A stretch of DNA of 64,000 bases, taken from assembly GCA_022829145.1 (NCBI GenBank), contig CM040762.1, positions 23,492,436 through 23,556,435 of the forward strand. The letters are read 5' to 3'. The stretch is from Albula goreensis (Eukaryota; Chordata; Actinopteri; Albuliformes; Albulidae). Positions 1-64,000 of this stretch are shown piece by piece. The position numbers were made by a program, and so were the translations under genes. A model generated the notes under the pieces. That model ran no database searches. It was given only the letters and a program-made list of their open reading frames with translations, and was not told the origin of the DNA. How positions within the stretch are numbered: position 1 is the first letter of the stretch; each line of letters opens with the position of its first letter.

Positions 1-838
1 TGGAGTGCAGGTAGGAAGAGCATTTAAACATAAGAAATGTGTTTCAAACCACCACTTTCAGTGAGCAAGAGATTAGTAAATTGTGCCCAATTTTTTTAAT
101 CTTTAAGTAAACAAAGCACATATTGATAGAAATCAGAAATGTGTACCTTTAGTGCCATATTCTTATTTCAGCCTAATCAAAAAGTGATAGATTTTATCTC
201 ACAATCCTATATCATCCTGGCTTTGCCTGATTGATTTAATAAAAACGTGCAGCATTTGTAAGAAGTGCTTGTGTGTATGAGGATATACAGTTTGCTCTCA
301 ATATGTGAGACTGCAACCTGTAGTTCATTAGGAATTGCAGGGCTGTGTACTCTCTGTGCTCTAGAGTGGAGTTTGTGGTTGTTATTCAACATCCAATCTT
401 AAAGTCAATTCCAGTTAATTATATTTTATTTGACAGCTACACACCCACAGATTCTTTGGGGAAATTAAATAGACATACTAAACAAAAATATCCTAGGCAA
501 ATATTTTGTAAAAAAAAAATTGTAATAAAATTAAGTTCATGTAATTGCTTCCACTGAGAACATTAGTTGAAACAACAACCAAGAGATAGTGTGACCCTGG
601 TTTTGACATAGCTCCCCTTGGCAATGAAAGCATTGAACATAATAAATTGAAACAGAATTAGCATTTTGTATGTTATTTCCAGCATAGTAGCTATGGTTAC
701 ACCTCACTCCGTCTTGCGGCCGTACCCAAAGGGAGAGGCTGTCTGCACCTCCTGCAGTTTAAGGTTCCCTTTATTTCTCTTCCTCCCTCTCCTCCCTCCC
801 TCTCTATCTCAGGATTTCTACATCTCAAATTGCACCCA

Positions 839-848
839 CTAAAAATAG
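839..848 (+). promoter_or_regulatory. Possible distal MEF2 site
   Basis: CTAAAAATAG matches the MEF2 consensus YTA(A/T)4TAR exactly. It lies about 3.2 kb upstream of the muscle gene start. A single match can occur by chance, so function is only a possibility. Confidence 0.25.
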
Positions 849-887
849 CCAGTCTTCAATCTCTGTCTCCCTTTCTGTCTTAAGTTC

Positions 888-960
888 TCTCTCTCAAATT
901 AAAATTCAAAAGGCCGTTTATTGACATGACAAGGTTATGAATGCCTTGCCAAGCTTTATG
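888..960. repeat. Interspersed repeat copy (CAAATTCAAA...TTTATTG type)
   Basis: A CT run is followed by CAAATTAAAATTCAAAAG, a TTTATTGACATGACAAG segment and an AT-rich tail. A related sequence occurs at 6265-6370 and a weaker one at 10021-10078. I recognise this arrangement as common in fish genomes but cannot name the family. Confidence 0.45.
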
Positions 961-3426
961 CCTGTGCATTAGAAACAGCAGCGAGGAAAAGCGGTGAAAG
1001 AAAGGCTTAAATAAATATGTTCACAGATTATTTTCAGAGTCATACATGATTTTTTTCAAGTATTGGAGCCAAGCAAGTATAAATTATTGTCAAAAATATA
1101 TTTCTCCCTACCCCACAATCTAGATGATAAGGAGGCAATATCACAACTAAAATTTGTCCCTCACATCAAAATTTTATTACATCTTCTGGTAGGTGGTCAT
1201 ACTAAACAAATTCTGAAAACTGTTGTTTTGATGTCCAACATGAAAGCAGCTGGGACACTTGACTAATACAAAGGACAGAGCCTGTATGCTGTTTCCATGG
1301 GGACAGCAGAGTGACACTGTGAAGTGAAACATGACTATATTTGGTTGCATTAAACTAAATACAATTCTGTCAGAAGTAGTAGAAGGTTCTAACAGTGAAA
1401 GTTCTGCTAGTATGAACGTAACACACTGACAGTACATCTCATGCAGTAACAGATGCAGTGACACAGTTGCACTCCCATTGACACTGAACAGGAAGTCATC
1501 GCAGAGCTAATGGCGGTAAAAGGTGAAGCTTCCTGGGATGGAGAGGTAGTTTCAACATGGACAAGGAATGTATCAACCATGACGGTCAAATGATTGACAG
1601 TTCAGTTTTTAACCTTTGACCTGTCACACTACCCTGCTTTGAGAAAGGGTCAAGGGTTGTTGACCTTATGCAAAGGGAAGATAAGACAAGAGAGGAATAT
1701 AGAAGGCTGCATGTAACTTTACAAAAGCTTATGTCATTTCCTAACCTTTTTGCCAAATTTATTTACATTTAAATGATGCATCCCAATGTGTTAAAGAGAC
1801 TTTACAGTTTAGATAGGTTTCTATATGTCTTCAGCATGGTATGACATCCCTGAGCATGTTTCTCCCAGAGTTAATCATCAATGTCGCATGTTTATGACCT
1901 CACGTCGCCTGTTAATGACCTCACAGTTTAGCACCAAATGACCTGCTCTAGAGATCAGGTCACCAAGTGCAGACACACAGAAACATTTAGTATCAGTATC
2001 AGCTGATATTGAGTGATTAGGCATCAGGACAACCTATTAGGTATAAGATTTAAAAAATGAAACATCGGAAAGCATATACGATGCAATCTTGATGGACATT
2101 TGTCAGATTGACTCTCTAGGCAAGTACGAAGACACTGAGTTTGCACCGTATTTGCGGCGCTGCAGAAACTATATCATAAGAATTGCAGAGACTTGTCAGA
2201 ACATGGTTGCAATGTGTACTACAGCAAATACAGGCAATAACTGGTATATTCATCATAAATGAAAAAATGAAACTGCTTAAGCTACTTGGTTGGGAAAAAA
2301 ATCTTGTACATCCAGACTGTGCATGGCCATTATTTCAGAAGAAAGACATTTCAAAACAAATATTCTAATTTTGAAAAAGGTAGGCTGCATTTATCTTTTG
2401 ATGTTTGAAAATGAACACTTTAATATGTGAGCGATGTCTAAAATTGAAGGTGAAGCAGTCACAGAGAAACTCACGACAGGGATAAATGGGTACTAAGACA
2501 GTTGGTAAAAACCACAAAACAATGGCCAGTATCCATTATTTGGATTTTTTTCAGATTTTGGAATATTTGAGTATGCAGCCATTCCCCGACATATATCCAA
2601 GTTCTGCTCTGACCGACCGGTTGTATCTCAAAATGGACATAAATCGGACATATGTTAGCACTGCAAAAAGTTTTGGATTTTGGAACATTCCAGATTTCAG
2701 ATTACTGATGTTCAACCTGTATTACCAAGAAATGAATCTACAACTCCATGACACCCCATGGCCTATGCGCTTAGGAGATGCCCAGTTAAAAATTTTGCCA
2801 GTTTGTCATCGCCTACCTTATTGCATTTCGACCCCCTCGGCCTCACTTACTCTTCCTGTCCCTCCAGATCCTTCTTTATCTTGACAGCATGGACCAAACA
2901 AGGAAAAACTGGGTCAGGAAATTGAACAGTAGTCACATATCAAAGCTTATCATCTTCATCATCATCTTAAGAATGTGTCCATAATTTTGAATCAATGGTG
3001 TCATCGAAGGTTTATGCATATATACAGTGAATATCCATCTGAACTGCAGGGAATCTACATAGTCCACATATGCACGATTGATATTTGAGTAATAGGTTGT
3101 TATAGGGCATTACACAGGTGTAAAACATATGGAGGATTATTATGTTGTAAAATGTACAGTACATTCAGCTGTAAGAGACACAGGAATGCATTCTTGTCAT
3201 ATGAGCGGAAAAAATGTAAAAAAAAAAACCTATACAAAAGCCAGGCCGTGTATGAAAACCAATTTTTGTGCTGAATGTGAAACCTTAACTGAAGAAGAAA
3301 AAAGATCAATGAAAGCCATTTCACAGCTTTTATGCAAAGGATAAATATGAAAATGCGAAACCTCAAGCCTCAACGCTGACAAAATACATATCTTAAATTC
3401 ATGGGCAGCCATGCTATATGATATTG

Positions 3427-3672
3427 CAGCATGGGGTCACTCACCCTGACCGTAAGGCAGTCACACCTGGTGTGTGTGGGGACACTCTGACTGGTTGTGA
3501 CATGGTCACATCTTCTGTGTGGGGTCACTCTGCCTGACCGTGAGATGGTCACACCCCGTGCATGTGAGGTCACTCTCACTTTACCCGCGACATGGTCACA
3601 CCTTTTGTGTGGGGTCGCTCACTCTGACTGTGACATGGTCGCACCCCGTGTGTGTGAGGTGACGCGCACATC
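3427..3672. repeat. Minisatellite just upstream of the promoter
   Basis: About five diverged units of roughly 45-50 bp share GGGTCACTCTG, TGACATGGTCACACC and GTGTGTG blocks. The array ends about 290 bp before the TATA-like box. Confidence 0.75.
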
Positions 3673-3960
3673 GGAGTATCAATGAAGAGTATCGGGCAAT
3701 CACAGAGCGCAGGAATAAGGGTGTCGCCTTTGCCCTAATGAGATAACCAATTAACACATTTGTCAGTTTGTCAGTGCCTTCGTTACTCCATTAGGCCCCT
3801 CTGCGCCTCTGTCCCACCGGGTCCTTCTTTTCGTGGAGACCTTGGATTCCCCCTGGGTTTCAAGTGACTTTCCTCTCTCTCTCTTTCAGTCTCTCTCTTT
3901 TCCTCCCTTGGGGGAGGGAGACTCAGGAGCAGAGGGAGGGGGTAATAAGCGAGGGAGAGC

Positions 3961-3968
3961 AATAAAAG
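3961..3968 (+). promoter_or_regulatory. TATA-like box of mybpc2
   Basis: The sequence AATAAAAG lies 90 bp before the start codon. If it works as a TATA box, transcription would begin near 3990 and leave an unspliced leader of about 65 nt. That leader has no upstream ATG. The start codon has G at -3 (GCAGCCATGC), a favourable context. The start site is inferred from spacing only. Confidence 0.55.
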
Positions 3969-4057
3969 GGATACGGGGAAGGAGCTGAGACAGACTTTGC
4001 TGACAAGGAGCACAACAGTGAGGGGGAGAGACAGAGTCAGACCTACAGACAGCAGCC

Positions 4058-4079
4058 ATGCCCGAAGCTAAGAAACCAG
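4058..4079 (+). CDS. mybpc2: mybpc2 exon 1 (start codon, MPEAKKP)
   Basis: Encodes MPEAKKP plus the first base (G) of a split codon, then the donor GTAAAG. The MPEAK start matches the known MYBPC2 beginning. It sets phase 1, which every microexon boundary up to C1 then keeps. Confidence 0.9.
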
Positions 4080-7000
4080 GTAAAGACTTGACCGTATCGT
4101 GCTGATTGAAGCTCGCTGTGGGGTCTTTACTTTTAAACATTCTTTGAGCTTTTATGTTCGATTTTGCTTGTAGGAAAGACAGTCGCTTACTGTCTGTATG
4201 TATCGCTCTCTATTTCTATTTCCTGTTCTCCTTGGTGTTAATGTGCAAAATTAACCAGGCTGTCTTAGTGCTCGCCTCTCCTCGTTCTTCTCTTATTGGC
4301 ATTATATGTTGTTTATCATACATATGTACTTTATCCATGTTTGATGAACAGGTTTGTTTAAGCATGATGTAACATTGCTTATTTGTAACTGTCTGCTTCT
4401 GAACTGGCCCACGTCTGTGGATCACTTTAGTGTTGTGTCAGACTGGCCAGGGAAAGGGTTCAGACTGCTCAGAGAGAGGGTTCAAACTGACCAGAGAAAG
4501 GGTTCAGACTGACCAGAGAAAGGATTCAGGCTGCTCAGAAAAAGGGTTCAGACTGACCAAAGAAAGGTTCAGACTGCTCAGAAAACGGGTTCAGACTGAC
4601 CAGAGAAAGGATTTAAACTGCTCAGAGAAAGAGTTCAGACTGCTCAGAGAAAGGGTTCAGACTGACCAGAGAAAGGATTCAGGCTGCTCAGAGACAGGGT
4701 TCAGACTGCTCAGAGAAAGGGTTCGGACCACTCAGAGAAAGGGTTCAGACTGCTCAAAGAAAGGGTTCAGACTGACCAGAGAAAGGGCTCAGACTGACCA
4801 GAGAAAGAGTTCAGACTGCTCAGAGAAAGGGTTCAGACTGCTCAGAGAAAGGGTTCAGACTGGCCAGAGAAAGGGCTCAGACTGCTCAGAGAAAGAGTTC
4901 GGACCGCTCAGAGCAAGTGATCAGACTGGTCAGTAAAAGGTTACAGAGACTGAGAAAGAGATTGTTTTTCTCGATTTGGGATTTTTGGTTTCAGTGATGT
5001 TGACATGAAGATCAAGGCCAAACAGCACAGATATGGATGTACAATAGAGACAGAGAGAAAGTTTTGGTTTTCTCCTGACCACGTATGAAAAGTCAAGACT
5101 AAATGTTTGGCCATGTATGAATTTTCTCATTTACTAACTTATATTCACACCAAAGCGATTTAAGCATTTTAACTGGAAAGGGTCACGCTCCTCATCAGTA
5201 ATGGATGTGAAAACCAAATGTTAAATATCCTTCTCCATATCGTCGTTAAACTTATTTAAGTCATTACTATAAGATCTACTTAGCTTTGTTAATGCCTCTC
5301 AAAAGAGGCCAAAGGACAGAGAGAGGAGAGAAATGTGTTGATGGTACAAGATGGAAAAAGAAACAGCTGGCCAAGAGAGCATTTTAGAGTCATGGATAGG
5401 TTTAACAGCCAGGACTGGGAACTGAAGGAGTAGACATTAGCATTCTTACAGCTAGTTATGGCTTTTGGGTCTCAGGTTAAAATCCCAAGTCTCACACTGT
5501 TGGCCAACCATAGTGCAAGGAGCAAAACCTGCATCGCTGCTGAGTCTCTTCATAATGACCGGTAATGGAGCATCATGAACAAGTGAGTTTGCTACAAAAA
5601 CTATTATGATTATGGTTATATATAGCTGATGAACATTAGCAAGGTCACTTGATCTTGATCCAGTATCGAAATGCAATCCATCTGGAGTTGTGAACTGTTT
5701 GAGGATTCTACCAAAGGTTCTATAATTCAATGATATGAAAGCTCATTGACAACGATGTTTGTCTTCTCATTATTACTTTCATTTGCGCAGCAGTACAGTA
5801 ATATTTCTAGTGCAGATTCCAGAAGGGGACCCTTAGCACCAGGGAGTCCCCTACACTATCAGCCTACCCCCAGTTCAATATATCCTGTCCAACAAGCTGT
5901 CCATCAGTCCAAATATTTATACTCATGTCTTAAATGTGTCCATTAAATGTGTGTTTGCAGAACGTGGCCATAAGTGTCACAGAAATTTACTATCTGTATA
6001 TAGTAATGTTTGTGTTTGAGACAGATGGTTTAAAATACGACGGGCTTCCTCTCTCTCTCTGTCATCTCCTCCTTTTCAACAGAGAGCGAGCCGTGAGGGT
6101 ACCTCGGTAAATCACTGAGCAAGAGGAAATTTGAGAAAGATTGATGAAGGGACATGAGAGAGAGAGGGAGAGAGGGATAGTGAGAGAGGCAGACGTTTAT
6201 GGAAGTGGAGTGAGGGAAAAAGATGACAAAAGGGCCAGACAAATCTAATGTGACTATCTCTTTCTCTCTCTCTGTCTTTCTCTCTCTCAAATTCAAATTC
6301 AAATGACAAGATAATCTTGTGTTGACAAAGCATAATATACAAAATGCAAAGAATAGTGGACAACGACAATAATAACACTTCCCATTACTAACACAAACAC
6401 ATTTACCCACATTAAACATATTTTTTTTAAAAAAAACCTCTCTCTATCTCTCTCAAAATATAAAAATATATTTCTTATCAATGTTTCATATTAGCACTTT
6501 CCTCTTGCAGTTCATCCTAATATCTGATTATAGGCTGACTAATAAAGACGTATGTAAATATAAATAATAAAAGTACATATAATATAAATGCACTGTTCTT
6601 TGTGATAAAATTACATAACAAATTAAATAAATAATAAATAAACAAACAAATAAATAAATAAATGAATGTATTTATTTTTGGGAGATAAGCAAACATGTCC
6701 TTTGGGATGTTTTTTTTTCATTCAAGAACAGAAGAGCATATGTCCTTAAAAAGAATGAAGTCCATTTTAATTTAATTGCACATGACCTTAGAGAGGCCGT
6801 AAAGTTTGTTTGATTGGGTCTTAGCCTGAGCTATGCCTTCATGTTGTTGATCTCTTTTAGGTTTGTATAATCCAGTTTCTAGTCCGGTTTTAACCCATGC
6901 CCCGTTTGCTTTGATATTACCCCACATTTACCATGTCAGATTCTTCAGTCTCCTCACACTCAATGCTACGTAATTACATCACTGTGATTATATTACTGCC

Positions 7001-9622
7001 CAGCTCCCCTAAACTCCAGCCAAAAACCACAAGCAAACCCTACCCCGCACCTGGCAGCTCATATAACACACCCAGTGATTTACTGTTTATGATTAAGTTT
7101 GTCTGCCATTTTAGGAGCTGAAATAATGTTTTGAAAACACACTTCGTAATAAACAGTAATAATTATAGTTCTGTAGGGAGTGTCCGCTCAAATGGAAAAG
7201 GAGACTGATACGCAGGTATGTGTCAGATGACTTCCATGGCCTCAGGTTGCATTACCTCACTATGTCCCCCCAAGATCATATGATCAACCACCAAAAGCCT
7301 CCCGTTTTACAAGGATCTGCAGTCATTCTGTTAGCTTTTGCGCTTCATGCTAATCTATGGCTAGCGCTACTCTGTGTTGACACTAACCCAGTTAACTAAT
7401 TCCAGTTTCTTGGGGCATACCTGGAAAGTTAGGGTAAATGTTGTTGCTTTGTACATCACAGTTTCATGAATACTAGAGGTTATTCAAAAATATTATTTGA
7501 TTTTTTTGTTAACCTGTATTTAACCAGGAAGTCTCATTGAGATTCAGAATCTCTTTTGCAAGAGAGACCTGGCCAAGGTAGCAGTAATGACTCATGATGT
7601 CACAATGAACATTTTTTCAATAGTTTTAGCATGTTTTCAGCTCTTTTTTGTTTTAGTTATCATCTTAAAACAGAAGTTAAATTGGTTATTGACACCCGTA
7701 TGTCCATATCCACTATATAAAAACCTTGACTTGTTGATATCCATGAGGGAGAGTTATACTGCAGCAGTAGAGCTCCGCTAGTGAATGAGTTTTAATAATG
7801 TGTATTAACAGTGTGTATTTATAATGTGTATTAATAGTGTGTATTTATTTGGGTGAGGTTGTGGCGTTCAGTGGTTGCACAGGCCCTGTTTCTGATGGGA
7901 TGGGCGTGCCAATTCTGCATCATGCATGTTTTTCACAGAAAATGATAAACTTACACGTTATGCCCCTCTGTAATGAATGATGGCGTGCCATAGCTTCACG
8001 CTGATGCGTCTAACGTTACGCCATGTCAATATTCATCCCTGTGCCCTTGCGAACATGTGTCTAACGGTGATGGATTTACAGACAGATGGGTGAGTCATCA
8101 GACAGCCTGCCTGCTGCTCTATATGAGCTTCAGTTAAAGACCATGATCCTTTGCAGGGCATTTATACGCATCTGCGATGAGCAAAACAACAGGCTGCTCC
8201 AAGCAACTTTGCTTGTTTGTTTATGTACATTTGTCATTTGCTTAATTTAGCATTACATTACATGACATTAAAGACATTCACTAGACGCTCTTAGCTATAG
8301 CGACTTACAAGGCAAAGTGCATAATTATGAATGGTACAAAAAGTGCAAATATAACCCTTGAGAGGAGTAAAGTCCCAAGTGCCAAAGGTGACAGAATAGA
8401 TGAAGTGAGTCTTCAGTCTGCGCTTGAAGGTGGTGTCTCTGCCCTTCTGACCTCCACGGGAAGGTCGTTCCACCACTGGGGGCCATGACAAACAGCAGAC
8501 GTGACCTGGAAGTGCAAGAGCGGAGAGGGGAGGCGTTAGGTGTCCAGAAGTGGCAGGGTGGAGGGTCTGGCAGGTGTGTAAGGCAGCATGACTATATCAC
8601 TGCTCTGATCTGGGGCTCGTGGATCTTCTTCTCTCGGACTCCACTGCAATTCCTGCGGTATTAGCGTGTTCATGTATCACTCCTGAATGTGGAAATAAGC
8701 TCAGATGTTGGTGTGTAATTTAATAATTTAGTAATGACTTCTGCTTCTGCCTCCATAGCCCACCCATAGCTAATCCTTTTAATTTTAAATATTTCAATCC
8801 TTAGCAATACTTTTTACGAATCATTAAGAAATCAACCACCTTAGGTTTCTCTCCACAAGTTATCTCTTGAAGGCTGTTTACTTGTTTATTTGCAGTTTTC
8901 TGGTGATTTTACATTCTTTCATGTCGAACACACTCCAACATACTTTTCTCTTATGCATTTGGTGAGATAGATGAGGTTATCTGTCAGTTTATTTCTCTTT
9001 TGTAGGTCGTTTTACGTTAGTCAAAGTAATGATCCCAACGTAAAACAGCATCCTGGTATTTCCCATGACTATCTATCTACATAATGATGAAGTTGAAAGA
9101 AATATTTAATTTTATTTACAAAATAATTATTAATTATCTGGTATACAGTCAACCCATACTAAAAATCCAGATGTAAAATATTATTTTCCCAGTTTTATCA
9201 GAAAAAAAATTAATAATTATATACATCTTTTCCTTTTCGTTCCTGAATATCAGAATGCATTAGTGTAGGAACACAGTCACAAATAATGTGAAAAAATCTC
9301 CCTATTCCCAGCACACCATTTATTAAAATCTTTATTTGTTCTTATTTTTTCTCTCCACCTTGTTCCTCTGTTCATTTGTACCAAAATCCCTGCTCCAAAA
9401 TATTGTTTCTCCAAATATATCCCTCGACAAATTGAAATTGTTTGTATTCAGTGTGAAGAGGTTTATAGAAGCCCAAGTACAGCTTAAACGCAATGAACTT
9501 ACACTAATCCCTTCTTCATTTTGTTATCTTTTCTCCCTCTTTTCTGTCTCTTTCCTGTTGTCTTCACTACTCTTTCCCCCCTCTCTCTCTGTTCATTTAT
9601 CCTCTGAGGTGCTGCTCTTTCC

Positions 9623-9657
<35 letters not shown>

Positions 9658-9714
9658 GTTCGTTTATCCTGCTCCTTCCCCTCTCTCTCTGTTCGTTTAT
9701 CCTCTGAGGTGCTG

Positions 9715-9782
<68 letters not shown>

Positions 9783-9823
9783 TCGTTTATCCTGCTCTTT
9801 CCCCTCTCTCTCTCTGTTCGTTT

Positions 9824-9862
<39 letters not shown>

Positions 9863-12800
9863 AGAGGCTTGGAGTGAGCTGTCTCAGCTGGAATGCATAC
9901 AGGCCATAATTCTTATCATCATTACTGTCGTATAAAACCATGCTGCGATACACTACACCTTCTCACTCTTTCCTCTTTCGGCATTCCAAACTGATCATTT
10001 ACCTCTCTCTCCCTCCATGTCAATTTCAAATTCAAGCTCAGAAACAGCTTTATTCTAATTAATTTCATTAATGATTCTCATTTGATGGCAACAATCTTTT
10101 ATCTTTATTTAATCCTGATATGACAATATAGTATATTCCATTCCATTGCTGCCACCGCTGTGTTTCACTCTGCAGTCAAGGACTGCACTTCATGTGCAGC
10201 TGGGACAGTCAGACTGCGCAGCTGGGAAACAAAGCCTACTGTGCCTTATCAGTGTTCAGTTCCAGACTGTGCGGCTGAACACTGCACAGAGCACAGAGCT
10301 ATATCAGTGTTCAGCTCCAGACTGCGGGGCTGTACACTGCACAGAGCGCAGAGTTATATCAGTGTTCAGCTCCAGACTGTGTGGCTGTACACTGAACAGA
10401 GCGCAGAGCTATATCAGTGTTCAGCTCCAAACTGTGTGGCTGTACACTGCAGAGAGCGCAGAGCTATATCAGTGTTCAGCTCCAGACTGTGCGGCTGTAC
10501 ACTGCACAGAGAGCAGAGCTATATCAGTGTTCAGCTCCAGACTGTGTGGCTGTACACTGCAGAGAGCGCAGAGCTATATCAGTGTTCAGCTCCAGACTGT
10601 GCGGCTGTACACTGCACAGAGCGCAGAGCTATATCAGTGTTCAGCTCCAGACTGCGCGGCTGTACACTGCACAGAGCAGAGCTATATCAGTGTTCAGCTC
10701 CAGACTGCGGGGCTGTACACTGCACAGAGAGCAGAGCTATATCAGTGTTCAGCTCCAGACTGTGTGGCTGTACACTGCAGAGAGAGCAGAGCTATATCAG
10801 TGTTCAGCTCCAGACTGTGTGGCTATACACTGCAGAGAGAGCAGAGCTATATCAGTGTTCAGCTCCAGACTGTGTGGCTATACACTGCAGAGAGAGCAGA
10901 GCTATATCAGTGTTCAGCTCCAGACTGCGCGGCTGTACACTGCACAGAGAGCAGAGTTATATCAGTGTTCAGCTCCAGACTGCGCGGCTGTACACTGCAC
11001 AGAGCGCAGAGCTATATCAGTGTTCAGCTCCAGACTGCGCGGCTGTACACTGCACAGAGCGCAGAGCTATATCAGTGTTCAGCTCCAGACTGCGTGGCTG
11101 TACACTGCACAGAGCGCAGAGCTATATCAGTGTTCAGCTCCAGACTGCGCGGCTGTACACTGCACAGAGCGCAGAGCTATATCAGTGTTCAGCTCCAGAC
11201 TGCGCAGCTGTACACTGCACAGAGCGCAGAGCTATATCAGTGTTCAGCTCCAGACTGCGCGGCTGTACACTGCACAGAGCGCAGAGCTATATCAGTGTTC
11301 AGCTCCAGACTGCGTGGCTGTACGCTGCACAGAGAGCAGAGCTATATCAGTGTTCAGCTCCAGACTGTGTGGTCTATACACTGCAGAGCTTGTCACACAA
11401 GCCATAAGCCTCTACATTTCTCCCTGCTCATAGTCTCTAGTCAGTCCTCTATCTTATCTCCTCATTTCTCCTCTCCTCTGTTGTATTTCCATTACTCTGT
11501 ATCAACATTTGTATTTGCTAGGAGGTCACAGTTTCTGGAAATGACAAAAATTACAAAACGACAACTCCAGCCCTAAAAACCCGAGCCGGCCTAAAAATCC
11601 GTCCACAGACATGAAAACAACCGAACTTTCTTTCCTCCTTTCCCGACCTACCCCATCTCTCCATCCCTCCTCATTTCATTAATCAGTATCACTGATCCAG
11701 GATCTGTCAGAAAGAGCTACAGATTGATATACAGAGCAGCTTAAGTGTACTCTTTTCCTGCCAAAACACCACCCCCACATCCCTAATCATAAAACGGTGA
11801 AACTCCATCAGCCACCCAACACTCACAGAGGATGCCAGCCAAATACCAGTGATGCCATCAATACTAAACTCACTGGTAAAAATAGCTACTTTGCCTATAA
11901 TCTTTACGACATATCTTATTTGTGGTCCGATTAATTTGCCCAGTCGAATTAGACACATTTGGAAAATAGCTACGTGCTTCCATGTCAGTTTCAGCGCCTG
12001 TGTTGATCCCTACTTCATCAGTGGTATCTACCTCTGTCACATCCTCTAGATTTCAACCACTCCAGGCCAGCTTTCAAATATTACAATCAATGCGACAACA
12101 GATGTTTGTAGTCTTCAGTGGTTCCACATTCGCCAGGGAGTAATGAGGTATATATGTTGGAGAAATGTTTCCTCAATCATTTATGCGTCATGTCTTTTGC
12201 GTACATATGTATATATGTTTGAAGGCAGTAAATGAACTTACTGACGATGAGGTAAAGGTCATTGAGACGGCCTCGATGGCGTCATGTGACTTGTACGAGG
12301 TGTTTATTTTTGTACATTTTTGCGTGCTTGCGTTTTTGCGAGCGTGTGCGTTCGTACGCGCGTATGTGCGTACTTGTGCGTGTATATCTGTGTGTGAGTG
12401 TGTGTGTCTGTGTGAGTGTAGTTTTGCTTTACCATGTGATCACGAGGGCGCAGCTATATAAGTGTGTCATGTGCATGTAGGTTACAGGCAGCGTGTCATT
12501 TGAACTACACAGCTGTTTCTGCTTTCACGGAGCTGCGAAACATACGCCCCAGACTTCATCCTGTACGTAAGCAGTACATAGGCGGCCATGTTCATACGCA
12601 TTAGTGACTGAGGGGACGGGTGTTCCAACATATTAACTTCTCTCGCTCGCCGTGTAGCGCTAACTCAAGAGATATACACTCAGACACGGGCGGCGCACAG
12701 GGAACCAAACGCACCCGGAGGTATTGGGTTAGATGAAGTGTTAAAATAAAGTGGTATCAGTTCTTAATGTACGTTTTCTTTCATTCATTTCAACTGCCTC

Positions 12801-15800
12801 TTCAAATTACAGACTTACAACGCCCAAATCCCACTGAAGATTTAAGTACAATATGATTTATGTAATAGAAAATAAATAAAACAATATGTGGGGAAAATTT
12901 TAATTTATGTTCTGCTCTGTAATATTCATACAGAATATATCATATAATCACTATAATATCCCTGCATTTTTTTGTGTCATGAGGACACATCGCAAAAAGT
13001 ATATATATATATATTTTTTTGTTGAAAATTTGTAGTTGTTGCGTTTTACGTGTGTACAGAGATGGAGTGGAAACTGCAATACTTTAACACTGACTTTGCT
13101 GCCTTTGGAAACGAGACAGAGGGAGTGGAGGAGATGTTTGAAATGTCAGGAGGACTTAAGTAAGTGAACATTCCAAAGAGGTTACACTGAGAAAAAGAGA
13201 GGGAGAAGGAGAGAGCGAGAGTGTATGTGTGTGTGCGAAAGAGAGAGAGGGACAGAGACTGAGACTGTCACCAGACACTCAAAACGTCAGCAGAATCGGG
13301 AAAGGGCAAGTGAGATAGAGGCAAAAATAGAGAAGGAAAGATGGAGAAATCGGAGCAGAACGCTGCACTTTATTTGTATGTTTACAGAGCATTGTGCCAT
13401 GATGTGGGGGTAAACAGCAAGAGCCAATGGCTGTAAGTTTCATTGGGTATATGTGCTCCTGTGGACAAAGTCAGTTCTCAACAACTTCTAGAAGAGGGCT
13501 ATTGGTTATTTCAGCAGTGGCTTTCAGTATAGTTAACTTTTATTGGTTGCCCTGTGGGTAACATGTGATTGGATGTAATGTCACTCTGTGAGAAAGGATT
13601 TCAGTCAGTATTCTGGTCCCAGTCTCAATCTGAGAAGAAGGGAAACATGACTGACCTTTTTTATTTTTTTAAGGAAATCATTTTTGAGTGTAAACAAATG
13701 AACATCTCGCACCAATATCTGCATATATTTTTTCCACACTGAGTTGTCGATGAATGTAACAGTCTTCCAGGTCATGTTGTAGAAGCAGGCACTCTTGGGC
13801 TATCCAGGCTTGTCACAGTACTAGGTCCTCTGGCCAATAAGTAAAATTATAAGTCTGCATAGGCTGAATGGACAGTTCTTCTGTCAAATATTCTCCTTTT
13901 TAATGTTCATTGCTCAAGTGTGATTTCCCCAGTTAATCAGGTAACCACAGTGTGACTCCACTGGCTGAGTATGGAGTGTGTGACTCAGATAAAGTGTGTA
14001 TGGAGTGTGTGACTCCACTGGCTGAATATGGAGTGTGTGACCCAGATAAAGTGTGTATGGAGTGTGTGACTCCACTGGCTGAGTATGGAGTGTGTGACTC
14101 AGATAAAGTGTGTATGGAGTGTGTGACTCAGATAAAGTGTGTATGGAGTGTGTGACTCCACTGGCTGAGCATGGAGTGTGTGACTCAGATAAAGTGTGTA
14201 TGGAGTGTGTGACACCACTGGCTGAGTATGGAGTTTGTGACTCAGATAAAGTGTGTATGGAGTGTGTGACTCCACTGGCTGAGCATGGAGTGTGTGACTC
14301 AGATAAAGTGTGTATGGAGTGTGTGACTCCACTGGCTGAGTATGGAGTGTGTGACTCAGATAAAGTGTGTATGGAGTGTGTGACTCCACTGGCTGAGTAT
14401 GGAGTGTGTGACTCAGATAAAGTGTGTATGGAGTGTGTGACACCATTGGCTGAGTATGGAGTGTGTGACTCAGATAAAGTGTGTATGGAGTGTGTGACTC
14501 CACTGGCTGAGCATGGAGTGTGCGACCCAGATAAAGTGTGTATGGAGTGTGTGACTCCACTGGCTGAGCATGGAGTGTGCGGCTCAGATAAAGTGTGTAT
14601 GGAGTGTGTGACGCCACTGGCTAAGTATGGAGTGTGTGGCTCAGATAAAGTGTGTATGGAGTGTGTGACGCCACTGGCTGAGTATGGAGTGTTTGACCCA
14701 GATAAAGTGTGTATGGAGTGTGTGACTCCACTGGCTGAGCATGGAGTGTGAGACCCAGATAAAGTATGTATGGAGTGTGTGACTCCACTGGCTGAGTATG
14801 GAGTGTGTTACTCAGATAAAGTGTGTATGGAGTGTGTGACTCCACTGGCTGAGCATGGAGTGTGTGACCCAGATAAAGTGTGTATGGAGTGTGTGACTCC
14901 ACTGGCTGAGTATGGAGTGTGTGACTCAGACAAAGTATGTATGGAGTGTCTGACTCAACTAAAGTGTGTATGGAGTGTGTTACTCAGATAAAGTGTATAC
15001 GGAGTGTGTTACTCAGATAAAGTATGTATGGAGCATGTTACTCAGATAAAGTGTGTATGGACTGTGTTACTCAGATAGAATGACAGCACCTTCCAGCTGG
15101 TGGAATGCTGGCGTTCACTGGTAGACTGTGCTACAGTGATAGGATAAGCTTTGAATAAAATTTGATGTTACAATTATGGCAAAAAATTGAGGGAAAATGC
15201 ATATTACAGTCATTGCAAATGCAAAAAATACTGGCTTCCTCAGTTGCCACAAATTAATGCTCATTTTGGAAATCACTGTGTCATGTCTAGCTTGTGAAAG
15301 GAAACACAAGCTATCAGGGAAACACAAACAAACACAAAGGGAACATTAAATATATTATACATTTTGTTAAATAACCAATATACTCTCTTTAGTTAAATTG
15401 CTTTTTAAATTACTGCGTACACACAGGAAAACGATGTTATTGGTCATTTATAAACATGATGAACCTTTGTTTATAATGGAATCAGTTACTTGTGGATAAA
15501 AGGACCACATGAAGCTAATGTATAGTTTCAGACAAACAGAAACAGACAATGTTTATGCCTTTTAAATCATTTTCATGTCTTTATAATTGGACTGTCCATA
15601 TAAAATTAACTAAGATGTGTCTTATAATGGCAATAGTGCCTAAATATTACCTTACAAACTTCTAATTATTGTAATATTGTATTTGATAAGTAATGTTGTT
15701 ATTTTACAAGATTACTTACCATTAAGTAATCTTGTAAAATATTACTTGTAAAAGTGTTTTAAGGAAAACATGGCCAGAAGATTCAAAGGGGGAAATTAAG

Positions 15801-18800
15801 ATTGTTAGATGATGTGGAGAGTTTATGGATAAAGAGTAAAATGGCTGTATATACATATACACACATAACTATATTCGGATAGTTACGTGTATTAATAAAA
15901 ACAGAGTGAGAGACTGACTCTCTGCTCTCTTAATCTCCAGTGCGCCCTCCTGCCCTCTCACTGTCAGCCTCCGTAAGCATCTTCTTCATCTATATTTCTG
16001 TCTCCATTTATAGACCGAGCGCAGTTTATGTTTATTCCCCCTCTGCTTTTACTACTAGCGATCAAAAGTGTCAGCTCACATACCGACAGAGATGTGCCGC
16101 TATGATAGAGTCGATGTAGTTATTTTAACGGAACCAGAATAAGGGGGTGCGGGCAGAGAGCCGCTGATAGCTGTGGGAGGGTGGAAGGTTGTAGACGGAC
16201 GTTGTCACCGAGTACCGCACCACAGTGTCCCTCTCAGCACGTCCTGGCCATCTGGATGTAAAGGAGTACTTTACTCAGCTCCAGTCTGCCCAGGATTAAA
16301 CAAATAAACAAGCCGCTCACCTGACATTGATGCTAACACAGATACACTGATAATTGTGTACTACCCCTGTCAGCTAAACCGCATAATTTAAAAAAAACCT
16401 TAAAGATGGTATGCTGGGATGGCTCAGTGGAGTGAGAGAGTAGTTGTCACCATTGCAGTCAAAGAGACAAATGTGTCAGATCCTTCGGCCGTATGTGAAA
16501 GAGAATCCAGGAGCGGCTCTCTGCCTCTCTCAATAATAAGCGGTTTCGCAGATAAGCCCGCCACATACGGGAGATCTCCAAAACAATCCCGCGCTGCGAG
16601 GTGGAGAATAGCTCCTGCATTCTCCGCCCTTGCTCCTGCAGCACAACCTTTTGTCAGCTGATCCTGTTGCTCGACACGTTTTTCGTCGGGCTGTTAAAGA
16701 GCGAAGACTTTGTGCATCTAACAGAACTGTGTGCCCTTATGCCGCCATTTATAGAAGTACAGTCGAACCAACGGGGGGATGCCGTCTGCTCAACATGACA
16801 TTAACTACATAGAAAGACATACAGAGAGGTATCGGGTGACTGGGATAGAAGGTTAAAGAACACTTACAGTCTGTTCATTGCTCTTGTTGGGCATGGTACA
16901 GAATGCATGAGTAGATGCTAAATAAGTGGACAATTTGAGAACAGTCGCTTTTCGCCCACCATAGAATGAGCTGGGAACAAGTGACCATCTGACCACTGTG
17001 GTCCTCCTCAGACAACACTGATCACTGCTGATCAGTGCCAGAAGAAATTTAGACTGCTGATCAGCACCAGAGGAAATCTAGACTGCTGATCAGCGCCAGA
17101 GGAAACCCAGACTGGTCTTAGGCAGTATCGTCACTTCGCTGACATACTCCTGACATGGCAAAAACAAACCGAGGTCATCATATTTTTATAGGTACTGTCT
17201 GACTGACAGAGTCACTTGTGTATCAAAACCGATCTTCGTTTTAGATCCTCACGTTCTTTATTTCAGAAGTTCACAGTTCACTGAACTATTCTCTAGACCT
17301 CTCAGATTCATTTGTGCTGAGTAGCAAAGTATCGTTAAAATATGATACTCAGTTTGTGTTATGAAATGCAAAATTCTTTGGAGTTTAATTTTCTTAATTT
17401 CTTAAAAACCTGGGCCATTCTTTTGCACTGCCCTAACCCCGGTCCTTCAGCGGTCAGAAGAGTTTTCGGAGAGCAAGAGAGCAAAACAATTATAAGAACA
17501 TAAGAACATATTATGACGAGGACAGGCCATTCAGACCCAGCAAAGCTCATCTTTACTTCATACTAGGATGTATTAAACAGCTCAAGCAAAAGCTGGAAGA
17601 GGCAAGTCTGCCCTTTAGGTGGAGTGAAAAGATGAAAAAAGAGACACAGAGCCATGAAAAGGTTATAACCTGACACGGAAATAGGTTATAAGACATAAGT
17701 ATGTACAGAGTGACCGGACATTAAGATGTAGAGTGATTATTGAATAGATACATGTTGATGTGAGCGAACATGTCTGTGTATTAGCAATGACAGTGAGTGA
17801 CTTAGCGCTGCCGTCAAAGCTTAGATTGAGCGGAGGACAGCACATGTAAGGCCTGACACCACGTCGAGTCGAGAGAGAGAGAGTGCTGACAGGCTGTAAC
17901 CTGAGAGACGGACAGTGAAGGGTGGGGGGGGGTAGGTTTGGGGGGGCAGGAGAGTCACACAATGGCTGGTGAAAATTCACACCTGTTTTCACTTTTTTGT
18001 CGGGGTTTGTTGAAGACTCATTCGCATAATCACATACCGACTTTCCTTCATTAGCAGCGGATAGAAGCGTACAGTCTGCGCGGCCTGTTAAAATACCGTG
18101 AACAGAGCTTTGCCTTTACCTGCATATCACGCTAATATGGACAGCAGTTTCCATGGTGATCCGAAGCCCCTTAGTCCTCCAGAGCTGAGAGTGGCTGAGT
18201 CAGGCATAGAGAACTGAAGAACTGCCAGTTTCCTGCAGTTTATAGCTGTTAACATATCTAGCGCTGTTAATCCTCTTCTCTTTCGGGACAGCCAGGAGTC
18301 TGATGCTGTCCACAGGCTCTACATCTTTAAAAACTCACACCAGCACATCCTGCTATCCTCGATTGCTGCCTGTGCCCTGAGTTGCTGCCAGGTAGGCTCC
18401 TGTCCATTAGCTCCCCGTGCGTATTGGGCTCCTCGGTAGGGCCGGCCCGCTGCACTCATCTGAGGGGATGAAAGGGTGGGGGGGGGATCCGAACGGCGCG
18501 TAACCTCCAGAACGCTGAGCCCCTGGCGCAGGGCCGCGCGGTCACGAGGCCGCGCATAGGGCGCGGGCCCCAGGCCCGGGCGTGCTGCCAGGCCCCGTGG
18601 TGCAGAGGTATTTATGGTCCGCCGCGCGGTGGTCCTGCCCCTGATCCAAGGCCACGACGGGGGCAGCCATAAAACCACAGGCGCTGAAACCCTTTAACAG
18701 ATCGCTGTCTGAAAGACAAACCTTATCAAAAATAGAGGTGTCGGGCATACAGTATGCCGGGACCAAGTGCACAGAGCAACGGGTCGCGCGGTGTGAGCCG

Positions 18801-21800
18801 GTGGTCAAGGCCAAGAGCGGTGTCTTATGACGGAGCAGTGGATACTGATAGGAAGTGGCTCTCTGCCCTCCCTGCTCTGTCCCCTGTCCCCTATTCCCTA
18901 TCCCCTGTGCCCTATCCCCTATCCCCTGTCCCCTATTCTCTATCCCCTGTCCCCTATCCCCTATTCTCTACCCCTGTCCCCTATCCCCTATCCTCTTTCC
19001 CCTGTCCCCTATCCCCTATCCTCTTTCCCCTGTCCCCTATCCTCTATCCACTGTCCCCTATCCTCTTTCCCCTGTCCCCTCTCCCCTGTCCCCTATTCCC
19101 TGTCCCTTATCCAGTATCCTCTATCCCCTATCCCTTTCCCTCTATCTCCTATCCCCTGTCCTCTATCCCATACCCCCTGTCCTCTGTCCCCTTTCCTCTA
19201 CCTTCTATCCCCTATCCCCTATCCTCTATCCCTATCCCTATCCCCTGAGCCCCATCCCTTATCCCCTGTCCCCTATCCACTATCCCTTTTGTGTGTCCCT
19301 TAGCCTCCATCTCCTATCTCCTGTCCTCTATCCCATATCCCCTGTCCCTATTCCCTGTCCTCTGTCCCCTATCCACTATCCCTTCTGTCCTGTCCCTTAT
19401 CTTCCAACTCCTATCTCCTGTCCTCTATCCCATATCCCCTGTCCCCTATTCCCTGTCCTCTGTCCCCTATCCTCTATCCTCTATCCTTATCCCCTGTGCC
19501 CTATCCCTTATCCCCTGTACCCTATCCCCTCTCTCATGTCCCTTATCCTCCATCTCCTATCCCCTGTCCCTTTTCCCCTATCCCATGTCCCCTTCCTCCT
19601 CTCCCCTGTCCCTTATCCCCTGTCCCCTATCCACTATCCCCTTTCTCCTGTCCCTTATCCTCCATCTCCTATCCCCTGTCCCTTTACCCCAATCCCATGT
19701 CCCCTGTCCTCTCTCCCCTGTCCCCTACCTCCTCTCCCCTGTCCCTTATCCCCTGTCCCCTCTCCCTGCCTGCAGAATCAACAGGAACCAGGCCCACCAG
19801 CAGAACCCACAGGGCATCTACAGACATGGGCCCCGAACGGGTCACCTGACTCTGACTGTAGTCCAGAGCTGTCTATGTCCATCCCCGGCCAGGCTTGGTC
19901 AGGCGGAGCTCCGCCCACGTCTTTCAATGACACATCTCTGGAACAGCAGTCTTGTTCCTATTTATTTTATCAAAATATACTTTTACCATTTGTGAGCCAA
20001 ATTTTAGTTTGCTTACCATTTGCTAGACAGACAAAAATATTTAAACAAACGCTTATACATGATGAGTCGGTGAACAACATATTAAAAGCTTCAAGAACTG
20101 AAGAGATTTTTCTGATGCTTATTTCCAGGTTATATGCCCAGTGTAAACCCTATTTTCACTTAGATGTATTCCTCTTGTGCTGGCTGCCACATTCAAATGA
20201 TTTATTTTACAAAATGGTGTCACTGACATTAACAATATATTCCAAGAGATCACAGGGCAAACAACCATGAACTGTATATATTGGATTCAGCTCCAGCAGT
20301 CATGTTGGACCTTCCAGACCAGCCTTTGAATGTAACCCTATAGTGACATTATGATATTCTCACCAACTGAAGCTGAATGTGAAATTCTATAGAAATGTCT
20401 CTCAGAAATCTTCCTGACCTCATCACGAGAGTGTTTTATTTCCCTCTCCTCAGCCTCCCTCTCTTTTCTCCTCATCCTGCATCCTCACAGACCTCCTTAA
20501 CTCTCCTTGCCCCTCACTTGCTACCATTACTGTGTGTTTGAAATCTTCAGACAGGATCTCGCTTTTAGCTGTTAAAGGATCTTTAGGAAACGTCTATGTG
20601 TCTGAGTTCAGTTCTCTCCGCCCTTACCCCTATCTGTCACTGTGTCTCTATCGCTACCGGAAAATCCCACACTGTGTTTGTGATGTTTGCTTCAGTGAAA
20701 GCTGAAAGTGGCACTATCAGTTAAGAAATGGAGAGAATCAAATCGCTCTCTTTTACACTGTTTACATTGACGCTTTACTTAGTTACGCTTGTTACTTTTT
20801 ACTTAGTGTGATGTTTCCGACAACTGAGTGTGTGAGAATGTAAAAATCAGGCAGTCTCATTTTTAGGGGGCCACCTTACATGAGAGACCACACATTACAT
20901 GAGAGACAGCACATTTGTCATAAATCATAGCAGAAAATTCTGAATCAATGGCTCTGCAGCTTGCAGTCCCATTATTTGCTTTGGAATAGTTATATTTTGA
21001 CAAACATGTAAACCTTCTCGTAGACATTAACATGAAAGGCATTGCATTTTGTGCATTTCTACAGTTTGTTCATTATATTTTTAAAACTGTCTGTCTCCTG
21101 CCTGTTTCTACAGTACACTGTACATTGATATATAGTATGTTTTTTCCACATAATTCCTAATGTGAGTGAGCAGAAAGTTATAGACGTTTGTACAGGTTTT
21201 TATGTTTATTTGTTTGCTCAGGTTGATGGAGGCGGCGCTCACTAACATTAACCAAACTGAAGAATGTTCACAGGGCCCCACAGTTCACACGCTCATGCTT
21301 TTGGTGGCCGCGTCATGGCCTTCTAAACTACTCAGCATCCTTATCCAGAGATCACACATCAAACATTTGACTGGAAGTTCATTCAATCATAAATATGCAG
21401 GTTATTTTAGTCTATGGCTTGCAGTTATTTTACAAAATGTATGGTATGTTACTGGCCTTGACCATTACAATATAGTAACACAGTGCAATCTGCTCATAAG
21501 GGCTGACTGTGTAACAAGTTGGCAGTCACAGAGAGTCGGGCTAATCAGCATCACAGAGCTAACTGTGCTCTGGGTCTCCCCACTCTTACCATTACCACAC
21601 TTCACTTTGACACATGAACTTTATGGTAAACGTATTTGATAAATGATAAACCTTTGGGCTGTCCTCTCTCCTCTCTTCTTTCAGCGGCCAAGGAAGAAAA
21701 GGCTACAGCGCCACCTCCTGGTGAGTCTACACACAACTTTTATAACAACGGCAACAAAACTCTTGCATAACTTTGTTGTAAATGCAAAAACACACAATAG

Positions 21801-22004
21801 AAATACAAGAATTTCATATAAATGTTTGTTATCATGAAACGTCATTTTGAGGGATCAGATTGTAACATGCTGTTTAAAACTTTCTTTCTGTTTTCTTTTT
21901 TTTTTTTCAGGGAAAAAAGAGGGTGAGAGAAGCCTGCAGTTTGCCTAACCATGTGTGTGGATGTGTGTCTGATATGTGTGTGTGACTGTGTGTGTGTGGA
22001 TCTT

Positions 22005-22048
<44 letters not shown>

Positions 22049-22194
22049 TGTATGTGTGTTTGTGTATGTGGATCTGTGCGTGTCTGACAGTGTGTGTGTG
22101 GATCTGTGTGTGAGTGTGTATGTGACTGTGTGGGTCTTCATGTAACTGTGAGTGTGTGGATCTGTTCATGTCTGACTGTGTGAGTGTGTGTGGA

Positions 22195-22227
<33 letters not shown>

Positions 22228-22294
22228 CAGAGAGAGAGACTGTGTGTGTGGATCTTTGTGTGTGTAACTGTGTGTGTGGATCTGTGCAAGTCTG

Positions 22295-22327
<33 letters not shown>

Positions 22328-22362
22328 ATCTGTTCATGTCTGACTGTGTGAGTGTGTGTGGA

Positions 22363-22399
<37 letters not shown>

Positions 22400-22514
22400 C
22401 AGAGAGAGAGACTGTGTGTGTAGATCTTTGTGTGTGTAACTGTGTGTGTGGATCTGTGCATGTCTGACTGTGTGTGTGTGTGTGTGTGCATGCGTGAGTT
22501 TATGTGTGTGTCTG

Positions 22515-22553
<39 letters not shown>

Positions 22554-25500
22554 AAGTGTGTGTGTGTGCATGTCTAACCATGTGTGTGGATCTGATTGTG
22601 TCAGATCTTGAGTGTGGATTCAAGCCAAACTCCTGCTGCTTGTCCACATGATTCCAACTTCACACCTGTGTGTAACATCTGTGTGTAATTGTCTCTCCTC
22701 ATTCAGAAAAGCCCATAGAGGAAGAGGGTAAGGGCATGCTCTCACACAGCACAGAAGTGGCCTTTCTGTGGGGATGAGACTGAGAGTGATCGCTGGGTTT
22801 GCACGTTGCCCTGTAGTCAGTCACACAAACGTCATGCTCATTTTGACCAGTCTTGCATTAAACCTGTATAAGATACGTTCCGTTTGATCAGCAGAGGTTT
22901 ATATTGAAACAATGTGGAATACACACAGTAAAAAACATTACGTGTGTGTGTGTGTGTGTGTGTGTGTGTTGTCTCCATATATCATTGTACCATTGTAGTC
23001 TCTGTTATATTGTACCATTTCATTTATACATTTCATTTTACATCTTCACCAATATCTGCACCTTAATTGTTTCTTTTGACATAGAGAAGAAACCAGAATC
23101 TGAAGGTAAGAGAAAGAAACAATTTGCATAACCATTTAAGTCCGTTTTGTGAATGTGTATGTGAGTGTATGTATGTGTGTGTGTGAATGAGCACAAATAC
23201 CTACGCATTACTCTGCCGATACACGAGTGTCAGACCGTGATGTTGAAACCCTGTCTTTCCGTTGCCAGAGGCTCCTCCTTCAGATGAGGGTAAGCGGTAG
23301 GTCAGGTGGAATGTGCGGATGCGGCCCGCTGCACGCGTGCAGATGTATACAGCTCCGCGTATACATGCCCTGTCAACTCAAATGGGTTCTTTCTCAAGTG
23401 ATCCCAGGCCCTTTACATTTGCATTACGAAATTGCATCGAGGACTTTTGTTTCAGTTCTTCTGATCCTGTGGACTGATGACATCGTTTATGCTCACCGAG
23501 GGGGCCACTCATTAGGTACACCTACCCAAGTCAAAAAGACGTCGAAAATGTGTCCCCCGGGATTCGCCATGTCAGTTGTGGTCACTGTTTGGGCGGAAAT
23601 ATCGGGTGTACCTAGATAAGTGACTTCCCAAGGTGTATGCATACAGGTGACTGTATGCATGTGAAATTGTGGGTGTGCCGGTTTACTGTAAAGGTTTGTG
23701 TATGTGTGAGAGAGAGAGAGAGAGAGAGAGATGGGAGTGTGTGTGTGAGAGAGAGAAGGAGAAACGCATGTTAGGGAGAGCATGTGTGCACTGTATGCTT
23801 AAGCACTATGAAATGATGGAGGAGGAAAGAGGGTGCGCGCGCTCCTGTTTCCATTCAAGTTGTCTTTGCTGTTCATTGGCTGTTCCCAAACCAGCCTTTT
23901 CTTAGATTATATCTGTTTTTTTATTCGGTTTTGGTTAAGAAAGACAGTAAGTACAGAATTTAATATATACCAATTTTTTATCATCTTACCTCTAAAAGTC
24001 ATCAAATGACTATGTTCATATGAGCTGAGAGGACATATGAAATTGATGGTGGTGATGGTATTGACATTGCCTTAACATAAATAAAATTCAAATCTGTATA
24101 ATGCTAAAGCTAACTAAATTATGTTTAAGTATAAAAATAATAATAATAATAATAATAATTAATCACCATTATTATTATCTGGGTCCAAGCATCACAGGTG
24201 CTGGGAACCCTCTTATTTTTGCTTAGAGTATTGTTTTTATTATTTTTTTTTTCTTCTTTCTTATTTCTCCTCTTAAAGTATTTTCTATACTATATCCTCT
24301 TTGGCATATAGGTTCCAAATTTCACCCACTGCCCAGGAACCAAAAATGACATAATTTGACCACATGATGGCGGAATAACAACAAATTTTACATTTGGGCC
24401 CTTAACCTCTGAACAATAAGTCGTAACGACAATTTTCCCCCCTGGATTTCAAAACACATCTATCCATATAAGCCACATCCATTTAGGCTGTTTTGCATTT
24501 TATCTAAATAGTTTTTAGGTTTTTCTCCAACAACTTTAGTCTAATCATCAGAAGATTGTGCTGATGCGTATTTGGTCCAAGCAGGAAAAGTTATTTCTTA
24601 GTTTTTTTTTTTTTTTTGATATTCATTATGGTTTTACTGCAATGCATTACAACAAATTCTAGCTTTCAGTGAAACTGAAAGCATAACTCACCAAAGGTTT
24701 GTCAAATCAATGTGAAACTCAAACCACGGGGTCTTGTGCATGGTCTGAGCATATGTACAGAGGCACCTTAAGTTCCAGCAATAGGTAGCACTATTGTTCC
24801 AACAATAGGTAGCAATGGTACAAAGTCTATATCTCAGAATCAGCTGCATGGATTTGTCTGAAATTCTTTTCACCTGTTCTAGGATAATGTCCAATTATTT
24901 GTATAAAATTTGGTCATGGTTGGCGAAAAGGGGCATGGTTTAAAAAACATTTTTATCAATAATGCAGTCAAAAGTTCCAAAAATCATAATAATTACATTG
25001 TGGGTCCCAGAAGGTTGTTCTTGTAGTGTATAACAAACGTCATTTCAGAGGTCCATCACTGTGATTTTAAAAAATATGTGGAAATAATTAATGTCTACCT
25101 CTCCATGAGTCTTCATTCAAATGCTACCAAAATTGACAAAAAGTTTGTCTAATTGTCAATTGTGTTGGCTTTGGCATCATTGTTTGTACACAGTCATGCC
25201 AATAAGCATTATTAAATTGATTGTTTGGATGCTAAATATGAACAAATGATGTTTCAGAAATGACAAATGGTGAAGCGACAGTAATATTCAATGTCTGATT
25301 GTAATTTGTACTGTAAACATTTTTTACAACATTTTTATATTTCACCGAATGCTTGTTTAGACTTAACAAAAATATTTTACAGTACAACTAAGATCAGCAG
25401 AATGTATGATTTTTCCAAAATTTTAGTAACATTTTAATTGCTGCGAATGTTTGAAGTTTATTCACTCAAAAATCCCTGAGTTTGGCCAATGTCATTTAGA

Positions 25501-28500
25501 TTCCTCAACTTGTATGAAGACCCATACAAAGCCATTTTCTCAATCGCTGAAACAGTAAAACCACTGCTTCATGGATGCAATGGAGCTGAGTTTAAATCCT
25601 AGGGCAGACAAGTCTTCCTGGTTAACACTGTTGTTGTGCAAAAGTGGTCAGTTAATTCAGTTACGTTACAAACAACATTTTGGGAAATCATTTTGATTTT
25701 ACAAATAATCATTCTCTCAATAATTGCCTATACCCATAGTACGTGGACACTCTCTTCCTTTGTATTTTCTTTTCCTTGATTTTCTTTTCACCTACATTTT
25801 AATTGTTGAAAGTGTTTTAAGTTTATTCCCACAACAATGTTCCAGCTTTGCCAATGTCACTTTGTCACCCAAAGCTGTCAGAAGGCACTCAGAATGTCAT
25901 GTTTTCAATGGCTCAGCTAGTTAGATACTTTCCTAAGGATGCAATCGTCTTCGGTTTGAATCCTAGTATTTTCTAATCATGCGCATTAAGTGTTTGGATC
26001 CCCTAACCTGCCACTTGTGGCCACATTAACTACTATTATTAATCGGCACCAAGGTAAGTACGGCAGGAGGAGTAAGGAGACAGTTGGGTAGTAGTGTTGT
26101 GGGTGATGTGGGCAGTTGGGCAGTAACGTTGTGGAAGAGCTGGAAGAGGCGGGTGGGATGGCAGGCAGGAACGCTGCAGGCCACGGATGTGCATGTGTGA
26201 TTGTTCATAGGGATGATGTTCTCTATCGGGTCAGACAGTGACACACATGACTTTACCATTATGCACAACTTCAGCCTGACAGGAGGGTCATAATCTGTAT
26301 TCAGACAAATAGTTACAGACCAAGGACTGAGCCTTGGGGTACACAAGGTTTCTCTGTGTGACAAAAGAAGGCTCAGCCAGTGTCCCAGGCCTTCAGCCCA
26401 GAAGGGCTGGCCAGTGGCATCCAGAACTTCATACTGACCCAAGAGGGAGGGAATGAGAATGTATGTGACAGTGCGGTAGGAATTCCTCTCCGTCGAGAGA
26501 CCAGCACAGCAGCCAGCCTGGCCCGGGTCCAGGAAATAATTCCCTTAAAAGAAATGACAGCAGCTTTTGAAAAGCCTGCTCGAGGTTTCTGAAGAGGAAA
26601 GGGATACGGGGAAAATTGACAGAAAATTTGGACTTGTGACAGATCAATAGAGGACAGACATAAGCCTGTTTGAGAGCTGGTGCGGATTCAGTCATAAGAG
26701 GATTTTTATCCTGCTAAAAAACATGCCTGAACTTCAGATTATAAGCAGTATGTTTCCTTTGTGTAAGCATCCTATGCCACATGTTGGGTGTTAAAACCAA
26801 CATCTATTTTATCACCCTGGTTGCTGTCTCTGATGCAACAATTTTTCCAAGTCCTGTATGCATGTTTTTTTCTTTCATTGTTGAGCTGGTGTGTGCGTAC
26901 GTGCGTGGGTATGTGTTTCCTTTGGTTTTGGCATATACATTTGTGTTGTGTATGTGTGTGTGTGTGTGTTGTCAGGCACATGTTTACATCAATTATTGTT
27001 GTTACTGTAGTGTCATTCATATATGCAGTAGTAATATTGATACCTTGATTGTTTCCTTTGATAAAAGAGATAAAAACTGAACCTGAAGGTAAGAGACAGA
27101 ATCTATGCTCAGAGTCAGTGAATGTTACGCGTACGAACGTGTCTGTGTATGCCTGTGACAGGGTGGTGTGTCTGTGTGTTTTTGAAAGCGTGTTCCTTTT
27201 CACCATGAATATGTGACTGCATGAATACACATTTTAATAAGCTTGTAGAATCATCCTACACCTTGCTCTGATTTCCTCATAATCCTATTTTGTAAGGGGA
27301 GAAACATGAAGAAGCAGTGAGGAATGGATTGGATGTTTACATTTGTATTCGGCATGTAAAATTTTGGATCATTTTTATACGGTGTGTGTGAGTGCGCGCG
27401 CGTTTGTTTGTGTTCTTAGGTTTTGCTGTATGCATTTATGATTGTGTGTGTGTGTATGTGTGTGCATGAGTGTAGTGCGGAGACTGCATAATTATACATG
27501 TATGTGGATACAATTTTATTTTTTAGAGTCACCCCCAACTTTGCATTCTTCTCTTACAAATAGTATATAGAGCATTTTCTTACTTTTCTGAAAGCATTTT
27601 ATACTATCCCTCCGCTGATTTCCCTTCCTTTGGGCTATTTTGAACACTCTGCTCTTTGTGTTGAAGTATGACAGTATGGTGGCAAATGATGATGGTTATG
27701 ACTGGAAGTAGGCCACGGTTCTACCGATGTGTTGCTTTCCATTTCTTCATTGAAGGTAGACAGTATATTTAAAGAACAAACCTGGATCCCTCAAAACTGC
27801 TGTTTATGATAGCCTTTGATTGTCACATTGTGTGTCCATAAATGTAGTTGAGAGACTGCCTGTGACATTGGTTTGACAGCTGGATGGATTTGTGTGTTTG
27901 GCAATTATTAAAAACCAACACATTTTAATAGTTATATGTACTAAAATGTTGTATATGTATGGTTTATTTCTGTTGATAGAGAAGGCGCCTGAAGCTAAAG
28001 GTAAGAGTGTGAAAATCTGCACGGTCGTCTGACTGCGTGCTTGTGTTGCGTGTGTTTATGTAACACTCTTGGAGTGTAGTGTTTACTTTAGAGAGCAAAG
28101 AAATCGTTTGATTGGATGATAGCATAAGTAACTTGGTTTTTCCATCCTAAAAGGTGTACTGAAGTTTAGCCAGACTTTATATTTTAAAGTTTATATAGTT
28201 TTTATTTATGTACATTTTTTAAATTTATGCCAGCATGTCATTACACTTATTGTATTAATCTACATTCACTGAGCTCAGCTACCGTCTTTCAAACTTTTTA
28301 TTCAGCGTCAGAGGCACCTCCTGCAGAGATTGGTAAGAGGATTTCAGATTACATTTTTTTTTAACAATAGAACGGGGTATGCGTGTTTTGGTTACTGGTG
28401 TGTTGTGGGAAAGTTCTGAGTTGGCATGGAATGACCCTTGTGTAGGTATGCCCACGTCCTGTTTTTGGTTTGCCGTGGGTCACGTCTCAAGTCTAAACAA

Positions 28501-30958
28501 TGTGTAAATGGTCACAAATGAGACATACAGCAAATATGTTTTTAAACAATTGCCAGTGTTGACTGTAGTCAACTGATATGACCGCAAGCAATGGCTGAAC
28601 AAAAACATCGAAACTTTTTTTTGTATAGTCTGTATCTAAAAATCATGCACATATTCTGACTTCCAAAACATAAGGAGCTGAACGAATGATTTTGGCAGTG
28701 AATCAAACTCCTCTGTTTGAAACTTCATGCTAGGTGGATTTCCCATGGTTAAGGTTTGGGTCTGCGAGAGTAAATCTTTATCTGTCAATATTTATTTTTA
28801 TCCGCCCTTACGTTGGCTATAATGTGATCTGTTTTATATCATTTCCGTGGCACTGTGGGGATGGGTGTGGGTGTTATAACATTTCTTCCAGGCCCTGCTG
28901 ATGTGGTCGATTTGGCTGTCTCTTCAAAGTGAACACACTCAGAGGGCACCGTTTTATGCAGCACCCATGCCACTCTCAGAACATAAGGGCAAACATTCTT
29001 GGGGCATACATTTCATGCATTTTTCTCCATATTCCTTGAACACAAAAACATTTCCTTCATTAATACGTCCTTGTGAGCTTGACAAAATTAGCTCTGAACG
29101 ATGTACCGGACCTAATAATGTTCGAGGAATGTTCACATAATAACACAATATATCAATCCCCAAGGAAAATATGACCTATTTTTTTGTAGTTCTGGGAACG
29201 TTTTCTGTTAACTGGGCATAAGCACAATGAAATAATTCAATACATAAATAATATTCAGCTTAATAATATATATCCAGGGTCCAGCTGAACTAGATTTGCC
29301 TAATTTTGTTAATTGTGGAAAATCTATACATGTTCATTATGAAAACCATTCAGTGAAATATGACATGAATTATCCTGTCCTGAGTGGAGTTAAAGTGAGA
29401 ATTCAACCCGTAGAAAGTGTTAATATACAATATTTCTAATATTTAGTTTTGCATTGAGAACATAAACAGAGATTTTGGCACCAAAATAAAATTGGGTACC
29501 TACAAAAATGTTGGCAACACGTGTAAGATCCATGTACGCCATGTTCTGATCTGTTACATCAAAATCCTATCTTTTCAGCTTCAGAAGCGCAACCTCCAGA
29601 AGAGGGTAAGAGTTTGTTGTGTTGAATGTGTGAACATGTAGGTTTTCGAAGTGTATGCTACTGTATAGCCTTGTGGAAATGTTTTTCCGCGGTGGAGAGA
29701 TGGTGGAGGTCTGCGGGGCATTCTCTGCTCATATACTGTGCGTTTTGCAGTACTCGGGGGGTTGTGTGGAAAGAACGACAGACCCACCGTTTCCTTGTTC
29801 GGTTCTGGTTCTCATCCTCAAGCGCCTGCTACCTCTCCTTTCGCTGTTTTCTGCCCCTTATTTCCCCCACCATATAGCCCCAAGCCTTTATGGGGCCCTA
29901 AGCAGAATTTGATCCCCCGTCGCCCTCTGGGACGCTTCAAGTGCTCTTTGGGGCCCTCTGGTGGCCACGGGGGCCCTAAGCAGGCGCTTAGTTCACTCAT
30001 GTCTCGAGCCAACCCTGCTGCCATTCCTTAGACTCTTAACTCTGACAAGACGTCAGTCTTTCACCCAGCGTACTCTAACTCACAGGTGCAGCAGCTCGCA
30101 CTTCACCATATTTTATTCATTGCCCTGCTTTCAGTGAAGTACGACAGGAGCAAGCTCTGAGGGACAGATAATATTAAGCTTAAAGAGTGGTATTCCTAAG
30201 AGGGCTAGAAGGACAGTTTATCTGAGACATGAACACGATTGCAATATATTCAAAAGGGGCATGTACCTTATGAACTATATTATTAGTGAACAATTAAACT
30301 TATGTCCATATTTATCCGACACTTCTGATAGTGGGTTATTCTATTACACTGTATATAAATATACTATATACAGGACCCAGTTTTGTCCTGACCTAGCACT
30401 ACTTTCCATTTGGAATATTTGCATATTTAGTTTGCATATCATTGTAATTAACCTGATAACTTGATCCATGGACATACGATGCATACATACAGAGTAATGT
30501 GAGGTACCAGAGTGGCATAACATTAACATTGGATTAACATTGGATTTCCACACACATGCTTCTACAATGGTTGACCTTCTTTTGTTTTGATATTCCACAC
30601 AACGTTTGCAAAGACTGCATCGAAATGTCCCTTTTAATATTTCTCCTTCAGATGCAGGCTAGGGTGCAACTGAATGTCGTATGTACATTTCACTTTGCGG
30701 TTGTGTGTGTGTGTTTATGCACTTATATGAGGGTCTCAGTGAAGTCTTCTCTTATTGAGCTCTCGTCCCCTAATGAAATCCTGTCTTTCAGTATCCGAAG
30801 CTCCACCTGCAGAACAGGGTAAGAGCTCTGCGGAGAGACCATGATGTCAGGATGTCTGTTTGTGTGCTCAGATACAGTACTTGTGTGCATGTATCATAGT
30901 GAGTGAGGAATGTGTGTTTGTGGAAGTCGGGGTGTGTGATGGAGACTGTGTGAAAACC

Positions 30959-31050
<92 letters not shown>

Positions 31051-34000
31051 AGAACAATATGAATACACCGGGCTGAAATTCCCCTCTTTGAAACACTGTG
31101 TTTCAGTCTCCGAAGCAGTGCCTGCAGCAGAGGGTAAGCACTTTTTGGCTGTCTGCATGAATGAGTCTTCATTTTTCCTTTTTTGGATTAAGAGTAATAC
31201 AGTTATTTTGATGAATTATAAATAAAACATATATTACAATAAAAGTTCAAATTATTATATAAAAAGCACAATTGGATATGACATTGAAAAATGTGATGCT
31301 TCATTTGCACAGTCCTGATTAATTAAAGTAACACTTGATTGCCGTTTGATTTTGAACTTTTATTAACATTTTGAAGTTCATGGTGATTAGCGCCTTTCAA
31401 ACGAAGATCTGCGATCGGCTGGGAGAAATCCGGCCCTCCACGGGCCCCATGTTGCCCGGTGGGCTAATTACAATTATTAAGCTAACGTGCGAATATATTT
31501 AGTTTTCATGCAGTGCATAAAACCAAGTAGCAGTCAAACAGGGGTTCTTCAGTCTTCTCCGCCAACCCAAAATAATCAGCGCTGTAGCCTGCAGTCGTGT
31601 CCACATAATCATTTACGTGCATCAACAGGAGGAGATAGCATGCTGTCTCTGTGGTAGACTCCAGACATGGAGCCATGAGTTAAAACTATGGGTTCAGTGC
31701 AGTACCTGCTTTAAATGTACTCGTAAAACTGTCGGAGTTGTTGTTCTGAGTTCATAAATAATACCAAGCTCCATATTTATTCCGTTCTGGGTGTAGCTTG
31801 GATGGCTACAGAAATCTGAAAGCTGCCATTTACATGACATTCAGGAGGCAGTCTTGACAGTTTACATTCCTACACAATATCCATTTATACAACTGGATAT
31901 GAACTGAATTAGTTTGGTACCCTCTGTAACACAATATTCACACTGCTACCCCTTCAGCTTATTACTGTACCCTCTGTAACACAATATTCACACTGCTACC
32001 CCTTCAGCTCATTACTGTACCCTCTGTAACACAATATTCACACTGCTACCCTTCAGCTCATTACTGTACCCTCTGTAACACAATATTCACACTGTTACAC
32101 CTTCAGCTCATTACTGTACCCTCTGTAACACAATATTCACACTGCTACCCCTTCAGCTTATTACTGTACCCTCTGTAACACAATATTCACACTGCTACCC
32201 CTTCAGCTCATTACTGTACCCTCTGTAACACAATATTCACACTGCTACCCCTTCAGCTCATTACTGTACCCTCTGTAACACAATATTCACACTGCTACCC
32301 CTTCAGCTCATTACTGTACCCTCTGTAACACAATATTCACACTGCTACCCCTTCAGCTTATTACTGTACCCTCTGTAACACAATATTCACACTGCTACAC
32401 CTTCAGCTCATTACTGTACCCTCTGTAACACAATATTCACACTGCTACACCTTCAGCTCATTACTGTACCCTCTGTAACACAATATTCACACTGCTACCC
32501 CTTCAGCTCATTACTGTACCCTCTGTAACACAATATTCACACTGCTACACCTTCAGCTCATTACTGTACCCTCTGTAACACAATATTCACACTGTTACAC
32601 CTTCAGCTCATTACTGTACCCTCTGTAACACAATATTCACACTGCTACACCTTCAGCTCATTACTGTACCCTCTGTAACACAATATTCACACTGTTACAC
32701 CTTCAGCTCATTACTGTACCCTCTGTAACACAATATTCACACTGCTACACCTTCAGCTCATTACTGTACCCTCTGTAACACAATATTCACACTGTTACAC
32801 CTTCAGCTCATTACTGTACCCTCTGTAACACAATATTCACACTGCTACACCTTCAGCTTATTACTGTACCCTCTGTAACACAATATTCACACTGCTACCC
32901 CTTCAGCTCATTACTGTACCCTCTGTAACACAATATTCACACTGCTACCCTTCAGCTCATTACTGTACCCTCTGTAACACAATATTCACACTGCTACACC
33001 TTCAGCTCATTACTGTACCCTCTGTAACACAATATTCACACTGCTACCCCTTCAGCTCATTACTGTACCCTCTGTAACACAACATTCACACTGCTACACC
33101 TTCACCTCATTACTGTACCCTCTGTAACACAATATTCACACTGCTACCCCTTCAGCTCATTACTGTACCCTCTGTAACACAATATTCACACTGCTACCCC
33201 TTCAGCTCATTACTGTACCCTCTGTAACACAATATTCACACTGCTACACCTTCAGCTCATTACTGTACCCTCTGTAACACAATATTCACACTGCTACCCC
33301 TTCAGCTCATTACTGTACCCTCTGTAACACAATATTCACACTGCTACCCCTTCAGCTCATTACTGTACCCTCTGTAACACAATATTCACACTGTTACACC
33401 TTCAGCTCATTACTGTACCCCGTAACACAATATTCACACTGCTACCCCTTCAGCTCATTACTGTACCCTCTGTAACACAATATTCACACTGCTACACCTT
33501 CAGCGCATTACTGTACCCTCTGTAACACAATATTCACACTGTTACACCTTCAGCTCATTACTGTACCCTCTGTAACACAATATTCACACTGCTACACCTT
33601 CAGCTCATTACTGTACCCTCTGTAACACAATATTCACACTGCTACCCCTTCACCTCATTACTGTACCCCGTAACACAATATTCACACTGCTACCCCTTCA
33701 GCTCATTACTGTACCCTCTGTAACACAATATTCACACTGTTACACCTTCAGCTCATTACTGTACCCTCTGTAACACAATATTCACACTGTTACACCTTCA
33801 GCTCATTACTGTACCCTCTGTAACACAATATTCACACTGCTACACCTTCAGCTCATTACTGTACCCCGTAACACAATATTCACACTGCTACCCCTTCAGC
33901 TCATTACTGTACCCTCTGTAACACAATATTCACACTGCTACCCCTTCAGCTCATTACTGTACCCTCTGTAACACAATATTCACACTGCTACCCCTTCAGC

Positions 34001-37000
34001 TCATTACTGTACCTCTGTAACACAATATTCACACTGCTACCCCTTTAGCTCATTACTGTACCCTCTGTAACACAATATTCACACTGCTACCCCTTCAGCT
34101 CATTACTGTACCCTCTGTAACACAATATTCACACTGCTACACCTTCAGCTCATTACTGTACCCTCTGTAACACAATATTCACACTGCTACACCTTCAGCT
34201 CATTACTGTACCCCTGTAACACAATATTCACACTGCTACCCCTTCAGCTCATTACTGTACCCTCTGTAACACAATATTCACACTGCTACCCTTCAGCTCA
34301 TTACTGTACCCTCTGTAACACAATATTCACACTGCTACCCCTTCAGCTCATTACTGTACCCTCTGTAACACAATATTCACACTGCTACCCCTTTAGCTCA
34401 TTACTGTACCCTCTGTAACACAATATTCACACTGCTACCCCTTCAGCTCATTACTGTACCCTCTGTAACACAATATTCACACTGCTACCCCTTCAGCTCA
34501 TTACTGTACCCTCTGTAACACAATATTCACACTGCTACACCTTCACCTCATTACTGTACCCCGTAACACAATATTCACACTGCTACCCCTTCAGCTCATT
34601 ACTGTACCCTCTGTAACACAATATTCACACTGCTACCCCTTCAGCTCATTACTGTACCCTCTGTAACACAATATTCACACTGCTACCCCTTCAGCTCATT
34701 ACTGTACCTCTGTAACACAATATTCACACTGCTACACCTTCACCTCATTACTGTACCCCCGTAACACAATATTCACACTGCTACCCCTTCAGCTCATTAC
34801 TGTACCTCTGTAACACAATATTCACACTGCTACCCCTTCAGCTCATTACTGTACCTCTGTAACACAATATTCACACTGTTACACCTTCACCTCATTACTG
34901 TACCCCGTAACACAATATTCACACTGCTACCCCTTCAGCTCATTACTGTACCCTCTGTAACACAATATTCACACTGCTACCCTTCAGCTCATTACTGTAC
35001 CCTCTGTAACACAATATTCACACTGCTACCCTTCAGCTCATTACTGTACCCTCTGTAACACAATATTCACACTGCTACCCCTTCAGCTCATTACTGTACC
35101 CTCTGTAACACAATATTCACACTGCTACCCCTTTAGCTCATTACTGTACCCTCTGTAACACAATATTCACACTGTTACACCTTCAGCTCATTACTGTACC
35201 CTCTGTAACACAATATTCACACTGCTACCCCTTCAGCTTATTACTGTACCCTCTGTAACACAATATTCACACTGCTACCCCTTCAGCTCATTACTGTACC
35301 ATCTGTAACACAATATTCACACTGCTACCCCTTCAGCTCATTACTGTACCCTCTGTAACACAATATTCACACTGCTACACCTTCAGCTCATTACTGTACC
35401 CTCTGTAACACAATATTCACACTGTTACACCTTCACCTCATTACTGTACCCTCTGTAACACAATATTCACACTGCTACCCCTTCAGCTCATTACTGTACC
35501 CTCTGTAACACAATATTCACACTGCTACCCCTTCAGCTCATTACTGTACCCTCTGTAACACAATATTCACACTGCTACCCCTTCAGCTCATTACTGTACC
35601 CTCTGTAACACAATATTCACACTGCTACCCCTTCAGCTCATTACTGTACCCTCTGTAACACAATATTCACACTGCTACACCTTCAGCGCATTACTGTACC
35701 CTCTGTAACACAATATTCACACTGTTACACCTTCAGCTCATTACTGTACCCTCTGTAACACAATATTCACACTGCTACCCCTTCAGCTCATTACTGTACC
35801 CTCTGTAACACAATATTCACACTGCTACCCCTTCAGCTCATTACTGTACCCTCTGTAACACAATATTCACACTGCTACCCCTTTAGCTCATTACTGTACC
35901 CTCTGTAACACAATATTCACACTGCTACCCCTTCAGCTTATTACTGTACCCTCTCTAACACAATATTCACACTGCTACACCTTCAGCTCATTACTGTACC
36001 CTCTGTAACACAATATTCACACTGCTACCCCTTCAGCTCATTACTGTACCCTCTGTAACACAATATTCACACTGTTACACCTTCAGCTCATTACTGTACC
36101 CTCTGTAACACAATATTCACACTGCTACCCCTTCAGCTCATTACTGTACCCTCTGTAACACAATATTCACACTGCTACACCTTCAGCTCATTACTGTACC
36201 CTCTGTAACACAATATTCACACTGTTACACCTTCAGCTCATTACTGTACCCTCTGTAACACAATATTCACACTGCTACACCTTCAGCTCATTACTGTACC
36301 CTCTGTAACACAATATTCACACTGCTACACCTTCAGCTCATTACTGTACCCTCTGTAACACAATATTCACACTGTTACACCTTCAGCTCATTACTGTACC
36401 CTCTGTAACACAATATTCACACTGCTACCCCTTCACCTCATTACTGTACCCTCTGTAACACAATATTCACACTGCTACCCCTTTAGCTTATTTAGTTTAA
36501 GTGTAATAAGATCCTGCAAACAAATTGTTTTGAAAACATAAAACTGTATTTATGCTGTAAATAGAAATGTAAATAAAAATATGATCCAGACTTTGAAAAA
36601 TATTTTACCTAACTGTGTACATTTGTCCATGTTTGAACATCTATTCCAATTGTTTCTTTTGATTAATAGAGAAAATACCTGATACCGAAGGTAAGACAAA
36701 GAAATATTGCAAAGAGAAAGAGTGAGAAAGGGCATGTGTGCGTGCATGCATGCACGCGTTATTTAACATTTCATATTCAGAAGAAGGCTAGTGTGAGTTA
36801 AAAATACTATGTGGAATTGAAAATTTTGTTCAATCCAGTTATGAAGATTCCTTATAAAATATAAAAACTTATCTATGTTGTGATTATATTGATAATATGT
36901 CATACAATGTGACACTTCCTGATAATATATCCAAATGCACTCTTATGCTGAGTAAGCTAGAGTCACTTCTGTCACTGATGTCATTCGTCATTAACATTCA

Positions 37001-40000
37001 TTATGTCCAGTATGTATATTTCTGCTTGTGTGTGTGTGTGTGTGTGTGTGTGGCTGAGAGAGAGAAAGTGTGTGTGTGCATTTATGCACTTATATCAGGG
37101 TCTCAGTACAGTCTACTCTTGTTGAGCTCCAGTCTCCCTAATGAAATCCTGTCTTTCAGTATCCGAAGCTCCACCTGCAGAACAGGGTAAGAGCTTTCAC
37201 ACTGTGGTGAGACTGTGATGTCAGGATGTCTGTTTGTGTGTTTAGGTACTCGTGTGCATGTATCATAGTGAGTGTGGAATGTTTGTTTGTGGAGGTCAGG
37301 ATGTGTGATGGAGACTGTGTGAAAGCCTGTCTGTATGGGAGTGTGTAAGAGTGTGTCAGTACACTATGAAAACACTGGGCTGAAATTCCCCTCTTTGAAA
37401 CACTGTGTTTCAGTCGCCGAAGCAGTGCCTGCAGCAGAGGGTAAGCGCTTTTCGGCCTCAGTTTGTCTGCATCAGGCTGTGTGTGTGTATACTTCAGGTT
37501 TGTTTTTGTTTATGTTGCCTCTGAGTGCACATTGAGTGTGTACTTTCTTGTGTATGTTTGTCTTAGTGCACTCAAGTGTGCTTTACTGGGTTTACTGTGT
37601 ATGTGTGTTTACGTCAGAGTGTCTATGCGTTAGGGCTGGGTCCCTGTTTTGTCCCTGTTCAGAGGAACACTTACATTAAGGCTATGAAAATAAACCATGA
37701 AACTGCTTTATCCATCATGCCGCAGCAGTAGTGTATGTAGTATTTAGATGTAGACTACCTTTTGAAGATTATAAACATCACTTCAGCAGTAGTTCTAATG
37801 ATAATAGCAAAATGAATTTTTATTGGATTGATTGGAGTTTTTTTTAAGCAAGGCATGCAGTTTGTCTTTGCGTGTGGTTTTCTCATTGCTGAGAAGTTGA
37901 AGCAATTAGCTAATGAAGCAATGTGTCTCGGTCGTAAAACGCAAGCTGAGTGAATTTGATCATATATCGTTCATAATTGCATTTAAGCAAAAATTATGGG
38001 ATTTTGCATGCAGTTTACATTGGATCGGAACAGGTTTCACAGGTGTTCTACCCTGTCAGTATTGTGTGTGGAAATTAAAAAAAAAAAAACAAAAAAAAAC
38101 CAAGGCTTTAAAGGCGCATATATGAGGGTCTTGGTACAGTCTTCTCTTATTGAGCTCCAGTCTCCCTAATGAAATCCTGTTTTTCAGTATCCGAAGCTCC
38201 ACCTGCAGAACAGGGTAAGAGCACTGCGGAGAGACCGTGATGTCAGGATGTCTGTTTGTGTGCTCAGATACAGTACTCGTGTGCATGTATCATAGTGAGT
38301 GAGGAATGTGTGTTTGTGGAAGTTGGGGTGTGTGATGGAGACTGTGTATAAACCTGTCTGTGTGGGAGTGTGTAAGTGTGTGTCAGTACAATATGAAAAC
38401 ACTGGGCTGAAATTCCCCTCTTTGAAACACTGTGTTTCAGTCCCTGAAGCAGTGCCTGCAGCAGAGGGTAAGCACATTTTGGCCTGAGTATGTCTGCATC
38501 AGGCTGTGTGTGTATGTTTCAGGTCTGTTTGTGTGCACTTTTCCCCTTTCTGCCACCATTGTTCTATTCCCCTCTCAAGTGTACATCGTTCTTGCTGTGC
38601 ACCCCTCCTGGTGAAGCACGGTGTGTAAAGAGGTTTAAAATGAGTGGTTCAGTGTGATTTTTACAGCAGCCCTGCTGTGGAAGATTCATTGATTACAAAG
38701 GGTCATAACTTAATTTTCCATGTTTCTGCCTGCCTACTTGTGCGTGTGCAGGGCACTGTCCATGTGTATTCGTTTGTGTACATGTGCACAGGCGTCATTT
38801 ATGCGCTGGGGACATGTCCCACCCACTTTTTGAAAGCCTTTAGTTACTTGAACCCGTCGTTGTCCCCAGCACTTTTCAAAACAAACTGAGGTCCATGCAT
38901 ATGTGTGTCTGTGTGGTTTGGCTTGTATCCTTGTGAATATTTTCTGGAATATTTTCATATTTATTAAAATGTTTCAATTGTTTCCTTAGTGGAGGAGAAA
39001 CCAGAAACAGAAGGTAAATCAAAGGCTCAAAGCACAGACACAATAGTGTTGTTGGAATGAATGTAAGATCAGGCTGTATGTATAGCAGGCAGCGTATCTG
39101 TCGTGTCTATAGCAGTACATCACTGCAATGTACAAATTTACACGTGCTAAATGCAGCAGGTCCCAACACTGAAACCCTGTCTTTTTATTGGCAGAGGTCA
39201 AGCCTGCAGAAGATGGTAAGATCTTATTAAGAAGAATGTAACTGTAACACTTATTTTTCTGTATCAGTGTGTGTGTGTTTATGTGTGTGTGAATAATGAA
39301 AAATACTTCCCTTTGTTTATCTAGAGGCAAAATCTGCTGAGGCAGGTAAGAAACAGGCTGTAATAAGCCTGTAATAAACTGTAATAAACTATATATGATT
39401 ATTTATGCATGTAAGTGTGTTTATGTGTGTGTGAATAATGAATGTATGAGTGAAAAACAGAGGAATAGAATGTGTATTTTTGTATGTGTATTATTTGAGT
39501 ATATTTGTTATGGTATGAGTACTTCCTTGAATCTGGATACCTCTGAATGAGTCACTGTCTCTCTGTCTGTCTGTGAGTTCAGCAGTGTGTTCAGTACTCT
39601 CAGTCTGTCTGTGAGATCAGCAGTGTGTTCAGTACTCTCAGTCTGTCTGTGAGTTCAGCAGTGTGTTCAGTACTCTCAGTCTGTCTGTGAGATCATCAGT
39701 GTGTTCAGTACTCTCAGTCTGTCTGTGAGTTCAGCAGTGTGTTCAGTACTCTCAGTCTGTCTGTGAGTTCATCAGTGTGTTCAGTACTCTCAGTCTGTCT
39801 GTGAGTTCATCAGTGTGTTCAGTACTCTCAGTCTGTCAGTGAGTTCAGCAGTGTGTTCAGTACTCTCAGTCTGTCTGTGAGTTCATCAGTGTGTTCAGTA
39901 CTCTCAGTCTGTCTGTGAGTTCATCAGTGTGTTCAGTACTCTCAGTCTGTCTGTGAGTTCAGCAGTGTGTTCAGTACTCTGTCTGTCTGTGAGTTCATCA

Positions 40001-40751
40001 GTGTGTTCAGTACTCTCAGTCTGTCAGTGAGTTCAGCAGTGTGTTCAGTACTCTCAGTCTGTCTGTGAGTTTAGCGGTGTGTTCAGTTCTCTCAGTCTGT
40101 CTGTGAGATCAGCAGTGTGTTCAGTACTCTCAGACGGTCTATGAGTTCAGCAGTATTTTCAGTACTGTCAGTCTGTCTGTGAGTTCAGCAGTGTGTTCAG
40201 TACTCTCAGTCTGTCTGTGAGTTCAGGAGAGTGTTCAGTACTCTCAGTCTGTCTGTGAGATCAGCAATGTGTTCAGTATTCAGTTGAATATCATCCAGTT
40301 TATTGTCCAGGGAGTGAACATTGGCAAGTAGGATGGATGGAAGAGCAGGTCTTGTGGGGTTAGCCTTTAGCCTATCGTTGATACCTCCTTACTTTTACCC
40401 ATATGGAAGCCAGTATAGTAGTCTTCTTTACCCCAACCCAAAGCTGAAATGGTGAAATACTTTCATTTCACTTTAGATCCCAAACCTGCAGAGTCAGGTA
40501 AGACATACAGATTATTTGCACTGGAACAATGTGAGTGAGTATTTGAGTATGTACATGTACAAACTGTATGCACTTTATGGGTGACATTGTGTAAATGCCA
40601 TTAAACATATGGTATTTTCTGTCTTTTTTGATTATATGGTTATATATCATAGACCTTAATTATGTGCATGTCTCATTTATGTGTATGAATATATATATAA
40701 GAAACACACACACACAAACATACACACACATGCCCACACACACAAAAAACA

Positions 40752-40833
<82 letters not shown>

Positions 40834-42984
40834 CCCACACACACAAAACACACACACACACACACACACAGAGGCCCCTTCCTCAGTCACACATACCTGA
40901 TATAGAAATGATCGTCTTTTTGCCCTCAGAACCGGCTGCATTAATTTGGGCCGAGTCAGAAGCGCAGCACAGGGATGCTGGCCCATGTAGACTCCAGTGT
41001 GTCCCATGGCTGTCACAGAATTGCTGTGATCCTAACTAGAAATGGCTAATAGCTCACATGCTCCAGTCCAGTGAGACCCGATGACTGGGGAGGACTCTGC
41101 CTTAAGTGGAATCACTGCCATGTTCCACTAGTGGCTGCTGAACCAGAGATGTTTCTAGACTTTTAGCACTACTGGGGCACAGGCCCCCAGTGCCCACATC
41201 CTCACACTTGCAGTTTATGATACATTTTTAAAAACTAGTCATTTTTCATGATCATTTACTGGGGCACAACAAATTATTATTGGGCCACGTGCCCCAGTAA
41301 ATAGGTTTGTTGACACCCCTGACCCAAATTATTATAGACTAGTGGCATAGAGCATTATTTTACTAGAAAATCCCATTCGCAAATGATACACTGCTGCCAT
41401 AAATCACATATACACATACATACATACATATATATGTATATACAATATATAGAGCAAGAGAGACAAGAGAGAGAGAGATATATGCCCATAGTTCCACACT
41501 CTACACTCAAACCCTTTGTACAAATATTTTCTGTCATTATCAGAGGCAAAACCATCTGAAACTGGTAAGAGCCACATTGCACAGAGGTTGTGTGGGAAAA
41601 GCAGACTGCATTTCCGTATGTGTCCGCACGTCCTGTATGTAAACGCACATAATGTGTGTGTGTATGCATATGTAAGAGTGTGTTTGGATACTTTTGAGTA
41701 AGTGTGTCGTTCTCAGTCTCCCCATTAATTTGTCAGTGTTCTGTTGTAATTACACACTGCAGAGTGGCTTAGAGGCTGTGGAAGTCATCCAGTACTTTAT
41801 TATGTAGATAAGTGTGGTGTGTGTTAGTTTGCCTGTTTGTTTTGGCATACGTGGCTGTGAAATGCCACATGCTGTATATTATTACAATGTCTGTTTTAAA
41901 ATACTTGCCTTTGTTTATCTAGAGGCCAAATCTGCTGAGGCAGGTAAGAGACAGGCTGTAATAAGCCTGTAATAAGGTGTAATAAACTATATGATTATGT
42001 ATGCATGTATGTGTGTGTTTATGTGTGTGTGAATAATGAATGTGTGTGAGTGAAAAACAGAGGAATAGAATGTTTTTTTGTAAGTGTATTATTTGAGTAT
42101 ATTTGTTATGGCATGAGTACTTCCTTGAATCTGGATACCTCTGAATTAGTCACTGTCTCCCTGTCTGTCTGTGAGTTCAGCAGTGTGTTCAGTACTCTCA
42201 GTCTGTCTGTGAGTTTAGCAGTGTGTTCAGTACTCTCAGTCTGTCTGTGAGTTCAGCAGTGTGTTCAGTACTCTCAGTCTGTCTGTGAGTTCAGCAGTGT
42301 GTTCAGTACTCTCAGTCTGTCTGTGAGTTCAGCAGTGTGTTCAGTACTCTCAGTCTGTCTGTGTTCAGCAGTGTGTTCAGTACCAGTCTCAGTTTCAGTC
42401 TGTGAGTTCAGCAGTGTGTTCAGTACTCTCAGTCTGTCTGTGAGTTCAGTCTGTGAGTTCAGCAGTGTGTTCAGTATTCTCAGATCTGTCTGTGAGTTCA
42501 GCAGTGTGTTCAGTACTCTATCTGTCTGTGAGTTCAGCAGTGTGTTCAGTACCCTCACTCTGTCTGTGAGTTCAGCAGTGTGCTCAGTACTCTCACCCAG
42601 TCTGTGAGCTCAGCAGTGTGTTCAGTACTCTCAGTCTGTCTGTGAGTTCAGCAGTGTGTTCAGTACTCTATCTGTCTGTGAGTTCAGCAGTGTGTTCAGT
42701 ACTCTCAATCTGTCTGTGAGTTCAGCAGTGTGTTCAGTACTGTCAGTCTGTCTGTGAGTTCAGCAGTATGTTCAGTGCCCTCAGGCTGCCTGTAGGTTCA
42801 GCAGTGTGATCAGTACTCTGTCTGTGAATTTGTCAGTGTGTAATATTAACTGTCAGCAATCTACTCCAAACCCCTGTTGCTGAGTTCCACTGCTTTTTTT
42901 CCTCTCATTATCAGAAGCTAAACCTGCAGAGACAGGTAAACCTGCAGAGACAGGTAAGAGGCTCTTTGCACAAAGGTTGTATGG

Positions 42985-43069
<85 letters not shown>

Positions 43070-44969
43070 GTTATATGGTATGTTATGAGTACATTTATCA
43101 GTCTAGATAACTGTGAGGTTGTGACTGCCAGCTTGGCTGTGAAGTTTCCTCTGTCTCAGTATCAATGACAGACAATCACTCAGTCCTAGATTCAATGAGT
43201 GTGACTGGTTGGTTGAACAAGACTGCCAGTCAGGCTGTGCCAGTCAGGCTGTGAGGTGTATAATTCTGAGTTTTTGTATCTGTGTAGAATTATGAAAGAT
43301 ATTGTCTGAAATCCTGTTTTATGGTACTGTTCTTTCAGTGTCAGAGACCAAACCTGCAGAGTCAGGTGAGAGCATAGGACTGATGTGTGTAGGAGTATAA
43401 GAGTTTATACATAAGAGATCATTTTACCTGTTTCTGTGTCTATAGTTGTCTGCTGTTCACGTTTCATTGCCTGAAACTGTTTCAAACTCGTTGCCATTAA
43501 GAGGAGGGGTCTTTATTCCATTTAAATATTGCTGCTTTAATTTATATTCTCGCACATTTATTAAACTCTGTAATTCTTTGTTAAAGTTGTGCGTATAATA
43601 CCTTTAAAAGTTTTTATTTAGGTAATTTATGTGCACACATAACTTGTTTCACTTTATATATATTGTCTTCAAACCTGCAGGATCAGTAGTGAGGTTAAAT
43701 CATGGAAATTGTGATTTAATCAAAAGAGGAGACTGAAGCAAAAACCACACACACACACACAAACACACACACACTACACACACACACATACATCACACAC
43801 GCAACACTCACACAAACACACAAACACACAAACACATGCATGTACAGACACAAACACACACAAACACAAATTCACAGACACACACATGGACAGACACACT
43901 CACCAACACGTACACACACACATACACACACAGCCCAATGGCACTGAGAAACAGCGCACACACACTTTGACACCACTGGTGTACAAATATGGGCTGAGAT
44001 TCAATCAACATTTGCCCTTACCTGTGTCTCAATAAAAGCTGAGACACAGGTAAGGGCAAGTGTTATTCTTTATCTACACCAACACAGTTCAGCAAGTTGA
44101 GCAATCATTAAACTAAGTCATCTGAGTATGGCTGTAGAGAAAAACACTTTTATTCAGTTACAAACCATAGTCAAGGACAAATGACTGAATCACAGGCTTG
44201 ACTACATGCATTTATATAGTCTGAGGCTGACGATATGCATTTATAAACGGACTATAAATGAGTTTGTATTGCCAGGTGTATGTTTATGTATGTGCCGTCT
44301 TTGTACTTTCATATATATTTTGTACAATGATCATGTAAGGGTTCACGTCTTTCTGCGTCAGTCTGTGACTCTCGGTAACTCTGCAACTCAAGCAGTGTGT
44401 TCTACAACAACCTGTCAGTCCCACAGTCTATCAGACAGTGTGCCTGTGGGCTTTCGTCCACTGAAACAGACTGTGTAAGTCTGGGGGGATATTGTACAGT
44501 ATATTACAGTATGCTGGTAAAGTCAGCAGACATAGAATTTCATAGCTTCTTTTTAAAATTTCCTTTCAGTACCAGAGGCCGTACCCGCAGAATCAGGTAA
44601 AAGAGACAGGGGTGCAGTGCGTATTGAGGCGCTGTTGTGTACGGGAACATGCTTGTGTGTTAAAGTACGCATGCATTATTTGTGGGTAACTATAGATATC
44701 CGTCTTTCATTCTATGGTATACACTGGTAGTAAGTGTATGTATTTTTGCCATTTTTAAGAATGTACGTTTTTGTGCTCATGCACATGTTTATGGATGTGT
44801 ATGCTGTGGGTACATTTCTCCATCTGATTATATGGGAATGCTGTCGTGATTCTGACAAGCCGGTAAACTCTCCACACATTCTTCTCCTACCCCTCATTAG
44901 CGGAGGCTAAACCAGCGGACACTGGTAAGAGACGCATCGGACAGAGATGGTGTGGAATTGATTGCTGTT

Positions 44970-45039
<70 letters not shown>

Positions 45040-48000
45040 TAGACATGTGTATCTGTATATATTACTGTATGTGTGCGCATGCAACAGCATTTTTGTATAT
45101 GTTACTGTATGTGTGTGTATGTATGTATTACTGCATGTGTATGTATATATATTTATAAATGTTTGTGTGTGTGTGTATACATTATACATTAATGTATTTG
45201 TGTGTTTGTCAGTATACATTGCTGTGTGTGTGTATAGATTACTGTAAACCTGTGTGTATGCATTACTGTACATATGTGTGTGTATGGTTATACTACTGTA
45301 TGTGCGTGAGTGTGTATGCGTACATTATTGTACATATGTGCGCACGTTTGTGTGTGGGGTTGGTATGTATTGAGTCTGGTTTTCCATCTGGATACCCTGT
45401 AATCAGTGTGTTACCGTAAATCTGCTGGTGAATTCAGTAGTGTGTTTCAATAAAGAATCAAATCAGCAAAAGTATCAATCATTCAGCATTTTTGTCAGGC
45501 TCTCTTAGGTGTACAATTTCATAATTTGACTGTTGTTAAATAGTGGTAACATAATTGCTATATATAGTATTGCAACCTCTGTATTAAAACCTGTTTCTAG
45601 CCAATCAAGAATAATGCATTTTGTTGTGTTTGTCAGAGGTACTCTTAGATTTTTTTGTGACATATGGGATTAGATGTGCATGTATACTGGTCAAGTCCAC
45701 TCAGATCAATTTATTAAGATAACCTCCTTTTATTGTCAGCATTATCAGAGCCAAAACCTGCAGCAACTGGTAAGAGATTACGCAGGCATAGTGTGGAATT
45801 GAAGTCAGTGGGTCTGCATGTTTGTGTGTGTGTGTTTCCGGCGTGTGTGCAAGTTCATGTGTATGTGCTCGTTTGTGTTTATATGCAGGGGGAACAAATC
45901 GGTAGTCCAGGTGACTGAGACGTTTGTATTTCCTGCATGGGCTACCAAATTCCATCAAGTTTAAACCTGGCAGACAACCGAGTCCCTCTCCCAAGTTTTT
46001 TTTTTATTATTATTCCAGCACGTACTTCATATGTGTGTTACTTCGTATTCAACAAGGGGCCCGCTTTGAGAACTAAACCAAAGAACCGGAAGTTACAGTG
46101 CCATCTGGTGGTATCTGTAGTTTATGCCCAAAAGCATGGTTTTCCCAATGGACTTCATTCATTTTTGGCAGTGTATTAAAAATATTTCTCCTCATATAGT
46201 GACATTCAATCTAAGCTCAAAATAAATGTAATATTCCAGACATTATATAGCAATGATCAAGAGCTAGTTACACAGTTTCATTTATCTAAGCTAATATTAT
46301 ATCTAAGCATAATATTCACCAAAATGTATTTACCAAGTTAGCCGGAAAACCAACGAACCCGTTTCATACTCAGGTTAGCTCACTACAGGTTACAATGTGT
46401 GTGCATGTCTGCTGGAAGGCTTACATTATATTTGCCATTGAGGTTTATATGAATGATAATTACCAAGTTGTTGGAAATCTAAAATGCATTTAAGCCTATG
46501 ATATATGATATGATTGCATTGTCAAAAACTGTTCAAATATGCTTTTTTATTCTTAACAAATGTCGGGTCTCTGTTAAAATCATCTCACCAAGCAGCAAAT
46601 TGTTGACAGGATAACTTTTATATTTATGATGATTCTTAAAATGGTGGAATATTTGGTAATGTCCCCATTCCCCTTTTCGTTATTTCTAAGATTAATATTA
46701 CATGTGAATTAATATGTTCCTGTACTTGTCCTTGATAATACATGCACAGAGAAAAAACCTTGGCAGAGAAACCTTGTTAATATATGTATAAGCGCATCTC
46801 AGCTAATCTTTTTCAGAGCCATCACATTAATATTGTGTAATGTAGACATGTTTCCGTTAAGCACTCCAAACCATCATGCTTAAACCTGCTACATTAAAAT
46901 GCATCACATTTCCGACCTTGTATAATGCATGAGCAAATTAATTGAAACTTTCTAGAATTTAACTGTGAGGTTGTGTCACTTATTTATAATGCCAAAACCT
47001 TAGCGTGTTATGCCACCCTATACTAAGAGTGCGTATGTGTAAAAGCCATTGTAGCATTCCATTTCATAATTCCGCATTCACCCTTAACATCGTAAGAAAT
47101 AAAAACCCTCAACAATCATCTTAGAGGACTCAACAACATATTTTAGTGATTAATTAATCTAAATTCCCTAATAGATAGAAACTTTCTTTATCCCGAGGGA
47201 AATTGCAGATTACAAAAATGGCTAATTGTAAAGAGTCACATATTCTGCAGTGATGCTAACTGAGAATCAGTCATTCAGTGAGTCTGTGCAGTTTCCCAGA
47301 GCCTAATTGTGAAACAGTCTGTGAGTGTCATAAATTCTGTGTACTGTGTATCGCAACACATACAATCTTTGTAAATTACGTCTTGCTCAATCTTAAGAAT
47401 GCTTTCTTTCATTTGCAGAAGCAAAACCTGCAAATAAGGGTAAGACAGCCTTATCACGCTGAGGTTGTTTGGGAATTAATATCTGATTCTGTTTATGTAC
47501 GTTTATGTTTACGCATGGATATGAATCACGTGGATTCCTTTGTCTGAATGTATGTGTGCATATGAAAATGTGGAATTATTTGCATATTTATGGATTTCTC
47601 ATGTGGCAGGGTGTTAGTATGTATGTATGTATGTGTGTGTGTATGCGTGTATAGAGTTCTTGTATTGATGTGAGGTGGTTAGTCCATGAATTCAGCGGTT
47701 CTTGTCGTCAGTCATAGACTGTGTTGGTCAGGTCCAATACTTTTTCTCATCTCCTCGTCTCCTCCACTTGTCTCCTCCACTCGTCTCCTACCCCGGAAGT
47801 ATGTGGAGGAAAATAAAAGAGGAAACGAGCAAAAGAGAGGAGGAAACAAGGAGATGAAACGAAAATTGGAACAATTAATCCGATTAGCCCGTCGTCAAAG
47901 TCCAGCTCGGCTGTTGATGAATTTGTGTAATTTTGACTGATTCCGAGGATACCTAAGCCAATCAAAATATTCTGTGTGATGGCATTTTAATCTGGCTGGT

Positions 48001-49271
48001 CGTGAGCACAATGGTGTCACCCAGAAATGTGAAAAGACCTTCCGTGGTAGGATACATCAGTGTGTCCTCTGGAGGAAATGAGAAGGCAAGTGGAGGAGGG
48101 CGAAATCTTGTCTCCTACCTTTTTGGAACAGTGGAGGAAGGGAGGACAAAGATAAGTTTCTGGGGGAAGGAACGGGTAGACAAAATTTGAGTATTAAAAC
48201 ACACCCAGTGCGTTTGTGGGCCCTTGCTAAGTACATATCCACCTGAGTGCCTCTCATGTTAAAGTAAGTTAGAGCAACCAGCATTATTCAAATCCCATGA
48301 TAAAACAATTTTCACCTGCTCAAACAGTGAGAAATGTTGATAAGGGCTGCATAAATTTCCATCGGTGAGTGTGAAATAGTTTGTGAGCGTGTGTACTTTG
48401 ACGTGCTTTCAGATCATTTGTGAGTGAGGGTTTATAAGCACATTCTGTTTATGTCTGAAGGTTCACCAACCCCGGCTCCAACTCTGAGTATGTATGCACA
48501 CGCCTTTAATTGTATGTTTTCACTGTACAGTTCCTGCATGTTGTATACATGTTTCTGTAAGTGTAGTATCCGGGTACATGTGAATAACATGTGGTTATAT
48601 GTGAACTCAGTAAGTGTGTGGAGTAAAATGGAAGCTCCTATTTCTCCCTCTTTCCTGAACAGAAGCCACTTCTCTCGCAGTCACCCGTCCCATGGGCTGA
48701 GCTGGCTCTCGCTGCCGCTGCATACTAATGCCTGTTTATCAAGTTTCTTTTCAACCAGAGTGAAAGGATGAGTGAGAACGAGGGAAGGGGAAAGATTGAG
48801 AGAGGGGAAGGGAGGGAGAGGGAGAGGGGGAGAAAGAAAGCAGGGAACAAAACCGCATCCAGTGTCTCATATCTGTGTGGTGCATCTCCCTTCGACCGAG
48901 CCAGGTGGCCACCCTGCCGGTCACATGGTTAACGGGTGTGTCTGTCAGCAGACAATATCATACATCGTCAGTCTGTCTGTCTGTCTTTGTTTCTGTGTGT
49001 CTGTCAGCAGGCAGCATCAAATAGTGCCTGTTTGTCTGTCTGTGTGTCTGTGTTTCTGTGTGTCTGTCAGAGGCAGATAAACTATATATAATAAGTGGTA
49101 TAAAGGTTTACTTTAAAATCATTGTGATAACAATAGAATATTCGTTCTCTCTTGTAACATAAAAAATTAAATAAATCAAAGAGAAACAGACACGTTTATC
49201 GTGGCATGTGTCATTACAGTGCTATGTCACTTGTCATTAACAATAACATACTGTCATAACATGTTATGGCA

Positions 49272-49318
<47 letters not shown>

Positions 49319-52300
49319 ATTATTTGAATGTAAAAAAAATGTACAGGGTATAGATAAACAGATTGTATTTATATCAGGAAAGTATGTATGTTTTAGAATG
49401 AAATATGTTTAGAATGGTTTTGTTGGTTCAAGAGACTTTGGGCATCTTAATTGGCACCCTAATTGGATAGGGAAAAATAAACATGTATCAAATATTGTAG
49501 GTGTGAATTATTAAATATGTTGTGCATTGATTAGTATCTCATCATCACACTAAATTCAAACAGAATTAAACATTTATTCTGTTAAATTCAAGTGTGCATA
49601 ATTGCAGTGGAATGAGCCTTGATGTCTTGGTTGTAATGAGCGTGCCTTTGCCTTTCTTCAGGTATGTAATCAAAAATGCGATCTTAAGGTGTTTACCCTG
49701 CATTTTCCCCTTAGTTACCTCAACCAGATTAAAGGGATGGTTATGGTCAGTTGTTTGAATGTTAAGGTAAACAGTCAGTCCTGATTTGGGCAAGCCTTGC
49801 CTTACATAAATCTGATTTACTCTGATTCCTGTCAACAGGGTGTCGGTAAGTAGGCTGTAAAAGCATGACATGCTGAGATAAAACAAAATTACAATTCAAG
49901 ATCCCTGGAAAAAGTTGTTGATCTCAATCAGGGTTGAAATGTGATTTAAAGGGCCCTGGGGCTCCAGACTCACAGACTGAAAATCTTTTAAAGAGCAGAA
50001 AGTAAATTTGTCCAGTAAGGTGCATTAACTTACTGCAGGAACAGGACACTGGTTATGGACAGATGAGACAAAAGTTGGCATGGACAATCAACTACTGGAG
50101 TAAACTACTTGTACTGACACAGTCAAGCATGGTGTTAATAGTGTTACAGTTTGAGGATGCTTTGCAGCTTCGGGATCCGGAGGACTTGCTGATATTGAAG
50201 GAACCATGATTTTTGTCCTAGTATCTGAGAGTTGGACAGAAAATGTCAGGTGATCCATACTTGAGTTGAAGCTAAAGCCCCACTGGGAAACTTAACTTTG
50301 CAACTGTAAAGTTTACGAGCGGCTTAGTCAAAGTCTAATCTAATCTCCATGGAAACACAGCTCATGCTGGGAAGCCGCTAACGCCACATGTGTCGTAGGA
50401 AGGAGCGAGGCAGAGGTCCTTCACAGTTGCTGTGTGTGAGACTGTTCAATGACCACTTCAGTCATCGCTGCTAAAGCTAGCTTAACCGGTCATTGTATCA
50501 ATGTGGGAGATTACTTTTTCATTGTGGCATTATTTCTTTGATAAGTAAGTGAAACAAATGTTAAATATCTCTATTATTTGTTCACTCAGAGTCTTTTATC
50601 AGATATTGGGTTTTGTTGAAGGTCTTTTAACACAGGAGATGTGACAAAATGTGTACAATCAGATAAATGCTTTTACAAGACACTGTACTGTATTTGAAAC
50701 CTTTTCTCAGAGCAAAGGATGTGAGAGGTGGTCTGTTTTCATGCTAGTCATACTACTACTACTTGTAATAATCATAATAATAATAATAATATCAATGAGT
50801 CAAAGAAAAATGACTTGTACAAATACATGTACAAATATAATATATGTAAAAATATAACATATTTTTATAATCCCAACTGCCCAGCTGCCCCACTGATACT
50901 GTATGTTTTTGTGTCAATCCTTTCAACCATGGAAAGTACATTTTGTATCTTGTGGAAATAGTGACTAATATTTTGTCTAATTTTTCTCTCTCTCTCTCTC
51001 TCTCTTTCTCACAGATGGCGACGTGCCAGCCGATGGTGAGCACTGAGCTTACACAGATATAACACAGTCCATAGCTCAGATTATTGATTTGATCCACTAA
51101 TAGAGTCACATGCTACAAAACATCTTTCGAGCAACTTACCTAAACAAACATTCTACTTTTGCAGCATAGACTGTTCCAGAAAGAAATCCTAAGAGAAGTA
51201 AGCCCTATTAAATGTTATCCTTCACTTTTATAGTATTAACGGTGAGTGTGTCTGTGATCTTCATCCTCTCCAGGGAAGACAGAGCTGACCGGACTCTTTG
51301 TGGAGAGGCCTGAGAGCACCTCCGTCACTAAAGGTGTGAAACTACAGCACAGAGGGGCTCCTTCCTTTATTTACCTGCTTATGTTTACTGTAACATAATA
51401 GTAACGTTTAATAGAAACGTCGTCAACATGCCCACTTGCTCGCTGTGAATTCTCCGGACAGTTACCTGCTGTATTCACACATGGGCTCAATTGGACATTG
51501 CATAGACTTTGTACTAGGGAGCTAGCAGGATGACGTCCGTTTCACGTCCGTAGCGACTGACATTTGCGTTCACACATACAGCTCTGCCAGTATTGTCCGG
51601 AAAAGTTCAGGGTTGCATTGCATGTGTGGAAGGGGGCTTAAGACTCCTGTGTTTAATCGCTAACTGTCACCTACCCATGCACAGACACTGAGTTCACTGC
51701 GGTTAACTAACTAATGATGGTCTGTTGATGACAGGAAAGGACATCGTCTTCGTAGCGAAGGTCGACGGCTCCAACCTGCCCAGAAAGCCAACCCTAAAAT
51801 GGCTGAAGGGGAAATGGATGGATCTGGGTAGCAAAGCTGGCAAGCACCTGCAGTTCAAGGAGACCTATGACAGGAACACCAAGGTGCGCACTATTTCTCA
51901 CACATTTAGCACAAATTATAAGCAAATGGTTATATCATTCAGTGGTTTTCAATGTGTAGCGCATGTTTGTATGTGTTGTAATTTAACAAGAAATTCATAC
52001 ATTAAATAAACATATTGTTTCTTAATTATTTCTTATATTTAGTTAAATATTCAGATAAATGTTTGATACATTTAACAAATATATCATTTTTCTTTTATGA
52101 AATGTTCAATTCCTTAAATGTTTCATCCATGAAGGGATTTGTATTCACATGTGAGTAAATGGAAAGGTATAGTAGATTTGTAAACGCATAAACCTCCCGT
52201 AAATGGGCACCACCTATTACCATAATTCGGACACAGAGGCCAAGTCTGACTCTACCAATTCCCAGTAGGTTAGGCCTCATCAAGTCGTTGGTGCAATGTG

Positions 52301-53673
52301 ATTGGTGGGGACTCTGAGTAAACAGGCCCTCCCGGCTCTCGCTCTGGCAGGTGTACACTTACGAGATGAAGATCGTGAAGGCGGTGGACGCGGACACAGG
52401 TGGTTACAGGTGTGAGGTCACCGTCAAGGAGAAGTGTGACAGCTGTACTTTCGATGTGACTGTGGAGGGTGAGTGAGTGTGCTAATGACAGAGCAATGGC
52501 TGCTTATATAGCCATTTATAAATAAACATATGACAAGTGCTGGAACCGTTTGATATCAGAATGGGAATAATTCAAGATAGAATGTCTCCCTTTGTTTACA
52601 GATAATAGGAAAAGTGCAAAATATAAAGAACTAGCCTGTTACTCCCTTCAGTTGTCATTATTGTGTATCCATAATCACTTATTGATTGAAATTGCTTGGA
52701 ATCGATCAGGTCATGGTCCATGAGATTCCCTGACGTGTAGTCTTGACCCTCGGTGCTCAATCGGTGTAGTTTCTGGAAAGTAAGTTCACACTTGTGAGAT
52801 TAATGTCCTATAATCCGATTGGTCCGTGCAAGTATTGGCCTGGACCAATTATAGGTCTCTGTTGCCTTAGATTTCCACCTCGAATTGGAGCTGCTGCAGA
52901 ACAAAATCACGACCACTTTCGTCACGTTTTACTGTCAACCGGGCACATACAACTGTTAAGATAATAGCCTTCCCATGTCTACTACCACAAATGTAATGAC
53001 TGGAGTTTCGTCTTTAAAGCAGTCAGAGTGTAAACTAGACAGGCACTGCTTTCAATAAGACAGTTAATTAACCGGTTAGAAATACCACAGCAGTCACAAT
53101 ATGGAAAGTCAGAGTGGATCATTAACTCTAATTTCTGTTCATGTGTATATCAGCGGTCCAGGAGGAGCAACAAGCAAATATTCTGGAGGCATTCAAAAGA
53201 TCGTAAGTATCAGTAAACATGTGTGAGTTGATGTACGTGCCAGAGTGTGTGTGTGTGTGTCTTACACAAACCAGTCCACTCTCCAGATGCTCTGAGCCAG
53301 CTACCGCTGATATCTTGTTGGGGCAAAGTCTTCAGAAAAGGGTAAAACACTGTCAGGCTGATTATGTATACAGTCATCTATATGCATGTGAAATTATGGG
53401 TATTTGTATGTGTGCTTGTGTGTATGGATGCATATCTTTAGCTATGGATTCAGGTAAGTGTGTGGGTCAGGATGTGATGTTGTGAGTCTTTGAACCTTGA
53501 CCTGAACGTAAGTACAGTCTGCTTCACACACGCTAAGCTCAAAATGTGGCACTTAACTTCCTGTCTTTCCATTATCAGACGTAAATGCGGCAAAAAGGGG
53601 TAAGAGCTCGTGAGATTCACGAGTGCGGTGCTGATACCAATGCATACAGCTGTATGCATGTTCATCTGTACGA

Positions 53674-53728
<55 letters not shown>

Positions 53729-53834
53729 CGTGTCTGTTTATGAACAGAAAGGTCTGTTTATGAGTGAACGCATGTGTGTCTATGAGTGTGTGATTGTGTG
53801 CTAGCTAATGTGTGCATGTGTGTTTGTGAGAATA

Positions 53835-53898
<64 letters not shown>

Positions 53899-56800
53899 TG
53901 TGTGTCGGATTGATCGAATGCCATTTTAAAGCGCCTTCCTCCTCTCGCTCTTCCAGAGGCGATGCAGGAGAAGATGCTGGTGACCTGGACTTCAGCGCTT
54001 TACTAAAGAAAAGGTGAGAGATGTTCAGTACTTTGGGAACCAGAGTGCTTTTGTCTGCAAAGATGGTCTTCCGTTTTGCTTATCCAGAAAGGCTGGCTGA
54101 TTTATTCCCTTGTGCTCTCTGGTAACCAGCTAAATTAACTAAATTTGATGCTGCTTTTTACATGTGATAGATATCAGTCACCCAGCCCTTCCACAACCTG
54201 TAAAATGTGTCCTCAGTCTCCCAGCCCATAGACACAGTGTAAAATATGCCCTCAGTCACCCAGCCAATAGACACACTAAAATGCGCCCTCAGTCACCCAG
54301 CCCATAGACACACTGTTACACCCTCACTCACCCAGCCCTCAGTCTCCCAGGCGTTCAACACACTGTAAAATACATCCTCAGTCTCCCAGCCATTCAACAT
54401 ACTGTAAAATGTGTCTTCAGTCTTGTGCCTTCCCCATCTTCTCTCTGTCTGCCTTAATCCCCAGCCTCTGTCAGAGTAAGTGTTGGCTTTTTCAGTATAC
54501 TGTATGCAATGAATGTGTGATCAATGTGGACAGGGGAAATGCTGGTCTCTGTTGTTCATTGTGCTTGTTTGTTTTTGTCTCTTTTTCCTCTTCCTTCGCA
54601 AGGCTTGGCCCCCGGTCGACAAAGCAAGTCCATTCTCTTTTGCGTTATTTGCTTTTGGCTAAGGATTCCTGAAAGTCTAAACTGTCTTGTCCTCTTCGTT
54701 CCTGGCCTGTGTCTGATGCTCTCTCTTTCTCTCCGCTCCAGGGAGGTCAAACAGGAGCTTCCGAAGGAAGAGGTGGATGTTTGGGAGATCTTAAAGGAAG
54801 CGAAGCCCTGCGACTATGAGAAGATTGCCTTTGAGTATGGCATCACAGACCTGAGGGGCATGCTCAAGCGTTTGAAGAAGATGAGGAAGGTGGAGCCCAA
54901 AAAGTGTGATGGTGAGGTGTAGGTGTGTGTGTATGTGTGTGTGTGTGTGAGTCTCACAAATCCTCTCACAATCACTTTCCAAGTAAAACCACCTGTTCTA
55001 TAAGCACAAATCTTCCATGTAGATTTTCAATGTTCATCTATATATCTTCTGGATATATTTTATTTGACTTCTTGTAGCTGTGGGGAAGGTGAGCATGTGA
55101 GAATGTTGAGTGGAATGTGTGTGGTTCTTCTTTAGGTTGAGATGGTGACGTTCAGGCATATAGATAGACTGACCATTATGGTGTAATGTGTTTTATTATG
55201 TTAATGATAATAGGTGAGATAAAAAAAAATGCTGATGAATAGTAACGATATGTGTTTGTTGTGAATTAGCATCTCATTCTCTGTTGCCCGTAGCCTTCCT
55301 GAGGAAGCTGGATGCGGCCTACTCTGTAGACAAGGGTAAGAGGATCCAGCTGTCTGTGGAGGTGGCGGATCCTAACGCTCAAGTCAAATGGCTGAAGAAC
55401 GGACAGGAGATCAAACCCTCAGCCAAGTAAGAGACGGTGTACTGGAGGCGTAGCTGGTCAGGCACATGCTGATTCTGCAGAGAGAGAGACCCATTCCTGG
55501 GTCAAAAAAGCGTGGTGCTTAGGTAAAACCTCTTCAGTTTCTTCTTTCGGAGGAGGCTTCAAGTTTCTCCTTCTCTGCTCCATCAATGTATCCTACCATG
55601 GAAGTCTTTTCACATTTCTTCGTCTCACTCTGCACTCTGCAAAGTCAGGATGTGCAGCTGGTCAACCGGTTGTGATTGGGTTGGAATTAGAGGGTTCATG
55701 TGGCCTTTGTTTTATGTGTGTGCATTAAGCAGTGAGCTTGTATCTGAAGTGTATTGATACTTGTGGGGCAGTAGGATTAAGAGGTCATGGGGTTCACTAC
55801 TGTATTTTAGGAAAGGCTGAGTTGAACTGCATGGGCAGGCAAGCATAAGCAAGTCTTATTCTGGCTGTCAGGGTCATGTGGGGATACGAGACTGACTGAG
55901 AAATCTAACTCTGGAACTGTGGAGGAGAACTGACCCACAGGAGAGCGTAGCATTAGGGTCTAAAGGGGTTAATATGTACATGCGCTGAAACAGAAGCTTT
56001 GGCACATAATTATGACATCACCAGTCATACCTGTTTCGAGGCTGTCATATGCATGGCAACTGCTGAGACATTTTACCCAGTATTCCGTTATTCAGTCATA
56101 CAGGAGGATATTTATAGAACCTGTCTTCCACTCAATAAACGGATTAGATAGTGCTTGTTGCTGAACCTTTTTCAGAAGAGACTCTGGGCTGTGTTTATAA
56201 CTGGCCTATAATATATCATAGATTTCTGAGTGATTCCACCGTTTTTGTTAATCTCTACCACCCACCTTCAGCGCCCACATACTCTCATTGACTTTCACCT
56301 CACTTCCTGTCTGCCAGGTATGTGTTTGAGAGTCAGGGGAACAAGAGGACCCTCACCATTAACAGGTGCAATCTGTCGGACGACGCGGCCTATGAGTGCG
56401 TAATTGGGGAGGACAAGAGCTTCACAGAGGTCTTCGTTAAGGGTAAATCCACAGTGGTGTCACGCTTAGCCTGACAGTGTCGCAATGATGTGGTAATGAT
56501 GACGATGTCACAGTGGTGATGTAATGATGATGATGTCACAGTAATGATGTAATGATCTCAGGACTGCTACAGCGATATTCTATTCCTCACATTCTTCCAC
56601 AGAGCCTCCCATTACCATCACCAAGCTGCTGGATGACGTGCATACGGTGGTTGGAGAAAGGGTGGAGTTTGAGGTGGAGGTTTCAGAGGAGGGTGCCAAT
56701 GTTAAATGGTATGTGTACTCAAGTTTTTATACGAGATAATGAGATATCATTCTTACAATCTGTGTCTCTGCCAGTGTGCACATTTGTATTAATGTAGATG

Positions 56801-59800
56801 TCAATTTTTGTTGATCTCTCACTTTTGTTTGGAGGGTATATGTAATAAGGTCAGTCTCTCTCTCTCTCTTTCCCTCCCTCTCTCTCTCCCTCCTCAGGAT
56901 GAAAGATGGAGTAGAGCTGACGAGAGATGGAAAGTACCGCTTCAAGAAAGATGGGAAGAAGCACTGGTTGATCATTAATGAGGCCAGCAAAGAAGACATT
57001 GGAATGTTCTATGTTTACACCAACGGGGGGGAGTCCAAGGCTGAACTGGAAGTGGAAGGTACCATGTCATAGGCTACCTCTTGTATATGAAAAATTCTTT
57101 TTGTTTTTGGTGTTCTTCTCATACCTACTTTCGAATGGCATTGTAAAACCTCTTTCACATTTAAACACTCAAATAAAAATTTTATATGCTGGCAGCCCAT
57201 TCACAAATGAAAACAAAAATATATTATGCTTTTTCAGGTCTCCAATATTGAACAGAATATCATAAAATGAAATAAAATAGTGTCTTTGCATCTCTTGCAT
57301 TTTATACAACAACACATATTAATTAATTAATGGGCATGTCTGTAATTCCCTTCCCTGGGTCAAACAAGGGTGGTGCTTAGGTAAAACCTCTTCAACCAAT
57401 CACCAGTCTTCATGATATGGCATCAACATGTTTAGCGTTTTTCCCATTTTCAACCTTCACTAGCGAAAAACAAATCATTTATCATTACTTTTAGATGTTA
57501 CTTTTTTGAATAAATGAGCAAAAATATTAGTTTAAACGACACAAAAACATAGTTGCTTTGACTCACCTGATTGGTAGCCATTTTGGCTTAGTTCCTAACA
57601 TCAGCAAATAACTATTGCAAGCTAACTTAACTAGTTAGCTGGGTAACTTTAATTTTGGATAATTTATTGGTTTCAATGACTCAATAAAATAGTTATTTTA
57701 GCTGACGTTAGCTGGCTTGCAAGTGTGTAATTCCACTAAATCCCCCCCTCTTGCATCTGTCCCTCTCAGATAAGGAGCTGGAGGTTCTGCAGAGCATTGC
57801 GGACCTCACGGTGAAGGCTCAGGAACAGGCCGTGTTCAGGTGCGAGGTGTCCGACGAAAAAGTCACTGGAAAATGGCTCAAGGATGGAGTGGAGGTCAAA
57901 CCCAGCGATCGCATCAAAATGACGCACATTGGAAGGTAAACGCAGTCTGGATATAGAGGATAACCCATTCAATCTTATACGCAACTTTCAGGTAGCATTC
58001 ATCATAGGTAAACCACTGTTACCTGTTCACAACGAGCCCACCTAGTGTACGTGTATAGGTTGGGACTTATGGTGAAATGGAGAGGATGAAGTATAAAATG
58101 AGAAAGCAGAATGAGGATTTGGGCGGCTGGTTGAAGTCCTGCGTTAGATTGAGCTGTTAAAGCATGTGTCACTATGCCTGTGTGGCTATGCTATGGCGGG
58201 CAAAGTTGACTCCACCCTTTCCCCTCCCTGCCGGCAGAGTCCATAAACTCACCATAGACAACGTGAAGGCCGAAGATGCGGGAGACTACACCTTCATCCC
58301 TGACGGATATGCCCTCTCACTGTCTGCCAAACTCAACTTCTTAGGTAAGATGAGGAAAAATGGAGGGCTGAGTTCATACAGTCAACATGGATTCCTGTCA
58401 TTCTAGGACTCCCAGCATGGGTGGACCATCAACATATTACCAAATGGCTTAAGATTATGTATTGTCATATCCTGAACTGTATTCTCATTATGACATTATT
58501 CAATGTTTAGTGTACATTAGTATCTTAAATAACAAGGGTTTATACTGACATTCATCTCTCTGTCTTCCAGAAATCAAGATTGAGTATGTACCCCGTCAAG
58601 GTAGGTCTGGTAGTGTGTTGTATGCTATTTTTCATTGTAAAGTGTGTCCTTTTCAAGGTAGTAATTATTGCCTCCATCTCTCCCCACCCCTCCCCCCCTG
58701 CTTCCCTCAGACCCTCCAAAGATCCACCTGGACACCAGCGGCGTAGGCTCCCAAAATACTATCACCGTTGTTGCGGGCAACAAGCTCCGCCTAGACGTGG
58801 AGATCACAGGAGAGCCAGCCCCCACAGTCTGCTGGATGAAAGGAGACACAGTGAGAGTTCATACCACACCCTTCATAGTACAGCAAATTCACAGCCTCTC
58901 CTTCACAGAGCAGCAGATCCATAGCCTCTCCTTCACAGACCAGCAGATTCACAGCCCCTCCTTCACAGTAGAACAGATTCACAGCCCCTCCTTCACAGTC
59001 CAGCAGATTCACAGCTCCTCCTTCCCAGTCCAGCAGATTCACAGCTCCTTCTCCCTTACAGTACTGCAGGGTCATAGTGTAGTTTAATGTTAGAGAGCTG
59101 GGCTTGTAGCTCAGAGGTTGCAGTGCAGTTTAATATTAGGAGCTGGTCTTGTACCTCAGGTTACAGTGTTGTATAATGGTTAGGGAGCTGGGCTTGTAGC
59201 TCAGAGGTTACAGTGTAGCATAATGGTTGGGAGCTGGGCTTGTAGCTCAGAGGTTACAGTGTAGTATAATGGTTAAAGAAGCTGGGCTTGTAGCTCAGAG
59301 GTTACAGTGTAGTATAATGGTTGGGGAGCTGGGCTTGTTGCTCAGAGGTTACAGTGCAGTATAATGTTAGCTGGGATGCTGTACCTTTGAGTGTTAAGCT
59401 GCATGAGTGGTTTGTATATACAGAAAGTCCTGATATAAAATGTGTAACTAACTCTAGATAAGAGCATCTTGAACATGTAAATGTCGTAGTGCTGTCTGAG
59501 GAGTCTAAACACATTATTTTCATGTGGCACCTATTTTGTATTGAAAGCTGTGATCACTTGGTGAGGAAGCTACTAGCTGTTTAGCACACTCATGCTTGGT
59601 CTCCTTTCAGCCAATCGTGGAAACTGAAGGCCGGGTAAGAGTGGAGACCAGGAAGACCCTGAGCAGCTTTGTGATTGAGGGTGCAGAGAAGGTCGACGAG
59701 GGAAGGTACACCATTACTGTCACCAACCCAGCCGGAGAAGACAAAGCTGTACTTAACATCAGGATCGTGGGTTTGTAAATTCATAATGCATAAATACCAT

Positions 59801-62800
59801 AAATACACCTGTTTACTGGTCTACTTTACCTTGCTGTCACAAACCTTTGATTTTATTTAATCTCCTTCTGATTTGATGTCCCAGTTTCTCTCTTAACCTA
59901 AGAAAGTCTGAACTTGCTGAATTCTAGACCTAGTCTGGATTTTGTAAATTTACCACATGTGGTATTTTTGTTCAGATTGCCAAATTGATCAATTCCCACA
60001 TCTTCTTTAATAGGGTTACACAATATTACAAAATGTATTATTGGCAACCAGCTGTTACATTATTCTGGTTCAGCTTTGTTGTTTTTAGTCTGATCGTCTT
60101 GTTTAGTATGGGCGTGGTGCTTGGGAGTGGTTTCCTGTTTGCTGAGTTAACCCCACCCTCTCCCCAGATGTGCCGAACCCTCCTTTGAATGTGAAGTGCA
60201 CAGCAGTAGGAGAGGACTATGCCACCATCACCTGGGAGCCACCCACATTTGATGGGGGCGTACCACTTAAAGGTACTTCCTCCCGCCTTGAGTCATTGTG
60301 TTTCAGTTCAGTAAATTATCCAAACCAGCATAGACAGGACACATTATGTCAACATAGGCCACGCCCAGAAATTTCATTGGCTTATACTGTGGCCACATAC
60401 TTCAGCGTAAAAACTTTTCTTAGGCTGGGATTTTATATCACAGTCAGTAGATGCTGTATACCAAATTTAGGGTAAATTGATCAAACTTTCAAGGAGAAAA
60501 TAGATTTGTAAATGTTTTTATTGAATTCAAATGGCAGAAATCCAATATGGTTCATCTCTTTGGTGGGTTTCTCATTTATCATGAGGTGAGGCATCTAACA
60601 GAACTAGTTTTTTATCCCCAACACAAAAAGGTAAAAATATATGATCTTTTCAATCCAAAGATATTTCATTTTGCTCTTAGCACCGCCATTGTGACAATTA
60701 TATTAATTTTATACAGACTGATCTTTGGCAAATCCTAAATAAGCCAGCAAAATTTCATCATGCATCATAGTTAGGTTAAAGGCTGCTGAAACCTGATTGG
60801 CTGATGGTGGGAATGTTCTATGAGCAATTACCTTATCGTTAAAGTTTTTTCAAAGACCTTTGACCAAAATTCCCAATGTCAGCTTCATCAGGCAATTGTT
60901 TTGACCATTTTGCTTTAGCACTCCCTATTGAAAAATTTACATCAAGTTTAGCATCAGCATGTGGTATATATCAAAGTTATGAAGTTTTGTCGTAATTGGA
61001 CATTGCGTTCAGGAGTTATGCTTCACTAGACGCATTGAGGCCACACCCAAAAATTTCATTGGCTTATTTTGGCTGCATACTTCAGCATAGAAACTTTTCT
61101 TAACTCTGACTTGATGATCTTTGTCTTTAAGATCTTGCTGTAAGTACATGCTGTGTACCAAATTTAGTGCAAATCAGACATCAAACTATCTAGGAAAAAT
61201 CCAATATGATGGACTTAAATAGTCAAGGCTTTTTTGCTTAGCTGCATCCAGGGAATCTGTGAAAAAAAAACTCACTCTAGGCCAAAAGGTTCATTAGTTA
61301 TGTAACGTTTCTCTCACTAAATATTATTTTTTATTTAATTTTTTTAATAGAACACTTTTCAAGTGTTGTAGCACATAGTGCTTCAGCAAACAATACATAA
61401 TGATATCAGAACACATGAAGATAATAAGTTAATACTATATTACAGATATTTAAAAAAGCAATTAAAAAAAGAAACTTTCATAAAACAATTGAAGTGCCTC
61501 TATAATATTTCTCTTAAAAGACAAATGTCTATAGAAAGATTATTTGAGAGACTAGAAGCTAATATGTAGAATGAACCTTTATCTTTGACCTAGACTCTGA
61601 AATAACCAACAACCTAATAATGGTTATGCAATAATGGTTTTTCTAGCACGCAAAAACTGTCTGTCTGTATCCATGTAGCATGGCTAAGTTGTGTGAATGT
61701 TCTTAAGCCAAGGCTAAGCTATATCTATTTTTTGTACCTGTGTTAAGATGAGTATTATGTTCTTGTGCCCGTGTTAAGTTATGTCTATGTTTTTGAACCC
61801 ATAATCTTGTCTGCAGGCTATCTGATGGAAAGGAAGAAAAAAGGCTCCTCAAGGTGGACAAAACTGAATTTTGACATTTATGAGTCAACAACCTACGAAG
61901 CCAAGAAGATGATCGAGGGTGTGCTGTATGAGATGAGGGTCTTTGCCGTTAATGGCATCGGTGTCTCCCAGCCCAGTTCCAACTCCAAACCCTTCATGCC
62001 CATTGGTGCGTAAAGAACTCCCAGCATCCCTCCTCTGTTGATCTGTCATCTTCACTGTCCATCCTGTGCCAGCAGCAGCTGCATGCTCCGCTAATCTACC
62101 TCCGCTCCCCCCCCTCACTGCAGCTCCGACCAGCGAGCCCACCCGCCTCGCCGTGGATGATGTCACAGACAGCACCTGCTCCCTGAAGTGGCTTCCCCCA
62201 GATAGAATAGGAGCAGGGGGTATCGATGGCTACATCATCGAGTACTGCGTAGAGGGAGGTAAGGGACGTGTGGGTGGAACTGAAATGTCTAAACCTAACC
62301 AAAACCCAAACCCTTTCCTTAACCCTAACCCTAACACTAACCCTTACTCTAACCCTTACCCTAATCCTTACCCTTTCCTTTTTTAAGAATACATTTATAT
62401 AAGTTTACAATTCAACACAATACTACCTGAGACAGTTCAGACAGTGACACCAGCATTATATTATATTATATTATATTATATTATATTATATTATATTATA
62501 TTATAAATTAATAGATATGTTCTCATGCAAATCCACCAAATCCAAAATCTTTTAGAGGGTAGAGAATCACAGTTAGGAGAATCTTGTGTATTTATATCAC
62601 AGAATAACAGCCAGCATTTCTTCTTTCTTTGCCCTCTGCCTCTTGTCTCCTCGTTACTTTCTCATCTCTCTCCAGCCTGCTGGTCCCCTGTGCTCCATCG
62701 CTCACTTTTTCTGCTCTCTCTCTTTCCTGTCTTAGGCACAGACTGGATCCCTGCCAACACGGATCCCGTTGAGAAGAACCATTACACAGTCAGGGGACTG

Positions 62801-62903
62801 CCCACGGGGGAGAAACTGTGCTTCAGAGTCGTGGCTGTTAACATCGCGGGCCGCAGCCCCCCTGCCATAATGAGCCAGGCTGTCACCATCCGTGAGATCA
62901 TGG
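4058..62903 (+). CDS. mybpc2: Fast-type myosin-binding protein C, 5' part of gene (49 coding exons, 3' incomplete)
   Basis: MyBP-C is a thick-filament accessory protein of the sarcomere C-zone. Its C-terminal domains bind myosin and titin, and its N-terminal domains contact the myosin head region and actin. Joined exons give about 1016 codons: a Pro/Glu/Ala/Lys-rich tether (about 1-245), C1 (246-349), M motif (372-438), C2 (442-527), C3 (528-616), C4 (617-707), linker (708-717), C5 (718-817), C6 FnIII (818-915) and C7 FnIII (916-1016). Fast-type identity rests on my memory of human MYBPC2: the linker [10 protein letters not shown], the C4 start [14 protein letters not shown], the C7 start APTSEP, and absence of a C0 domain. 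Exons were joined by GT-AG sites and frame continuity at every junction. The gene continues past the window for C8-C10. Paralogue a or b was not resolved. Confidence 0.93.
4436..4935. repeat. 22-bp minisatellite in intron 1
   Basis: About 22 units of TTCAGACTGCTCAGAGAAAG(GG), alternating with TGACCAG variants, repeat every 22 bp. Because the unit is not a multiple of three, the open frame through it has a 66-bp period. That frame is an artefact of the repeat. Confidence 0.92.
6265..6370. repeat. Interspersed repeat copy with CT leader
   Basis: TCTCTCTCAAATTCAAATTCAAATGACAAG is followed by a GACAAAGCAT segment. It is the second copy of the element at 888-960. Confidence 0.4.
8255..8560 (-). 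repeat. Degenerate fish interspersed repeat
   Basis: It contains CATTACATTACATGACATT, then GACGCTCTTAGC.ATAGCGACTTACAA, then a GTCGTTCCACCACTGGGGGCC block. I associate these motifs with widespread teleost repeats. Orientation is inferred from the matching tail at 59450-59490. Confidence 0.45.
9587..9862. repeat. (CT)n microsatellite cluster
   Basis: Several long CT runs are separated by copies of TCTGTTCGTTTATCCTCTG(AGGTGCTG), so the cluster is also a short higher-order tandem repeat. Confidence 0.9.
10247..11395. repeat. 55-bp minisatellite, about 21 copies
   Basis: The unit runs AGCTATATCAGTGTTCAGCT, CCAGACTGYGYGGCTGTACA, CTGCACAGAGCGCAG, with small variants and one short unit near 10670. 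All three forward frames stay open because no unit supplies a stop in any frame. This produces the long 415- and 476-codon open frames, which I do not regard as genes. Confidence 0.95.
11396..13949. other. Intron 1, middle part: no confident exon
   Basis: It holds a TG-rich stretch (12310-12425) and AT-rich DNA. A 33-codon open frame at 13062-13163 ends at a donor-like AAGTAAGT and is discussed as a weak exon candidate. Nothing else is supported. Confidence 0.45.
13950..15080. repeat. 57-bp minisatellite, about 19 copies
   Basis: The unit contains GTGTGTGACTCAGATAAAG, TGTGTATGGAGTGTGTGAC and TCCACTGGCTGAGTATGGA. At 57 bp it equals 19 codons, so open frames with a 19-residue period appear on both strands. 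The last part shortens to units of about 30 bp lacking the CCACTGGCTGAG segment. Confidence 0.95.
15700..15741. repeat. Perfect inverted repeat (17-18 bp arms, 6-nt loop)
   Basis: ATTTTACAAGATTACTT is followed by ACCATT and then by its exact reverse complement. It could form a stable hairpin, or be the remnant of a palindromic transposon end. Confidence 0.85.
16995..17112. repeat. 31-bp tandem repeat, three copies
   Basis: Units are built on GACTGCTGATCAGYRCCAGA followed by GGAAATYTA. Each contains the palindrome CTGATCAG. Confidence 0.8.
17485..17625. repeat. Degenerate interspersed repeat (AACATAAGAACAT...GGCCATTCAG)
   Basis: ATAAGAACATAAGAACATAT, then GACAGGCCATTCAGACCCAG and CAAAGCTCAT, resemble the conserved 3' tail of a retroposon family that I know from many fish genomes. 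Family assignment is from memory. Confidence 0.4.
18430..18690. other. Small CpG-rich patch in intron 1
   Basis: This is the most CpG-dense stretch I noticed in the window (for example GGGCCGCGCGGTCACGAGGC and CCGCCGCGCGG). A CCATAAAACC sequence lies at its 3' side. No exon is evident. It may be an alternative promoter or a repeat fragment. Confidence 0.5.
18875..19772. repeat. C-rich tract (CCCCTATCCCCTGTCC)n
   Basis: About 900 bp of CCCCTAT/CCCCTGT/TCTAT hexamers and heptamers. The complementary strand carries G4 runs every 6-7 bases, the classical spacing for G-quadruplexes. The long Pro/Leu/Ser open frames through it come from the low-complexity sequence. Confidence 0.95.
19773..21684. 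other. End of intron 1: no exon seen
   Basis: Unremarkable AT-rich intronic sequence. The final stretch TCTCTCCTCTCTTCTTTCAG is a strong polypyrimidine tract and acceptor for exon 2. Confidence 0.5.
21685..21720 (+). CDS. mybpc2: mybpc2 exon 2 ([12 protein letters not shown])
   Basis: 36 bp, phase 1 at both ends, acceptor TTCTTTCAG, donor GTGAGT. Joined to exon 1 it reads [19 protein letters not shown], which fits the Lys/Ala/Pro-rich start of MYBPC2. Confidence 0.88.
21911..21922 (+). CDS. mybpc2: mybpc2 exon 3, 12-bp microexon (GKKE)
   Basis: Twelve bases between a T10CAG acceptor and donor GTGAGA, phase 1 both sides. It is very small, so support comes from the splice sites and frame only. 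Confidence 0.65.
21950..22605. repeat. (TG)n with GATCTGTG-type higher-order repeats
   Basis: TG runs are interspersed with repeated GGATCTGTG, CATGTCTGACTGTGTG and GACAGAGAGAGAGACTG blocks. A block of about 170 bp is present twice (around 22160-22330 and 22330-22480). Confidence 0.9.
22707..22727 (+). CDS. mybpc2: mybpc2 exon 4, microexon (EKPIEEE)
   Basis: 21 bp, phase 1/1, acceptor CTCATTCAG, donor GTAAGG. The module EKPIEEE opens the acidic part of the tether. Confidence 0.8.
23085..23105 (+). CDS. mybpc2: mybpc2 exon 5, microexon (EKKPESE)
   Basis: 21 bp, phase 1/1, donor GTAAGA. It belongs to the EK family. Its acceptor region (AATTGTTTCTTTTGACATAG) resembles those of exons 7, 8, 13 and 18, so these exons were copied with flanking intron. 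Confidence 0.85.
23269..23289 (+). CDS. mybpc2: mybpc2 exon 6, microexon (EAPPSDE)
   Basis: 21 bp, phase 1/1, acceptor TTTCCGTTGCCAG, donor GTAAGC. Its upstream intron (TGAAACCCTGTCTTTCCGTTG) resembles that of exon 19 (CTGAAACCCTGTCTTTTTATTG), pointing to shared origin. Confidence 0.85.
24180..25110. repeat. Probable interspersed element in intron 6
   Basis: It begins GGGTCCAAGCATCACAGGTGC and contains AAATTTCACCCACTG, ATGTCCAATTATTTGTATAAAA and similar AT-rich segments. I recognise the opening as repeat-like in fish but cannot name the family. No exon is seen. Confidence 0.35.
25441..25975 (+). repeat. Two diverged copies of a tRNA-like repeat
   Basis: Two units of about 170 bp lie about 360 bp apart. 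Each runs from AAGTTTATTC through TTTGGCCAATGTCA or CTTTGCCAATGTCA to a tRNA-like end. The second has an A-box-like TGGCTCAGCTAG (25909-25920) and a B-box-like GGTTTGAATCC (25953-25963). In the first the same sites are decayed (GAGTTTAAATCC). Confidence 0.5.
27068..27088 (+). CDS. mybpc2: mybpc2 exon 7, microexon (EIKTEPE)
   Basis: 21 bp, phase 1/1, donor GTAAGA. EK family. The acceptor context TTGATTGTTTCCTTTGATAAAAG is weaker than in its relatives, so inclusion may be variable. Confidence 0.75.
27980..28000 (+). CDS. mybpc2: mybpc2 exon 8, microexon (EKAPEAK)
   Basis: 21 bp, phase 1/1, acceptor TTTCTGTTGATAG, donor GTAAGA. EK family member. Confidence 0.82.
28306..28332 (+). CDS. mybpc2: mybpc2 exon 9, microexon (ASEAPPAEI)
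   Basis: 27 bp, phase 1/1, acceptor TTTTTATTCAG, donor GTAAGA. First of the nine-residue xSEAPPAEx modules. Confidence 0.87.
29579..29605 (+). CDS. mybpc2: mybpc2 exon 10, microexon (ASEAQPPEE)
   Basis: 27 bp, phase 1/1, acceptor CTATCTTTTCAG, donor GTAAGA. SEA family. Confidence 0.87.
29860..30030. other. GC-rich patch with repeated GGGGCCCTAAGCAG motif
   Basis: TGGGGCCCTAAGCAGAATTTG and GGGGGCCCTAAGCAGGCGC occur about 75 bp apart inside a locally GC-rich stretch. It looks like a repeat fragment. No exon is seen. Confidence 0.35.
30792..30818 (+). CDS. mybpc2: mybpc2 exon 11, microexon (VSEAPPAEQ), cassette copy A
   Basis: 27 bp, phase 1/1, acceptor CTGTCTTTCAG, donor GTAAGA. Identical in all 27 bases to exons 14 and 16. 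Confidence 0.9.
30962..31050. repeat. (TG)n microsatellite inside cassette A
   Basis: A pure TG run of about 85-90 bp lies between exons 11 and 12. The equivalent introns of cassettes B and C have only GTGTGTAAGAGTGTGTCAG, so the run expanded after the duplication, or the copies contracted. Confidence 0.95.
31107..31133 (+). CDS. mybpc2: mybpc2 exon 12, microexon (VSEAVPAAE), cassette copy A
   Basis: 27 bp, phase 1/1, acceptor CACTGTGTTTCAG, donor GTAAGC. Differs from exons 15 and 17 only in the first few bases. Confidence 0.88.
31915..36492. repeat. 50-bp satellite array, about 90 copies
   Basis: The unit is TTACTGTACCCTCTGTAACA, CAATATTCACACTGCTACCC, CTTCAGCTCA, with few variants (ACCC/ACAC, GCTAC/GTTAC, CTCTG/CCG deletions). 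Copies are contiguous with no unique spacers, so this is not a CRISPR array. It occupies most of the intron between exons 12 and 13. Confidence 0.98.
36670..36690 (+). CDS. mybpc2: mybpc2 exon 13, microexon (EKIPDTE)
   Basis: 21 bp, phase 1/1, donor GTAAGA, acceptor region CAATTGTTTCTTTTGATTAATAG. EK family, close to exon 5 also in the flanking intron. Confidence 0.83.
37160..37186 (+). CDS. mybpc2: mybpc2 exon 14, microexon (VSEAPPAEQ), cassette copy B
   Basis: 27 bp, phase 1/1, same acceptor and donor as exon 11. The surrounding intron is also closely similar to copy A. Confidence 0.9.
37414..37440 (+). CDS. mybpc2: mybpc2 exon 15, microexon (VAEAVPAAE), cassette copy B
   Basis: 27 bp, phase 1/1, acceptor CACTGTGTTTCAG, donor GTAAGC. 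Confidence 0.88.
38188..38214 (+). CDS. mybpc2: mybpc2 exon 16, microexon (VSEAPPAEQ), cassette copy C
   Basis: 27 bp, phase 1/1, acceptor CCTGTTTTTCAG, donor GTAAGA. Third identical copy of this coding sequence. Confidence 0.9.
38441..38467 (+). CDS. mybpc2: mybpc2 exon 17, microexon (VPEAVPAAE), cassette copy C
   Basis: 27 bp, phase 1/1, acceptor CACTGTGTTTCAG, donor GTAAGC. Confidence 0.88.
38990..39013 (+). CDS. mybpc2: mybpc2 exon 18, microexon (VEEKPETE)
   Basis: 24 bp, phase 1/1, acceptor AATTGTTTCCTTAG, donor GTAAAT. EK family with one extra codon at the 5' end. Confidence 0.83.
39195..39215 (+). CDS. mybpc2: mybpc2 exon 19, microexon (EVKPAED)
   Basis: 21 bp, phase 1/1, acceptor CTTTTTATTGGCAG, donor GTAAGA. 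First of the Lys-containing xKPAEx modules. Confidence 0.86.
39325..39345 (+). CDS. mybpc2: mybpc2 exon 20, microexon (EAKSAEA)
   Basis: 21 bp, phase 1/1, acceptor CCCTTTGTTTATCTAG, donor GTAAGA. It encodes the same peptide as exon 23; the two differ by one silent base. Confidence 0.86.
39562..40285. repeat. 38-bp minisatellite, copy 1
   Basis: About 18 units of GTCTGTCTGTGAGTTCAGCA followed by GTGTGTTCAGTACTCTCA. The same array follows exon 23 at 42160-42835. Confidence 0.95.
40477..40497 (+). CDS. mybpc2: mybpc2 exon 21, microexon (DPKPAES)
   Basis: 21 bp, phase 1/1, acceptor TTTCATTTCACTTTAG, donor GTAAGA. Confidence 0.86.
40704..40872. repeat. (CA)n microsatellite
   Basis: Long CA runs are interrupted twice by CATGCCCACACACACAAAA, so a segment of the repeat has itself been duplicated. 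Confidence 0.95.
41170..41299. mobile_element. Possible MITE-like palindromic element
   Basis: TACTGGGGCAC at 41170-41180 is the exact reverse complement of GTGCCCCAGTA at 41289-41299. A further direct copy lies near 41258, and ACTAGTGG occurs on both sides (about 41128 and 41338). It resembles a small non-autonomous DNA transposon. The family is unknown to me. Confidence 0.35.
41544..41564 (+). CDS. mybpc2: mybpc2 exon 22, microexon (EAKPSET)
   Basis: 21 bp, phase 1/1, acceptor CTGTCATTATCAG, donor GTAAGA. The following intron begins with a GCACAGAGGTTGTGTGG-like sequence that also follows exons 24, 27, 28 and 29. Confidence 0.86.
41923..41943 (+). CDS. mybpc2: mybpc2 exon 23, microexon (EAKSAEA)
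   Basis: 21 bp, phase 1/1, acceptor GCCTTTGTTTATCTAG, donor GTAAGA. It is a copy of exon 20 with more than 200 bp of closely similar downstream intron. Confidence 0.86.
42160..42835. repeat. 38-bp minisatellite, copy 2
   Basis: Same unit as 39562-40285, about 17 copies, more irregular. It is part of the duplicated exon 20/23 block. Confidence 0.95.
42915..42953 (+). CDS. mybpc2: mybpc2 exon 24, two tandem donors (EAKPAET or [13 protein letters not shown])
   Basis: Acceptor CTCTCATTATCAG. An 18-bp block ending AACCTGCAGAGACAG occurs twice in tandem. Splicing at the first GTAAAC (after 42935) gives a 21-bp exon. Splicing at GTAAGA (after 42953) gives 39 bp, and the first donor then reads as Gly-Lys. 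Both keep frame. The distal donor fits the consensus better. Confidence 0.85.
42985..43068. repeat. (TG)n microsatellite
   Basis: A pure TG run of about 80 bp in the intron after exon 24. Confidence 0.97.
43339..43365 (+). CDS. mybpc2: mybpc2 exon 25, microexon (VSETKPAES)
   Basis: 27 bp, phase 1/1, acceptor TGTTCTTTCAG, donor GTGAGA. It joins the VSE start of one family to the KPAES end of another. Confidence 0.87.
43745..43935. repeat. (CA)n-rich tract
   Basis: Impure CA repeat with ACACAAACACA and ACAGACACA interruptions. Confidence 0.92.
44007..44064. repeat. Strong inverted repeat (24-bp arms, one mismatch, 10-nt loop)
   Basis: Left arm AACATTTGCCCTTACCTGTG plus TCTC (44007-44030); right arm 44041-44064. 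The right arm contains GAGACACAGGTAAGGG, which looks like a microexon end and donor. Confidence 0.9.
44570..44596 (+). CDS. mybpc2: mybpc2 exon 26, microexon (VPEAVPAES)
   Basis: 27 bp, phase 1/1, acceptor AATTTCCTTTCAG, donor GTAAAA. Confidence 0.86.
44901..44924 (+). CDS. mybpc2: mybpc2 exon 27, microexon (AEAKPADT)
   Basis: 24 bp, phase 1/1, acceptor CTACCCCTCATTAG, donor GTAAGA. Confidence 0.86.
44971..45034. repeat. (TG)n(AG)n compound microsatellite
   Basis: A TG run passes directly into a GA run, about 64 bp in total. Looser TG-rich DNA with repeated CATTACTGTATGTG motifs follows to about 45350. Confidence 0.95.
45749..45769 (+). CDS. mybpc2: mybpc2 exon 28, microexon (EPKPAAT)
   Basis: 21 bp, phase 1/1, acceptor CATTATCAG as in exons 22 and 24, donor GTAAGA. 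A second in-frame acceptor, TATTGTCAG, lies 9 bp upstream (exon 45740-45769) and would give [10 protein letters not shown]. Confidence 0.83.
45930..47418. other. Intron between exons 28 and 29: repeat fragments only
   Basis: AT-rich intron. At 47171-47220 it contains ATAGATAGAAACTTTCTTTA followed by TCCCGAGGGAAATTGCAGAT, a motif I know as a frequent fish repeat tail. No further microexon was recognised. Confidence 0.45.
47419..47439 (+). CDS. mybpc2: mybpc2 exon 29, microexon (EAKPANK)
   Basis: 21 bp, phase 1/1, acceptor CTTTCTTTCATTTGCAG, donor GTAAGA. Followed by the GCTGAGGTTGTTTGGGAATT intron start shared by its family. Confidence 0.86.
47690..48300. other. Possible transposon-like segment
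   Basis: CTCCTCCACTTGTCTCCTCC near 47760 and GGCAAGTGGAGGAGG near 48088 are partly inverted copies about 330 bp apart. This suggests a small DNA transposon. Ends and target duplications could not be defined. Confidence 0.25.
48461..48487 (+). CDS. mybpc2: Candidate additional microexon (GSPTPAPTL)
   Basis: 27 bp, phase 1/1 in length, between ATGTCTGAAG and GTATGT, coding a Pro/Thr-rich nine-residue module. The acceptor lacks a pyrimidine tract and the last base is A rather than G, so it is a weak or dead exon. It is not counted in the 49. Confidence 0.25.
   Translation, partial: VHQPRLQL
49270..49314. repeat. (TA)n microsatellite
   Basis: A pure TA run of about 45 bp in the intron before exon 30. 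Confidence 0.97.
51015..51035 (+). CDS. mybpc2: mybpc2 exon 30, last microexon (DGDVPAD)
   Basis: 21 bp, phase 1/1, acceptor (TC)nTTTCTCACAG, donor GTGAGC. It links the tether to the exon that starts C1. Confidence 0.87.
51274..51333 (+). CDS. mybpc2: mybpc2 exon 31 (start of C1)
   Basis: 60 bp, phase 1/1. Encodes [20 protein letters not shown], the first beta strand of the C1 Ig domain. The [11 protein letters not shown] part aligns with the start of C1 in MYBPC2. Confidence 0.93.
51735..51883 (+). CDS. mybpc2: mybpc2 exon 32 (C1 Ig domain, middle)
   Basis: 149 bp, ending in phase 0. Contains [12 protein letters not shown] and the hallmark [20 protein letters not shown] with the conserved Ig tryptophan, followed by [13 protein letters not shown]. 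Donor GTGCGC. Confidence 0.95.
52351..52468 (+). CDS. mybpc2: mybpc2 exon 33 (C1 Ig domain, end)
   Basis: 118 bp, phase 0 to 1. [20 protein letters not shown], then [19 protein letters not shown]. It carries the D-x-G-x-Y-x-C signature of Ig domains and the MyBP-C-specific KCDSCTF segment. Confidence 0.95.
53154..53202 (+). CDS. mybpc2: mybpc2 exon 34 (C1-M linker)
   Basis: 49 bp, phase 1 to 2. [17 protein letters not shown]; the AFKRS end matches the ESFKRT or SAFKRS segment before the M motif in other MyBP-Cs. Confidence 0.9.
53580..53600 (+). pseudogene. Stray microexon-like sequence in intron 34
   Basis: Between a TTTCCATTATCAG acceptor and donor GTAAGA sits a 21-bp stretch that, in phase 1, would read DVNAAKR, like the tether modules. 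Here the surrounding intron is phase 2, so if included it would read RKCGKKG-like sequence without a stop. It is probably a copied module outside the array. A 12-bp analogue may lie at about 53441-53452. Confidence 0.45.
53675..53722. repeat. (TG)n microsatellite
   Basis: TG run of about 45 bp in intron 34. A second run of about 60 bp lies at 53836-53897. Confidence 0.95.
53957..54013 (+). CDS. mybpc2: mybpc2 exon 35 (start of M motif)
   Basis: 57 bp, phase 2/2. [18 protein letters not shown]; the LDFS.LLKKR block is the conserved beginning of the MyBP-C motif. Confidence 0.94.
54165..54420. repeat. Minisatellite in intron 35
   Basis: About five or six diverged units of 40-50 bp share CCTCAGTCACCCAGCCCATA, GACACACTG and TAAAATG blocks. 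Confidence 0.85.
54742..54911 (+). CDS. mybpc2: mybpc2 exon 36 (MyBP-C M motif)
   Basis: 170 bp, phase 2 to 1. [20 protein letters not shown], then [20 protein letters not shown] and KKMRK. The [12 protein letters not shown] helix is the signature of the M motif, which contacts actin and myosin. The PKA-type phosphorylation loop of the cardiac isoform is absent, as expected for a skeletal isoform. Confidence 0.96.
55294..55426 (+). CDS. mybpc2: mybpc2 exon 37 (C2 Ig domain, first half)
   Basis: 133 bp, phase 1 to 2. [20 protein letters not shown], then [20 protein letters not shown]. It carries the Ig tryptophan, and the AAYSVDKG start matches the AYQVDRG of C2 in relatives. Confidence 0.95.
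56318..56442 (+). CDS. mybpc2: mybpc2 exon 38 (C2 Ig domain, second half)
   Basis: 125 bp, phase 2 to 1. [20 protein letters not shown], then [20 protein letters not shown]. It carries the D-x-A-x-Y-x-C signature. Confidence 0.95.
56603..56708 (+). CDS. mybpc2: mybpc2 exon 39 (C3 Ig domain, first half)
   Basis: 106 bp, phase 1 to 2. [20 protein letters not shown], then [18 protein letters not shown] starts C3 as in other MyBP-Cs. Confidence 0.95.
56898..57058 (+). CDS. mybpc2: mybpc2 exon 40 (C3 Ig domain, second half)
   Basis: 161 bp, phase 2 to 1. [20 protein letters not shown], then [20 protein letters not shown]. The usual cysteine of the D-x-G-x-Y-x-C motif is replaced ([12 protein letters not shown]), as I recall in human C3 (RYQVITNGG). 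Confidence 0.95.
57770..57935 (+). CDS. mybpc2: mybpc2 exon 41 (C4 Ig domain, first half)
   Basis: 166 bp, phase 1 to 2. [20 protein letters not shown], then [20 protein letters not shown]. Very close to MYBPC2 C4 and one of the best arguments for the fast type. Confidence 0.96.
58238..58344 (+). CDS. mybpc2: mybpc2 exon 42 (C4 Ig domain, second half)
   Basis: 107 bp, phase 2 to 1. [20 protein letters not shown], then [15 protein letters not shown]. Confidence 0.96.
58571..58600 (+). CDS. mybpc2: mybpc2 exon 43 (C4-C5 linker)
   Basis: 30 bp, phase 1/1. [10 protein letters not shown], the short linker typical of MYBPC2 (human EIKVEYVPKQ from memory). MYBPC1 lacks this sequence. Confidence 0.93.
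58711..58850 (+). CDS. mybpc2: mybpc2 exon 44 (C5 Ig domain, first half)
   Basis: 140 bp, phase 1 to 0. [20 protein letters not shown], then [20 protein letters not shown] and CWMKGDT. Donor GTGAGA. The open frame continues into the intronic repeat but is not coding there. Confidence 0.95.
58861..59060. repeat. 30-bp minisatellite in intron 44
   Basis: About six or seven units of CAGATTCACAGCCYCTCCTT CACAGWCCAG start 10 bp after the exon 44 donor. At 30 bp the unit keeps the upstream frame open by chance. Confidence 0.92.
59083..59492 (+). repeat. tRNA-like fish repeat with amplified head
   Basis: About six tandem units of 45-48 bp contain GAGCTGGGCTTGTAGCTCAG AGGTTACAGTG. They are followed by a single tail with GTACCTTTGAGTGTTAAGCTGC and TAACTCTAGATAAGAGCATCT. 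The head has an A-box-like TAGCTCAGAGG, and the tail resembles a widespread teleost element. Confidence 0.6.
59611..59770 (+). CDS. mybpc2: mybpc2 exon 45 (C5 Ig domain, second half)
   Basis: 160 bp, phase 0 to 1. [20 protein letters not shown], then [20 protein letters not shown]. Donor GTTTGT is weak, but the frame and homology demand it. Confidence 0.94.
60168..60272 (+). CDS. mybpc2: mybpc2 exon 46 (C6 FnIII domain, first half)
   Basis: 105 bp, phase 1/1. [20 protein letters not shown], then [15 protein letters not shown]. Pro-rich start, WEPP and DGG are fibronectin type III hallmarks. Confidence 0.95.
60340..61240. repeat. Two related copies of an interspersed element in intron 46
   Basis: GGCCACGCCCAGAAATTTCATTGGCTTAT with CATACTTCAGCGTAAAAACTTTTCTTA (60357-60425) recurs at 61035-61100. 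In both copies GTGTACCAAATTTAG-type and AAATCCAATATG-type segments follow. The spacing suggests two insertions or an internal duplication. Family not identified. Confidence 0.55.
61817..62005 (+). CDS. mybpc2: mybpc2 exon 47 (C6 FnIII domain, second half)
   Basis: 189 bp, phase 1/1. [20 protein letters not shown], then [20 protein letters not shown] and [20 protein letters not shown]. Matches MYBPC2 C6 closely. Confidence 0.96.
62124..62258 (+). CDS. mybpc2: mybpc2 exon 48 (C7 FnIII domain, first half)
   Basis: 135 bp, phase 1/1. [20 protein letters not shown], then [20 protein letters not shown] and YCVEG. Confidence 0.96.
62290..62380. repeat. Degenerate telomere-like (CCCTAA)n
   Basis: AACCCTAACCCTAACACTAA followed by CCCTTACTCTAACCC and CCTTACCCTAATCC. 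A short decayed interstitial telomere-like stretch in intron 48. Confidence 0.75.
62457..62507. repeat. (TTATA)n microsatellite
   Basis: About ten copies of a 5-bp TTATA unit in intron 48. Confidence 0.95.
62736..62903 (+). CDS. mybpc2: mybpc2 exon 49 (C7 FnIII domain, second half), last exon in window
   Basis: 168 bp, phase 1/1. [20 protein letters not shown], then [20 protein letters not shown] and VTIREIM. The donor GTGAGC leaves a split G codon, consistent with the next exon starting C8 with EPPK as in relatives. That exon lies outside the window. Confidence 0.95.
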
Positions 62904-62924
62904 GTGAGCTGACCCCATCTGCCC

Positions 62925-63312
62925 CTCCCAGTGCCACCATCGGCCCCTCCCACCCATCTGCCCCTCCCAGTGCCACCATCGGCCCCTCCCACCCATCTGC
63001 CCCTCCCCCCTCGGCCCCAGTGCCCCACCAGCCCCTCCCACCCCATCTGCCCCTCCCAGTACCACCATCAGCCCCTCCTACTCCATTTGCCCCTCCCAAT
63101 GCCTCCATCAGCCCCTCCCACCCATCGGCCCCTCCCAGTACCACCATCAGCCCCTCCCACCCATCTGCCCCTCCCAATGCTCCACCATCGGCCCCTCCCA
63201 CCCATCTATCCCTCCCAGCTCCTCCCCCATCTGCCCCTCCCACCCCTATGCCCCTCCCACCTCCACCATCGGCCCCTCCTACCCTATCTGCCCCTCCCAG
63301 CTCCACCATCAC
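62925..63312. repeat. C-rich minisatellite in intron 49
   Basis: Units of about 35-40 bp, CCCCTCCCACCCATCTG CCCCTCCCAGTGCCACCATCGG, in at least eight irregular copies starting about 20 bp after the exon 49 donor. Open frames through it are artefacts. Confidence 0.92.
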
Positions 63313-64000
63313 GTATCTATTTTGTGGAATCGTACCGTTTACATAGAAAGTTCAGCTGGATTTTTCTTTTAATGCACTGGCTTCCAGATCAAAGCTCCTA
63401 GCCGAGCTGATTTCTAATCTAAGGAAACTGTAACATGTTCTAGGGCAGTAAACCTAAATCAAAGCAGTATGTGCTTTGCTGAGATTTGGGTCGGGGTTTA
63501 CAAAGCCTCTCAGAATCACTCGTATGGATTGCGTTAAAAGCGTTCCAATAACTCAGAACTAAGCATACTCCCAGCTAAAATTAGGACTTGAGAGCTATTT
63601 ATCCACTGCTCTACACCTGCTATTTCCAGGGAGTACAATAATAACATTGATTTATGACAAGAGAAGGGCTGCAAAGCAGCAAATATGTATTTTTGATGCA
63701 TTTTTGAGGAAGTATGATATGTCCCCAATGGGTTCAGGGATATGCTAAGGAATATAATTATTACTTTCATCCAATATGTTTATGCCTACATAAAAATATG
63801 TAGAGGGCAGCCTTTGGGCTTCATAAATAGATATTCATACGGAATATATTTATTACAAATTATAGTGAAATGGCCATGGTATTTGATGTATAAATCATTT
63901 ATATGAAATGGCCAAGGTATTTGATGTGTAAATGTGTAAATTCTTTATACATGTATGGAAATATTTTATTCACTTTGGTAAGATATAGATGCAGTGAAAA
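63313..64000. other. Start of intron 49: nothing recognised
   Basis: AT-rich sequence without exon, repeat array or recognised element, apart from a short near-duplication of GAAATGGCCAWGGTATTTGATG at about 63867 and 63905. Confidence 0.5.

Follow-up and report, generated by a model that had tools for sequence, protein, structure and literature searches.

Known variable N-terminal regions of sarcomere proteins

In human MyBP-C, about 50 residues lie upstream of domain C1. In sMyBP-C (MYBPC1), a Pro/Ala-rich region stands before C1 and small segments of it are alternatively spliced (PMC5021714, PMC10073172). Much splicing falls in the first six exons of that gene, with variants of about 126-132 kDa, and PMC10073172 describes sMyBP-C as more spliced than fMyBP-C. 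The hypervariable region of troponin T (TnT), likewise N-terminal in a sarcomere regulator, is often acidic and alternatively spliced (TNNT3 exons 4-8 and a foetal exon; exons IV and V in fish fTnT; PMC4012202, PMC1919359, PMC2447309). It modulates the TnT core and is without a known myofilament binding site (PMC4012202); in fish fast TnT, the N-terminal splice forms shift from acidic to more basic during development (PMC1919359). Two further systems are of note: the PEVK region of titin, made of many small exons between folded I-band segments, each exon being recognized by a length of at least 12 nt and a PEVK(A) ratio of at least 0.54 (PMC6469411), and the N-terminal, Pro/Ala-rich extension of myosin essential light chain A1 (ELC A1), which is just over 40 residues long, has a lysine-rich tip (four lysines in the first eight residues) and binds actin (PMC10777021).

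A microexon array in a fast-type MyBP-C gene

The window analysed is a stretch of 64,000 nucleotides from Albula goreensis. It contains an intact-looking fast-type MyBP-C gene that holds, between its start exon and C1 (51274), 29 exons of 12-39 nt totalling 708 nt, or 236 residues (window coordinates):

4058..4079, + strand: start exon of fast-type MyBP-C, MPEAKKP then G, from ATG to donor GTAAAG (ATGCCCGAAGCTAAGAAACCAG followed by GTAAAG); the Megalops orthologue begins MPEAKKPAAK
21685..21720, + strand: exon 1, like the start of relatives (AAKKDKTAAPP in Megalops)
21911..21922, + strand: exon 2, GKKE
22707..22727, + strand: exon 3, EKPIEEE, like the other-fish cassette EKPAEEE
23085..23105, + strand: exon 4, EKKPESE (EKKTES in Conger)
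23269..23289, + strand: exon 5, EAPPSDE, like the other-fish cassette ELPPDE
27068..27088, + strand: exon 6, EIKTEPE
27980..28000, + strand: exon 7, EKAPEAK
28306..28332, + strand: exon 8, ASEAPPAEI
29579..29605, + strand: exon 9, ASEAQPPEE
30792..30818, + strand: exon 10, VSEAPPAEQ, in the opening pair of a unit that occurs three times
31107..31133, + strand: exon 11, VSEAVPAAE
36670..36690, + strand: exon 12, EKIPDTE
37160..37186, + strand: exon 13, VSEAPPAEQ, nucleotide-identical to exon 10
37414..37440, + strand: exon 14, VAEAVPAAE
38188..38214, + strand: exon 15, VSEAPPAEQ, nucleotide-identical to exon 10
38441..38467, + strand: exon 16, VPEAVPAAE
38990..39013, + strand: exon 17, VEEKPETE
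39195..39215, + strand: exon 18, EVKPAED
39325..39345, + strand: exon 19, EAKSAEA, copy of exon 22
40477..40497, + strand: exon 20, DPKPAES
41544..41564, + strand: exon 21, EAKPSET
41923..41943, + strand: exon 22, EAKSAEA
42915..42953, + strand: exon 23, with an internal 18-nt duplication and a possible alternative donor at 42935
43339..43365, + strand: exon 24, VSETKPAES
44570..44596, + strand: exon 25, VPEAVPAES
44901..44924, + strand: exon 26, AEAKPADT
45740..45769, + strand: exon 27
47419..47439, + strand: exon 28, EAKPANK (EAKPTKK in Conger)
51015..51035, + strand: exon 29, DGDVPAD (EGDVPAD in Conger, DGDLPAD in Aldrovandia)
51274..51333, + strand: first exon of C1, gene model
51735..52468, + strand: other two exons of C1 (51735-51883, 52351-52468), gene model
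53154..54911, + strand: exons of the C1-M linker and M-domain (53154-53202, 53579-53599, 53957-54013, 54742-54911), gene model; THB by Pfam
55294..64000, + strand: C2 onward; the model continues beyond the window to 68572 (window numbering, adjoining DNA)

Exon sizes are all multiples of 3 (13 exons of 21 nt, ten of 27, two of 24, and one each of 36, 12, 39 and 30 nt), and direct reading gives AG...GT sites, phase 1-1 and a final G for every exon. The sequence-only reading had proposed 29 frame-symmetric, phase-1 exons of 12-39 bp within 21685-51035, mostly of 21 or 27 bp and joining into about 240 residues, all of which agrees with these counts; its module size, 7-9 residues for nearly all exons, is corrected to 4-13 residues. 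As exons 10, 13 and 15 share one peptide and exons 19 and 22 another, 26 of the 29 modules are distinct. A candidate 30th exon near 48461-48487 (about SPTPAPTL) was set aside, its acceptor appearing weak by eye.

The assignment to MyBP-C, made earlier from the same letters, is upheld by domains and nearest orthologues, and the type is fast: the Ig/Fn3 domains C1-C10 and the M-domain are present and C0 is absent. By Pfam, the gene model comprises THB, seven I-set and three fn3 stretches; the domain search leaves room for the array only, with no further domain, on the N-terminal side of C1. Its best named matches are 'myosin binding protein Ca' or 'fast-type', annotated fast-type orthologues being nearest, and it shares 88% identity with the fast MyBP-C of Megalops across an alignment of 1,087 positions. 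I-set matches, used as a probe for paralogues, included no MyBP-C.

The array against chance and decay

In a matched scan, 27 distinct qualifying donors were found. Over 200 dinucleotide shuffles the mean was 0.415 and the highest count 3, and the reverse complement gave none. Of the 27, 25 correspond to array exons (exons 6, 11, 14 and 16 fall under the thresholds), one to the alternative donor that shortens exon 23 and one to a minisatellite artefact. Sorted by phase and length, 24 are in phase 1 with a length that is a multiple of 3, and the other eight classes hold 0 or 1 each. A looser scan gave 42 forward candidates; the reverse strand yielded 8, and positions 1-20000 yielded 5. The shuffle, strand and phase controls thus rule out chance or a minisatellite artefact as the source of the array.

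A 21-nt profile built from 28 exons, ignoring splice sites, matched 26 exons and three other places, namely the first half of exon 23 and two weak sites. As background, the reverse strand had 3 matches, positions 1-20000 had 4 and positions 55001-64000 had 5. No clear dead exon copies were found with this splice-blind profile. On this ground, and on the alignment of the body over its 1,087 positions, a pseudogene or decayed array was rejected.

Since all exons end in G and are entered in phase 1, each junction codon is GNN, and therefore any subset of exons reads through into C1. All 465 forward junctions tested among the start exon, the 29 exons and C1 are indeed free of stops.

Duplications and repeats

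Several array exons were added by local duplications: the array contains 0.9-kb copies that are 90% identical, and a two-exon unit is present three times. Clustering by upstream flank joins 12 exons into two groups through 16 pairs, several of them weak, and leaves 17 of the 29 unlinked. Between young copies, exons diverge less than introns in 4 of 6 comparisons and more in 2 (no statistical test), a mixed result that therefore gives no evidence of constraint.

Of note, a (TG)5 run lies within 150 nt of the donor in 10 of the 29 array exons and in 4 of 25 later exons of the gene, and a CA run near the donor in 0 of 29 and 1 of 25, respectively. Random places in the array would give 4.2 of 29 with (TG)5 (p about 0.006); because duplicated copies are not independent, this UG-tract excess is a lead only.

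Fish relatives and a second gene copy

The comparison set comprised 152 proteins, among which the longest cassette-like N-terminus has 82 residues. In the 101 fish proteins beginning with MP, which were used for the length median, a median of 48 residues precedes the C1 landmark, versus 247 in the gene model here; isoform X1 of Megalops, the nearest annotated relative, has 51. The same gene in other fish carries a few cassettes of 5-7 residues that differ among annotated isoforms. Grouping 90 of the 152 proteins by hand gave 16 gene sets from 15 species (Coregonus with two copies). At least two distinct N-termini occur among the annotated isoforms of 15 sets, some reflecting alternative starts and not cassettes, and in 8 sets all isoforms share a single sequence from C1 on. 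Since other fish carry variable cassettes at the same place, the array represents an expansion of the Pro/Ala region of MyBP-C, a region of known kind, and its 29 exons go far beyond the relatives examined.

Charge was compared over 85 distinct N-termini with an MP start and at least 30 residues. In 54 of them the first 14 residues carry a net positive charge, in 29 a negative one and in 2 none, and the remainder is negative in all 85. A basic, possibly actin-gripping tip is thus not constant in relatives, being positive in just 54.

A second mybpc2-type gene of this genome (the C8 copy) has at least two such microexons, located 14 kb and 21 kb ahead of its C1; they encode AAKPAEA and EAKPAVA on the coding strand and are the only two exact matches reported in 932 Mb. 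A protein search restricted to the array (residues 1-262) scored 7,996 candidates, none of which matched at E<=0.001. In the literature, no paper joining MyBP-C with microexon was found, and among the matches listed no such fish array is described in a title or the start of an abstract.

Possible functions of the encoded tail

The joined modules place a Pro/Ala-rich stretch (A 22%, P 16.5%), higher still in Glu (25%), immediately ahead of C1, with K at 10%, V at 6% and a net charge of -43. The array had been called PEVK-like, which suits the titin exon criterion (28 of 29 exons pass; exon 29 reaches 0.43) as well as a titin-like repetitiveness and frame symmetry that were recovered here, but not an acidic Glu/Ala/Pro-rich chain with a free end.

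Our preferred reading is a disordered acidic tail tuned by splicing, not an elastic tether. On this account, in which our confidence is a little above even, the locus is a strongly expanded, cassette-built, Pro/Ala-rich N-terminal region of fast MyBP-C whose spliced subsets would yield a predicted disordered acidic tail with a tuning role. Muscle would splice in differing exon subsets, and the product would be a free acidic tail, disordered and lacking aromatic residues, that could extend up to about 236 residues ahead of C1. Such a tail may form a brush, electrostatic and entropic in its action, whose length and charge would govern the ease of access of C1-M-C2 to the thin filament or to the myosin heads, with tuning by fibre type or stage, as the variable N-terminus of TnT adjusts its core. 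The lack of a database match to the array, the 51 residues of Megalops isoform X1 and the mixed exon-intron divergence of the young copies weigh against this account. As that TnT region has no known myofilament binding site, the analogy offers no direct target.

Alternatively, the exons could be real and mostly skipped, having arisen by recurrent duplication in a repeat-rich region, with a mature tail as short as in other fish. Minisatellites and segment copies do mark an unstable region, the young copies show no clear constraint, no fish protein examined exceeds 82 cassette-like residues, and frame-keeping cassettes would cost little, which would weaken selection against new copies. However, where introns no longer align, the exons have kept their splice sites as well as frame and composition, there is almost no module-like sequence lacking splice sites, and similar exons are found in the second mybpc2-type gene; general skipping seems rather doubtful to us.

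We consider it unlikely that the array is a length-tunable tether, a sharpened version of the sequence-only reading in which the basic tip (MPEAKKPAAK) would dock on actin and the array would be a reach-setting spacer. This would follow ELC A1, whose extension binds actin and has Ala-Pro repeats after a lysine cluster (PMC10777021). The first 22 residues here are net +3, and passing from 51 to 243 residues would extend the calculated contour from about 18 to about 88 nm and the rms end-to-end distance, by a worm-like-chain estimate, from about 5 to 11 nm. Against this stand the inconstant tip charge of relatives, a lysine count of two over residues 1-8 (MPEAKKPA) where A1 has four, and the acidity of the spacer. 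Moreover, the tether of the sequence-only reading needs two anchored ends, and as stated it lacks support: only the 7-residue start exon lies beyond the array, and we know of no second anchor.

A titin-like PEVK spring bearing passive force is very improbable, since small, repeated, frame-symmetric exons with passing PEVK(A) ratios are set against a free N-terminus where load at both ends is required, no folded domain on the N-terminal side, low V and K, and a charge of -43.

As an extension of the splice-tuned tail, put forward tentatively and as possible rather than probable, both mybpc2-type genes may carry large frame-neutral microexon arrays, from which muscle would combine many tail lengths and charges and tune contractility by cassette count; splice-site letters would then also shape composition through the GNN-coded first residue of every module. 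The tails would form a natural series that starts at about 20 residues in some annotated isoforms and may reach 243 here, with a well-conserved body behind them, permitting a direct test of tail length and charge against thick- and thin-filament activation. The locus also illustrates that splice-site and phase rules can allow an exon array to grow while leaving the protein unbroken.

Comparison with known systems

ELC A1 shares with this locus an N-terminal, Pro/Ala-rich extension with a lysine-bearing tip, but the body here is acidic and the lysine cluster is not reproduced, the sign of the tip charge varying in relatives. Titin PEVK is alike in its many small exons and PEVK(A) ratio; it differs in that the array lies at the N-terminus of MyBP-C, with 7 residues beyond it, and in the modules of 4-13 residues that make up an acidic, free-ended chain. 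The likeness to TnT is one of working type only, since the gene belongs to a different family and the variable exons of TnT are much less numerous, fish fTnT having two. The Pro/Ala region of sMyBP-C occupies the same position before C1, with much of the splicing there confined to the first six exons of the gene, compared with 29 exons and 236 residues here. Fish fast MyBP-C ('myosin binding protein Ca') carries at the orthologous place EKPAEEE-, ELPPDE-, EAKPTKK- and EGDVPAD-like modules, mostly as 5-7 residue cassettes. Up to the C1 landmark its N-termini have a median length of 48 residues (101 proteins) and a cassette-like maximum of 82, versus 247 in the Albula goreensis gene model.

The host gene and its microexon array

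The + strand of the window, which lies on contig C22 of a 932-Mb genome, carries a fast-type myosin-binding protein C (MyBP-C) gene that looks intact. The splice model reaches past the window into neighbouring DNA, as far as position 68572, and, without the last C-terminal exon, gives an open protein of 1,329 aa in the order tail, C1, M-domain, C2-C10, with no C0; Pfam matches comprise seven I-set stretches, three fn3 stretches and THB, the bundle of the M-domain. Megalops cyprinoides 'myosin binding protein Ca' matches the gene body at 88% over 1,087 aligned positions, and a tree built with 13 selected relatives, all fish, places the gene within elopomorphs (support 0.999), adjoining Aldrovandia (0.88).

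4058-4079, + strand: start exon
21685-51035, + strand: array of 29 microexons (exons 1-29)
51274, + strand: C1

Direct reading and a scan located the 29 exons, each 12-39 nt long (21 nt in 13, 27 nt in 10) and together 708 nt or 236 residues. All 29 have a length that is a multiple of 3, phase-1 entry and a final G, and their donors are GTAAG (23), GTGAG (4) or GTAAA (2). Of the 27 donors that the strict scan returned on the forward strand, 25 belong to as many of the 29 array exons, one is exon 23's short donor and one is an artefact of a minisatellite; 200 dinucleotide shuffles gave 0.415 on average and 3 at most, and the reverse complement gave 0. Other phase and length classes held 0 or 1 candidates each, against 24 in the array's class, while a looser scan gave 42 candidates forward, 8 reverse and 5 in positions 1-20000. 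The sequence-only reading had described a 29-microexon array before C1, and direct reading together with the scans and the shuffle, strand and phase controls bears it out.

Several other features lie in the introns and flanks:

About 10180-11390, 13930-15060 and 18830-19760, intron 1: more tandem repeats, among them CCCTATCCCCTGTCC-type runs that are long and rich in pyrimidines
Near 12450: TATA-like stretch upstream of the next feature
13062-13160, + strand, intron 1: ATG frame running into a consensus-like donor (AAGTAAGT), where it stops if read through; may be exon 1 of a nested gene, with no Pfam or PDB match
62507-63346, + strand: Pro-rich low-complexity reading frame that runs on from a coding exon into the next intron

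Within the array introns, TG runs occupy 23 bases per kb of the coding strand versus 6 for CA runs, and 10 of the 29 donors lie no more than 150 nt from a TG run; we take these runs to be possible sites for a GU-binding splicing factor.

Growth of the array

Recent copying is visible at several scales. Two 0.9-kb segments (39300-40214 and 41898-42825) are 90% identical, a two-exon unit recurs at 30.7-31.1, 37.1-37.5 and 38.1-38.5 kb with 83-93% pairwise identity, 81% similarity extends over 62 nt around exons 21 and 26, and exon 23 contains an internal 18-nt duplication. Clustering by flank similarity yields one cluster of 10 exons, a second of two and 17 single exons, a pattern consistent with an old array though giving no date for it.

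Two minisatellites also occur here. One, with a 50-bp unit in about 92 copies at 96%, lies between exons 11 and 12 (31917-36492); the other, with a 38-bp unit, is found in two introns (39559-40278 and 42163-42819) and travels with the duplicated 0.9-kb segment bearing exons 19 and 22.

Tail length and composition among relatives

Two protein searches (best 120 of 2,765 and best 120 of 1,170 above threshold) supplied 152 different proteins, from fish wherever a source was named, and the C1 start was recognised in 145. Among the 152 listed, the 101 starting MP have a median of 48 residues before the C1 landmark, versus 247 here, and the longest cassette-like N-terminus is 82 aa; P0064 (121 aa) and P0010 (96 aa) were excluded as unlike MyBP-C sequence. 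Ninety of these proteins were sorted manually into 16 gene sets, a grouping that leaves aside several further species represented by at least two of the listed proteins. By database annotation, 15 of the 16 sets have isoforms with at least two distinct N-termini, part of this variation reflecting alternative starts rather than cassettes (e.g., Labrus, Trachinotus, Chelmon). From C1 onward, isoforms are identical in 8 sets and exist in two or three versions in the other 8.

Some window modules have counterparts in other fish (EKPIEEE and EKPAEEE; EAPPSDE and ELPPDE) or in Conger (EAKPANK and EAKPTKK; DGDVPAD and EGDVPAD). Because of such resemblances, exons 1-5, 28 and 29 are probably the older set and most of exons 6-27 an expansion. 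Standard annotation of mammals under-calls titin PEVK exons, as PMC6469411 describes, and by analogy the relatives may hold more exons than annotated.

The array is rich in Glu, Ala and Pro, with zero aromatic residues and a net charge of -43, a composition from which a disordered chain would be expected. With G as the last base of every exon, all junction codons take the form GNN and any subset of exons stays readable (465 of 465 forward junctions tested are open); the GNN form also leaves V, A, D, E and G as the only possible first residues of a module. Of the 85 different N-termini compared among relatives (at least 30 aa, starting MP), 54 have a net positive, 2 a neutral and 29 a net negative charge over the first 14 residues; the remainder is net negative in all 85, so that the property constant across relatives is an acidic tail of variable length.

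Functional exons or decayed copies

A 21-nt profile, built from 28 array exons and run blind to splice sites, recovered 26 of its training exons in the array region and three other places, one covering exon 23's first half and two of them weak; as background, the reverse strand gave three matches, positions 1-20000 gave four and the window's last 9 kb gave five. Being trained on the array exons themselves, the profile would overlook badly decayed copies; copies lacking just a splice site would be expected to appear, and none was clear in the array region. Introns of the youngest copies have diverged by 4-10%, and each exon comparison shows 0-2 differing sites. Exons diverge less than introns in 4 of 6 comparisons and more in 2, a split that is uninformative on constraint either way.

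We lean, by a narrow degree of confidence, towards an expanded cassette region giving a splice-tuned, acidic, disordered tail, in which inclusion of exons 6-28 is putative. That the exons are real but mostly skipped, leaving the mature protein with a tail as short as in other fish, seems rather unlikely.

Other MyBP-C loci

M-domain/C2 and C1 matches revealed four further MyBP-C-like loci, C8 being 69-82% identical to the window gene by exon, and C25, C17 and C15 51-71%; the weaker M-domain matches (45-49%) on contigs C14, C12 and C1 were set aside. An exact microexon pattern, which the window exons themselves do not satisfy, gave two reported matches genome-wide, AAKPAEA and EAKPAVA, which lie 14.1 and 20.9 kb ahead of the C1 exon of the C8 gene and on that gene's coding strand, and the reversed pattern had no match in the whole genome. 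A looser pattern hit seven places in the window, all within array exons, versus 0 expected. It is likely that the C8 copy also has a microexon array, with these two candidate exons.

Possible action and known parallels

Skeletal MyBP-C has been studied less than cardiac, according to PMC10073172; for fsMyBP-C, PMC5805719 reports thin-filament binding by a C1C2 fragment and no known phosphorylation sites. The array had been read as a PEVK-like elastic or length-tunable tether; its N-terminus is free, which makes it a tail and, only if the tip binds something, a tether. Under that proviso a tether modelled on light chain A1, as presented in PMC10777021, is possible, but it is not the best-supported reading. 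As a free acidic tail, the array could instead act as an electrostatic and entropic brush, an idea of our own and not of the troponin T papers.

Troponin T is the closest working parallel. In fish fast troponin T, a large acidic embryonic splice form gives way to smaller, more basic forms, as outlined in PMC1919359, and the variable region tunes the core, with no myofilament-binding site known for it (PMC4012202). The array, striking for its scale, is an enlarged form of a type of region already known and does not constitute a new kind of system.
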